DNA of 64,000 nt from Escallonia rubra. Taxonomy: Eukaryota; Streptophyta; Magnoliopsida; Escalloniales; Escalloniaceae. Numbering within the stretch: the first letter of the stretch is position 1; every line of letters starts with the position of its first letter. The notes under the pieces are model-generated. The model made no database searches. It was given only the letters and a program-made list of their open reading frames with translations, and had not been told where the DNA came from. Shown piece by piece: positions 1 to 64,000 of the stretch. The position numbers were made by a program, and so were the translations under genes. The stretch covers positions 112,018-176,017 of the forward strand of contig JAVXUO010002075.1 in assembly GCA_033065855.1 (NCBI GenBank), read 5' to 3'.

Positions 1-485
1 TGGCGCCGCCGTCGCCGATCGAACGACGGGTTTGCGGCAACGATCGACTCCTCCGGTCGCGACGAGATGCCGTTGTTATCCAGGCGACAATTGAATCCTC
101 CGACAACGATGAGACGCCAAACGAGGAGCCGTCGTCATCCAACGGGTTCTGGATTCGACTCTATAAACGGTGCCTTCCCGATGAATCTTGGTATTTTGCT
201 TAGGTCGTGTACTTTGGGAATTGATTTGTGAGGAGATTGCATCAAAAATAGGGTTTCTTAATTTCCTGATGAATCTCTCACACAAGTGAGGTGTAGATCA
301 ATTCAATCAGGAAGATGTGGATGGAGAGAGAGGTGAGGTCATGTGGATGTCCTTGGTGGCGACGTCGCCGTCGCCGAACGATGGGTTCGCGGTGGTGATC
401 GACTCCTTCGGCCGCGACGAGACGCCGAATGAGGAGTCGTCGTCATCCAGTGGGTTCTTGATTTGTCTCGATTCAATCCAATGTT
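1..485. repeat. Diverged direct duplication, GC-rich
   Basis: Bases about 1-175 and 355-485 are diverged copies of one another: both contain a GCCGTCGCCGA-like block, a gatcgactcct block, a cgacgaga block and a gtcgtcatcca block in the same order. Open frames here are short and I recognise no protein. The stretch probably belongs to the repeat whose right edge is near 832. Confidence 0.5.
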
Positions 486-498
486 ACTATCTATTGTG

Positions 499-522
499 AT
501 GAGAGAGAGAGAGAGAGAGAGG
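499..522. repeat. (GA)n microsatellite
   Basis: Uninterrupted GA dinucleotide run, directly after the second copy of the diverged duplication. Confidence 0.8.
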
Positions 523-689
523 CGTCCGTGATGCAGCGTGTTCTCCCTTCCCCTGCTCTCTCCGTGATGCAGCGTCGCCAGTGATGGCGGGCAGAAGTGG
601 CGGCGGTAACTTGGCTTTTTCTGGTGAGAGGGAGGAGGAACACATAAGGGTATTTTCGGAATATCGTAATAAACCAATGTTGCCCTAAT

Positions 690-832
690 TTTTTCTCACG
701 GTACCCTAACGGAAACGAGTCTTATGTAATAAAATGACAAACTACAGGGGGCTTAGTGTAATAAAAATTCTTAGGCCGAGCCGTGTGTAATTTAGGGCAA
801 ACCTCAGGGGTGCCGTGTGTAATTTACCCTAG
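690..832. mobile_element. Probable right edge of an unidentified DNA transposon
   Basis: Read on the minus strand from 832, the sequence opens with GGGTAAATTACACACGG and has internally repeated 'taatttaggg / gtgtgtaattta' and 'caaactacaggggg / caaacctcagggg' phrases. This style is common at the termini of non-coding plant DNA transposons. The sequence beyond 832 is of different character. The other end would lie left of the window, so the element cannot be classified. Confidence 0.35.
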
Positions 833-1893
833 TTATTATTGGCCCTGATTTGGGATTTATATTTCAAAATCATTTCTTAGATCAATAATGCTGTCAGGTT
901 GCAGTTTGAGCAGTATGTGAGTGTAAATTCCATTCATGTATTGATTAGCATGCGGAAACGTCAAGGGTTAAAGTTGAAGAATTTCTACCTGTATGTCAAA
1001 GGGATTTCATTATATTCTATCTTGACAAGTACATACGGTAACACAGTGAATGGAAGATATTATGAACATTCTAATCTTATTGATTAATACTTATGGTAAT
1101 CATAGCAACATCAATTACAACATAGTTTAGTCGAGTAGCTATGCTTCTTGTTCTTATGTTTCTATGTACTCAATTCACACCAATATCGTCGTTGGTCAGC
1201 TTCTCATGGGATTAAGCTTTTTTGGATTTACTTCACAGTGGTACTTCTAGACCATTTGAATTGCTTAGGGTTGTAACTCAGTCCAGGTTGCATTTCAACT
1301 GTCAAGAACTGTATGAATTTAGTTCGTTGTTGTTTGAAAGAGTTGAACTTTTAAACTAGTAGCTAGATGTTATAGATTCAGTATCTCTAATCACCGACAG
1401 CAGCATTGAAGAACTTATACTGTACATTGTTATGGTCTTCTTTCACTGTAAGTGAAATTTTTTATCACAATTTACCACTTATAAACTTTGAATAATATGT
1501 AGCAATTGAAATCACTGGAATATACTTAGTTGATCTCATGGAAATATTCTAATGCCAGTACCAGAGACTACAAAACTTAATAAGGATAATTTGATTAACT
1601 TGTTTCAGTTGTTTGCTTCCAGCCAAAGAATATTAAGCAATAGTTTTACATGACCAATGTTCTTTTGAATAATGGTATGCAAAACATATTTGTATTTTAT
1701 AAGGAACTGTCACTCATATCTTTAATGCGTTTTACCTTGGTTAATCACTTAGGGAACCGTCACCCATATTTATACTTTTTAAGGAACGGAATACTTTATG
1801 TTTTATGCCTGTATACATGTAGCAATTTTGTCGAACACACACACATATGTCAACATAGATAGATGTCTTATCTGCTGATCTTCCCACCTGCAG
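833..1893. other. AT-rich intronic or upstream sequence of MCM3
   Basis: About 1 kb of AT-rich sequence leading to the acceptor (TGCAG) of the first visible MCM3 exon. I searched all frames for the MCM3 N-terminal region that should precede the first exon and found nothing. Short open frames at 899-1087 and 1650-1862 resemble no MCM sequence. Confidence 0.6.
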
Positions 1894-6048
<4,155 letters not shown>

Positions 6049-7020
6049 ATCAACCAGTATTGTTGGTCCAAAATGAATCAGCTTCTCTTTGAGCAGCAAA
6101 GCTGTTATTCTGCTGACCCTGAGCTTGAAAGCCAACATACTTGTATTTTTTTCTACAAATTCTATGCCAGTGTAGGCTAACTATTCTGTTGAACTTGGAT
6201 CAAACCTTAGTTTTTCATTGCTTTCATCACTTTTGACTGTAAAAAAGGCATTATAATTCCAATGTATCACAATTAGGAATGTTGTTGATGTATAATCTTG
6301 TGGTATTTTTTCGGGCAGAGGTCATTTTGCTCTTTAATATGTTAATCCATTCTCTTGTTTGCCGCTAGAGGACTAACACTAGTCACTAAATACACTTCAG
6401 TAACAAAAAGAGTGAAAAAGTATATAAAGGAGTAGAAATAACATTTCTATTTCTTTGGGAGACATTAGTGGATGATGCTTTGTGCGTTTTCTATAGTCTT
6501 CCATGCTTGGTTCACTTTGTTCTCACGCCATTTTTTCTCCTTCTCTTTCAAATGTTGAAATTCATCTCTTTATAAGAAAGTTGATTTTTTATGAGGATGA
6601 GATTGAATTTACGTCATTTCTTTTATCAAGGTCACACCGTTTTGTTACTTAAGCCTTTTGACTTAGCAATACGTAGTAGAGAAAACAGTAGACGACATTT
6701 CTCTAGGTTAGCGGTAATGTAGTAAGATATTTACTATGGAACTAGCAGATCTCGAATAAAAGGGTGTTCTATTCTCTCCTACACTGCGTGTTGTTAAATC
6801 TAATGGAGAGAATACAGCATAGGAACGCGAGTTAGTATTAACTACTATTAGGTCCTTATATTTATAGCATAAAAGTTCACTAAATTAGATTCACATACAT
6901 ACGAAAGCCTCTCAAGTGTCTAACCTGATCACAAACATCAAATGAGATACCCTCTCGTCCAACAAAGCATTTCATCGATTCAAGTCTTCACAAACAGCAA
7001 ATAGTAATGCTAAAATTGAT
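6049..7020. other. MCM3 3' UTR and unassigned AT-rich sequence
   Basis: The first 200-250 bases after the stop codon are probably the MCM3 3' UTR. The rest is AT-rich with many stops in every frame, and I see no gene, RNA or recognisable repeat terminus. Confidence 0.5.
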
Positions 7021-8700
7021 TCAGTTGGGTGGGATTTCCTAAGTTGTGTTATGCAGGTCTTTCAACTTCCTACCACGTATATTGAGTGGCTTATGCTTTG
7101 TGTGACCACTGGCAGATTTTCTATCAGCCTTCATAGTTCAAATGGATGCTTACTATTGCTAGTGCTAAAAGGCTCAAACATGGGATTCTATTTCTCCTTA
7201 TCTGTTCTTATTGGTTATGGAGGCTTTTCTCTGGACTTCTGGATGATTATGCTGCTTAACCTAGTTTTAAGTTCAATCCAAAGTGCCAAGACTTTCATAT
7301 TTACCATGTCTTTGTCGTTGATGATCATATTATATTGGCTGTTGCTGATCAAGCTTCTCTTACCATTGTAAAGCATGCAATTACTGAGTTTGAGGTCTTA
7401 TCTGGCCTGTCTCCTAACCTAAATAAAAGCTCCATTTTATGGCTGCAATTGATGAGGGTACTGATGCTGACTTAGTTCACATCATTGGGATTTCTTCTGG
7501 AACTTTTCCTGTAACACACCTTGGAGTTCCCTTGATTTCTACTAAACTTCACTACAAGGATTGTCAAATCCCCATTGAGAAGATCTCAAAGAAGATTACT
7601 AATTTGGCTACAGGGTATCTGTCCTATGCTAGAAAGAGTTCAATTAGGAAGTTTTACCCTAATCAGTATGCAAGTCCACTGGTGTACTATTTTCATCTTG
7701 CTTAAGAAAAGTATCAACCAAATTGAGGCTAATATCAGAGCCTTTTTATTGGCGTTGTAAGGATATCAAGTGTACAGGGGCTAAAGTAGCTTAGAGAGAA
7801 CTCTGCTTGCCTAAAAGAGAGGGTGGTTTAGGTCTAAAGAGATTGAGGGAATGGAATCAAGCTGGCATTTGCAAGCATAATTGGGATCTTGTTAATAAAA
7901 AAGATTCCTTATAGGTTAAATGGCATCATATGTATATCATAACATATACACATTTTTGGTCTTTTAAGCCTCCTGTGGACTTGTCATGGACTTGGTGCAA
8001 GATACTCAAAGTAAGAGTTAAGGTTCAAGCTTTCATCAGTTATAGGTATCTTATGAGCAGAGGTACTGATATTGTTAATGGTGCACAGTGGACATTGCCA
8101 GTAGCAAGATCACAAGCACTGAGGGCTTGACATGAGGATATAAGCTCAATGGCCATGCCCAGTTTTGATAAACAAGATAGTGTTGTTTGGGACTTGCACA
8201 AAAGTGACAAGTTCTCTACAAAATTTTCTTCGGATGCAATGAGGACAACTGCATCTGTGGTCTCCCGGTGGAAAATCATCTGATTTCCAGGCTATCTCCT
8301 TAAATGTGCTTTGATTTTGTGGATGTTATGTGAAGGAGGTTTGAGGACTAAGTCTTAAGTTAAAGGCTTGGAAGAGTATTCAAGATGATTTGCGCTCCGT
8401 ATGTCAATCTCAGCAGGAAACTTTGGACCATTTGTTCATGAGTAGTCCTTATACTCAGTTGTCCCTTGGGAGAATGGTGATGGAGAAGCTGCAAACCGAT
8501 GGATGCACCTTTACATTCTTAGAAGCATTTTTCCAGGTATGCTGTGCATTAGTTTAGAGGCAAAAGTTTTCCTGGCCAGATTGTGTAAGTTTGCTCTTGA
8601 TGTTAGAGTTTAGAGGGTGTTTAATGAAGAAATGCAAGAATTTTTGCTCAGGAACAGAGGACTATGAATGGGTGCATGCAGTTTGTCCAATAATGGATTC
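7021..8700 (+). pseudogene. Decayed LINE reverse transcriptase (non-LTR retrotransposon)
   Basis: Fragments in shifting frames follow the order of plant LINE ORF2. A finger/palm region (FPTTYIEWL-like, then SIxxNG) starts near 7050. The catalytic box is degraded to VDDH near 7310. A 'SGLSPNLNKSS' motif lies near 7400. Next comes 'GTFPVTHLGVPLISTKL', then 'DCQIPIEKISKKI' and 'LSYARKSSI' (7439-7705), then the 'IEANIRAFLL' and 'GGLGLKRLREWNQAGICKH' segments to about 7880. Further right are weak traces of the zf-RVT tail. Several stops and frameshifts make it non-functional. The 5' part, including any endonuclease, is absent. Confidence 0.8.
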
Positions 8701-8742
8701 AAATCGAGGAACAGAGTTTGCATATCTATATATTTCTAGTCA

Positions 8743-9762
8743 CTAGGTAAATGCACGTGCGTTGCACGTGGACATTAACGTTAATATGAAACCACATAAA
8801 TAGGTATCAGTGGAATTGTATCGAATTATTCATATAACATGTCATGCTAATAAGTGTTTTTTCTTTTGCTCATTAGTGCGTGATGTTACATAAAATAATC
8901 CTTCATATTTTGTGAGTTGTCATTTTGAGAAGCCATGTGTTGTTGCTTCCCCTAGAACTACTTGTCATAAATATACAAGCAATTGATTCAACAAGATGAC
9001 TTTGATCTTTGTTTAGCTACAATGTCCATTGTTTTCAGATTCGTGTCTTCAAAAGGTTTGCATTTGGTTACGATTTTCAACTTATGTTCTCATATTCACT
9101 AAACTCAAACAAAACCCACAGCTCCATGCAAATACATTATTCGATTTCACCCTACTTTTTTGACATGTAAATGTGTTAAAATATGATATTTTCATCGTAA
9201 ATAATTTTCTCTCTTTTTCTGCTTAGTACAGAGTATTTAATGTGTTATATTCTATATTTTAGAAAATGATATCCAAAGTTTCGATGAGAGGGATGAAAGA
9301 GAGAAGTTCATCGTGTGGTAAAGTCTTTCTCACTATCTGGTCACACGATGCATCGAAGATGTAGAGTTGCAATGATAGATTCTCGATGATGTATAGTCAT
9401 CTGTTAATAAAGAGGTGAGAGAGGAAGTCAAGAAAAGGGTTTGGAGTGGTATGTGACATCTTGAAAATGGCAAGCTTTTATGGATAGGCACAAGTTTAAT
9501 GTCGTAGAATTTGAAGGGTTGACAAAAAGTTCGAACAATTTTTACTTTATTTTAGAGAGAGAGGACCATGCATTGGACAAGTTAACTTTGGGGTGGGAAC
9601 ATGCATTAATTAGCATTTAAAGATGGAGACTCTTTCACATGCCATAGTATCAACTCATTTGTTTTTACTACTAAGAACAATAATGTCACTAAAAGTTTAT
9701 GTAAGGATATTTTTTACTAAAAAATGATTTACAAATATTGAGACTTTTAGAAGTAGTATAGA
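8743..9762 (-). mobile_element. Non-autonomous Helitron, about 1.0 kb
   Basis: Read on the minus strand, the element begins TCTATACTACTTCTAAAAG at 9762. It ends at 8743 with a hairpin (stems CACGTGC and GCACGTG, loop AAC, 8754-8770) followed after 7 nt by CTAG. The flanking bases are A before TC and T after CTAG, as expected for Helitron insertion between A and T without target duplication. No coding capacity is seen. It lies just downstream of the dead LINE. Confidence 0.75.
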
Positions 9763-10180
9763 TTAGTACAATAAGGTTATTAATTTAATTGTGCATATTA
9801 TTTAGCATATATTTGCCATAAAATTTTTATTTTTAACACAGACTTACATGATAATACCAAAGCTACTCATCTAAAAAGTCTATATACATACGTGTCTGTG
9901 TGTGTCATTTTAAAATTTATACTACGAAATAAATGTGTAAAGTTAATATTAGATGATGGTAATAAACTAAGTAATTTCAATAATGTTCACAAACCTACAT
10001 TTTCCATCCTATATTTATACATACGCATTATAAGTTTAATATAAATGCAAACTTAACAAAAGTTTATCAAGAATAATTCATAACCCAGATCATGCATCAA
10101 ATAAAAACATGTATCATCAAAATAAAAGAAAAAAATATTAACTATCGCATAAGGTGTTAAGAGTTAAGAAAATTATAGAG
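9763..10180. other. AT-rich, nothing recognised
   Basis: AT-rich sequence with no long frame and no recognisable element terminus. Confidence 0.4.
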
Positions 10181-11196
10181 TTAATTACACCCATGACCTT
10201 GAGGATAGGATAAAGTTACACTCATGTCCATTAGTTGGAATAAATAGCACTTATGTCTATTGACTGAACGAAATTATTGAAAGGATGAAAAGACCAGAAT
10301 GCCCATCACTTAATAATGTAAATTTTCAAATGTCATGTATCATCCTTTCATCTCACCATACAGCCCCACCACCACCACCATCAACCCTTTACACTTCTTC
10401 AGCTTCAACACACACACAGACATTACACAGACTCACGCACCCCCTACCCTCACACACAAGGGCGCAACCGTAGTCATAATCGCATCCCACCATCATCGTG
10501 TTCTTCAGCTTTCTCACATTTCTTCAACCTTTTCACCCCAATCAATTATCACATCTTTATCACTCCAATAACTTGCAACAAACCATCACGATTCAACAAA
10601 CCAAATGAACAAAAATGAAAATTTGAGTTCGAGGTTTAAAATCTAGAAGTAAGTGTATATAAGATTTCTTGTTTGCATCAAATTACTACCCAACACCATG
10701 GCAGTCATTGCCATTAATCACCACCAGAGTAGCATTCCACCACCACTAATCAGCCTACCACTCCATCCAATCAATCCACCACCTATCCAATTCCCCATCG
10801 CCACACGATGGCCCACCATCGCCTCGAATCGACCCTCCACAAACCACAATCGCCAACAATCAGCCTTCCACGACCCATCACACCTCTAGTTAACATGCCT
10901 ACACACATACACACGCGCGCGCGCGCGTGCTCTCTCTCTCTCTCAAATAATGTTACAGATTTATGATTGATTTGACAGCGTTGAAATTTTCATGTTTGTG
11001 CTGCTGCTGAGGACGTTTACAACCGTTTAGGTCGGCGTTCGTCGGCGACGGGATGAGGTAGGTGGGGCTGAGCCAGTTTGCCGACTTTCAGGCTGAGTGC
11101 TTGCCGAGGAAGGTGCGGCAGCAAGGTTGGTGGGGGAGAGGGGAATTTGGGTTGAAACCCTAATTTGAAATTTAGGATTTGTAGACTTTTATATTA
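10181..11196. other. Pyrimidine/CA-rich low-complexity stretch
   Basis: The stretch opens with an 'aattacacccatgaccttgagg' phrase like those at ends of non-coding plant transposons. It continues with CA/CCA-rich sequence, whose short Pro/His/Ser-rich frames (10285-10473, 10653-10889) look like chance products. A compound microsatellite (AC)n(CG)n(CT)n lies at about 10906-10944. I see no gene. Confidence 0.4.
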
Positions 11197-12899
11197 TTAG
11201 TATAGAGCACGTGCGTTGCACGTGGATTTAATCGAGAGTAATGTTTGATGTGATATTATTATATTTTTTAGAATCAAAATAATGTAATTCAATTATGTTC
11301 TTATTTGTTTTGTGACTTGTTTTAGAAGAAATGCATATTTAATGTTTGCAATTTTAATCAGTTCAATGTTTAGAAATATTCTTTGTAGGCTTCTGGTTTG
11401 AATAAATATTTGATGGTAATGCTGAAAATAAAAGCAAATGGAAATTTTTTAAAAATGAGTCTACGTCTTTGTTTTTGTAATCTGTTAAATTGATTTATTG
11501 TTAAGATTTGTAGTCTTCAAAAACAAGTGCTTTGCATTTCATCAATAAGAAATGCAAAACACCCGTTTTTCAACTGCAATAACGGAACATATTTTCAGTT
11601 CAAATTGGCACCATATTCAAGCCTTGTTTTTTTATTCATATTTAACCATTTTTCATTTTTTTTCTATTTTTGTTTTTCTAACGATTTTTTGTTTCTTAAT
11701 TGATTTTTCACGTATTTCAGTTTCTTTATTTTTATTTTTCAGTTTTTCAATTTGTTAATTGTTTGCTAACCTAAAAATGCAAGAAAAAGAAATCATAGTT
11801 CTCATTAACTAGTTCAACATCTAATGTTTATTTCATTTTAACCAAATTAAAAAGAGAATAATAAAGGAATTTCTTTGTTCTGTTTTTATTTCTCATCACA
11901 CTTTTCATTGTCCAATGTATAGAATAGATTCATTACCCAATGTTCTTTTAATTTCATCAAAATTTAAAAGGGAGTAATAAAAGAAGGGTAAGAATATAAT
12001 TGACGTAATTAACAGAGCACATGTTCGTCTGAAAATAATTTACAATATTCATACTTATAGGTAGTACACACACACACATAAATATATTTTTCGCAACCAC
12101 ACATTTTGTTTCCTAATGTGTAAATGTAGGTTTAGATTAAATTTCTGGCCTATTGTTCCTTAAACACATTACAAAAAAACTAATTAAGGAAGGATATGAT
12201 TGTCATTGAAATAACTAACGGAGGGCAAAATCGAAAAATGATTACAAAATTAGTAATTAATAATAGTATTTATGAAAGGATAGGATAGTAATGGAGTAGT
12301 ATTTATGAAATGGTAGGATTGTTATTGGAGTGATTAACGAAGGGCAAAAATAAGATAAAATAATTTACAAGATTCATGCTTTTATATGCAGTATGGATAT
12401 ATATACATTGTAGATACAAAATGAGGGCAGCATTGACATTTAAAAAATATGTAATTATGACATAAGTAAAAAAATATATTTAATGGATCAATACGACTTT
12501 ACCTTTTGAAACTTAGTATCATTGATTATAATTTTACCTTAACCTCAGGGATATGAGTCCCAAAATTATAGCATTCCACTGTTCTAGTAAATATATAATA
12601 CCCACAAATTCATCATAAAAGTTGAAAAAATAAGGCCTAGTCAAGCTTGTAGATATTTTGACTCTGTCTTATATCAATAAATTTAGATTTACAGACATAT
12701 GCAAAAGTTAACAGAGGCAATAGCCGGTGCACCTTAAAATATATATATAAAAAAAACACAATAACACTTGGACTTATGAACGTTTCTCTAAGGAGTACAA
12801 AAAATTAAGGTGCTCATTTATCGTTTTTGATGTTGGTAAGTTTTAAGGTTATGTTTTGATAGAGTTTTCTTTAAAGGTGAACAGATACTTAGCATCACA

Positions 12900-13262
12900 T
12901 TTGCAAGATTGGTCTAGATCCATTCCCATATTTTTGTCACTTAAAGATGCATTAGTAAACTTTTAACCTCTTTAGGACAAATTATTTATATTTAGCCAAA
13001 AATATTGTAGTTAAAGTATTGTAGTTTAGGCTTACCTTCTTACTTTTAAGAAGGTGAGCCTAAACTACAATATTCTAATGAAAAAATGTTTTACCAATTA
13101 ATCCCTTGAGATTATTTTATACGCTTGCGCCAGATCCTTACCCGTTTTGGGTATATTTACAGTCTTTTGTCACTAAGAGATGCATTAGTGAATCTCTTTA
13201 GCGTCAAGATATTTATAGTTAACCAAAACGGTAGTAATTTAGCCTCATCTTTTAAAAAGTCA
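12900..13262. repeat. Diverged tandem duplication of about 230 bp
   Basis: Bases about 12900-13070 and 13130-13262 share, in order, a 'gatcc..tt(a)ccc' block, 'ttttgtcacttaaagatgcattagt' or a near copy, 'ctctttag', and 'tatt..tagccaaaa' or 'tagttaaccaaaa'. They look like two diverged units inside the Helitron-like region. Confidence 0.5.
13017..13072. repeat. Near-perfect 25-bp hairpin
   Basis: The left arm (13017-13041) and right arm (13048-13072) are inverted copies with one mismatch (a G-T pair if transcribed). The loop is 6 nt. Part of the left arm is also present just upstream in direct orientation. Confidence 0.8.
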
Positions 13263-14190
13263 AAATATTTAGAAAACTTTTAAACTTAAAATAAATAGTT
13301 TAAGGAAAAAAATATTTAGTTATTTAACCCCTTGCATATCAAAACTTGAGAGTTTCAAGCTCAGAAAAAAAAAATTATTAATCATTTGAGCCGAAATAAT
13401 TGGAGTCTTTATCAATTGGGTTTCATCTAATTCTATCACATGTAAGAGTGAAATATACGAATACAATAGCCATATGAAAAATATGTTACCGTATAAATAT
13501 ATAATATCTCGGGATACAGTGGATCATAAAAAGATAATAACCATATGTAGGATATGTTGTCATGCAAATAAGGGTATTCCAATAACTCTAACATGAATAT
13601 AAGATCATGTATTTGCCACAAACTCAAATTATAATTAGGAATAGAATTATATGATCTAGTGATTTTTATGCATTTAAAATTTTCTAAAGCAAAACTCCAT
13701 TTTACGATAACTTTCTTAAACTAATATATCCATAATTAAAATTTAGAATCAAAATTCAGTTTATAATTGTTTCAACATACAAATATATTTGCATTGAGAT
13801 ATATAAACATACACAATAATTGAAATTTGTAGCATACGCATCAACATACAAAATGTAGGGCATTTTAAGAAAAGATGCTTGATACCTAAGAGAAGCCAAA
13901 TACACCTTTAGTTTTTTAACAACAATTTAATTCAACATGGATATGTGATAGAAACAAAAAGTTTCAAGTAAACAACACCTTGATCAATTCTAATTTTGAA
14001 AGAAGACTTCAATTTAAAAAGAGCATCTTAAGAAAAAAGAAAAATGAATAGCCATTTAACTCCAATTTTACGATAGTTTTCTTATACCGATATATCCGTA
14101 TTCAAAATCTAGAATTAAACTTCAGGTTTACGATAGTTTCAATGTACTAATATGTTTGTATTGAAATCTATATATATATATATATATATA

Positions 14191-14479
14191 GGGAGCTGAT
14201 CCGTTGAGAGCGTGGGCAAAATAGGAGAAGTTGCAAACGCGATCTGACCGTCCATCCCGAAAGATGGACGGTCCAGATCGCGTCTTTTTCAAAACCTGTC
14301 AGACGTCCGCCATACAGTATGGCGGACGGGTTTTTTTACCAAATTGCCCCTCCGCGCCTGTCCGCTACACAGTAGCGCGGAGGGCATTAATGTCCTGATG
14401 GGAGACAGCAAAAAGTCGTCCACCATACAGTATGGCGGACGGCCCCTAGTCTGACACCTGTCAGGGCCTGTCCCGTCAG
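14191..14479 (+). repeat. E1 left terminal inverted repeat
   Basis: Contains a subterminal hairpin (about 14229-14281, arms reading gcgatctg..ccgtccatc and gatggacgg..agatcgc). Short palindromes of the type GTCCGCCATAC/GTATGGCGGAC lie near 14310 and 14420, and a GTCCGCTACAC/GTAGCGCGGA form near 14360. Confidence 0.93.
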
Positions 14480-15201
14480 CCTGACACTGACCCCTGCCTG
14501 ACACGAGACAGCAAAAAAGGTATCCGCTATACAGTAGAGCGGAATAATTTCCTCACGCGCGCGCGGACAGGTGCTTCCCGTATACCCCCGAGGTTCCTGA
14601 TTCTCAGCTCTCTTTCCTGAATTCTCAGCTCATCCCGCAAAATTCTCAAGCTCTTCCCGCAAAATTTTCTTCTCCTTCGGATTCACCTGGCTTCCATTTC
14701 TACCTCCCCTAAAGCTTCTTCGAGTAAAACTTGCTTCAATCTTCTTCACTCAAGCAAGGTAAGTTTCTCATCTCAGATATTTTCTGGGTGGATTGACTGA
14801 TAAAGTATATTTTTTATTTTGGGCAAAAAAATATAAATTTCTGATGATGTTCTAGAAATTAATTTGTTAACTTTAAAGAAGTTTATTGTAGTTAATTTTG
14901 GATTTTTTTGAGGGGCGCTAACTTCGGCACATCTATCCTATTTAAATTCGAATTTTTTTAGATACGTTTGTTGTATTTTGGCATGATGAATTTGTCTAAC
15001 GCTCTTAGTAATTGTAATTTGTTATGTTCAATAAATCTATAATTAGCAAAATGGGAGACTTTTGAGATTATGTATATGGTATATTTGTCATCTTAAATTT
15101 GTCTATTTGTCACGATAATTTTAAGGTAATATTTTCAGTTGAAAATGTCATTTGATTGTTCAGCGTAGTCTATATTTCTACATATAGGGAGCTGTTTCAC
15201 A

Positions 15202-17499
15202 ATGTCTGATTTCGTGTCGAGCTCCAACACCCCCGTAGATGCTAGTGATCCGTATCTAGGACGAACCTTTCAAACATTGGAGGAAGCTGGAGAATGTTTC
15301 CGAGCGTATTCATTGAGGGTTGGATTTGGCATTAGAATAAAGACTTCAAGAACGAGCAACATAACGAGAAAGATATGCTCTCGTATGTACGAGTGCCATA
15401 GGGGCAGAAACCCAGTGCAAAATGAGACACGCGTAGGCAACGAGGACAGTGATGACGAAATAGGCTATTCGCGCAGAAGACGGGACTTCTTTGCGCGAAC
15501 GAATTGCCAGGTCAAGATGTTCGTAAGCTATAAACCCAAGCAAGATCATTGGCTTATTAGCAGCCTGGAACTGGCACACAATCACCCGTTAGTAACCCCT
15601 TCTAAGGTGAGTCAGATGCATCAACACAAGAAGATGGGAAAGGTCGCGAGGAGCCTCATTCACACAATGAGCGATGCGCGTCTAGGACCTACCGACATGA
15701 TTAATGTTCTTGCTGAACAGGCCGGGGGAATTCAGAATTTAAACTTTAACACGACAGACGTTCGCAACGCGGTCCGAACCCATAGACGAGCCGCGTATGA
15801 CCTCAATGATGCTCAAGCCACAATGAGCCTATTGAAGCGGATGCAGATGGAGGACCCGCAGTTTACCTTCGATTATAAACTTGACGACGAGCATCGAGTT
15901 AGCACAATTTTTTGGGTCGACGGTCGTTCCAGGCTTGCTTATAAGCATTTTGGGGATGTCGTGACTTTCGACACCACATACCGTACCAACAAGTACTCGA
16001 TGCCGTTTGCCCCTTTCACGGGGGTCAATCATCATTATCACTCCATCCTGTTCGGGTTCGCTTTGTTAAGGGACGAGAGCGAGAGTTCTTTTGAATGGTT
16101 GTTTAGTGTGTGGCTGGAAGCCATGAACTTCAAAGCACCCAACGTTATCATCACCGATCAAGATTTGGCAATGAAGAAGGCTATTGCCACCGTCTTCCCA
16201 GATACTCGACACAACTTGTGCACTTGGCACATAAGCAACAAATACCCCGAACGTTTGCATCACGTGTACGCAAAGTTTCCAGAATTTAAACAGGATTTTG
16301 ACACGTGCGTTAGCAAGTCGTTAACTATTGAGGAATTTGAGGAGAGGTGGGAAAAGCTTGTTCAGGATTACTCATTGCAAGACAACGGGTGGCTCCAGCA
16401 CTTGTACGAGCTCAAAGAGCAATGGATTGGCGTTTACACGAGGAGGCATTTTTCTGCGGGCATGAGAACGACGGGCAGGAGTGAATCTATGAATGCCACG
16501 TTCGATAGTTACGTGGGTACATCTACCAATTTGAAGAGTTTCGTCACATCCGCACAGAAAGCGGTTGCGTCGTTGTTCGTGAAAGAAAGGGCTGCAGACT
16601 TTGCAACCACGTACAAACAGAGGAGAAGGTTGCTTGAGACCCCGCTGGAGCTGAACGGTGCCAAAGTCTATACGAAGGAGATCTTCTTGCTATACCAAGT
16701 AGAGCTGCAGAAATCGGGACGGTACTGTATAAACAAGGTGGCGGAGAAGTCTACGCGTGAGTACAAGGTTTATTCGCTCGTGAATGACCTCGTTCCTGAG
16801 AAGCTGCGCAGAATGTATACGGTGAGCCACGACACATTGACGGACTCGGTGACATGTGTTTGCAAGAAGTTTGAGTTCCATGGCATCCTGTGTAGACACA
16901 TTCTGCGCTTTTTCACCCAGAAGAATATCAGGACAATCCCCGATAAATACGTCTTGCCACGGTGGACGAAAGGTGCAAACAGGTTGCACGGTACCATTGC
17001 TTTTCCGGAGCACCCGTATACTGACTTTGAAGAATCGGAGACGTTGCGGTATAATCATCTGGTGACGAGTTTCACCCGTTTGTCCGTAAAGGCTGCTGCT
17101 TCAATGGTCGGTTATAAACATCTCCTCGAGGTAGCTCAGCAGCAAGAGCCCATCATCGACCAGTTGGAAGCAGCCGCTGTCACCAGTGCGATTGACACCG
17201 AGCCTACGACGGGGGTATCAGAAGATGACGAGCCGGGGGAGGAAGACGACAATGATATTTGTTTGTTGGACCCAATTATATCGCAAACGAAAGGCCGCAA
17301 GAGATCTACGCGGATGAAAAGCTCTATTGAAACGGCAACTCAACCTAAAAAGCTGCGAAGGTGTGCATTGTGCAACAAAATGACCGACCACGACAAGCGG
17401 AACCATTACAAGGCACTGGGGATAAGTTCGGGGGGTTTGCAAGACGGGGAAGAAGGTGACGCCGAAGACGAGGACGAACAAGCTGCAGTGGACCTTTAA
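15202..17499 (+). CDS. E1 MULE transposase, FAR1-like (765 aa)
   Basis: Full-length open frame for a Mutator-superfamily transposase, expected to cut and join DNA at the TIRs in the nucleus. Order: FAR1-type DNA-binding region (about residues 18-135, starting DPYLGRTFQTLEEA), MULE catalytic domain (about 230-420; first acidic residue in VTFDTTYRTNKYS, second in IITDQDLAMK, then the CTWH motif), and SWIM zinc finger CVCKKFEFHGILCRH (about 551-565). An acidic stretch and a small Cys/His cluster, CALCNKMTDHDKRNH, close the protein. The start is the first ATG after a probable 5' UTR intron (donor 14759, acceptor 15187). No stop or frameshift interrupts it, so E1 may encode active enzyme. It is clearly homologous to the transposases of E2 and E3 but diverged. 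Confidence 0.92.
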   Translation: MSDFVSSSNTPVDASDPYLGRTFQTLEEAGECFRAYSLRVGFGIRIKTSRTSNITRKICSRMYECHRGRNPVQNETRVGNEDSDDEIGYSRRRRDFFARTNCQVKMFVSYKPKQDHWLISSLELAHNHPLVTPSKVSQMHQHKKMGKVARSLIHTMSDARLGPTDMINVLAEQAGGIQNLNFNTTDVRNAVRTHRRAAYDLNDAQATMSLLKRMQMEDPQFTFDYKLDDEHRVSTIFWVDGRSRLAYKHFGDVVTFDTTYRTNKYSMPFAPFTGVNHHYHSILFGFALLRDESESSFEWLFSVWLEAMNFKAPNVIITDQDLAMKKAIATVFPDTRHNLCTWHISNKYPERLHHVYAKFPEFKQDFDTCVSKSLTIEEFEERWEKLVQDYSLQDNGWLQHLYELKEQWIGVYTRRHFSAGMRTTGRSESMNATFDSYVGTSTNLKSFVTSAQKAVASLFVKERAADFATTYKQRRRLLETPLELNGAKVYTKEIFLLYQVELQKSGRYCINKVAEKSTREYKVYSLVNDLVPEKLRRMYTVSHDTLTDSVTCVCKKFEFHGILCRHILRFFTQKNIRTIPDKYVLPRWTKGANRLHGTIAFPEHPYTDFEESETLRYNHLVTSFTRLSVKAAASMVGYKHLLEVAQQQEPIIDQLEAAAVTSAIDTEPTTGVSEDDEPGEEDDNDICLLDPIISQTKGRKRSTRMKSSIETATQPKKLRRCALCNKMTDHDKRNHYKALGISSGGLQDGEEGDAEDEDEQAAVDL

Positions 17500-17646
17500 T
17501 TTTTTGTACAACGTTATGACATTTGTAATAATTTTCGAAGGGATAATTTTACCTCCGAATGCTGGAAATATTAAAAAATGGAGAGAATGAGAGGCCATCG
17601 AATTAAATGTATAGTCTCTTATTTTTAAATTTTTTTTTTAAGCCTC

Positions 17647-18051
17647 GTCCGCTATAAAATATAGCGGACGTCATCGCAGAAAAACTTTTGGTCTGCTTTC
17701 ACGTCCGCTATACCATAGAGCGGACCTCATGAGCAGTAAAACTTTTGGTCTTCATTCACGTCCGCGATACAATATAGCGGACGTCATCGAAGAAAAACTT
17801 TTGGTCTGCTTTCACGTCCGCTATACCATAGAGCGGACCTCATGAGCAGTAAAACTTTTGGTCTTCATTCACGTCCGCGATACAATATAGCGGACGTCAT
17901 CGAAGAAAAACTTTTGGGCTTCCACGTCCGCTATACCATATAGCGGACCTCATGAGCAGTAAAACTTTTGGTCTTCATTTACGTCCGCTATACAATATAG
18001 CGGACGTCATCGAAGAAAAACTTTTGGTGTCCGCCATATAAAGTGGCGGAT
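17647..18051. repeat. E1 palindrome array upstream of the B3 gene
   Basis: About seven tandem units of roughly 55-59 bp. Each carries a GTCCGCTATA..TATAGCGGAC-type palindrome followed by 'aaaacttttggt'. Two unit types alternate (GTCATCGAAGAA and CTCATGAGCAGT linkers). The last palindrome, a CCGCCATAT/AGTGGCGG form, lies 14 bases before a TATA box. The array could be the regulatory region of the B3 gene, a transposase-binding array, or both. Confidence 0.85.
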
Positions 18052-18064
18052 AACTCTATCCTAC

Positions 18065-18072
18065 TATATATA
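18065..18072 (+). promoter_or_regulatory. Candidate TATA box of the B3 gene
   Basis: A tatatata run in a 'ctactatatatatt' context lies about 145 bases before the B3 start codon and just after the palindrome array. Confidence 0.45.
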
Positions 18073-18214
18073 TTAATCATATCGCTATCAGTCCTATCTG
18101 AGGGCACCTCTCTCTGTCTCGAACATCTGCTGCCGCTACTCCGTCTCCGGCACCCACATCTCCGGTGGCCCAGAACTCCGGCGTTAATCCGTCCTCCCCT
18201 CAACGCCGACCTCG

Positions 18215-18683
18215 ATGGCTTCTGGATCGGAGACCACCAACGATTTTATTGGCAACTTGCACCTGGCAGGCAAACACTTTTTCAAAGTCATGATGCCGGG
18301 GTTTGAGAATGAACTTGTAGGCCATCCCTATTTCTCTGTATTGTCGTGTGTTAAAGGTTTGATGTTTTGGTTAAAAACTAACGTATTTTTTGTGTTGTGT
18401 TTGTTAGGACATACCGGAAGCCTTGACCAATCAATTTACAACAATTCATGACAGTGCAAGATTATATAGCCGCAAGGGGGCATGGCAGGTTGAAATCAAG
18501 CTGAAGCCCGGCCGACCCCAAAAAAAGCAATTTGCAGAGGGTTGGAACGTCTTCGTGCGCCAGCATGGCCTCGAACTCGGGGACTTTGTAGTGTTTGAAC
18601 ACCTTGGGTGGTGGGATTTTCAAGTTGTAATCTTTGATCGGAGCACTTGTGAAAAAATTTCTTTACCCCAATGTGAACCCTAA
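18215..18683 (+). CDS. B3-domain DNA-binding protein carried by E1 (two exons, 125 aa)
   Basis: Exon 1 is 18215-18316 and exon 2 is 18408-18683, joined in frame by a GT-AG intron. The product reads as one B3 domain, about residues 18-118. It has 'HFFKVMMPGFENEL' then 'DIPEALTNQF' at the front, 'AWQVEIKL' in the middle, and 'FAEGWNVFVRQHGLELGDF', 'VVFEHLG' and 'FQVVIFDRS' at the end, the usual order of REM-type B3 proteins. It has no second domain and is shorter than typical REM proteins. It is probably a sequence-specific nuclear DNA-binding protein. The target is unknown, but the GTCCGC palindromes of E1 are obvious candidates. It may be a captured host gene kept as element cargo. The frame is intact. 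Confidence 0.82.
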
Positions 18684-18751
18684 TTTATTATTAATAAAAT
18701 TATTTATGTTGTTGTTGAATCACCTCGAAATTTTTCCTCGCTTAATTGTGC

Positions 18752-18872
18752 TCAATTGTGTCGTTTGAGATTCCCTCGATATATTAAGATCGTTGATTGT
18801 GAATCGTACGTTAATTGTGTCGTTTGAGATTCCGTCGGTATATTGAGATCGTTGATTGTGAATCCTACGTTC
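18752..18872. repeat. Tandem duplication, about 61-bp units
   Basis: Two adjacent near-copies of a unit containing 'attgtgtcgtttgagattcc', 'atatt(a/g)agatcgttgattgtgaatc' and 'tacgtt', downstream of the B3 gene. Confidence 0.75.
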
Positions 18873-19022
18873 TTTATTGTTTATTGATATTGAGGTTGTT
18901 GATTCTGACGCCAAAACAAGTCTTCGGGGCGCCAATTTATTAAAACAGCATTATGCTACAATGCGACTAAAACAAGCCAATTTATTAAAACTGCAGAACG
19001 CTACAACTTCTAGCTCTACTAC

Positions 19023-19401
19023 ATAGCGGACATAAGGGCCTCCGCTTAGGCCGGGGTTCGGGAAGGTCGGAACTAAGTGTCTGGTTCGTGCCAACCATTT
19101 TCTGGTCCAAGTTGCAGACAACGATCTGCTGCACCACTATGAGGTAAGCTTCGTACTGTATTGTGCGGGCGTAGAACCACCACTGCGGAGCTGTCCGCTA
19201 TACTATATAGCGGACATCTCGTAGGGACAATCAAATGTCCGAGACTTTGCCTCTGCGGGGATGTCCGCTATACTATATAGCAGACCTAGGAGAGAAAAAT
19301 GGTTGTCTGCAACTTGGACCAGAAAATGGTTGGCACGGACCAGACACTTAGTTCCGACCTTCCCGAACCCCGGCCTAAGCGGAGGCCCTTATGTCCGCTA
19401 T
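19023..19401. repeat. 100-bp inverted repeat inside E1
   Basis: The arms 19023-19122 and 19302-19401 are inverted copies with one mismatch seen (ggttcgtg versus ggtccgtg). The 179-bp spacer holds two GTCCGCTATACTATATAG-type palindromes. The right arm ends 12 bases from the 3' end of the minus-strand 143-aa gene, so a transcript running past that stop could fold into a long hairpin. Confidence 0.9.
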
Positions 19402-19413
19402 AGAACTCGATCT

Positions 19414-19845
19414 TCAGGCATCTTCATCTGAAACTGGAGCATCGGAAACATTTCCTTCTTCGAAGCTCATGTTCCAGTATACTTGTGCTTCATTGTTGTT
19501 GCCATCTTCATGTGCATCACGTGCCATACGACGTAAGTTATGCCTACTTTGACGAACTCGCATTCTATTATTTTCCTCGCGTATTCGATGAAGTGCCCTT
19601 TCAAGCTCCATGTGCGTAATTCGAGGCATGTTGATTGCCTTTTGTCGAGGTATGGGTATATTCATGCTCCGTGAATCAGCTACTAGGACCTCGTGTTCAT
19701 TCATCCGATAAGACCATTCTGCACGTAATGTATTCACATAGCTTGATGAGTAACGCAAACTTGGACGCAAAGAATAGTAAAATTCATCTTCGCCCGCCCA
19801 GTAACGACCCATTGCTTCAAAAATATCTCGTGGAGTATATGACAT
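19414..19845 (-). CDS. E1 small accessory protein A (143 aa), family unknown
   Basis: Open frame from an ATG behind a TATA-like box (19912-19921, read gtatatataag on this strand). I recognise no family. The product is charged. Its central block (Y..LRAEWSYRMNE, then IPIPRQKAINMPR) leads to a probable amphipathic helix, ALHRIREENNRMRVRQ, and the tail is acidic (SDAPVSDEDA). It is clearly homologous to the 144-aa product encoded head-to-head at 20233-20667: shared pattern LR-EW-YR, P-P(R/Q), IR-ENNRM, and an acidic Ser-Asp tail. Two retained homologues argue that this is a real gene family of the element rather than chance ORFs. It could be DNA- or protein-binding. No function can be assigned. 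Confidence 0.65.
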   Translation of the reverse strand: MSYTPRDIFEAMGRYWAGEDEFYYSLRPSLRYSSSYVNTLRAEWSYRMNEHEVLVADSRSMNIPIPRQKAINMPRITHMELERALHRIREENNRMRVRQSRHNLRRMARDAHEDGNNNEAQVYWNMSFEEGNVSDAPVSDEDA

Positions 19846-20232
19846 TTCCAGAGTTGTTATGAAATTGGGAGTATATCACTCTATGCCCATTGCAATGAGC
19901 AATGCATGTACTTATATATACTTTGAAACGGGACCACTTTATGGAAGAGCTGCAGTTTCAACTTTATGAGATGTGACCCAACATTGGCAATAGACTAGAG
20001 ACTTGTCTTGTCACCAAAGAGAATTGTCTTGTCACCAAAGACTTGTCAACTTTATGACACGGGCATGCTGTTGTCTCCAACTATTGTCATCTTCAATGTC
20101 CAGCGACTTGTCTTGTCACAAGAGATAGACAGACTATTGTGTAGCTATCACACAAATATATTGTGTATGGGTATGTGGGCTTATTTATATATGTTAGCCA
20201 TGCTCATCGCTTTAGAACCAAAACAAAGTTAA
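19846..20232. promoter_or_regulatory. Bidirectional promoter region of the twin small genes
   Basis: A 387-bp divergent intergenic region with a TATA-like box for each gene: 19912-19921 for the minus gene and 20184-20192 (tttatatat) for the plus gene. A near-perfect direct repeat of 'ttgtcttgtcaccaaag' lies at about 20003 and 20024. Further 'acttgtc' copies follow to about 20120. Confidence 0.5.
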
Positions 20233-20667
20233 ATGGCAGGAGTTCCTGGGAGTTCTAGTCTGCGGGGACGTGAGACTGTGTGGTTGTTGTGTGAAAGGAA
20301 CGACGACTACAAAGAAGTGAAGTACACGGATCCCAGAGAGTATTATTGCGGTTTACGGAGAGAATGGGCATATCGAGTTAAGGAATCAGAAGCGCTACAC
20401 CAGGATCTCACCACGCTGAGTGCACCTGTGCCGCAACGTCGTTCACTTACTATGTCGCGGCGTAATGTTACGCAGTGTAAGAAAGCTGTGCGCCAAATTC
20501 GTATGGAGAATAACCGGATGTTGCTGCGTAGAAAACGATTTTATATGCTTCAACTTGCGGAAGAAATGGCCGAGGCTAGTGGGAGGCAGCTCACATCAAA
20601 CGAGAGAAACAATATTTTAACCAATGATCAGTACTTATCTGATGAGTATATGTCAAATGAAGAGTGA
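20233..20667 (+). CDS. E1 small accessory protein B (144 aa), family unknown
   Basis: Open frame with ATG about 40 bases downstream of a TATA-like box. The product is homologous to the 143-aa product on the opposite strand. Matching landmarks in order are YYCGLRREWAYRVKESEAL, APVPQRRSLTMSR, and a basic probable helix AVRQIRMENNRMLLRRKR, then an acidic end with LSDEYMSNEE. The N-termini differ. No catalytic motif, zinc ligand pattern, signal peptide or membrane segment is visible. The high Arg content of the helix and the acidic tail would suit a nuclear protein with nucleic-acid or protein contacts, but this is inference. The gene is followed by the 81-bp array. Confidence 0.65.
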   Translation: MAGVPGSSSLRGRETVWLLCERNDDYKEVKYTDPREYYCGLRREWAYRVKESEALHQDLTTLSAPVPQRRSLTMSRRNVTQCKKAVRQIRMENNRMLLRRKRFYMLQLAEEMAEASGRQLTSNERNNILTNDQYLSDEYMSNEE

Positions 20668-20785
20668 TATATATATCTCTTTCTACTGCATGCTAGGATT
20701 TCATTCCAACCGGCACTCATCCACATGTCATTCTAATTGGTGTATCCCGTCTTTTGAAGCATGTAAAATGTTGGGAATATATGTT

Positions 20786-21612
20786 TTTTTTGGGGCCCTA
20801 TTTACGTCCGCTAAACTATATCGCGGACAGCCAAGCAGAATGTACCCTCCCTCCCCAGCACTTAGTTTTTTTGGGGGGGCTATTTAGGTCCGCTAAACTA
20901 TATCGCGGACAGCCAAGCAGAATGTACCCTCCCTCCCCAGCACTTAGTTTTTTTTGGGGCCCTATTTACGTCCGCTAAACTATATCGCGGACAGCCAAGC
21001 AGAATGTACCCTCCCTCCCCAGCACTTAGTTTTTTTTGGGGCCCTATTTACGTCCGCTAAACTATATCGCGGACAGCCAAGCAGAATGTACCCTCCCTCC
21101 CCAGCACTTACTTTTTTTGTGCCCTATTCGCGTCCGCTAAACTATATCGCGGACAGCCAAGCAGAATGTACCCTCCCTCCCCAGCACTTAGTTTTTTTTG
21201 GGGCCCTATTTACGTCCGCTAAACTAAATCGCGGACAGCCAAGCAGAATGTACCCTCCCTCCCCAGCACTTAGTTTTTTTCGGCCCTATTCCGTCCGCTA
21301 AACTATATCGCGGACAGCCAAGCAGAATGTACCCTCCCTCCCCAGCACTTAGTTTTTTTTGGGGCCCTATTTACGTCCGCTAAACTATATCGCGGACAGC
21401 CAAGCAGAATGTACCCTCCCTCCCCAGCACTTAGTTTTTTTTGGGGCCCTATTTACGTCCGCTAAACTAAATCGCGGACAGCCAAGCAGAATGTACCCTC
21501 CCTCCCAGCACTTAGTTTTTTTTGGGGCCCTATTCACGTCCGCTAAACTATATCGCGGACAGCCAAGCAGAATGTACTTTCCACAACACTTAGTTTTTTT
21601 TCGGCCATATCT
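20786..21612. repeat. E1 tandem array, ten units of about 81 bp
   Basis: Ten units with starts of GTCCGCTAAAC near 20806, 20888, 20970, 21052, 21132, 21214, 21293, 21376, 21458 and 21539. Each holds a GTCCGCTAAACTATATCGCGGAC-like imperfect palindrome, 'agccaagcagaatgtaccctccctcccagcac' and a T-run plus 'ggggccctat'. Units are nearly identical; length varies in the T and G runs. It separates the 3' ends of protein B (+) and PMD-ULP1 (-). Open frames across it are by-products of the period. Confidence 0.93.
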
Positions 21613-21840
21613 AGTCTCCCCTGCTGAAAGCAAATCACACAGAACAAATAAAACACTCAGCTGAACAACACAACCATATCACTGAATCAAATCAATCGCA
21701 TCAAATCAATCGCATTCAACAACGATCACATCTCAGTCAACACAGATGAAATCGTCAATCGCATTCAAACGATAAGATTCAAGAAGTTTAAGGACAAATA
21801 GCCAAGTCAATATAGCGGACGTTATTATACGCAAACATTG
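21613..21840. other. AT-rich spacer between array and PMD-ULP1 3' end
   Basis: CA/AT-rich sequence with repeated 'aatcaatcgcat' phrases. It is probably the 3' untranslated region of the minus-strand gene. No coding signal is seen. Confidence 0.4.
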
Positions 21841-24800
21841 TCAATTACACGGATTTACAATATATCTAATAGGTCTAGGCCGGCCATTGATAATTTGCCA
21901 AGCCATCTTATACCTAAAGCAGTCTATGCAGTCTTGGGTCCAGACGGTCTTCTTGAGGCTCTCCGACCGACAGATGTAATCCATGTACATGCAGAGGTAG
22001 ACGCCGCAGTCCAAGGTATTAAGTTGCTTGGGCCTAGTCCTCTTCAATCGGAAAACAACCTCCCTATCGCCCACTGCCCTCCCTCGGCTCTCTCGAGAAC
22101 GCTCTCTATTGACCATGGCAGCAAATAGATTCTGCGAGTAAGAGGATAAGCATTAAACATTAAACATAGCAAACATAATACGATTAATCAGTTCTACATT
22201 ATGCAAGTTACAATAAGAAGTAAACCGGCTCTTACCATTGGATTCAACATCCCTAAGCCTACGTACATGTCAATCACACCAATCGCGTCCGTATCATCGT
22301 AGAGACTGTCAAGGACTGATACGGTATTCGTTACCGGTTCATAGCAAATCAAGAACCAGTGGGCATTAATTATAGCAGGGAGTAGAAACACATCCGCCAC
22401 ACTTGCGCGCTCTGGACTCGGCCGACCAAGATATGCGAGTAGGTTAGCGGACGGTCTCCACTTCATCTCGGCCTTCGCCTTTCTCGCCTGCTTCCTCGCC
22501 TTGTCCCACTCGTTAAAGTCTTGTACTAGCATATTGTGAAAGTAAGCGTCGAGAATAAAAATGCGCGGACCGTAGTTAGGCTGCTCCCGACTCCTTTGCC
22601 GCAGAATTTGCACGTAGTGCGAGATGACGAAGTTGTCTAACCACATCCCCGGCGCCAGCGTGGACAGTTCTTTCCACGAGACACTGTAATCCAAGCCCTG
22701 CGGGTTTTTCACGGCATACGACTCTTCGTCTGGGGGGGCCCACTAAAATAACGGTGATGGATTAGGTGGTGTTTATGCGGCTTCAGGGGCCTGGCTGGAT
22801 GCCCTTTCGGATATTGCCCTCGGGGGTCGACCGGTTACTCTTGCCCTCCGCCGGGGGGCAAGAGCAACGGAAGAAATTGGCCTCCAACCAACGGATCGGC
22901 CGGCTGATAGTCGCCTTCGGGGGCCCCGGCCGGCTGATAATCGCCTTCCGGGGCACCTGCCGGCTGATATTGCTCGCCGGCCATTTCTTCCTCCCGCTGA
23001 TATTGCCCTTCGGTGCCGCCAATCGGTCCCACCCACGGGACAATGGGCAGTGCCTAGTTGAAACCGTATTGCCACTCTTGCGTGACTTGACTCTGAGAGA
23101 GGGGTTGGGGTTCCGGGAACAAATCGAAGGTCGGGCCGCTGTAATCGGCCCACGACGCTTGAGCATGTCCCATCCCCGGTACAGATGGACCACCAACTCC
23201 CTGGCTCACCCCTAAACCTTGCCCGGAGGGATCAACGTTATACGGGCTGGCGCCCGTATAACCCATTCCCGGGCTGTCGACCGAAGACTGTCCCGATGCT
23301 TGCCGCACAAAATTCCCGCAGCCTATAGCCAGTGCAGCAGCCTGTTGGCGAAGATCCTCGCCCATTGCGCTCATCAGATCCTTCCGCTCACTCAACTTCT
23401 GGAAGAATGCAAGCGAGGCATTAACCTACATCCAAAGAGATAACAAATAAGTAACTTTAATCAGTTCTGATATATTGAAGACAAGTTGGGCAACTTACGA
23501 GATTGTATGCCATCTGCTCATTGATCTGACCCCTAGGCGCATACCTCGCCCCGCGTTCAAAGTTGACTGGGGCTACTCTCCTCCGCGTGATGCGGGAGTA
23601 CCACTCATCATACTCCGCGATGCTGATAACGGGGTCCGGCTCCGAGACGATGGCCGCCAGTGTGTCCTGCCAAGAAGTCCAGAGCTCTAGTTCGGCCGCG
23701 CACAATTCTTGCGCATTGGCCTTGCCAAACCGCCTGACATCCGGTGGGTCCCTGTTAACCCTCATATCTGGGGCACCGGCGGGCAAACCCTGCTCCAACT
23801 CAAAATGGCGCATTGCTCGGTCTGGCAGCTGCCACTCTGCGACCTCGAAGTGGATGAGGGGTGTGCGCTGCAACCCGGATAGCGTGAAGACGAACGACTC
23901 TTCAACCCGTCGCGCCAAACCTATGTACGGTGCCCAACGCAATTGGCCCGGAGATAGGCGGTCGAACTCCCCTCGATAGAACGTGATGTTGTGATGGGGA
24001 TCGACTCTCCTGCGGTAGTGGCTATTATTCCGGCTGTACTCCCAAGCACGCAACCGAGGCCACACTCTATCGGTTCCATCCCTACGCGTCGGTGAACCGG
24101 GAGCAAGGTGTTCATAAGACCACACCTGAAAAAATGGACAAATTATATTTATATCGTCGATTCAACAAAAAAAAAAAAAAAAAAAAACAATAACGAAGAC
24201 AGGATTTATATGATATACCTGCAATAGCGAGAGACATGCACATATGGCTTTGGAGTCGGGCCTCGTTGCCTTGTGCAATGCTCGGTACAGATACGAAAGA
24301 ACCGCTGCACCCCATGCATAATCTCCAACCTCAGCCAGGTTACTCAACAACGGTAAATATTTCACGCTGGCCGTGTTCTTCGACGTCGTTGGGAATAAAA
24401 TTGCCCCCATCACCTACCAGAGGAAGGCTTTTGTGTAAAGCACAAGCTCATGGCCCGTATAGTTTTTCGGCAATAACACGTACGTATCTACCAACCATTT
24501 CAACTTTATACCACCACTGCTAAATTTATCCTGGGGTATCGAATGGAGGAAGTCCCTAGCGGTTCTCGTCTTCGTTGCTTCTGACGGAGGAGCAATTACC
24601 GACAGCCCCGTCACCGGCAACCCTAAGATGAACCCTACATCTTCTAGGGTAATTGCCAGCTCTCCGAGCGGGAAGTGAAACGTATTCGTTTCACTTCTCC
24701 ACCTCTCAACAAGGGCACCTATCAAGGCCCGGTCAAGCTGTTGAAATATCTGCCCATGCGTGAAAATCCCAAACCCAATTCCACGCAGTATCCTCTTCTG

Positions 24801-25039
24801 GGCGGTGTTCAGTTTCCACGATACTATATCGCGAGATACTTCTACGGTGTTGACAAGTTCTCTTTCCTACGAATTAATAAATACAATTTAAGCGCTCTCA
24901 ACGGTATATACAACGTTCGTAAGAATAAGAAAAGTTTATAAATAATGTATCTTACTCCACCATCCCATATGAGCGTACTGATATGGTTAGCTTGGTCGTA
25001 TAACACGGATGGGTCTTCAGGTCCAGGGTTAAATTCCAT
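21841..25039 (-). pseudogene. E1 PMD-ULP1 fusion gene (plant mobile domain + C48 protease), one nonsense codon
   Basis: Probable exons in transcript order: 24956-25039 (start ATG at 25039), 24219-24866, 23499-24125, a linker exon from 23425, 22236-22742, 21841-22131. A 5' UTR intron spans about 25049-25330. The first exons encode a plant mobile domain (GPEDPSVLY, ALVERWRSETNTFHFPLGE, ITLEDVGFILGLPVTG, LYRALHKATR). The last two give the ULP1-type protease: His in NAHWFL, Asp in VLDSL, Gln in PKQLN, Cys in LDCGVYLC. Between them lies a Pro/Gln-rich linker with a PEGDYQPAGA repeat. An in-frame TAG at 24414-24416 stands where the homologues have Tyr. A second TAG at 23054-23056 may be intronic (possible donor GTGAGC upstream, acceptor at the TAG itself). 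The protease would cut SUMO-like or other protein targets, but no substrate is known. Confidence 0.8.
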
Positions 25040-25443
25040 TTTTTGCAACTGAAATTATGGAAAAACCTTCTCAGTTTGGATTTTACATTTTGGATTTTGA
25101 TAATAAGAAGCGAAACTACGACGCTAGCACATGCATAATACATATAACGAGTTAGCACATGAATGATACGTACAATGTTAGCATATGTACTCATATGTAT
25201 AAATATATATACTATTACGGAATCGGATTTTGCAAACGCTTGCACAAGAACAAGAACATACATATATAAAACGCAATATTCATCTTAACCGAATATTACA
25301 GACAAAAAATCGTAGATTTTGTGAACTTACGTGATCGATTTAGGGTATATTGAACACCGGAATGTCGCCGATATGCTTGCCAACGCCGGTGGTAAAGACT
25401 GGATATTGCGTAGAAAGTGTATATTTTGTGAGTGGAGAAGAGT

Positions 25444-25491
25444 GGTGCCGTAGTTACTGCCGTAGTTACTGCCGTAGTTACTGCCGTTTGC
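25444..25491. repeat. Short tandem repeat, 15-bp unit
   Basis: Three to four copies of a gccgtagttactgcc-type unit in the 5' leader of the E1 PMD-ULP1 gene. Confidence 0.8.
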
Positions 25492-25606
25492 AAGTATACT
25501 GAACGTCCGCAATACAGTACCGCGGATGGCGATACGTCCGCTAAACTATATAGCGGACACTGTTGACGTGACAGAAAGGACCTGATAACCGTCATTGCCA
25601 AAAAAA

Positions 25607-25893
25607 CTGACGGGACAGGCCCTGACAGGTGTCAGACTAGGGGCCGTCCGCCATACTGTATGGCGGACGACTTTTTGCTGTCTCCCATCAGGACATTAAT
25701 GCCCTCCGCGCTACTGTGTAGCGGACAGGCGCGGAGGGGCAATTTGGTAAAAAAACCTGTCCGCCATACTGTATGGCGGACGTCTGACAGGTTTTGAAAA
25801 AGACGCGATCTGGACCGTCCATCTTTCGGGATGGACGGTCAGATCGCGTTTGCAACTTCTCCTATTTTGCCCACGCTCTCAACGGATCAGCTC

Positions 25894-25895
<2 letters not shown>
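25607..25895 (-). repeat. E1 right terminal inverted repeat
   Basis: Inverted copy of 14191-14479 with two differences seen. Adjacent on the inner side are two further palindromes, GTCCGCAATAC..GTACCGCGGA and GTCCGCTAAAC..TATAGCGGAC (about 25504-25558). Confidence 0.93.

Positions 25896-25942
<47 letters not shown>
25896..25942. repeat. (TA)n microsatellite flanking E1
   Basis: A pure AT/TA run of 47 bases directly after the E1 terminus. A shorter run (about 14169-14190) abuts the other terminus. Confidence 0.95.
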
Positions 25943-25946
<4 letters not shown>

Positions 25947-26266
25947 AATTCAAATTTGTAGCATACGCATCAACATACAAATATGAAATACAAAATTCAA
26001 AAGGATTGAGTTTTTGAAAAATATTCAATTTAGTTTAAGTATATTACATTTCTCAAAAAAGGCTATAGAAAACTTTGTTCTATGCAAGTTGTTTTCTTTA
26101 ATCGAATGTGATGGAGAATATGTAATAACTCTGAGGTAGTTTAGTTTTAACATGAATGGAGGCACTAAGGTTTGATAGGAATTTTTTTCAATAATTACAA
26201 AGCATACAGGAGTTCAATGATGATTTTATAATATTTTTATATGATTTTTTCTACTTTTTTTTTAAT

Positions 26267-26540
26267 AAGAGTCAAAACAACTCTTTACTCTAACAAAAGA
26301 ATATATTCTAATAAAGATATTTTCACGAAAGAGACTTGATATCATATGAGAAGTTAAAAATACCCTTATTTTTTTAATAACACTCTTATTAAAAATAGAT
26401 ATTTGATGGAAAAAAAAGTTTTAAGTTAAAAGTCAAAACAATCATTAATCTAACAAAAACATATATCCCAATAACGGTATTTTGAGGAAAGAGATTTGAT
26501 ACCCAATGAAAAGTCAAAAACACCCTTATTAGTAAAAAAA
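26267..26540. repeat. Diverged tandem duplication of about 150 bp
   Basis: Two units (about 26267-26395 and 26424-26540) share 'agtcaaaacaa', 'ctaacaaaa', 'atatat', 'cgaaagagacttgata'/'ggaaagagatttgata' and 'aaaaacacccttatt' in the same order. Confidence 0.65.
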
Positions 26541-26869
26541 CACCCCTAATCACCACTTATCTTGCTTAAAGACTTCAATTATAAATGGCATCTTAAGGAA
26601 AAAAAAGATTAGCCATTTAGCCCCATTCGTGTTTTTATATATGTATAGATATAGATATAGATTAGTGCATGCTATTTTGGAAGCTGCAAAATGGAGTATG
26701 TATATTGTTTTATTCAATAAATTAAACACAATGTTTTTAATAGCAAAATGAAAATTCGGTTATCACATTCCCAAACATGTTTTTCGGTTTGAAGAGAATA
26801 TGAAGAAAAAGAAATTACTGTTTTGTGATTTAGAAGGTTGACAAAAAGGTTGTATTAAGTTGTAGAGAG

Positions 26870-28026
26870 CAATATATACTGCCTTAAATCGGTTACTTAT
26901 GTATTTTCGAGGAACCCTAGACTATTGTTTGATGTATCGAGGTTATCCAAATGTAATTGAGGGGTATATTGATGCAAATTGGATAACTGATAACATAGAT
27001 GTGAAGTCGACTACAGGATTTATATTTATGCTTGGAGGAGCAGTTATATCTTGGGGTTCTAAGAAACAAACTCTCATATCTAGAAGTACAATGGAAGCAG
27101 AGTTGATAGCGTTGGACACAACTTGTATAGAGGCAGAATAGTTAAGAAATTTTATGCTTGATATGCCTCTTGTTACAAAGCCTTTACCGGCTATACATGT
27201 TCATTGTGATAGTAAGGCTACAATAGCCCTTAAAATCAAACTCATACGAATAAGAAGTTGAATAGACACATAAAAGTGAGATACAAGTCCATTAAAGGAC
27301 TATTAAACAAAAATATTGTGTCACTCAATTTTGTGAAATCGGAAAAGGACTTGGCTGATAATTTAACCAAGGCTTTACCCAAAAAGGGTGTACATGAATC
27401 ATCGAGGGGAATGGGGCTAAGCCTACAAGGGAGTCACCTACGGGAGTAACCCAACCTTTGTGATCGGAGATCCCGTGAATAAGGTTCAATGGGTAGAAAC
27501 AACCCGCACAGAGTGAACTCATTAAAAGCATTACCCTATATATAGGAGAGTATCTCCTCCCCATTCCAGTGATGATGGTAATGCTTATGTGTGACATTCA
27601 GGATGAGTATTTATCCTTAATGAGACCAAGTCGGAAATTTTCGCAAGGTACGAGGTCACCCGTACACTTGGAGGTCTCACCTAAGTGGGAGTCGTCGTGA
27701 GGCCGCGACTGTGGGATTGGGCTCTTCCTTAAAACCTCCCATGAGAATCAAGATTGGGGCGCATGGCCATTAATAGCGCCAACCCGCCAGAACCACGTCC
27801 TATATCAGATACAGTGTGTGTATCAATTGAAGTTTGGCCAAAGGGACCTAATTCAAGGTGTAAGATTCCATTAGCGTTCCCTCAAATGAAAATTGATACA
27901 CTAAGTGTAGGTTCAAGTCCTGAAGACACCTACACCCACTGCATTGTATTATGTTGCCCACTTATATTGAATATTTATTTTTATTATTTTTATTGATTTT
28001 ATGTAGTTTTAAAACTTGTGGGGAAT
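26870..28026 (+). pseudogene. Copia retrotransposon end: RNase H domain and 3' untranslated region
   Basis: From about 26870 the frame encodes the Ty1/copia RNase H region. Landmarks are '[22 protein letters not shown]', '[23 protein letters not shown]', an 'IHVHCDSKATIAL' block, then 'HIKVRYKSIKGLL' and 'DLADNLTKALPKK', typical of the C-terminus of copia Pol. A TAG at 27139-27141 replaces the expected Trp after EAE, and a frameshift follows near 27240. Upstream integrase and reverse transcriptase are absent. The rest to 28026 is non-coding and ends in a purine-rich 'gtggggaat' tract next to the LTR. Confidence 0.85.
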
Positions 28027-28269
28027 TGTTGGAAGTTTTAAAACTACCATTTATTTGAATTTAAATTGAAGGGTTGTAACCCTTTATTTTGGTGTTAAGA
28101 GTTGTGACTCTTATTTAGTATTTTTCTCTCCCTATATATGAAGGGATTGTAGTAAAAAATAATACTTACTTACAAAACTATCATATTGAGATTTCTACTT
28201 TACTATATACTTTGTGATATCTTTTTCGTGGGCAATTGATCGGAAGGGTTCGAAAGTCTTCCTGTTGTC
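28027..28269 (+). repeat. Copia LTR (about 243 bp)
   Basis: Starts TGTTGGAAGTTTTAAAAC immediately after a polypurine-like tract. It has a TATA-like 'ccctatatatgaaggg' (about 28131) and ends before a sequence resembling a tRNA-Met primer site, TGCTATCAGAGG, at about 28270. The right border is judged from that primer site and lacks a clear CA end. Confidence 0.55.
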
Positions 28270-28446
28270 GTGCTATCAGAGGAGACGCCGCTGTGAGCCT
28301 TTGGGTTAAATCTTGGATCAATGTTCCTCGTTAGAACCTGCACGAAGGGAGACAACATCGATTTTAAGACAGCGAATTTCATTCGCGTCTCTCACAGGCC
28401 ATCGGTTCTTTCACTTTAATTACTTATCTATTTTCAATATATATAT
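28270..28446 (+). other. Putative copia primer site and leader, cut by E2
   Basis: TGCTATCAGAGG resembles the common plant primer-binding site TGGTATCAGAGC. The leader sequence runs to the E2 insertion at 28447. The arrangement of Pol end, LTR, then primer site means a second internal region once followed the LTR. Confidence 0.4.
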
Positions 28447-28474
28447 CCCCATCGACCGGTGGGAAAAATCTTAT

Positions 28475-29300
28475 TTTCCCACCGAACCGCTGCAAAGAGC
28501 AACGGTTGCATTAAATAAGAAAAACCCAACCGTAACACTTTGTTGCGGTTGGGAATTATTTCCTCTTTTGGCCAACCGCAACAAAGTGTTGCGGTTGTTC
28601 CTCTACCCCAAAAGTCCACAATTGTGGCTTCTCCCCCCCCCCCAAAGTCAAAAAAGGTGGCTGCCCTTCTTCTTTCCCTTTTTTTTTCTTTCTTTCTTCG
28701 TAAGATTTTTCTTTCTCTCTTCTTTCCTTTTTTTTTCTTTCTCTCTTATTTCCCTTTTTTTTTCTTTCTTTCTTCTTTCCTTTTTTCTTTATTGTCTTTT
28801 CACTCCGGGCCCCACCCTCCCCAAACCGCAACAAGAAGTTGCGGTTCACTTTTTTTTCAATTGCAATTTTTCTTTCTTTCTTTCTTTCTTCTTTCCTTTT
28901 TTTTTCTTTCCTTTTTCTTTCTTTCTTCTTTCCTTTCTTTTTCTTTCCTTCTTCTTTCCCCAACCGCAACAAAGAGTTGCGTTTGGCAATGAGTATGTCC
29001 TTCCCCCGTGGCCCCCACCCCCCTCCCCCCTCCCCCCGTGGCCCCCACCCCCACCCAAAAATTAACCCAACCGCAACAAAGAGTTGCGGTTGGCAATGAG
29101 TGTGACCTTCCCCTGTGGCCCCCACCCCCTCCCCCTCCCCCCGTGGCCCCTACCCCTACCCAAAAATTAAGCCATACCGCAACAAAGAGTTGCGGTTGGC
29201 ATCTCTGTCCTTTCCCCACCCGTGGCCCCCACCCCTCCCCCCGTGGCCCCCACCCCCACACATAAATTAAGCCCAACCGCAACAAAGAGTTGCGGTTGGC
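28475..29300. repeat. E2 left-arm hairpin cluster and low-complexity tracts
   Basis: Seven hairpins of the type CAACCGCAAC, 5 nt, GTTGCGGTTG begin near 28527, 28572, 28822, 28962, 29069, 29175 and 29276, and a related one (GAACCGCTGC..GCAACGGTTG) begins near 28484. Between them lie a CTTT-rich polypyrimidine tract (about 28660-28960) and C-rich runs (about 28995-29270). Frames through these tracts give Phe/Ser- or Pro-rich peptides that are by-products of the repeats. Confidence 0.9.
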
Positions 29301-29780
29301 ATCTTCATTGTTCCATCCGTGACCCACCCCCCTTGCCCCCCACCCCGTGGCCCCCACCCCTATGTCCTTTCCCCCACCCGTGAAGCCCTCTTCCCCCACC
29401 CGTGAAGCCCCCTTCCCCCACGTGTCATTACCATCCTACCCCCCACCCCCACGTGTCATTCCCCCCTCCCCCTCCCTGCTGTTCACTCACGGTCTTTCTT
29501 CTCTTCCTCTCTCACTTTTCTCTCTATAAAATCCCTCATCCCCGAATCATTTCTTCCACTCTCCTCATTCTCCCTATCTCACCTACATACAAACAAAAAA
29601 AAATTATGCTAGAAGATTGATGGATAACCGCTAGAAGATCGGTGGATTTTTCTTTAAATATATCAAGTTAAAACAAGTAAGTATTTTTCAATTTGTTCTT
29701 ACCAATCGATTGTTTAAATTGTGTTACGCTTAAATTGTTCTTACCACAGTATAATATTCGTGTTTAGGGCGTCAAAATTA
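29301..29780. other. E2 left arm: C-rich then AT-rich segment
   Basis: C-rich sequence to about 29500, then a pyrimidine-rich leader-like stretch, and a donor-like 'aacaag/gtaagta'-style site near 29677. The inverted counterpart lies at about 45400-45840. No gene seen. Confidence 0.5.
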
Positions 29781-32335
29781 CGTTTTTACAAATCGGGGTA
29801 TTACACTCGAAAGATTCCACAATAGCGATTTTTTAGGGCGTTAAAATGACAGTTTTTTCATGAATTTATAAAAAATAGCTAGAGCATGATTTTGTCAAAG
29901 TACAAAAAAAAGACCCTAAGTATTTTCAAAAGATCTGTATCAGGTAAAAATTTCAGATTTTTCCAAAGACTGTAAAGGGGCTAGCTGATACGGGGAACCG
30001 TGTAACTTCGCAGTCTAATTTAAAATACCAAGCTAGCGCGATTTCGCGCGAAACTTTTATGAGAACCCTAGGATGTTGGGAAGTTCCATTCCCCAGGAAT
30101 TCGGGCCATTCCGAAGCCGTTAGCTATTTTTTTGGCCGAACGGGCCTTTAAGCGCTCGATCCGGACACCGGTTCGCGATTTTTGCGCGAAAGATCCGTAA
30201 AATACTTTTTAGATCAAGAATGAACTCAGGAAGCGTAAAATAGCATTTTAAGGCACTTTTGAGATTTTTCCTGATGCCAGGGGCATTTTGGTAATTTGCC
30301 ACCCCGCGAGGGGTGTTTTGGTAATTTTCCCGCGCCAAGTTTTCCAAACGACTTTTTAGTCCAGAAATGTAAGTAAACCACCTGAAATGTTGTTTTGAAG
30401 CTGGTTCGGGGGCGTAATTGTCGCCAAAGGTAACCCCCAGGGGCATTACACTCGAAAGATTCCACAATAGCGATTTTTTAGGACGTTAAAATGAAAGTTT
30501 TTTCAAAAATTTATAAAAAATAGCTAGAGCATGATTTTGAAAAAAAAAAAAAAAGAGACCCTAGGTAGTTTTAAAATACCAATATCAGATAAAAAGATCA
30601 GATTTTTCCAAAGACTGTAAAGGGGCTAATTGATACGGAGAACCTTGTAACTTCGCAGTCTAATTTAAAATACTAAGCTACCGCGATATCGCGCAAAACC
30701 TTCATGAGAACCCTAGGATGTTGGGAAGTTCCATTCCCCAGTAATTCGGGCCATTCCGAAGCCGTTACCTATTTTTTTGGCAGAACGGGCCTTTAAGCGC
30801 TCGATCCGGACACCGGTTCGCGATTTTTGCGCGAAAGATCCGTAAAATACTTTTTAGATCAAGAATGAACTCAGGAAGCGTAAAATAGCATTTTAAGGCA
30901 CTTTTGAGATTTTTCCTGATGCCAGGGGCATTTTGGTGATTTGCCACCCCGCGAGGGGTGTTTTGGTAATTTTTTCGCGCCAAGTTTTCCAAACGACTTT
31001 TTAGTCCAGAAATGTAAGTAAACCACCTGAATTGTTGTTTTGAAGTTGGTTCGGGGGCGTAATTGTCGCCAAAGGTGAAAACTTAATTAGACAGTTTTTT
31101 CACGAATTTATAAAAAATAGCTAGAGCATGATTTTGCCAAAGTACAAAAAAGAGACCCTAGTTATTTGCAAAAGATCTATATCAGGTAAAAATTTCAGAT
31201 TTTTCCAAAGACTGTAAAGGGGCTAATTGATACGGAGAACCTTGTAACTTCGCAGTCTAATTTAAAATACCAAGCTAGCGCGATTTCGCGCGAAACTTTT
31301 ATGAGAACCCTAGGATGTTGGGAAGTTCCATTCCCCAGGAATTCGGGCCATTCCGAAGCCGTTAGCTATTTTTTTGGCCGAACGGGCCTTTAAGCGCTCG
31401 ATCTGGACACCGATTCGCGATTTTTGCACGAAAGATCCGTAAAATACTTTTTAGATCAAGAATTCACTCAGGAAGCGTAAAATAGCATTTTGAGGCACTT
31501 TTGAGATTTTGCCTGATGCCAGGGGCATTTTGGTAATTTGCCACCCCGCGAGGGGTGTTTTGGTAATTTTCCCGTGCCAAGTTTTCCAAACGACTTTTTA
31601 CACCAGAAATGTAAGGAAAACGCATGAAATGTTGTTTTGAAGCTGGTTCGGGGGCGTAATTGTCGCCAAAGGTAACCCCCAGGGGCATTACACTCGAAAG
31701 ATTCCACAATAGCGATTTTTTAGGGCGTTAAAATGACAGTTTTTTCACGAATTTATAAAAACTAGCTAGAGCATGATTTTGCCAAAGTACAAAAAAGAGA
31801 CCCTAGGTATTTGCAAACGATCTGTATCAGGTAAAAATTTCAGATTTTTCCAAAGACTGTAAAGGGGCTAACTGATACGGGAAACCTTGTAACTTCGCAG
31901 TCTAATTTAAAATATCAAGCTAGCGCGATTTCACGCGAAAAAAGTATGAGAACCCTAGGATGTTGGGAAGTTCCATTCCCCAGTAATTCGGGCCATTCCG
32001 AAGCCGTTAGCTATTTTTTTGGCCGAACGGACTTTTAAGCGCTCGATCCGGACACCGGCTCGTGATTTTTGCGCGAAAAATTTGTAAAATACTTTTTAGA
32101 TCAAGAATGAACTCAGGAAGCGTAAAATAGCATTTTAAGGCACTTTTGAGATTTTTCCTGATGCCAGGGGCATTTTGGTAATTTGTCACCCCGCGAGGGG
32201 TGTTTTGGTAATTTTCCCGCGCCAAGTTTTCCAAACGACTTTTTACACCAGAAATGTAAGGAAAACGCATGAAATGTTGTTTTGAAGCTGGTTCGGGGGC
32301 GTAATTGTGATAGTGAACCCCCAGAGGCATTTCGA
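29781..32335. repeat. E2 left-arm tandem array, about four units of 597/645 bp
   Basis: The marker AGGATGTTGGGAAGTTC occurs at 30070, 30715, 31312 and 31957, giving spacings of 645, 597 and 645. Long units contain a 'taacccccaggggcattacactcgaaag' junction and short units a 'gtgaaaacttaattagacag' junction, so two unit types alternate. Units carry TTTCGCGCGAAA or damaged forms of it. Confidence 0.92.
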
Positions 32336-32651
32336 TAATTTACCGCTCATCGGGGGCTATTTTGCTATGAAGGATCCAGCTTAAAATCCATACCTTAAAA
32401 TAACTTTTAGTTCAGGAAAGGGTGTGAGACACCCGAAAACTTATTTTGTTCCGGATGTTCTGAACCTTGTGACGCACTGGCGATGACTTCCAGGGGGTAT
32501 TTTGCATAAGTAGCGGGTGTTTTGGTAACTTTCCCCCTTTAAAATTTTTCCTGATATATTTGGTATATAATTGACGTAATACATTTAAAAACTTGACTTT
32601 AAAGCGGTTTTGAGGTGTTGGGGGTGTAGGGGCCATCGGGAGGTATATTGC

Positions 32652-32658
32652 TATATAA
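32652..32658 (+). promoter_or_regulatory. Candidate TATA box of the E2 PMD-ULP1 gene
   Basis: TATATAA in 'attgctatataaccacg', about 200 bases before the start codon. E3 has 'attgctcaataaccacg' at the same place, a weakened form. A 5' UTR intron follows (32768-32853). Confidence 0.5.
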
Positions 32659-32857
32659 CCACGTTGGCGCTAAATTCAGTGGGAACTAGCGTAATTAAGC
32701 GTTCGGAGTGGTGGGAAGTGAGGATTTGTTTTAATACATTGAAATAATGACTATTGCTAATGTGTTGGTAAGCTAGGTTAAAGATCCAGTTATAGTTTTG
32801 GAATGTAAATATTATGGACGCTAAGTTGGTTTATAATTATATTTTGTTCTTAGAGGT

Positions 32858-35636
32858 ATGAATTTCAGCCCTGGACCTCATGATACATCAATCCTATACG
32901 ATGACGATGACCACGTCGCGAGGCACGTATTTGACGGTGTCGATAGGGGTGTTTTGGAAACAATTCAAAGCACAAGTCACCTTGAAGAGTGGGTACTAAA
33001 CGAGGAACAAATACAGCTATTACACCGTCAAAATTTAACCCTGTTCACCGATTGCGGGAAATGGTCTCGACACGACGATTGCCTTATATCCGCTCTAGTT
33101 GAACGATGGAGGAGCGAGACGAACTCATTTCACTTCCGGTTTGGTGAAATGACTGTTACGTTAGAGGACGTCGGATATATACTTGGAATCCCATATCACG
33201 GCAGACCCGTTACTCTGAGCGTGCCGTCTGCATCCATAGCGAATATGGCTAGGCAGTATTTTCTGGGAATTCCAAGGGCAGCTCTTACAACAAACGGCGT
33301 CAAGCTTAAATGGCTGAGAGAGCAGTACGGCGTGCTACCGGATGAATACACTCCTCATGATTTCGTGACGTATACGAAGGCATTCCTTCTGTATACTATT
33401 GGAGCTATATTACTTCCGACGCATTCGAAAAACACGGTGCATCCGAAGTATATGGTGTTCTTGGAGGATCTTGAGGAGGTATACTTGTATTCGTGGGGTT
33501 CAGCTGTCCTTGCGCACCTATATCGAGCACTGCATAAGGCTACGAGAAACGGTGCCAAGTCCATTGCCGCCTGCCTGACTCTATTACAGGTATGAGCATT
33601 TATTTTCTTGGTAGGATCCTTAGTCAATATATTCGGGATTAATTACTAATTCCATATAATGTTTGCATTCACAGGTTTGGTCTTACGAGAGGCTACCCAC
33701 GGGTCGTCCACAACCGTTGGTAGATTCCGATGAGACGTGGCCTAGGGTGTGGGCCTGGGGGCCTACGACCAACCGGAGGAGGAGACGGGTAGACCCTCAC
33801 CACCATCTAAAGTTCTATCGGGGGGAACTAGAGATACTATATGCATCCCAGGTGACGTGGCAGCCATATGGCAAGCGGATGCATCTGGTTGGTGAGTGCT
33901 GTTGGCAACTGCCGGTGTCGTACGTGCTAGCAGGTTTGGTTCGGGTGCCGCTCATTCACTTCGAAGAATGTGAGTTTCAGATGCCCGATCGAGCTATGAG
34001 GCAAGCTGGCTGTCCACAAGGGATACCAAAACCCGCTGTAGACATGCGGCCATACAAGGGTGGTCGAGGGCCGAACTTCGAAGTGGCTGATGCCTTGATT
34101 TTGTTGGGTGACGAGGTGCAACAGTGGAATACCTGGCAGGAAACGTATGATAGCCTTATATTGCTGAAGCACGACGACATTAGTGCTGAGGAATACTTAC
34201 AGTGGTTTCTCAGGGTGACGCGGACAAGGGTGAATCGCCCTTCCCAGGTGAAGAAGACATCGTATGCGCCACGTGAGGTCTATGACTAGTTCTGGGCATT
34301 GACCATTGTAAGTCATGCTAGTGTTGTTTGATAATTTATTTGCGCACCTTATCGACCATGCCTGAAATGATTAGCCATATTTTCTATGCATGTTTTTTAG
34401 GTTGACCAGGGCACTGAGGTGTTCAAGCAGCTGGAGTCGTTTGACTGGTTTGTCGCGCAGGCTCCTGACAATCTCAAGAGGTCCATTGAGAGGTACAAGA
34501 CTGAAGTTCAAAACTTTAGTCTTGCGTACCGGGGTTACCAAGGGGAGCCGTCTAGTCGCTTGCCTCCTGACGCGTACGACTATCAGCCCCAGAGTCAGGT
34601 GTGGGAGCCGTCTAGTCGCTTGCCTCCTGACGCGTCTTCATCGCATAGCTATGAATTCTGGGAGCCGTATAGTCGCTTGCCTCCTGACGCATACGACTCT
34701 CAGTGCCAGAGTCAGGTTCCCCAAGTAGGAATCCAGGCCTCGCGCCCAAGCATCCGGTCGGACAAAGGACAAGCGACGAAGCCATTGAGGCCGGACAAGA
34801 TGGGTTGGATCGACCGGCACTACTTCGGGCATGAGTCTGTCAATTCAACAGACTTTCCTCTTGCAACATTCCTAGGTCATGAGGATATCAGGACGTTGGT
34901 GCCGGAGACAGATATTTCAAATTTTGTCATGAACGCTTACATAGATCTGCTCCGGATTAGAGAGCAACATTTTAACCGTTCTGAATATTTGAAGCTTAAC
35001 ATGTATCCCACTCATTTTGTGGAATTAACGGTGAGGGAATTCACAGAATGGAGGCGAGGGGGCGGCAGGGGTAAGTGGAAACCAGGTAGAAACGTGTTAG
35101 GCATGATGAACGCAAACTATCAATGTCACGCTGCTGATGCGAACCTTATCATGATACCTTGTCATCATGCAAACCACTGGTTCCTATTAGTTCTCCATCC
35201 AGCGTTCAGAACGGTTCAAATATACGATAGCCTAAGGGAGGACGAGCCTGGACAGCTGCTGGCACAGATGTACAACGAGTACATCACTTTAGTGGTTAGT
35301 TTTTATTTTTTGACCTTGGCTCATAGTATATTCTTCTTGTTTCATAGGCTTGATTCTCGTTTTTATTGTTGGATGCAGACTACTGTCCTCTCGCTAGCGT
35401 GCGAACGGCCACCGGGGGACCCTTGGACGGTCGTGATGATAAAGGACCGACCAAAGCAATATAACGGTCACGATTGCGGGATTTACGTCCTCAAGTACAT
35501 GGACTACATTGCTCGCTCGGAAGTGCTCAAACACTCCTCGTGGACTAGGAAGGATGCCTTGACGTTTAGGTATAGGATAGCCTGGGAGCTGAAAAAGAAT
35601 GAAGCTAGACGCCTTCATTACCATTATCCTGACTAG
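32858..35636 (+). pseudogene. E2 PMD-ULP1 fusion gene with one nonsense codon
   Basis: Exons 32858-33589, 33675-34307, 34401-35294 and 35379-35636, all GT-AG and in frame with the E3 gene. Exons 1-2 give the plant mobile domain (GPHDTSILYDDDDH, ALVERWRSETNSFHFRFGE, VTLEDVGYILGIPYHG, HLYRALHKATR, VWSYERLPTGRP). Exon 3 has a linker with three copies of a ~21-residue repeat built on PSSRLPPDAYDYQPQSQ, then the start of the protease. The catalytic set is complete: His in NHWFLLVL, Asp in IYDSL, Gln in RPKQYN, Cys in HDCGIYVL. A TAG at 34287-34289 in exon 2 stands where E3 has CAG, so only a mobile-domain fragment would be made. The stop codon lies within the first unit of the following array. Confidence 0.85.
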
Positions 35637-36860
35637 CGTGGCTAAGGTGCAATGATGTTACAAAAAACTTTCCAAAATAGAAATGTACATAATTTTTCGC
35701 ATGCTATGAATTTGGCGCTAAAATGTGCGCGAATATACCTTTCATATGACGCATTCGAAAAAATTTCACGTCTCGCTTTTTGCCGAAATTCATAAAAATG
35801 GGCTAACTAGCGTGCATGAGGTGCAATGAGAGAAAAAAAAGTGACAAAAAAATTATAACTTTTTTCGCAAGCTAAGAATTGGGCCTTAAAGTGTGCGCGA
35901 ATAGGGGCGTCGTAGGAAAACCCAAAAAATAATTTGTCTCATTTTTCGCCGAAATTCATATAAATGGGCTAACTAGCGTGCCTCATGTGCAATGAGCGAA
36001 AAAAAAGTGACAAAAAAAATTACAAGATTTTTCGAAAGTTATGAATTGGCCCCTAAAGTGTGCCCGAATAGGCCCTTCATAGGAAAACCCAAAAAATAAC
36101 GTGTCTCGTTTTTTGCCGAAATACATAAGAATGGGCTAACTAGCGTGCCTCATGTGCAATGAGCGAAAAAAAGTGGACAAAAAAATTACAAGATTTTTCG
36201 AACGTTATGAATTGGCCCCTAAAGTGTGCCCGAATAGGCCCTTCATAGGAAAACCCAAAAAATAACGTGTCTCGTTTTTCGCCGAAATACATAAGAATGG
36301 GCTAACTAGCATGCCTCATGTGCAATGAGCGAAAAAAAAAGTGACAAAAAAAATTACAAGATTTTTCGAACGTTATGAATTGGCCCCTAAAGTGTGCCCG
36401 AATAGGCCCTTCATAGGAAAACCCAAAAAATAACGTGTCTCGTTTTTCACCGAAATACATAAGAATGGGCTAACTAGCGTGCCTCATGTGCAATGAGCGA
36501 AAAAAAAGTGACAAAAAAAATTACAAGATTTTTCGAAAGTTATGAAGTGACCACTAAAGTGTGCCCGAATAGGCCTTTCATAGGAAAACCCAAAAAATAA
36601 CGTGTCTCGTTTTTCGCCGAAATACATAAGAATGGGCTAACTAGCGTGCCTCATGTGCAATGAGCGAAAAAAAAGTGACAAAAAAAATTACAAGATTTAT
36701 ATATATATATGAATTGAGCGCTAAAGTGTGCGTGAATAGGCCCTTCATTGGAAAACCCTGAGATTAACGAGTCTAATTTTTTGAATATGCTCATAAAAAT
36801 GGGCTAACTAGCGTGCCTAAAGTGCAATGAACAAAACAAATTACAAGATTTTTCGGAAGC
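35628..36860. repeat. E2 tandem array between converging genes, about 167-bp units
   Basis: The marker CTAACTAGCGTGC or a close variant occurs near 35802, 35969, 36136, 36302, 36469, 36637 and 36805, with a first diverged copy containing the PMD-ULP1 stop codon. Units contain 'gtgcaatgagcgaaaaaa', 'gtgacaaaaaaaattacaagattttt', 'aagtgtgcccgaataggcccttcatagg' and 'gtgtctcgtttttcgccgaaat'. It lies between the 3' ends of PMD-ULP1 (+) and the transposase (-). Confidence 0.93.
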
Positions 36861-37008
36861 TATGAATTGGGCGCTAAAGTGTGCGCGAATATGCCATTCA
36901 AAAAATATCAATAATCCACAAACCAAATCACAAATTAAAGATTCAACAAACCAAATCACAAATTTAAACATTATAAAAGTTATTCGTTATACAACTGAAA
37001 CATTAACC

Positions 37009-39309
37009 CTAACACTCTTCCTCATCATCGTCCTCCTCGACCATACTGCCAGGTTCGATATCTAACACTTTATAATGGTTTCTTTTGTCATGATCAGTCA
37101 TCTTATTACACAACGCACACTTTTACAATTTTTTTTGACCCGTTGCTTTTTCAATCGGATTCTTCATGCGTATTTCTCGTTTTCGCCCTTTTGTTTGATA
37201 AATAATTGGATAAAAAATGTCGTCCTCCTCACCTTGCATGCTAGTGCCGTCAATGACTGGCTGTTTGGCTCGATTGAATCTACCGGTTGGGGTCGTCCGA
37301 GTAGTTGGAGTGTCCCGTCTTTCTTGTAATGCCATCCTAAACTATTTTTGCTTAGCCTTATCCCGTGCGGTTGCTTCAACTTGATACATGTACCCATCAA
37401 ATGTTGACGCTGCATCCAATGATAAACCGTGCATGATGTTACAAAGGTGATTATATCGCAGCGACTCAGATTGCTTGAAATCAACTGAAACATTGGGCAC
37501 GTAAGGAATGTGACCGTGGACTCTATTGGCTTCCTTCGTCCACCGTTCCAAGATATACTGTGGAGGGATTTCACTTGCATTCTTGGCGCTCAAAACCCTC
37601 AACGCGTGTCGACAAAGTATACCTTTATGCTCAAACAGTTGACAGTTGCAATTTACCAACCCGGTGTCCATACATTTAGCTACGGTAAAATGTCTTATGT
37701 TCCTCGGAGCCGACGAAGAGCACGGATTGGCAAAATTCGTCACATTTGTCAAAGCATAAACCTTGAGATCTCTGGTGGAATACTCGTGCAACTTTGTCAT
37801 GCCATATTGATTCGACTTTAGTAGTTCCTCTTGAAACTGTCAAAACATTTCCTTGGTATAGACTTGAGCCGCATGAGCCTCCAAAGGTGAACAAAGTAGT
37901 ATGGCTCTTTCTCTGTAAACTGTAGCCGCGTCGGCTTCTCTCTCACGGTACAATTGCCTGTCAATGGCTTTCTGCATCTCTAGTACAAACTCCGCTATAC
38001 TTGAAGACTGGCCTACGTACCCATCAAAGAATGAATTCATAGCTTCACTTCTCGAGGTCGTAGTCATTCCGACTGCAAAAAACTTCTTGGTGTAGGCACC
38101 GACTCACTGTGTCTTGATCTCATACAACGATTGTAACCATCCATGATTGTGCAAACCGTAGTCATCCATTAATGTGGCCCACCTCTCCTCGAACACGTCT
38201 ACCGTCAACGATTTCTTCACACATGTATTAAAGTCAGTCTTGAATGACGGATGGTTTGCATATACATTGTGAAGCCGTTCGGGATATTTGTTGCTTATGT
38301 GCCATGTGCACAGGCCATGGTGAGTATCTGGAAGGACCTTAGCGATTGCATTTTTCATTGCCAGATCTTGGTCGGTGATGATGGTCTTTGAAGGAATATG
38401 ATACATTGCTTAAAGCCACGTTTCAAATAACCACGTAAATGACTCCTCCGTCTCATCCCTAAGCAGGGCAAAGCCAAGCGAGATTGACTGATAGTGGTGG
38501 TTCACCCCGGTGAACGGAGCAAAAGGCATAGAGTACTTATTGGTGCGGTATGTGGTGTCAAACGTCACAACATCCCCAAAAATTTGGTAAGCAGCTCTAG
38601 AACGGGGGTCCGCCCAAAATATAGTACTAATGCGGTTCTCATCATCCAGTTGGAGACTGTAGAAAAATCCAGAATTCTCACTCTGAAGGCACCTGAAGAT
38701 ATCAAGTGTAGCTTGAGAATCGATCTGACCGAAAGACTCTCTCCTCTGAGCACGAAGTTCATTTCGAAGGTCTACTTCGTTGAAACTCAACTTGTCAATC
38801 CCCCCAGCCTGGCTTGAGAAAACCCCCATCATCTTAGAAGGTGGAATTTTAGCCTCGGCCATTGTAAAAATCAGTTGTCTGTGTGCCGCGCTTATTTCTC
38901 GGTGTTGATGAATTTGACCAATCTTACTAGGGGTCATCAACTGATGATTATGGCTCAACTCCACTCCCGTCACAACCCAATGGTTTTCATTTTTCCGGTG
39001 TACTACATACACATGGGCTTTGCAGCCGGTACCCGGAAATGTGTCCCGTTTTCTTTGTCTTGTTGTCCCTTCGTCACTGATCCGAACGACCGGGGGTACA
39101 TGCGGTGCTCCTCTATGACACTCAAATAGTCTTCCACAAATTTGATCTGTATTCGCCCGTTTTCTAGTCGTCTTAGTTCTAATACCGAAACCTATCATTT
39201 TCGAATATGCTCTATAGTATGCTTCAACTTCGTCCAGTGTTTGAAAAACTTGACCCAAGTAAGGTGGATCAGAACCTTCACAAAAATTATTTCCTCCAGT
39301 TGCATCCAT
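37009..39309 (-). pseudogene. E2 MULE transposase, five nonsense codons
   Basis: Homologous along its length to the intact E3 transposase: FAR1-type N-terminus, MULE domain with DTTYRTNKYS, ITDQDLAMK and CTWHISNKYPERL, SWIM finger CNCQLFEHKGILCRH, and terminal CALCNKMTDHDKRNH. Five stops interrupt one continuous frame, with no frameshift: 38410-38412 (Gln in E3), 38104-38106 (Trp), 37840-37842 (Arg), 37342-37344 (Gln) and 37123-37125 (Arg). The first two and the fourth are C-to-T or G-to-A changes. It retains a six-residue segment (NVSVDF) that E3 lacks. E2 can therefore move only with a transposase from elsewhere. Confidence 0.92.
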
Positions 39310-39424
39310 ATTTATACTGAAATCTAAAAAATAAAAATTATATCATTCTCAACAAGTCATAGAATTAAATAAAAGAAGAATAAAAAATATTTAAACGTAA
39401 TTGCTGGAAAAATTTGTATGATGT

Positions 39425-42400
39425 AAAATTATCAAAATAGCCCCCGACGAGCGGCAAATTACCGAAATGCCCCCGGGGGTTCATTATCACCCTAACGTCC
39501 CAAATCAGCTTGAAAACAACCTTTCAGGTGCTTTGCTTACATTTCTGGACTAAGAAGTCCTTTGAAAAACTTAACGCTGCAAAATTACGAAAATACCCCC
39601 TCGGGGCTGCGAATTACCAAAATGCCCCCTGGCATCAAAATATCTGAAAAGTGCTTTGAAACGGGATTTTAAGCTTCCTGAATTCACTCTTTAAAATAAG
39701 TTTTCGGGTGTCTCACACCCTTTCCTGAACTAAAAGTTATTTTAAGGTATGAATTTTAAGCTAGATCCTTCCTAGCAAAATAGCCCCCGATGAACGGTAA
39801 ATTACCGAAATGCCCCTGGAGGTTCACTATCACAATTACGCCCCCGAACCAGCTTCAAAACAACATTTCTGGACTAAAAAGTCGTTTGGAAAACTTGGCG
39901 CGGGAAAATTACCAAAACACCCCTCGCGGGGTGGCAAATTACCAAAATGCCCCTGGCATCAGGAAAAATCTCAAAAGTGCCTTAAAATGCTATTTTACGC
40001 TTCCTGAGTTCATTCTTGATCTAAAAAGTATTTTACGGATTTTTAGCGCAAAAATCGCAAAACGGTGTCAGGATCGAGCGTTTAAGAGTCCGTTCGGCCA
40101 AAAAATAGCTAACGGCTTCCGAATGGCCCAAATTCCTGGGGCCTGGAACTTCCCAACATCCTAGGGTTCTCATAAAAGTTTCGCGCGAAATCGCGCTAGC
40201 TTGGTATTTTAAATTAGACTGCGAAGTTACAAGGTTCCCCGTATCAGTTAGCCCCTTTACAGTCTTTGGAAAAATCTGAAATTTTTACCTGATATAGATC
40301 TTTTGCAAATAACTAGGGTCTCTTTTTTGCACTTTGGCAAAATCATGCTCTAGCTATTTTTTATAAATTCGTGAAAAAACTGTCATTTTAACGTCCTAAA
40401 AAATCGCTATTGTGGAATCTTTCGAGTGNAATGCCCCTGGGGGTTACCTTTGGCGACAATTACGCCCCCGAACCAGCTTCAAAACAACAATTCAGGCGTT
40501 TTCCTTACATTTCTGGTGTAAAAAGTCGTTTGGAAAACTTGGCGCGGGAAAAGTACCAAAACACCACTCGCGGGGTGGCAAATTACCAAAATGCCCCTGG
40601 CATCAGGAAAAATCTCAAAAGTGCCTCAAAATGCTATTTACGCTTCCTGAGTTCATTCTTGATCTAAAAAGTATTTTACGGATCTTTCGCGCAAAAATCG
40701 CAAACCGGTGTCCGGATCAAGTGCTTAAAGGCCCGTTCGGCCAAAAAAATAGCTAACGGCATCAGAATGGCCCGAATTACTGGAGAATGGAACTTCCCAA
40801 CATCCTAGGGTTCTCATAAAAGTTTCGCGCGAAATCGCGCTAGCTTGGTATTTTAAATTAGACTGCGAAGTTACAAGGTTCCCCGTATCAGTTAGCCACT
40901 TTACAGTATTTGGAAAACTCTGAAATTTTTACCTGATACAGATCTTTTCCAAATAACTAGGGTCTCTTTTTTGTACTTTGGCAAAATCATGCTCTATCTA
41001 TTTTTTATACATTTGTGAAAAAACTGTCTAATTAAGTATTTACCTTTGGCGACAATTATGCCCCTGAACCAGCTTCAAAACAACATTTCAGGTGGTTTAC
41101 TTACATTTCTGGACTAAAAAGTCATTTGGAAAACTTGGCACGGGAAAATTACCAAAACACCCCTCGCGGGGTGGCAAATCACCAAAATGCCCCTGGCATC
41201 AGGAAAAATCTCAAAAGTGCCTTAAAATGCTATTTTATGCTTCCTGAGTTAATTCTTGATTTAAAAAGTATTTTACGGATCTTTCGCGTAAAAATCGCGA
41301 ACCGGTGTTTGGATTGAGCGCTTAAAGGCCCGTTCCGCCAAAAAAATAGCTAACGGCTTCCGAATGGCCCGAATTAGTGGGGAATGGAACTTCCCAACAT
41401 CCTAGGGTTCTCACAAAATTTTCGCGCAAAATCGCGCTAGCTTGTTATTTTAAATTAGACTGCGAAGTTATAAGGTTCCCCGTATCAGCTAGCCCCTTTA
41501 CAGTCTTTGGAAAAATCTGAAATTTTTACCTGATACAGATCGTTTGCAAATACCTAGGGTCTCTTTTTTGTACTTTGGCAAAATCATGCTCTAGCTATTT
41601 TATAAATTCGTGAAAAAACTGTCATTTTAACGCCCTAAAAAGTCGCTATTGTGGAATCTTTCGAGTGTAATGCCTCTGGGGGTTACCTTTGGCGACAATT
41701 ATGCCCCTGAACCAGCTTCAAAACAACATTTCAGGTGGTTTACTTACATTTCTGGACTAAAAAGTCATTTGGAAAACTTGGCACGGCAAAATTACCAAAA
41801 CACCCCTCGCGGGGTGGTAAATTACCAAAATGCCCCTAGCATCAGGAAAAATCTCAAAAGTGCCTTAAAATGCTATTTTATGCTTCCTGAGTTAATTCTT
41901 GATTTAAAAAGTATTTTACGGATCTTTCGCGCAAAAATCGCGAACCGGTGTCCGGATCGAGCGCTTAAAAGCCCGTTCGGCCAAACAAATAGCTAACAGC
42001 TTCAGAATGGCGCGAATTCCTGGGGAATGGAACTTCCCAACATCCTAGGGTTCCCATAAAAGTTTCGCGTGAAATTGCACTAGCTTGGTATTTTAAATTA
42101 AACTGCGAAGTTACACCGTTCCCCGTATCAGCTAGCCCCTTTACAGTCTTTGGAAAAATCTGAAATTTTTACCTGATACAGATCGTTTGCAAATACCTAG
42201 GGTCTCTTTTTTGTACTTTGGCAAAATCATGCTCTAGCTAGTTTTTATAAATTCGTGAAAAAACTGTCTAATTAAGTTTTCACCTTTGGCGACAATTACG
42301 CCCCCGAACCAGCTTCAAAACAACATTTCAGGTGGTTTACTTACATTTCTGGACTAAAAAGTCATTTGGAAAACTTGGCGCGGGAAAATTACCAAAATAC

Positions 42401-45400
42401 CTCTCGCGAGGTGGCAAATCACCAAAATGCCCTTGGCATCAGGAAAAATCTCAAAAGTGCCTTAAAATGCTATTTTACGCTTCCTGAGTTCATTCTTGAT
42501 CTAAAAAGTATTTTACGGATCTTTCGCGCAAAAATCGCGAACCGGTGTCCGGATCGAGCGCTTAAAGGCCCGTTCGGCAAAAAAAATAGCTAACGGCTTC
42601 GGAATGGCCTGAATTACTGGGGAATGGAACTTCCCAACATCCTAGGGTTCTCATAAAAGTTTCGCGCGAAATCGCGCTAGCTTGGTATTTTAAATTAGAC
42701 TGTGAAGTTACAAGGTTCCCCGTATCAGTTAGCCCCTTTACAGTCTTTGGAAAAATCTGAAATTTTTACCTGCTATAGATCTTTTGCAAATAACTAGGGT
42801 CTCTTTTTTGTACATTGGCAAAATCATGCTCTAGCTATTTTTTATAAATTCGTGAAAAAACTGTCATTTTAACGCCCTAAAAAGTCGCTATTGTGGAATC
42901 TTTCGAGTGTAATGCCCCTGGGGGTTACCTTTGGCGACAATTACGCCCCTGAACCAGCTTCAAAACAACAATTCAGGCGTTTTCCTTACATTTCTGGACT
43001 AAAAAGTCGTTTGGAAAACTTGGCGCGACAAAATTACCAAAACACCCCTCGCGGGGTGGCAAATCACCAAAATGCCCCTGGTATCAGGAAAAATCTCAAA
43101 AGTGCCTTAAAATGCTATTTTACGCTTCCTGAGTTCATTCTTGATCTAAAAAGTATTCTACGGATCTTTCGCGTAAAAATCGCAAACCGGTGTCCGGATC
43201 GAGCGCATAAAGGCCGTTCGGCCAAAAAAATAGCTAACGGCTTCAGAATGGCCCGAATTGCTGGGGAATGGAACTTCCCAACATCCTAGGGTTCTCATAA
43301 AAGTTTCGCGCGAAATCGCGCTAGCTTGGTATTTTAAATTAGACTGCAAAGTTACAAGGTTCCCCGTATCAGTTAGTCCCTTTACAATATTTGGAAAAAT
43401 CTAAAATTTTTACCTGAAACAGATCTTTTCCAAATACCTAGGGTCTCTTTTTTGTACTTTGGCAAAATCATGCTTTAGCTATTTTTTATAAATTCGTGAA
43501 AAAAATTGTCTAATTAAGTTTTCACCTTTGGCGACAATTACGCCCCCGAACCAGCTTCAAAACAACATTTCAGGTGGTTTACTTACATTTCTGGACTAAA
43601 AAGTCTTTTGGAAAACTTGGCGCAGGAAAATTATCAAAACACCCCTCGCGGGGTGGCAAATCAGCAAAATGCCCCTGGCATCAGGAAAAATCTCAAAAGT
43701 GCCTTAAAATGCTATTATACGCTTCCTGAGTTCATTCTTGATCTAAAAAGTATTTTACGGATCTTTCGCGCAAAAATCGCGAACCGGTGTCCGGATCGAG
43801 CGCTTAAAGGCCCGTTCTACCAAAAAAATAGGTAACGGCTTCGGAATGGCCCGAATTACTGGAGAATGGAAATTCCCAACATCCTAGGGTTCTCATAAAA
43901 GTTTCGCGTGAAATCGCGCGAGCTTGATATTTTAAATTAGACTGCGAAGTTACAAGGTTCCCTGTATCAGTTAGCCCCTTTATAGTATTTGGAAAAATCT
44001 AAAATTGTTATCTGATACAGATCTTTTGAAAATACCTAGGGTCTCTTTTTTGTATTTTGGCAAAATCATGCTCTAGCTATTTTTTATAAATTTGTGAAAA
44101 AACTTTCATTTTAACGTCCTAAAAAATCGCTATTGTGGAATCTTTCGAGTGTAATGCCCCTGGGGGTTACCTTTGGCGACAATTACGCCCCCGAACCAGC
44201 TTCAAAATAACATTTCAGGTGGTTTACTTACATTTCTGGACAAAAAAGTCGTTTGGAAAACTTGGCGCGGGAAAATTATGAAAACACCCCTCGCGGGGTG
44301 GCCAATTACGCAAATGTCCCTGGCATCAGGAAAAATCTCAAAGGTGCCTTAAAATGCTACTTTACGCTTCCTGAGTTAATTCTTGATCTAAAAAGTATTT
44401 TACGGATCTTTCGCGCAAAGATCGTGAACCGGTGTCTGGATCGAGCTCTTAAAGGCCCGTTCAGCCAAAAAAATAGCTAACGGCTTCGGAATGGCCCGAA
44501 TTCCTGAGGAATGGAACTTCCCAACATCCTAGGGTTCTCATAAAAGTTTCGCGCGAAATCGCGCTAGCTTGGTATTTTAAATTAGACTACGAATGTACAA
44601 GGTTTCCCGTATCAGTTAGCCCCTTTACAGTCTTTGGATACATCTGCAATTTTTACCTGATACATATATTTTGAAAATATCTAGGGTCTCTTTTTTGTAC
44701 ATTGGCAAAATCATGCTCTAGCTATTTTTTATAAATTCGTGAAAAAACTGTCTAATTAAGTTTTTACCTTTGGCGATAATTACGCCCCCGAACCAGCTTC
44801 AAAACAACATTTCAGGTGGTTTACTTATATTTCTGGACTAAAAATTCATTTGGAAAACTTGGCGCGGGAAAATTACCAAAACACCCCTCGCGAGGTGGCA
44901 AATTACCAAAATGCCCCTGGCATCAGGAAAAATCTCAAAAGTGCCTTAAAATGCTATTTTATGCTTCCTGAGTTCATTCTTGATCTAAAAAGTATTTTAC
45001 GAATTTTTCGCGCAAAAATCGCGAACTGGTGTCAGGATGGAGCGCTTAAGAGTCCGTTCGGCCAAAAAATAGCTAACGGCTTCAGAATGGCCCAAATTCC
45101 TGGGGAATGGAACTTCCCAACATCCTAGGGTTCTCATAAAAGTTTCGCGCGAAATCGCGCTAGCTTGGTATTTTAAATTAGACTGCGAAGTTACAAGGTT
45201 CCCTGTATCAGTTAGCCCCTTTACAGTCTTTGAAAAAATCTGAAATTTTTACCTGATACAGATCTTTTGAAAATACCTAGGGTCTCTTTTTTGTACTTTG
45301 GCAAAATCATGCTCTAGCTATTTTTTATAAATTCAGGAAAAAACTGTTATTTTAACCCCCTAAAAAATCGCTATTGTGGAATCATTCAAGTGTAATACGC
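39425..45400. repeat. E2 right-arm higher-order tandem array, nine units of 597/644 bp
   Basis: The inverted marker ends (CCCAACATCCT) fall at 40162, 40806, 41403, 42046, 42643, 43287, 43885, 44530 and 45126. The spacings are 644, 597, 643, 597, 644, 598, 645 and 596, a strict alternation of two unit types. Bases 39425-39800 are a more diverged partial unit. A single undetermined base (N) is at 40429. Short frames read through the units are not genes. Confidence 0.95.
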
Positions 45401-45867
45401 CGATTTGTAAAAACATAAATATGACGGCCTAAACACGAATATTATACTATGGTAAGAACAATTTAAGCGTAACACAATTTAAACAATCGATTGGTAAGAA
45501 CAAATTGAAAAATACTTACTTGTTTTAACTTGATATATTTAAAGAAAAATCCACCGATCTTCTAGCGGTTATCCACCGATCTTCTAGCGTAAATTTTTTT
45601 TGTTTGTATGTAGGTGAGACAGGGAGAATGAGGAGAGTGGAAGAAATGATTCGGGGAGGAGAGATTTTATACAGAGAAAAGTGATAGAGGCAGAGAAGAA
45701 AGAAGACAAGTCTGTGAGTGAACAATAAGGAGAGGGGGGGGGGAATGACACGTGGGGGTGGGGGGTAGGGTGGTAATGACACGTGGGGGAAAGGGGCTTC
45801 ACGGGTGGGGGAAAGGACATAGGGGTGGGGGCAAGGGGGTGGGTCACGGATGGAACAATGAAGATGC
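45401..45867. other. E2 right arm: AT-rich then G-rich segment
   Basis: Inverted counterpart of 29301-29780: an AT-rich part followed by G-rich runs from about 45730. No gene seen. Confidence 0.5.
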
Positions 45868-46715
45868 CAACCGCAACTCTTTGTTGCGGTTGGGCTTAAT
45901 TTATGTGTGGGGGTGGGGGTGGGGGTGGGGGCGGGGGGGGGGGTGGGGGTGGGGGCGGGGGTGGGGGTGGGGGCCACGGGTGGGGAAAGGACAGAGATGC
46001 CAACCGTAACTCTTTGTTGCGGTTGGGATTAATTTTTGGGTGGGGGTGGGGGCCACGGGGGGAGGGGGTGGGGGCCACGGGGGAAGGTCACACTGATTGC
46101 CAACCGCAACTCTTTGTTGCGGTTGGGTTAATTTTTGGGTGGGGGTGGGGGCCACGGGGGAAGGCACACTCATTGCCAACCGCAACTCTTTGTTGCGGTT
46201 GGGGAAAGAAAAAGGAAAGGAAAAAAAGGGAAAGAAGAAAGAAAGAAAAAGGAAAGAAAAAAAAAGGAAAGAAGAAAGAAAGAAATAAAGAAAAATTACA
46301 ATTGAAAAAAAGGTGAACCGCAACTTCTTGTTGCGGTTTGGGGAGGGTGGGGCCCGGAGTGAAAAGACGATAAAGAAAAAAGGAAAGAAGAAAGAAAGAA
46401 AAAAAAAGGGAAAGAAGAAAGAAAGAAAAAAAAAGGAAAGAAGAGAGAAAGAAAAAGGAAAGAAAGAAAAATCTTACGAAGAAAGAAAAAAAAAAGGGGA
46501 AAGAAGAAGGGCATCCACGTTTTTTGACTTTGGTGGGAGGGGGGGTGGGGGGGGGGGGGAGAAGCCACGATTGTGGACTTTTGGGGTAGAGGAACAACCG
46601 CAACACTTTGTTGCGGTCGGCCAAAAAGAGGAAATAATTCCCAACCGCAACAAAGTGTTGTGGTTGTTTTTCTTGTTTAATGCAACCGCTGCTCTTTGCA
46701 GCGGTTTGGTGGGAA
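45868..46715. repeat. E2 right-arm hairpin cluster and low-complexity tracts
   Basis: Seven hairpins of the CAACCGCAAC / GTTGCGGTTG type begin near 45868, 46003, 46101, 46176, 46316, 46596 and 46641. A terminal GCAACCGCTGC / GCAGCGGTTT form follows near 46682. The tracts are GGGGT- and GGGGC-rich (45905-45985) and GAAA-rich polypurine (46200-46510), mirror images of the left arm. Confidence 0.9.
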
Positions 46716-46762
46716 AATAAGATTTTTCCCACCGGTCGATGGGAATCGGCCCCCATATGGGG

Positions 46763-46787
46763 TATATATATATATATATATATATAT
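46763..46787. repeat. (TA)n microsatellite flanking E2
   Basis: A 25-base TA run directly after the E2 right terminus. The left terminus is preceded by a shorter run (28438-28446). Confidence 0.93.
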
Positions 46788-46868
46788 GTTGTGCGATTTA
46801 CATACTTCAAATCTGATTTTATTACTCTTATCATATTTTCATAAAAGTTTTATTTTCAAAATTCAGTT

Positions 46869-47288
46869 TTAAACTAACAATACCATTTTTATATGATCTA
46901 TTTTCCCACTAACCTGACACAGTTTTGCTATACGTTCGTAAGCAAATTCAACCCATTTGCGATTGGAGCTTCGCAGACGGACAAAAATCCCTACCATAAC
47001 TGGTAGTTGAGGGTTGATGAACACACGGGCTCTGAAGAAGCCACGCATTCGTTCATCGCCAGGAGCCCTATCAAAGGCTATAACCTTTCTTGCAAAACTA
47101 GCAATGTCCATTACCAGCTTATGATCCCCATGGTCTTCAGGGATTCCAGAAATATGAACCCAGAGTGGAGTCTCTGTAAGTACAAAGTCTTCCAAGCAAA
47201 TTTCCTGTGACGGCACAAATAGAAAAAGGAGTGCCGCATCAACAGACCATGGTGAATGATCTAGGATGAAATCCCTTTCTTCGACCAT
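46869..47288 (-). pseudogene. LINE ORF1 remnant with DUF4283 domain
   Basis: A 139-residue open frame with the DUF4283 pattern of plant LINE ORF1 proteins: 'DFILDHSPWSVDAALLFLF', 'PLWVHISGIPEDH', 'RARVFINPQLPVMVGIFV', 'WVEFAYERIAKLCQVSGKI'. A usual DUF4283 N-terminal part reads on upstream ('RRAHSKLLTAFDMVEE'). The downstream zinc knuckle and ORF2 are absent: the sequence stops making sense near the E2 flank. It may equally be called a gag-like nucleic-acid-binding fragment. Confidence 0.7.
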
Positions 47289-48860
47289 GTCAAAAGCAGT
47301 GAGTAATTTACTATGGGCTCGTCGAACAATATGCGTACAATCGCCAACACTCTATAGAGATCGCAAGTGATCTTCTAGTGAGTCCGCCTCATATCCCGAC
47401 GGTCGGTCCTGCAACAGCAATGAGCTAGTATTGCGTGGTTATTTGTTGATGGAGCACAAATGCTTCACTAGCTGCAAAAATGGGTCCAAGACAATGTGGG
47501 ATAGACGGGTTTTCTCCACTTCTGCCCACTGTTGAAGATCAAATCAAGACGCACCTCCAACGCGTCATAGTTTGGGTCTTCAGAAATAGCAGGGGAAGTT
47601 AGGAAAGGGGAATAAACAGGTAGGTTGGGGGGGGGGGAGTGTGATTTAAGGACTCCAGGCTAAGGGGCTAGCTGAAGAGCAACCTGAAACAGGTTTTATG
47701 ATAGGGCTGAATTATAAATTCCCAGATCTTAACCATCACTTGAAGGCTTACAAACTGGACAGAGGAAGAATAGACAAATCCCAAATCTATTGGGCAGCTC
47801 CGATATCACGCCTAATCTGGAAAGGAGGCCGATCCTCAGAAGAAACTCTAAAGGCAAATCTTACGATCTAGGATTTATCGTTCGACTGTAACTACTAAGG
47901 CTAAAACCAGAGCGAATATGCTGAGATAGCAAACTGCGAAAACTGTTTTGGGTACGGGTTAATACCGCAGCTAAAACGGCAGAAAGGTTGATCTGCATGA
48001 GCTCCAAATGGCAAAAACCACCGGGAGGCAGAGAGCATGGAGGAGGAGCAGGATACGGGTCAGACAAAGCTCCACGAAGGCTGAGGTGACTCACCGCTAC
48101 CCTGGACTTGCTTTCGCAAGAACTTACTCCTCAGGTCCACGATATTTAGAATGAAGGCAATACATTAAAAGGGCTAAAGCAACGTTGAGAGTGAGTGCTT
48201 TGAAGACAATAGATGTGGATATGGTTCACCTGACTAAGTCACCTGAAATTCAAACAGACACACACTTGAATTTAACCAGACTACAATTGAACCTCCAAAA
48301 GACAAACTGCACTTCAAGAAGGAGCTGCACGGACCTAACCACGCACAACATTAAAGGATCTACTGTTGTTACGGTTTCGCCGTGCCCATGCTGGGCCTGT
48401 GACATGTCACACTCGAGCCAAGACCCAACATCAGTTCAGCATACCGCCTCGATCACTACTATTGTCATCCCACAAACCATAGGTATTGAGTTTTTCTAAC
48501 CATAGAAACTGCAATTAAGGAAACCCAGCTATAAAAGTTAAAGGTTGATCATGGAGTTGGGCTTGATAAAATCTCCTACATGAGTATCCAACATTCTTGA
48601 CTATATCCATACGACGATAAAGATTTATTTGTGCATTTCAAGTAGCCATATCCTTGTGTCCAACAGTATGCACCTAATTCACATACGATGTAGTATGTGG
48701 TCCAATGTCATAACACATAAAAAGAAGCTTCAACCTTGAATATCAACAGAGAAATCCTCTGTACGAAGGAGAATTTTATTGGCGTAGAGTAGGAGCCAAC
48801 TCAGTGGAGGTACATATAAAACTCATGGAAGGACATCTGATTAGTTCGGAGATATGGCAA
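47289..48860. other. Unassigned sequence between LINE remnant and SDR gene
   Basis: About 1.6 kb. The part up to about 48100 may be the 5' region of the LINE on the minus strand, since it ends in purine/GC-rich sequence with no stops for 77 codons (47861-48094, minus). The rest shows nothing I recognise. The last 200-300 bases are probably the SDR 3' UTR. Confidence 0.4.
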
Positions 48861-48867
48861 TTACGCC

Positions 48868-51144
48868 TTAAGGGTGTTTGAAACCACCTGCTGTGTATCC
48901 AGCATCAACAACAATAACTTGCCCGGTGACGTATGAAGCAGCAGGAAGGCAAAGGAACGCCACCACTGATGAAATCTCACTAGGCTCAGCTATGGGTCGA
49001 AGAGGCGTTCGAACCATTAGTTCCGTGTACAAATTCACAAGGGATTCATCGATACCTTCCTGCATTGAATGAGATCGACATTGTAAGCTACTCTCATGTA
49101 GTGCTGAGATACAATCGCAGATTGAAAACAAAACCAATAAGCAATTCAAGATATAACTAAGCCTCGTGAGCGTCCCTCCTAACAGTCAATTGGTTCTGAG
49201 TTGTACATGATTTCACATGGTATATGAGCAGGTTGATCCAAGCCCTGGAGAAGCCCATCACCGTACTTCTTCCATGGCATCCGATATACAATAAGGTCTT
49301 TTCTTTCTTCTTGGTGTTTGGGTGTGTGTCTTGGTGGGGTGGGGGTGGGGGGAAGATTACCTGCATCGACATAGTGGTCTTAACAACCCATGGTGAAACA
49401 GTATTGATGCGGATATTATCCTTTGCCCATTCACAAGCAAGGTTCTTCGTCAGTTGATTGATTGCACCTGAATAAGGAACCCACCATCTCTGAGAATTGA
49501 GAAACCAAAGAATTGTGTGCTTTCTTTGCAGGAACAAAACCAATTTACCTTTAGATGCTGCATAGAGTGAGAGTGCAGGAAGGGCCATGGAACCAGCAAC
49601 AGATGAAATGAACACTATACTTGACCTGCCAGATGCTTTCAGGAGGGGGTGCGCAAGTTGGCATAGATGGTAAGGCGACTCAAAGTTAGTCCCCATTATG
49701 CTCGAGTAATCTTCCACGGTGTGTTGTGTGGCTGATTTAATCAGAGTTGTTGCAGCATTGTTGATCTATGGTACAAATGTAATTGTAGTGAATCCATGCT
49801 TGGAGTGTTCAGAAACAAATGCCTAGAAATCTAGGGGGATTTAAAAAGAAAATTTGCAGTCTTTACGTTATTAAGTTACGCTGGCTCTAAAAGTCAGGCA
49901 GCCAGCAGTATTATCATGTTTAACAGTCACCTAGAGTGCAAGCCCGGATTGATTGTACATGAAGAGACGTTAATGAAAGATAAATCGAGATGAACTACCA
50001 CCATGCAAGTGCACAAATATGACGGATATATGAATGCGGTCAAATGCAAGCGGAAAGAATCCAACACAAGACCTTGCGCATCAATATCCTTGCCCAACAA
50101 TGTTATCATGTTTAACATACATTTCGATGCATCCCATGAGATATGTGGAAACACACCCGTCAAAACACTCTTATTAGTGGCGTTTTGACCAAATGCTATG
50201 GCTTTATTTGATGCCACTAATTAGTGACTTCTATAAGTAAGCAAACAGGCTATAAGGGGTGCCATGTAAAATTGTGGACTGGTAAAAGTGAATTGCACAT
50301 GGAGCTGAACTCACAAGCAAGTCGAGTTTGCCATGAAAAGCAGAAGAGACGGTCTTCATCAGCTCCACCCTCTGTTCTCTTGACGTCAAGTCGCATACCG
50401 AGCCACTCACTTTGTACCCTTTCCCTTCCCATTCTTGCAACCTCTCATCCAGCTCTTTCTGGTTCCTTGAACAGGTATGTATTGCAGCACCAAACCCTGC
50501 CAATTCCTCCACTGTGGCATACCTACACATAACAATCACTTATTAATATTATTAGCTTGCTTGACTATCGCCAAATTTACCGTACTCTCTCCGTTCCTAA
50601 ATAACTATTACACTGTTTTATTTTTACCTCCAAAAAAGTAACTGTCCATGTTAAAAAGTTGGGCATCGAAATACCGATACGGAGATATATGTAGAAAGCA
50701 CCATAACAAACTTAGCTAATAGGGCTAGCAATCAAAATAGATTAAATTGAAACCCTGGTCGTAGAAAGATAGCTACAATTCGGATGATATGTTTTTAAGC
50801 GACTTTTATTTTATGATGTTAAAAATTTGTTAAAAACTATCACGAAAAGTGTTAGTATAAATGCCATCTAATATTTATGTTCAAGGACTATTAGTGTCGC
50901 TATAACTATCTTTCTACGATGACGATTCAGTTTAACAGTCAAAAAAATTTCACCAGAGTAAAAGCAATTGCAAGTTTCACTCACTGCAGAGCTCAAGCAG
51001 TTCTCCAAAAACCGTGTGGAGAGATGGAGAGAGAGAGACTAACCCAATGCCTCTGGTACCACCAGTGACTAGAGCAGTCATCCCCTTGAGAGACCATCTT
51101 GCATCTCTGGAACTGGAAGTAGGAGGCTCTTCCTGACCAGCCAT
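48868..51144 (-). CDS. Tropinone reductase-like short-chain dehydrogenase (274 aa)
   Basis: Five exons join in frame with GT-AG introns: 51044-51144, 50315-50522, 49549-49765, 49361-49467, 48868-49059. The protein begins MAGQEEPP and has the classical SDR layout. The NADP(H)-binding TGGTRGIG is at about residues 27-34, INNAAT follows near 105, catalytic Ser lies in FISSVAG, and Tyr and Lys in YAASKG. Then come [42 protein letters not shown] and [10 protein letters not shown], phrases typical of the plant tropinone reductase-like family. The usual NNAG is NNAA here. Such enzymes reduce small ketones in the cytosol with NADPH. The substrate cannot be told from sequence, and true tropinone activity is rare in the family. 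An in-frame ATG-lacking extension upstream was not used. The gene appears intact between two giant MULEs. Confidence 0.9.
50583..50680. repeat. Solo MITE-like end in SDR intron 1
   Basis: A 'tactctctccgttcctaaat'-type sequence, followed by 'aactattacactg', resembles the end of a Stowaway/mariner-type MITE. I did not find the opposite end. Confidence 0.35.
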
Positions 51145-51189
51145 GTTTATTGTTGTACTTTTCAGAAACCTCTCTGCAACGCACAAGGC

Positions 51190-51480
51190 TCAAGGCTCCT
51201 CCTGAATCAACAGAGATGTCTCCGCTTTGTACAGATTACATTATGAATGATATATAGATATGACCGGCAGCAGGAAATTAAAGATGGCAACTTGTGTTAC
51301 ATTCATTGGCGAGAAAATCTTGGTGCTGCTCCACACACAAGTCAAAATTTTGGTGCTGCTGTTGCTACAGGTTGGAGAATGGTCAGAAGTATCTGTTAGT
51401 AAAACTCACCCTTTGATTTGTAGTTTCTATAACAAAACATGCGCACCGCACCCATATCGGTGAAGCATGCCAAAATAATA
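51190..51480. other. Upstream region of the SDR gene
   Basis: Probable promoter region of the minus-strand SDR gene. I see a weak 'tatatagata' near 51251 but no convincing element. The 67-codon frame on the plus strand is not supported. Confidence 0.3.
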
Positions 51481-51483
51481 TAT

Positions 51484-51818
51484 TATCTCCGTCTCATATA
51501 ATTTGATCAATTTTTTTTTTAAGCTGCCTCACAAAAATTATTTATTTTCAAATTAAGAAATATTCTGTAAGTACTTTTACATATTTACATTTTTTACACT
51601 TTTTTATTATATTTCTCTCTTCACATTTAAATCTCCATCAACTCGTTTTCCTCTCCTGACCCACTTTTTTATTCATTTACCTCTCATCTCCTCTCTATAA
51701 AGGGTAGAATGAGAAACACTCTCTCTAAATGGTAGAATGAGAAACACACAATATATCACTTAAATTCTTAATCTGCGTGCAAAAAAAGTTGATCAAATTA
51801 TGTGGGACAGAGGGAGTA
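51484..51818. mobile_element. Stowaway/mariner-type MITE, about 330 bp
   Basis: The left end 'ctccgtctcatataatttgatcaa' and the right end 'ttgatcaaattatgtgggacagagggag' are inverted copies with small differences. The right end is followed by TA, and the left begins at a TA. The CTCC..GTC/GGGACAGAGGGAG termini are characteristic of these MITEs. No coding sequence. Confidence 0.8.
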
Positions 51819-52054
51819 TAGTTTTATTTAGACTTCATGCTGAATTACTTGTTACAGCAGTTTAGAGTAATGAAAAGATACAGAGGTAGTCAGTCCGTGA
51901 GAAATATGACAAAGTCCCTGCACTAAAGACGTTATTACCTCCTTGCGTGCAGGCGTCGACAGCAGATAAAGTTTACAAGACAAAACTCATTTGCACAGCT
52001 GATGTGCACGTGCAAAGAAAATCGGAATGAATTAGTCCACGATCATGTTAATAT

Positions 52055-52056
<2 letters not shown>
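51819..52056. other. Nothing recognised
   Basis: About 240 bases of mixed sequence between the MITE and a TA microsatellite, with no feature seen. Confidence 0.3.

Positions 52057-52120
<64 letters not shown>
52057..52120. repeat. (TA)n microsatellite before E3
   Basis: An uninterrupted AT run of about 63 bases, followed by aacatatat and the E3 terminus. Confidence 0.95.
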
Positions 52121-52122
<2 letters not shown>

Positions 52123-52172
52123 ATATATGGGGCTGATCCACAACCACCGGTGGGAAATTAACGATTTATCCA

Positions 52173-52378
52173 CCGAATCGCTGCTAAGAGCAGCGATTGC
52201 ACAAAACAAAAAAAATCCAATCGCAAGAAAGAGTTGCGATTGGAATTATTGGACAAAAACCCCAATCGCAACTCTTTCTTCCGATTGGAATGATTAAAAA
52301 AAAATCCAATCGCAACAAAGAGTTACGATTGGAATCATTGCACAAAAATGCCAATCGCAACTCTTTGTTGCGATTGCT
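52173..52378. repeat. E3 left-arm hairpin cluster
   Basis: A terminal CGAATCGCTGC / GCAGCGATTG hairpin (about 52173) and four CCAATCGCAAC..GTTGCGATTGG-type hairpins near 52216, 52263, 52306 and 52351, some with a mismatch. C-rich runs follow (52390-52665). Confidence 0.9.
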
Positions 52379-52389
52379 TTTGTCCTTTT

Positions 52390-52990
52390 TTCTCCCCCAC
52401 CCCTCCACCCCCCCCCCCCCACCCCTCCTCCAGTCAACCTTCCTTCCCCCCCCCCCCCCGGTGGCCCCCACCCTTCGGGCATGTCCTTTTTCCCCCGAAA
52501 GAGAAAGACAAGGCACCACCCCATTGTCCTTTCCCCCCACCCCCACTGTCCTTTCCCCCACCCGTGATGCCCTCTTTCCCCCCGTGATGACCCCTTCCCC
52601 CCACGCGTCATTTCCCCCCCTCCCCCCAACCCCACGTGTCATTTCCCCCTCCCCCCACCCTACTGCTCACTCACGGGTTTCCTACGAGAAAATGTCTTCT
52701 TTCTTCCTTTTCTCTCTCTAAAATCCCCCTCTCCGAATCATTTCTTCCAATCTCCTCATTCTCCATATCTCACTTACGTAATCTCCACAACAATACAAAC
52801 AAAAAAATTTTACGCTTGAAGATCGGTGGATTTTTCGTCATTTTTTTCAAGTCAAAACAAGTAAGTATTTTGAATTTTCTTATAATTCAATGTTAATTTC
52901 AAATTGTTCTTACCAATTGATTGTTTAAATTGTGTTACGCTTAAATTGTACTTACCATTGTCTAAAATTCGTGTTTATGGCGTCAAAATT
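52390..52990. other. E3 left arm: C-rich then AT-rich segment
   Basis: C-rich low-complexity sequence to about 52670, then a pyrimidine-rich leader-like stretch with 'aacaagtaagta' near 52857. No gene. The counterpart in the right arm is about 63230-63835. Confidence 0.5.
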
Positions 52991-54250
52991 ACGTTTTTAC
53001 AAATCGGGGTATTACATTCGAAAGATTAGAAAATAGCGATTTTTTACGAATTTATAAAAAATAGTTAGAGCTAGATTTTGCCAAAGTGAAAAAAAGAGAC
53101 CCTAGATATTTTTAAAAGATCTGTATCAGGTAAAAGATTCAGATTATTCCCAAGACTGGAAAAGGGTTAACTGATACACGCAACCTTGTAACTTCGCAGT
53201 GTAATTTAAAATATCAAGCTAGCGCAATTTCGCGCGAAACTTTTTTGAGAACCCTAGGATGTTGGGAAGTTCTATTCCCCAGGAATTCGGGCCATTCCAA
53301 AGCCGTTAGCAATTTTTTTGCCGAACGGGCTTTTAAGCGCTCGATCCAGACATCGGTTCGGGATTTTTGGGCTAAAAATCCCTAAAATACTTTTTAGATC
53401 AAGAATCAACTCAGGAACCTTAAAATAGCATCTTAAAGCACTTTTGAGATTTTTCTTGATGCCAGGGGCATTATGGTAAATTGCCACCCCGAGAGGGATA
53501 TTTTGGTAATTTTACGGTGTCAAGTTTTTCAAACGACTTTTCAGTCCATAAATGTAAGCACAGCACCTGAAAGGCTGATTTGAAGCCGATTCGCGGGGCG
53601 TTGGGGTTGCTAAAGGTGAAAACTTAATTAGACATAAAATATAGCTAGAGCTAGATATTGCCAAAGTAAAAAAAAGAGACCCTAGTTATTTCTAAAATAT
53701 ATGTATCAGGTAAAAATTTCAGATTTTTCCAAAGACTAGAAAGGGGTTAACTGATACGCGCAACCTTGTAACTTCGCAGTGTAATTTAAAATATCAAGCT
53801 AGCGCGATTTCGCGCGAAACTTTTTTGAGAACCCTAGGATGTTGGGAAGTTCCATTCCCCAGGACTTCGGGCCATTCCGAGGCCGTTAGACATTTTTTTG
53901 CCGAACAGGCTTTTAAGCGCTCGATCCGGACACCGGTTCGGGATTTTTGGGCGAAAAATCCCTAAAATACTTTTTAGATCAAGAATGAACTCAGGAAGCT
54001 TAAAATAGCATTTTCAAGCACTTTTGAGATTTTTCCTGATGCCATGGGCATTTTGGTAATTTACCGCCCCGAGAGGGGTATTTTGGTAATTTTACGGTGT
54101 CAAGTTTTTGAAATGACTTCTCAGTCCAGAAATGTAAGCACATCACCTGAAAGGCTGATTTGAAGCCGATTCGCGGGGCGTTGGGGTCATAATGAACCCC
54201 GGGCCATTTCGATAATTTGCCGCTCATCGGGGGCTATTTTCCTAATTTTA
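52990..54250. repeat. E3 left-arm tandem units (about 580 bp)
   Basis: The marker AGGATGTTGGGAAGTTC lies at 53257 and 53837 (spacing 580). Both units contain TTTCGCGCGAAA (53228-53239 and 53818-53829) and a 'ttagaca'-type junction like the short E2 unit. They are homologous to, but diverged from, E2 units. Confidence 0.9.
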
Positions 54251-54735
54251 CATTACAGAAATTTCCCGAATGACTTTTAGTTCAGGAAAGGGTGTGAGAC
54301 ACCCGAAAAGTTATTTTAAAGTTGTGAATTACATGTTTGTTGGGGCGATGACTGCCACAGGGTATTTTGCATAAGTTGGGGGTGTTTTGGTAACTTTCTC
54401 CCTTAAAATATTATGAGGAAATATTTGGTATATAATTGATGTAATACATTTAAAAAGTGGTTTAAAAGCGGTTTTGAGGTGTTGGGGGTGTAGAGGCCAT
54501 CGGGGGGGGGGGGGGATATTGCTCAATAACCACGTTGGCGCTACATTTCAGGGCACTAGCGTTATTAAGCGCTCGGAGTGGTGGGAAGCGAGGAATGATA
54601 TCAATACATTAAAATAATGATTTAATGAATATTGCTAATGCGTTGGTAAGCTAGGTTAACGATTCAGTTACAGTTTTGGAATGTAAATATTATGGACGTT
54701 AAGTTGGTTTACGATTATATTTTGTTCTTACAGAT

Positions 54736-57733
54736 ATGGATTTCAACCCTGGACCTCATGATACATCAATCTTATACGATGACGATGACCACGTCGCGAG
54801 GCACGTATTTGACGGTGTCGATAGGGGTGTTTTGGAAACAATTCAAAGCACAAGTCACCTCGACGAGTGGGTACTGAACGAGGAACAAATACAACTATTA
54901 CACCGTCAAAATTTGACTGTGTTCACCGATTGCGGGAATTGGTCTCGGCACGACGATTGCCTTATATCCGCTCTAGTTGAACGATGGAGGGGCGAGACGA
55001 ACTCATTTCACTTTCGGTTTGGTGAAATGACTATTACATTAGAGGACGTCGGATTTATACTTGGAATCCCATGTCACGGCAGACCCATTACTTCGAGTAA
55101 AACGTCTGCATCCATAGCGACGATGGCTAGGCAGTATTTTCCTGGGATTCCGAGGGACGCTCTTACAACCAACGGCATAAAACTTAAATGGCTGAGAGAG
55201 CAGTACGGCGAGCTACCGGATGAATACACTCCTCATGATTTGGTGACGTATACGAAGGCATTCCTTTTGTATATTACTGGATCTATACTACTTCCGACGC
55301 CAAAAAAAAACACGGTGCATCCGAAGTATATGGTGTTCTTGGAGGATCTTGAGGAGGTATACTCGTATTCGTGGGGTTCAGCTGTCCTTGCGCACCTATA
55401 TCGAGCATTGCACAAAGCTACGAGAAAGGGTGCCAAGTCCATTGCCGCCTGCATCACTCTGTTACAGGTTTGACGTTTTTGTCCAATATTCTTGGTTGAC
55501 GTGTCAATATATTCGTGATTAATTACTAATTCCATATAATGTTTGCGTTCACAGGTTTGGTCTTACGAGAGGCTACCCACGGGTCGTCCACAGCCCGTAG
55601 CTGATTCCGATGAGACGTGGCCTAGGGTGTGGGCCTGGGGGCCTACGACCAAACGGATGAGACGGGTAGACCCTCACCACCATCTAATGTTCTATCGGGG
55701 GGAACTAGATATGATGGATGCATCCCAGGTGACGTGGCAGCCATATGGGAAGGTGATGCATCGGTTGGATGAGTTGTGTTGGCAACTTCCGGTGTCGTAC
55801 GTGCTGGCAGGTTTGGTTCGGGTGCCACTTATTCACTTCGAGTTACGTGAGTTTCCGATGCCCAATCGAGCTATGAAACAAGCTGGCTGTCTACAAGGGA
55901 TACCAAAACCCGCTGTAGACATGCGGCGATACAGGAGCGGTCGAGGTCCGAATTTTGAGGTGCCTGATGCCTTGAATTTGCTGAGCGACGAGGTGCAACA
56001 GTGGAATACTTGGCAAGAAACGTATGGTAGCCTTGTATCGCTCAAGGACGACGGCACCAGTACTGAGGAGTACCTGCAGTGGTTTCTCAAGGTGACGCGC
56101 ACGAGGGTGACTCGCCCTTCCCAAGTGAGGACCAAATCGTATGCGCCACGTGAGGTCTATGACCAGTTCTGGGCATTGAGCATTGTAAGTCAACCTAGTG
56201 TTGTTTCAATATTTATTTGCGCACCTTCTCGACCATGCCTGAAATGATGACGGTGATTTTTCTATGCATGTTTTTTAGGTTGACTAGGGCACTGAGGTGT
56301 TTAAGCAGCTCGAGCGGTTTGACTGGTATGTCGCGCATGCGCCTGACAGTCTCAAGAGCTCCATTGAGAGGTACAAGACTGATCTTCACAACTTTAGTGT
56401 TGCGTACCGGGGTTACCAAGGGGAGCCGTCTAGTCGCTTGCCTCCTGACGCGTACGGCTCTCAGCCCCAGAGTCAGGGCCTGGGGGAGCCGTCTAGTCGC
56501 TTGCCTCCTGACGCGTACGACTATGTGCCCCAGAGTGTGGTGTGGGAGCCGTCTCGTCAAAGGACCCCTGACACGTACGACTATGTGCCCCAGAATGTGG
56601 TGTGGGAGCCGTCTAGTCAAAGAACCCCTGACGCGTACGACTCTGTGCCCCAAAATGCGGTGTGGGAGCTGTCTAGACGCTTGCCTCCTGACGCGCCTTT
56701 GCCCCAGAGGGAATTCTGGGAGCCGTCTAGACTGTGGCCTCCTGACACGTACGACTCTCAGCGCCAGAGTCAGGTGACCCAAGTAGGAATCCAGGCCTCG
56801 CGCCCAAGCAACCGGTCGGATAAAGGACAAGCGACAAAGCCATTGAGGCCGAACAAGCGGGATTGGATCGACCGGCACTACTTCGGGCCTGAGCCTGTCG
56901 ATTCAACAGACTTTCCTCTTGGAACATGTCTAGGTCACGCGGATGTGAGAATGTTGGCACCGGAGACAGATATTTCAAATTTCGTCATGAACGCTTATAT
57001 AGATCTGCTCCGGATTAGAGAGCTACGTTATAACCAGTGCGAAGATTTGAAGCTTAACATGCATCCCACTTACTTTGTCACATTAATGGTGACCAGCATG
57101 AGGGAGTTAACAGAATGGAGGAGGCGAGGGGCAGGCAAGGGTAAGTGGAAACCATCTGGAAACGTATTAGGCCTGTTGAACGCAGACTACCAATGTCACG
57201 CTGCCGATGCGAACCTTGTCATGATACCTTGCCATCATGAAAACCACTGGTTCCTATTAGTTCTCCATCCAGCGAACAGACAGGTCAACATATACGATAG
57301 CCTAAGGGAGGACTCTCCTGGGCGGTCGCTGGCACAGATGTATAGCGAGTACATCACTGTAGTGGTTAGTTTTTATCGGTTGACCTTGGCTCATAGCATA
57401 TTCTTATTGTAACATAGGCTTGATGATCTTTTTAATTGTTGGATGCAGACTACTATCTTCTCGCTAGCGTGCCGAGATTATTCGGGGGAATCCATCACCA
57501 GGAATTCGACGGTAGAGCCTTGGACGGTCGTGATGATACAGGACCGACCAAAGCAATATAACAGTCACGATTGCGGGATTTACGTCCTCAAGTACATGGA
57601 CTACATTGCTCGCTCGGAGGTGCTCAGATATACGTCGTGGACTAGGAAGGCTGCCTTGACGTTTAGGTATAGGATAGCCTGGGAGCTGAAAAAGAATGAA
57701 GCTAGATGGCTTCATTACCATTATCCTAACTAG
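54736..57733 (+). CDS. E3 PMD-ULP1 fusion gene (one TAG at the start of exon 3)
   Basis: Exons 54736-55467, 55555-56184, 56279-57364 and 57449-57733, with a 5' UTR intron at 54646-54733. The domain layout is as in E2: plant mobile domain in exons 1-2, then a linker in exon 3 with about six copies of a ~21-residue PSSRLPPDAY-type repeat (three in E2). Protease residues are His in NHWFLLVL, Asp in IYDSL, Gln in RPKQYN and Cys in HDCGIYVL. Codon 3 of exon 3 is TAG (56285-56287), where E2 has CAG. Its AG could itself act as an acceptor nine bases downstream of the usual one, which would remove the stop in frame. If that does not occur the gene is broken. No other stop was seen. Confidence 0.82.
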
Positions 57734-58480
57734 CGTGACTAAGGTGCAATGAGCAAAGAACCCCTTAAAAAATGTACATGTATTTTCGCAAGCTATGAAT
57801 TTGGCGATAAAGTGTGCGCGAATATGCCTTTTATAGGAAAACCAAATATATTATTTGTCTCGATTTTCGCCGAAATTCATAGAAATGGCCTATTAGCGTG
57901 CCTAAGGGGCAATGAGCGAAAAAAAAGTGACAAAAAAAATTACAAGATTTTTCGGAAGTTATGAATTGGGCCCTAAAGTGTGCCCGAATAGGCCCTTCAT
58001 AGGAAAACCCAAAAAATAACGTGTCTCGTTTTTCGCCGAAATTCTTACGAATGGGCTAACTAGCGTGCCTGAGGTGCAATGAGCGAAAAAAAAGTGACAA
58101 AAAAAATTACAAGATTTTTCGGAAGCTATGAATTGGGCCCTAAAGTGTGCCCGAATAGGCCCTTCATAGGAAAACCCAAAAAATAACGTGTCTCGTTTTT
58201 CGCCGAAATTCTTACGAATGGGCTAACTAGCGTGCCTGAGGTGCAATGAGCGAAAAAAAAGTGACAAAAAAAATTACAAGATTTTTCGGAAGCTATGAAT
58301 TGGGCCCTAAAGTGTGCCCGAATAGGCCCTTCATAGGAAAACCCAAAAAACAACGTGTCTCATTTTTCGCCTAAATTCGTACGAATGGGCTAACTAGCGT
58401 GCCTGAGGTGCAATGAGCAAAAAAAAAGTGACAAAAAAAATTACTACAAGATTTTTCGGAAGCAATGAATTGAGTGATAA
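57725..58480. repeat. E3 tandem array between converging genes, about 167-bp units
   Basis: About five units, with the marker CTAACTAGCGTGC or variants near 57727, 57890, 58056, 58222 and 58388. The first contains the PMD-ULP1 stop codon, as in E2. Units are homologous to the E2 array, with 'gaggtgcaatg' where E2 has 'catgtgcaatg'. Confidence 0.92.
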
Positions 58481-58611
58481 ATTGTGCACGAATAGGCCCT
58501 TCCAAAAATATCAATAATCCACAAACCAAATCACAAATTAAAGATTCAACAAACCAAATCACAAATTTAAACATTATAAAAGTTATTCGTTATACAACTG
58601 AAACATTAACC

Positions 58612-60894
58612 CTAACACTCTTCATCATCATCGTCCTCCTCGACCATACTGCCAGGTGCGAGACCTAACACTTTATAATGGTTTCTCTTGTCATGATCAG
58701 TCATCTTATTACACAACGCACACTTTCGCAATTTTTTTTGACCCGTTGCTTTTTCAATCGGATTCTTCATGCGTATTTCTCGTTTTCGCCCTTTTGTTTG
58801 AGAAATAATTGGATCAAAAATGTCGTCCTCCTCACCTTGCATGCTAGTGCCGTCAATGACTGGCTGTTTGGCTCGATTGAATCTACCGGCTGGAGTCGTC
58901 CGAGTAGTCGGAGTGTCCCGTCTTTCTGGATCAGCCATCCTAAACTGTGCATGCTTAGCCTTATCCCGTGCGGCTGCTTCAACTTGATACCTGTACCCAT
59001 CAAATGTTGACGCTGCATCCAATGATAAACCGTGCATGATGTTACAAAGGTGATTATATCGCAGCGGCTCAGATTGCTTGGGCACGTAAGGAATGTGACC
59101 GTGGACTCTATTGGCTTCCTTCGTCCACCGTTCCAAGATATACTGTGGAGGGATTTCACGAGCATTCTTGGAGCTCAAAACCCTCAACGCGTGTCGACAA
59201 AGTATACCTTTATGCTCAAACAATTGACAGTTGCAATTTACCAACCCGGTGTCCATACATTTAGCCACGGTAAAATGTCTTCTGTTCCTCGGAGTCGACG
59301 AAGAGCACGGATTGGCGAAATTCGTCACGTTTGTCAAAGCATAAACCTTGAGATCTCTGGTGGAATACTCGTGCAACTTTGTCATGCCATATTGATTCGA
59401 CTTTAGTAGTTCATCTTGAAACTGTCTAAACATTTCCTTGGTATAGACTTGAGCCGCATGAGCCTCCAAAGGTGAAAAGAGTAGTATGGCTCTTTCTCTG
59501 TAAACTGTAGCCGCGTCGGCTTCTCTCTCACGGTACAATTGCCTATCAACGGCTTTCTGCATCTCCAGTACGAACTCCACTATACTTGAAGACTGGCTTA
59601 CGTACCCATCAAAGAATGAATTCATAGCTTCGCTTCTCGAGGTCGTAGTCATTCCGGCTGCAAAAAACTTCTTGGTGTAGGCACCGACCCACTGTGTCTT
59701 GATCGCATACAACGATTGTAACCAGTCATGATTGTGCAAATAGTAGTCATCCATTAACGTGGCCCACCTCTCCTCGAACACGTCTACCGTCAACGATTTC
59801 TTCACACATGTATTAAAGTCAGTCTTGAATTCCGGATGGTTTGCATATACATTGTGAAGCCGTTCGGGATATTTGTTGCTTATGTGCCACGTGCACAGGC
59901 CATGGTGAGTATCTGGAAGGACCTTAGCGATTGCATTTTTCATTGCCAGATCTTGGTCGGTGATGATGGTCTTTGGAGGAATATGATACATTGCTTGAAG
60001 CCACGTTTCAAATAACCACGTAAATGACTCCTCCGTCTCATCCCTAAGCAGGGCAAAGCCAAACGAGATTGACTGATAGTGGTGGTTCACCCCGGTGAAC
60101 GGAGCAAAAGGCATAGAGTACTTATTGGTGCGGTATGTGGTGTCAAACGTCACAACATCCCCAAAATTTTGGTAAGCAGCTCTAGAACGGGGGTCCGCCC
60201 AAAATATAGTACTAATGCGGTTCTCATCATCGAGTTGGAGACTGTAGAAAAATCCAGAATTCTCACTCTGAAGGCACCTGAAGAGATCAAGTGTAGCTTG
60301 AGAATCACTCCTACCGAAAGACTCTCTCTTCTGAGCACGAAGTTCATTTCGAAGGTCTACTTCGTTGAAACTCAACTTGTCAATCCCCCCAGCCTGGCTT
60401 GAGAAAACCCCCATCATCTTAGAAGGTGGAATTTTAGCCCCGGCCATTGTAAAAATCAGTTGTCTGTGTGCCGCGCTAATTTCTCGGTGTTGATGAATTT
60501 GACCAATCTTACTGGGGGTCATCAACTGATGATTATGACTCAACTCCACTCCCGTCACAACCCAATGGTTTTCTTTTTTCCGGTGTACTGCATACACATG
60601 GGCCTTGCAGCCGGTACCCGGAAATGTGTCGCGTTTTCTTTGTCTTGTTGTCCCTTCGTCACTGATCTGAACGACCGGGGGTACATGCGGTGCTCCTCTA
60701 TGACACTCAAATAGTCTTGCACAAATTTGATCTGTATTCACCCGTTTTCTAGTCGTCTTAGTTCTAATACCGAAACCCATCGTTTTCGAATATGCTCTGT
60801 AGTATGCTTCGACTTCGTCCAGTGTTTGAAAAACTTGATCCAAGTAAGGTGGATCAGAACCTTCACAAAAATTGCTTCCTCCAGTTGCATCCAT
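58612..60894 (-). CDS. E3 MULE transposase, FAR1-like (760 aa), intact
   Basis: Full open frame. FAR1-type N-terminus begins at DPPYLDQVFQTLDEVEAYYRA and ends near residue 130. The MULE catalytic domain follows: first acidic residue in VTFDTTYRTNKYS, second in IITDQDLAMK, then CTWHISNKYPERL. The SWIM finger is CNCQLFEHKGILCRH and the C-terminal cluster CALCNKMTDHDKRNH. Relative to E2 it lacks six residues just before KQSEPLRYNH, without harming the frame. A 'tttcag' acceptor shortly before the ATG suggests a 5' UTR intron. The gene runs inward from the right arm and converges on PMD-ULP1. It is the best candidate source of transposase for both E3 and E2. Confidence 0.93.
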   Translation of the reverse strand: MDATGGSNFCEGSDPPYLDQVFQTLDEVEAYYRAYSKTMGFGIRTKTTRKRVNTDQICARLFECHRGAPHVPPVVQISDEGTTRQRKRDTFPGTGCKAHVYAVHRKKENHWVVTGVELSHNHQLMTPSKIGQIHQHREISAAHRQLIFTMAGAKIPPSKMMGVFSSQAGGIDKLSFNEVDLRNELRAQKRESFGRSDSQATLDLFRCLQSENSGFFYSLQLDDENRISTIFWADPRSRAAYQNFGDVVTFDTTYRTNKYSMPFAPFTGVNHHYQSISFGFALLRDETEESFTWLFETWLQAMYHIPPKTIITDQDLAMKNAIAKVLPDTHHGLCTWHISNKYPERLHNVYANHPEFKTDFNTCVKKSLTVDVFEERWATLMDDYYLHNHDWLQSLYAIKTQWVGAYTKKFFAAGMTTTSRSEAMNSFFDGYVSQSSSIVEFVLEMQKAVDRQLYREREADAATVYRERAILLFSPLEAHAAQVYTKEMFRQFQDELLKSNQYGMTKLHEYSTRDLKVYALTNVTNFANPCSSSTPRNRRHFTVAKCMDTGLVNCNCQLFEHKGILCRHALRVLSSKNAREIPPQYILERWTKEANRVHGHIPYVPKQSEPLRYNHLCNIMHGLSLDAASTFDGYRYQVEAAARDKAKHAQFRMADPERRDTPTTRTTPAGRFNRAKQPVIDGTSMQGEEDDIFDPIISQTKGRKREIRMKNPIEKATGQKKLRKCALCNKMTDHDKRNHYKVLGLAPGSMVEEDDDDEEC

Positions 60895-61009
60895 ATTTAT
60901 ACTGAAATCTAAAAAATAAAAATTATATCATTCTCAACAAGTCATAGAATTAAATAAAAGAAGAATAAAAATTATTTGCAGTGTAATTGTTGGAAAATTT
61001 GTATAATGT

Positions 61010-63230
61010 AAAATTACCAAAATAGCCCCCGATGAGCGGCAAATTACCGAAATGCCCCCGGGGGTTCATTATCACCCTAACGCCCCAAATCAGCTTCGAA
61101 ACAACCTTTCAGGTGCTTTGCTTACATTTCTGGACGAAGCAGTCATTTGAAAAACTGAAAGGGGCAAAATAACGAAAATACCCCTCTCGGGAATGCGAAT
61201 TACCAAAATGCCCCCTGGCATCAGAAAAGCTGAATAGTTTTTTCGAACGACTTTTAAGCTTCCTGAATTCACAACTTTAAAATAACTTTTCGGGTGTCTC
61301 ACACCCTTTCCTGAACTAAAAGTCATTCGGGAAATTCGTGTAATGTAAAATTAGGAAAATAGCCCCCGATGAGCGGCAAATTACCGAAATGGCCCGGGGT
61401 TCATTAGGACCCCAACGCCCCGCGAATCGGCTTCAAATCAGCCTTTCAGGTGCTTTGCTTACATTTACGGACTGAAAAGTCGTTTGAAAAACTTGACACC
61501 GTAAAATTACCAAAATACCCCTCTCGGGGCGGCGAACTACCAAAATGCCCCCTGGCATCAGGAAAAATCTCAAAAGTGCTTTAAGATGCTATTTTAAGGT
61601 TCCTGAACTGATTCGTGATGTAAAAAGTATTTTACGGAAGTTTCGCCCAAAAATCCCGAACCGGTGTCCGGATCGAGCGCGTAAAAGCCCGTTCGGCAAA
61701 AAAATTGCTAACGGCTTCGGAATGGCCCGAATTCCTGGGGAATGGAACTTCCCAACATCCTAGGGTTCTCAAAAAAGTTTCGCGCGAAATCGCGCTAGCT
61801 TGATATTTTAAATTACACTGCGAAGTTACAAGGTTGCGCGTATCAGTTAACCCCTTTCCAGTCTTTGGAAAAATCTGAAATTTTTACCTGATATGGATCT
61901 TTTAGAAATAACTAGGGTCTCTTTTTTGTACTTTGGCAAAATCTAGCTCTAGCTATTTTTTATAAATTCGTGAAAAACTGTCTAATTAAGTTTTCACCTT
62001 TAGCGACCCCAACGCCCCGCGAATCGGCTTCAAATCAGCCTTTCAGGTGCTTTGCTTACATTTCTGGACTGAAAAGTCGTTTGAAAAACTTGACACCGTA
62101 AAATTACCAAAATACCCCTCTCGGGGCGGCGAATTACCAAAATGCCCCCGGCATCAGGAAAAATCTCAAAAGTGCTTTAAGATGCTATTTTAAGGTTCCT
62201 GAATTGATTCTTGATCTAAAAAGTATTTTAGGGATTTTTCGCCCAAAAATCCCGAACCGGTGTCCGGATCGAGCGCGTAAAAGCCCGTTCGGCAAAAAAA
62301 TTGCTAACGGCTTCGGAATGGCCCGAATTCCTGGGGAATGGAACTTCCCAACATCCTAGGGTTCTCAAAAAAGTTTCGCGCGAAATCGCGCTAGCTTGAT
62401 ATTTTAAATTACACTGCGAAGTTACAAGGTTGCGCGTATCAGTTAACCCCTTTCCAGTCTTTGGAAAAATCTGAAATTTTTACCTGATACGTATCTTTTA
62501 GAAATAACCAGGGTCTTTTTTTGCACTTTGGCAAAATCTAGCTCTAGCTATTTTTTATAAATTCGTGAAAAACTGTCTAATTAAGTTTTCACCTTTAGCG
62601 ACCCCAACGCCCCGCGAATCGGCTTCAAATCAGCCTTTCAGGTGCTTTGCTTACATTTCTGGACTGAAAAGTCGTTTGAAAAACTTGACACCGTAAAATT
62701 ACCAAAATACCCCTCTCGGGGCGGCGAATTACCAAAATGCCCCTGGCATCAGGAAAAATCTCAAAAGTGCTTTAAGATGCTATTTTAAGCTTCCTGAGTT
62801 CATTCTTGATCTAAAAAGTATTTTAGGGATTTTTCGCCCAAAAATCCCGAACCGGTGTCCGGATCGAGCGCTTAAAAGCCCGTTCGGCAAAAAAATTGCT
62901 AACGGCTTCGGAATGGCCCGAATTCCTGGGGAATGGAACTTCCCAGCATCCTAGGGTTCTCAAAAAAGTTTCGCGCGAAATCGCGCTAGCTTGATATTTT
63001 AAATTACACTGCGAAGTTACAAGGTTGCGCGTATCAGTTAACCCTTTTCCAGTCTTTGGAAAAATCTGAAATTTTTACCTGATACAGATCTTTTAAAAAT
63101 AACTAGGGTCTCATTTTTGTACTTTGACAAAATCTAGTTCTAGCTATTTGTTATAAATCCGTAAACAATCCTAATTTTGACGCCCTAAAAAATCGCTGTG
63201 TTAGAATCTGTCTAATGTAATACCCCGATT
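61010..63230. repeat. E3 right-arm tandem units (about 596 bp)
   Basis: Marker ends (CATCCT) at 61761, 62357 and 62952, spaced 596 and 595, plus diverged partial units at 61010-61400. All three full units contain TTTCGCGCGAAA (61778-61789, 62374-62385, 62969-62980). Inverted relative to 52990-54250, with one more unit. Confidence 0.92.
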
Positions 63231-63837
63231 TGTAAAAACGTAATTTTGACGCCTTAAACATGAATTTTAGACTATGGTAAGAACAATTTAAGCGTAACAT
63301 AATTTAAAAAAGCAATTGGTAAGAACAATTTGAAATTAACATTGAATTATAAGAAAATTCAAAATACTTACTTGTTTTGGCTTGAAAAAAATGACGAAAA
63401 ATCCACCGATCTTCTAGCGTAAATTTTTTTTGTTTGTATTGTTGTGGAGATTATGTGGGTGAGGTATGTAGAATGAGGAGATGGGAATAAATGGTTCGGG
63501 GCGGGTGATTTTATAGAGAGAAGGAAAAAAAAGACTATCGTAGGAAACCCGTGAGTGAGCAGTAGGGTGGGGGGAGGGGGAAATGACACGTGGGGGTGGG
63601 GGGAGGGGGGAAATGACGCGTGGGGGGAAGGGGTCATCACGGGGGGAAAGAGGGCATCACGGGTGGGGGAATTACAGTGGGGGTGGGGGAAAGGGAATGG
63701 GGTGGGGCCTTGTCTTTCTCTTCGGGGGAAAAAGGACATGCCCGAAGGGTGGGGGCCACGGGGGGGGGGGGGAAGGAAGGTCGCTGGAGGAGGGGTGTGG
63801 GGGGGGGGGAGGAGGGGTGGGGGGAAAAAAGGACAAA
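63231..63837. other. E3 right arm: AT-rich then G-rich segment
   Basis: Inverted counterpart of 52390-52990, with long G-runs from about 63565. No gene. Gly-rich and Pro-rich frames here are low-complexity by-products. Confidence 0.6.
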
Positions 63838-64000
63838 AGCAATCGCAACAAAGAGTTGCGATTGGCATTTTTATCCAAGAATATTCCAATCGCAACTCTT
63901 TGTTGCGATTGGATTTTTTAATCATTCCAATCGCAAGAAAGAGTTGCGATTGGCTTTTTGTCCAATAATTCCAATCGCAACTCTTCTTGCGATTGGGTTT
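63838..64000. repeat. E3 right-arm hairpin cluster (cut by window end)
   Basis: Four hairpins of the CAATCGCAAC / GTTGCGATTG type near 63840, 63886, 63927 and 63971, mirroring the left cluster. The terminal sequence is beyond the window. Confidence 0.9.

Follow-up and report, generated by a model that had tools for sequence, protein, structure and literature searches.

The large elements in the window, i.e., the 64,000-nucleotide stretch of Escallonia rubra DNA analysed here, belong to two families, E1-type and E2/E3-type, of two-gene FAR1 (Jittery-like) MULEs lying in TA microsatellites. One gene encodes the transposase, and the other runs towards it and encodes a PMD fused to a ULP1 (Peptidase_C48) protease domain. 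By analogy with VANC/KIU of VANDAL MULEs, we infer, at about even chances, that this PMD-ULP1 protein is a transposon-encoded anti-silencing factor.

A sequence-only reading of the window had described a convergent FAR1-type transposase and PMD-ULP1 gene in E1, E2 and E3, and Pfam searches found both genes where they had been placed (Table 1). The PMD and C48 matches are 1.8e-18 (one E1 piece) and 7e-7 in E1, 1.1e-44 and 8.1e-18 in E2, and 5.1e-44 and 6.9e-8 in E3. Gene orientation agrees with the description of E1 as the mirror image of E2 and E3, and the genes do meet at tandem arrays, with units of 57 and 82 bp in E1 and of 167 bp in E2 and E3. The E1 and E3 transposases have a FAR1-type N-terminal domain, a MULE DDE domain and a SWIM zinc finger, all above the Pfam cut-off, and the broken E2 transposase retains FAR1 and MULE matches in its open 310-aa piece. 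By domain content alone, all three elements are classed as Jittery/FAR1-group MULEs.

Table 1. Features of elements E1, E2 and E3 (window positions)
Feature	Position	Strand	Remarks
Element E1	14191..25895		both termini included; (TA)n on flanks
E1 TIRs	14191-14479 and 25607-25895		outer 289 bases match at 287/289
E1 transposase, open reading frame	15202..17499	+	FAR1 DNA-binding domain, MULE DDE domain, SWIM zinc finger
E1 tandem array, 57-bp units	17646..18028		23-bp palindrome GTCCGC-N11-GCGGAC, seven exact matches
E1 tandem array, 82-bp units	20783..21577		ten exact copies, same palindrome class as the 57-bp array (GTCCGC-N11-GCGGAC)
E1 PMD-ULP1 gene	21841..25039	-	Pfam matches to PMD and C48
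Element E2	28446..46754		about 18.3 kb; left tip missing about ten terminal bases present at right tip
E2 arms	29795-32331 and 39863-45396		repeats of about 600 bp
E2 PMD-ULP1 gene	32858-35636	+	
E2 PMD-ULP1 exon 1	32858..33589	+	first half of PMD
E2 PMD-ULP1 exon 2	33675..34307	+	second half of PMD; one TAG in window copy
E2 PMD-ULP1 exon 3	34401..35294	+	linker with peptide repeats, then start of ULP1 domain including catalytic H and D
E2 PMD-ULP1 exon 4	35379..35636	+	end of ULP1 domain including catalytic Q and C; stop codon
E2 tandem array, 167-bp units	35770..36830		between 3' ends of PMD-ULP1 and transposase
E2 transposase, broken	37012..39342	-	five stops in aligned copy
Element E3	52129..64000		left terminus adjoins (TA)n; right end lost at contig end (window 64000)
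E3 PMD-ULP1 gene	54736..57733	+	four exons; broken by one TAG near exon 3 start
E3 tandem array, 167-bp units	57767..58502		homologous to E2 array
E3 transposase, open reading frame	58612..60894	-	FAR1, MULE, SWIM

TIRs, as expected of MULEs, are nearly perfect in E1 (11.7 kb), E2 has an exact 36-base block close to both tips, followed by its long repeat arms, and the right end of E3 falls outside the contig. All 13 distinct termini found by sequence have tips bearing alternating A and T (judged by eye), and at the right end of E2 and the left end of E3 a few other bases separate this stretch from the long (TA)n tract. Because the termini lie inside (TA)n, a target site duplication of 8-11 bp is indistinguishable from the tract.

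In the copy at locus L012, PF10536 matches above the cut-off across the PMD, exon 1 covering profile positions 15-180 and exon 2 positions 181-346. DUF1985 scored 26.9 bits in L012 and 26.1 bits in E3, i.e., below its cut-off of 35.1 and far below PMD, leaving a weak similarity (5.2e-6) under the Pfam threshold. AlphaFold models were of very low confidence (mean pLDDT 35.9 for PMD exon 1 and 35.0 for the E2 ULP1 stretch). In intact copies, exon 3 is free of stops from the end of the PMD via the linker into ULP1, so PMD and ULP1 are read as one gene; an arrangement of two adjacent genes was ruled out on the sequence of these copies. The positions of predicted introns 1 and 2 in E1 match those in E2.

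The claim that the fusion is a fixed partner of the transposase held within the one host genome searched (566 Mb), to which all pairing counts refer. Among the matches listed, the E1 and E3 transposases each have 57 more places in this genome, at identities of 98-100% and 96-99%, respectively. ULP1 was convergent with the transposase in 20/20 E2/E3-type loci fetched, and PMD (searched in place of ULP1) was convergent in 47 of the 58 E1-type places listed, a count that includes the window's own E1; by chance, a listed PMD would be expected within 15 kb of about 0.008 of transposases. The 11 misses comprise two places with a PMD match in another arrangement only and nine without a listed PMD; several of those left unfetched sit near contig ends. 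One of the nine (L029), when fetched, had the first PMD exon, a portion of the second and no ULP1, and its transposase is open despite this loss (one of five E1-type genes read). Starting instead from PMD, a transposase was present at 14 of 15 places, hand-picked in list order and searched for PMD and transposase, not ULP1. None of 24 control PMD places with frames of 596, 685 or 651 aa had a listed transposase within 12 kb. An earlier count used 88 PMD places outside that class (convergent listed transposase at nine, tandem at one, divergent at one and none at 77); it is weak because the family lists contain about 200 of over 3,000 transposase candidates, and the PMD-started count supersedes it. 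A majority of copies lacking one of the two genes was thus not seen among the copies checked in this genome.

Neutral evolution with no intact copies was not seen either. For E2/E3-type PMD-ULP1, dN/dS is 0.44 (0.34-0.60) across four intact copies and 0.54 (0.46-0.67) across 19 copies, and for the transposase it is 0.49 (0.37-0.71) across 22 copies. By part, it is 0.45 for PMD vs 0.62 for ULP1 (ULP1 interval 0.43-0.90; the intervals overlap), and the linker is free of visible constraint at 0.98 (0.57-1.93). Four of the 17 full-length fetched copies are intact and 13 are broken. These analyses exclude two copies cut by contig ends (L010 and L018) and one with a deletion spanning exons 2 and 3 (L028); the intact count becomes 4/18 if L028 is added and 4/20 if E2 and E3 are added too. 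All three window copies are broken, E1 by a frame shift and three in-frame stops and E2 by one TAG, as is E3. The residues H, D, Q and C are kept in 22/22 E2/E3-type sequences when aligned to SENP2 (2.7e-9); we take H, D and C to be the catalytic His-Asp-Cys of C48/ULP1 proteases and Q to be the oxyanion Gln. Selection appears, from these comparisons, to have preserved PMD-ULP1. The earlier proposal that the protease has a job gains from the dN/dS below 1 and the kept residues, but in all six E1-type pairs comparable for both proteins, ULP1 is less constrained (0.47-0.77) than the transposase (0.20-0.39).

Between the two families, identity is 53% for the transposase and 34-44% for the partner protein, and synonymous distance is saturated; the fusion and its intron positions are common to both. 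To judge from these sequences, the transposase/PMD-ULP1 pair predates the divergence of the families, and it stayed together though element parts seem to have been recombined. Between E1 and L032, identity is 93% for transposase, 82% for PMD and 58% for ULP1. Linker peptide repeats occur as 60-bp arrays in 16/20 E2/E3-type loci. Palindrome arrays are present in E1-type elements, and E1 has 28 sites (at most one mismatch) vs 0.06 expected; the matches came with a spacer of 11 bases, and a scan with a 10-base spacer gave none. The E2/E3 palindrome is absent from the 167-bp array and lies only near the element ends, so a candidate target array is seen just in E1-type elements. A search for a short motif common to the arm and the array of E2 returned a single 9-mer. 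C-to-T/G-to-A change is raised at CG and CHG sites, a pattern which suggests past cytosine methylation.

If PMD-ULP1 is an anti-silencing factor, its PMD would direct it to the element or the element's chromatin, perhaps through family-specific repeats (e.g., the E1 palindrome arrays), where host silencing proteins would lose SUMO or a related modifier to the protease, allowing the transposase gene to be expressed. Traits resembling VANC are the faster divergence of the partner, the linker peptide repeats, the weak DUF1985 similarity and the E1-type palindrome arrays, though the E1 array could equally be a transposase site. We counted for this role the pairing, the common fusion and introns, dN/dS below 1, the kept H-D-Q-C and the CG/CHG mutation pattern. 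We counted against it the sub-cut-off DUF1985, the doubt on SUMO action voiced in the consulted part of PMC6117577, the lack of an E2/E3 target array, the unconstrained linker, the weakly constrained ULP1 (to 0.77), the ULP1 loss in L029 and the broken copies. A bolder version is possible but rather improbable: PMD-ULP1 would be the first known anti-silencing system of FAR1/Jittery-type MULEs, a sequence-guided SUMO(-like) protease that recognises its own family-specific palindrome arrays, removes the silencing mark there, is built from the kind of domain the host uses for silencing (PMD) and lies behind a young burst of elements in this genome.

Pairing with the transposase and dN/dS below 1 would fit equally well if PMD-ULP1 were a transposition cofactor, de-modifying or processing the transposase or a repair factor, i.e., a second gene needed for transposition like mudrB of MuDR, which is apparently required for integration (PMC6446971, introduction). 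Transposase-ULP1 distances among copies are correlated, as such a role would favour (Spearman 0.59 with E2, 0.50 without), but transposase-PMD distances are nearly uncorrelated (0.30 and 0.09, respectively), and divergence is faster in the partner than in the transposase that it would assist; we regard this reading as tenable but unlikely. More doubtful still is a decoy or dominant-negative of the host PMD silencing proteins MAIN and MAIL1, with the protease part secondary. These proteins silence transposons, passages of PMC5418596 and PMC8616336 suggest captured PMDs in TE anti-silencing, and dN/dS in E2/E3-type copies is lower for PMD than for ULP1 (with overlapping intervals), yet the ULP1 part is itself below 1 and its catalytic residues are kept in all 22 sequences. 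Passive host-derived cargo carried by transposition is very improbable: gene-fragment capture is frequent in MULEs (PMC2528002, in part) and most full-length copies are broken, but this reading is already disfavoured because dN/dS is below 1, introns are common and catalytic residues are kept, and it also sits poorly with the intact copies and with the same fusion in two families at saturated synonymous distance.

Parts of this arrangement were known: a ULP sequence following Jittery-like transposases, PMD in antisense orientation within MULEs, and anti-silencing VANC/KIU in VANDALs. In the open literature, consulted mostly as listings and passages, no PMD-ULP1 fusion partnering a FAR1-type MULE was found. 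Here both ULP1 and PMD occur in one gene, which has stayed beside the transposase in both families of a large, young population with intact copies, which bears on the recurrence of ULP1 in plant DNA transposons and on the role of TE-borne PMD (questions left by the portions seen of PMC5418596 and PMC13317346).

With Kaonashi/KIU-VANC, our elements share a ULP1 (C48) gene opposite the transposase, lower conservation of the accessory protein than of the transposase, peptide repeats, and motif arrays in non-coding DNA (excerpts of PMC5735166, PMC13317346 and PMC2528002). VANC has DUF1985, variable regions bearing repeats, and motif arrays (PMC5735166, in excerpt), and KIU is described as a VANC carrying ULP1 (passages of the review PMC13317346); the domain here is instead PMD. 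The Kaonashi type invoked by the sequence-only reading stands as an analogy only: KI elements are described as non-TIR MULEs with mudrA (PMC2528002 and PMC13317346, in part), unlike the FAR1-type transposase here and the 289-bp TIRs in E1, and that reading as a whole is partly supported. Some VANDAL-group elements do possess TIRs (PMC6446971, in passages), and half the members have "PMD and/or DUF" (its Table 1). For Kaonashi ULP-like proteases, action on SUMO is considered unlikely, as they are distant from other ULPs and their expression is low or undetectable (excerpts of the review PMC6117577).

PMD lies antisense to the transposase in E1-E3, as in PMD MULEs of MUDR, MUDRAVI2 and other groups; Table 1 of PMC6446971 gives this arrangement for most MUDR-group plant MULEs and lists the plant Jittery group with FAR1, one ORF and no PMD. 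The text of that paper contains no word starting with ULP, and "mobile domain" as a term is absent from PMC2528002. The PMD-C proteins of grasses and Amborella, with a suggested anti-silencing role, are likewise carried by MULEs, with PMD fused to the transposase (PMC5418596, in part); in E1-E3 it belongs to a gene distinct from the transposase and is joined to a protease. AutoMuTAnT also has a Jittery-like transposase, and AutoMuTAnT/MuTAnT and SaTar MULEs likewise insert into TA microsatellites (passages of PMC4486113 and PMC5907723), but AutoMuTAnT measures 4.9 kb and has just one ORF, unlike the larger E1 and E2 with their second gene. In Jittery-like MULEs of grapevine and melon, a ULP coding sequence lies downstream of the transposase (PMC2528002, in part, and the melon 2007 study as cited there). 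They share with E1-E3 a Jittery/FAR1-type transposase and a ULP sequence, which PMC2528002 describes, in the part consulted, as independently transduplicated in either orientation; in our elements, ULP1 forms the C-terminus of a PMD fusion with four or five exons, which is convergent with the transposase at the loci read and has dN/dS below 1.

The sequence-only reading of this window (positions 112018-176017 of its contig, in a 566-Mb genome) held that three large MULEs, E1, E2 and E3, each join a FAR1-MULE transposase gene to a convergent PMD-ULP1 gene. We confirm this observation and extend it to the element population of the host genome, a plant's by its gene content. All three elements have this same set of two genes, and E1 is, as had been proposed, inverted relative to E2 and E3. 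The transposases of E1 and E3 have an open frame with FAR1, MULE and SWIM domains all above the Pfam cut-off; that of E2 is broken. The second gene is a fusion. Its plant mobile domain (PMD) is divided between exon 1 and exon 2, which in L012, an intact copy, cover profile positions 15-180 and 181-346, respectively. Exon 3 holds a repeat-bearing linker and then the start of the ULP1 (C48) protease domain, which ends in exon 4. Tandem arrays lie where both genes meet, with units of 57 and 82 bp in E1 and 167 bp in E2 and E3. Outside the genes, 310-313-bp arrays occur in 8/20 fetched loci of the E2/E3-type family.

Coordinates of the features described (window positions unless a locus is named)
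Feature	Position	Remark
E1	14191-25895	E1-type MULE
E1 palindrome sites	14305-25781	TIRs, both arrays, a few other places
E1-E2 gap	~26900-27500	resembles a Copia-type retrotransposon at its RNase H end (judged by eye)
E2	28446-46754	E2/E3-type MULE
E2 left arm	29795-32331	~2.5 kb; ~600-bp repeats, inverted orientation
E2 right arm	39863-45396	~5.5 kb; ~600-bp repeats, inverted orientation
E3	52129-64000	E2/E3-type MULE; right end cut off at contig end
L029 loss	3119-4085 of L029	ULP1 lost, PMD exon 2 lost in part; array of palindrome-bearing 77-bp units in their place
Tandem PMD genes	G000:C922:1278226-1296817	four genes, each encoding the entire domain in a single open frame (643-689 aa); may be MAIN/MAIL-like PMD genes of the host

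We tested the pairing in three samples, all from the host genome, and did not find most copies lacking one gene. At least 57 further E2/E3-type transposase places (96-99% protein identity) were present, of which 20 loci were fetched; ULP1 was convergent to the transposase in 20/20 and PMD visible in 19, the remaining locus being truncated at a contig end. The E1-type family likewise has at least 57 further transposase places (98-100% protein identity), and the high identity of so many places suggests a young burst. Of 58 E1-type places (the window's own E1 counted), scored for PMD and not ULP1, 47 had a listed PMD exon convergent within 15 kb, two had one in another arrangement and nine had none among the PMD exons listed; the chance expectation is ~0.008 per transposase. 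Both samples were picked by best transposase match and are therefore biased to young, intact elements. The third sample started from PMD: among 15 places whose PMD frame has 468 aa, near-identical copies of the one subfamily in which the pair was first noticed (at L032), 14 had a transposase on the expected strand where a convergent one was looked for. As a control, 24 PMD places whose frames are 596, 685 or 651 aa long, presumed to be Gypsy-type, gave 0/24 with a transposase within 12 kb among those listed. Five E1-type genes (E1 and loci L029-L032) were read, and four of them have ULP1; L029 has lost it, and its transposase is open.

Synonymous and nonsynonymous change, which the sequence-only reading had proposed to compare, argues against neutral evolution of PMD-ULP1. 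Pooled dN/dS was 0.54 (0.46-0.67, codon bootstrap) over 19 copies, i.e., 17 full-length fetched E2/E3-type genes plus E2 and E3; by part it was 0.45 (0.32-0.60) for PMD, 0.98 (0.57-1.93) for the linker and 0.62 (0.43-0.90) for ULP1. The E2/E3-type transposase gave 0.49 (0.37-0.71; 22 copies). Four of the 17 fetched genes are intact (L012, L014, L019, L025), and these gave 0.44 (0.34-0.60) for PMD-ULP1 and 0.50 (0.32-1.03) for the transposase. E1-type pairs, without intervals, ranged over 0.09-0.39 for transposase, 0.22-0.72 for PMD and 0.47-0.77 for ULP1 (0.20, 0.33 and 0.58 for E1 vs L032). In all such values the pairs are non-independent, and dead copies shift them toward 1. All 22/22 E2/E3-type sequences keep the catalytic residues H, D, Q and C, which align with those of SENP2 (2.7e-9).

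E1 and E3 are only 53% identical in transposase, 44% in PMD and 34% in ULP1, with synonymous sites saturated, and despite this distance both families have the same gene order, orientation, fusion and intron places. Intron 1 lies between LLQ and VWSYE and intron 2 directly 5' of the V opening exon 3 (both in E1, L032 and E2), while intron 3 lies inside the ULP1 domain, 7 residues past an MY pair (L032 and E2). E1-type genes have an extra intron close to the 5' end. All exons of L032 are open; GT and AG border three of its introns, the 5' intron being checked at its acceptor only. Judged by these sequence features, PMD-ULP1 of both families is of one origin.

Synonymous distance varies between the parts of an element. 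Mean synonymous distance among E2/E3-type copies was 0.032 for transposase (22 copies), 0.089 for PMD and 0.072 for ULP1 (19 copies); in the same order it was 0.163, 0.319 and 0.547 for E1 vs L032, and 0.129, 0.122 and 0.363 for E1 vs L031. Copy choice by transposase identity enlarges this contrast, and misalignment possibly inflates the ULP1 values. Spearman correlations of fourfold-site distances (20 E2/E3-type copies; value without E2 in brackets) were 0.30 (0.09) for transposase-PMD, 0.59 (0.50) for transposase-ULP1 and 0.32 (0.17) for PMD-ULP1. The uneven, nearly uncorrelated transposase and PMD distances suggest exchange between copies, chiefly of the PMD half.

Transitions private to one copy numbered 40 at 264 CG, 16 at 188 CHG, 37 at 671 CHH and 36 at 1415 A/T sites in PMD-ULP1, and 17 at 186, 11 at 142, 22 at 599 and 10 at 1250 in the transposase. 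CAG to TAG accounts for 5/10 nonsense codons listed (6/10 if the E3 codon began as CAG). This pattern, a possible trace of silencing, fits deamination of methylated cytosine.

The 23-bp palindrome GTCCGC-N11-GCGGAC has 28 copies in E1 at up to one mismatch (0.06 expected by chance) and, at that stringency, none elsewhere in the window. Exact copies number 20, 10, 7 and 12 in L029-L032, many in arrays with units of 56-78 bp or related, the unit length varying between elements. It may be a binding site, of the transposase or of its partner. It also occurs in 3/20 E2/E3-type loci (L015, three copies; L016, one; L017, three), and L015 also has an E1-type terminus. A different palindrome, AAYCGYAAC..GTTRCGRTT, has 10 copies in E2 and 4 in E3, confined to near the element ends. 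By eye, an AT-repeat stretch adjoins 13/13 distinct termini found (window 14191, 25895, 46754 and 52129; L011-L015, L019, L029), and both families have a similar tip, GGG..GC(T/C)GAT(C/T)C. These termini indicate TA-microsatellite targeting; TA-targeted MULEs of the Jittery-like kind have been described (PMC4486113, PMC5907723).

Published work describes ULP downstream of Jittery-like transposases (PMC2528002), MUDR-group transposases with PMD in antisense and VANDALs with "PMD and/or DUF" (PMC6446971), fusions of PMD to a transposase, for which an anti-silencing role was suggested (PMC5418596), and proteases fused to genic PMD (PMC7156037). Among the matches listed, leaving aside the 2006, 2007 and 2022 studies that these papers cite, we found no report of a PMD-ULP1 fusion partnering a FAR1-type MULE.

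An anti-silencing function of PMD-ULP1, close to ideas in print, is plausible by analogy. We infer each step from PMD binding onward: the PMD part would bind the target, and the ULP1 part would remove SUMO. The nearest working model is VANC. This TE-encoded protein has DUF1985 along with variable regions that bear repeats; it is described as binding short motifs, many of them arranged as tandem arrays within its own family, and causing methylation loss, the transposase of the same element being far more conserved (PMC5735166). For KIU, from ULP1-carrying VANC genes, a like mode of action is reported (review PMC13317346); its action on SUMO has been judged unlikely (review PMC6117577), which speaks against a SUMO target. 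PMD-ULP1 resembles VANC/KIU in its opposite orientation, ULP1 domain, faster divergence and peptide repeats, and E1-type elements have motif arrays as in VANC systems. However, VANC is a DUF1985 protein, whereas the match of PMD-ULP1 to DUF1985 falls under threshold (5.2e-6), so we say that PMD-ULP1 "works like" a VANC/KIU and not that it "is a" VANC/KIU.
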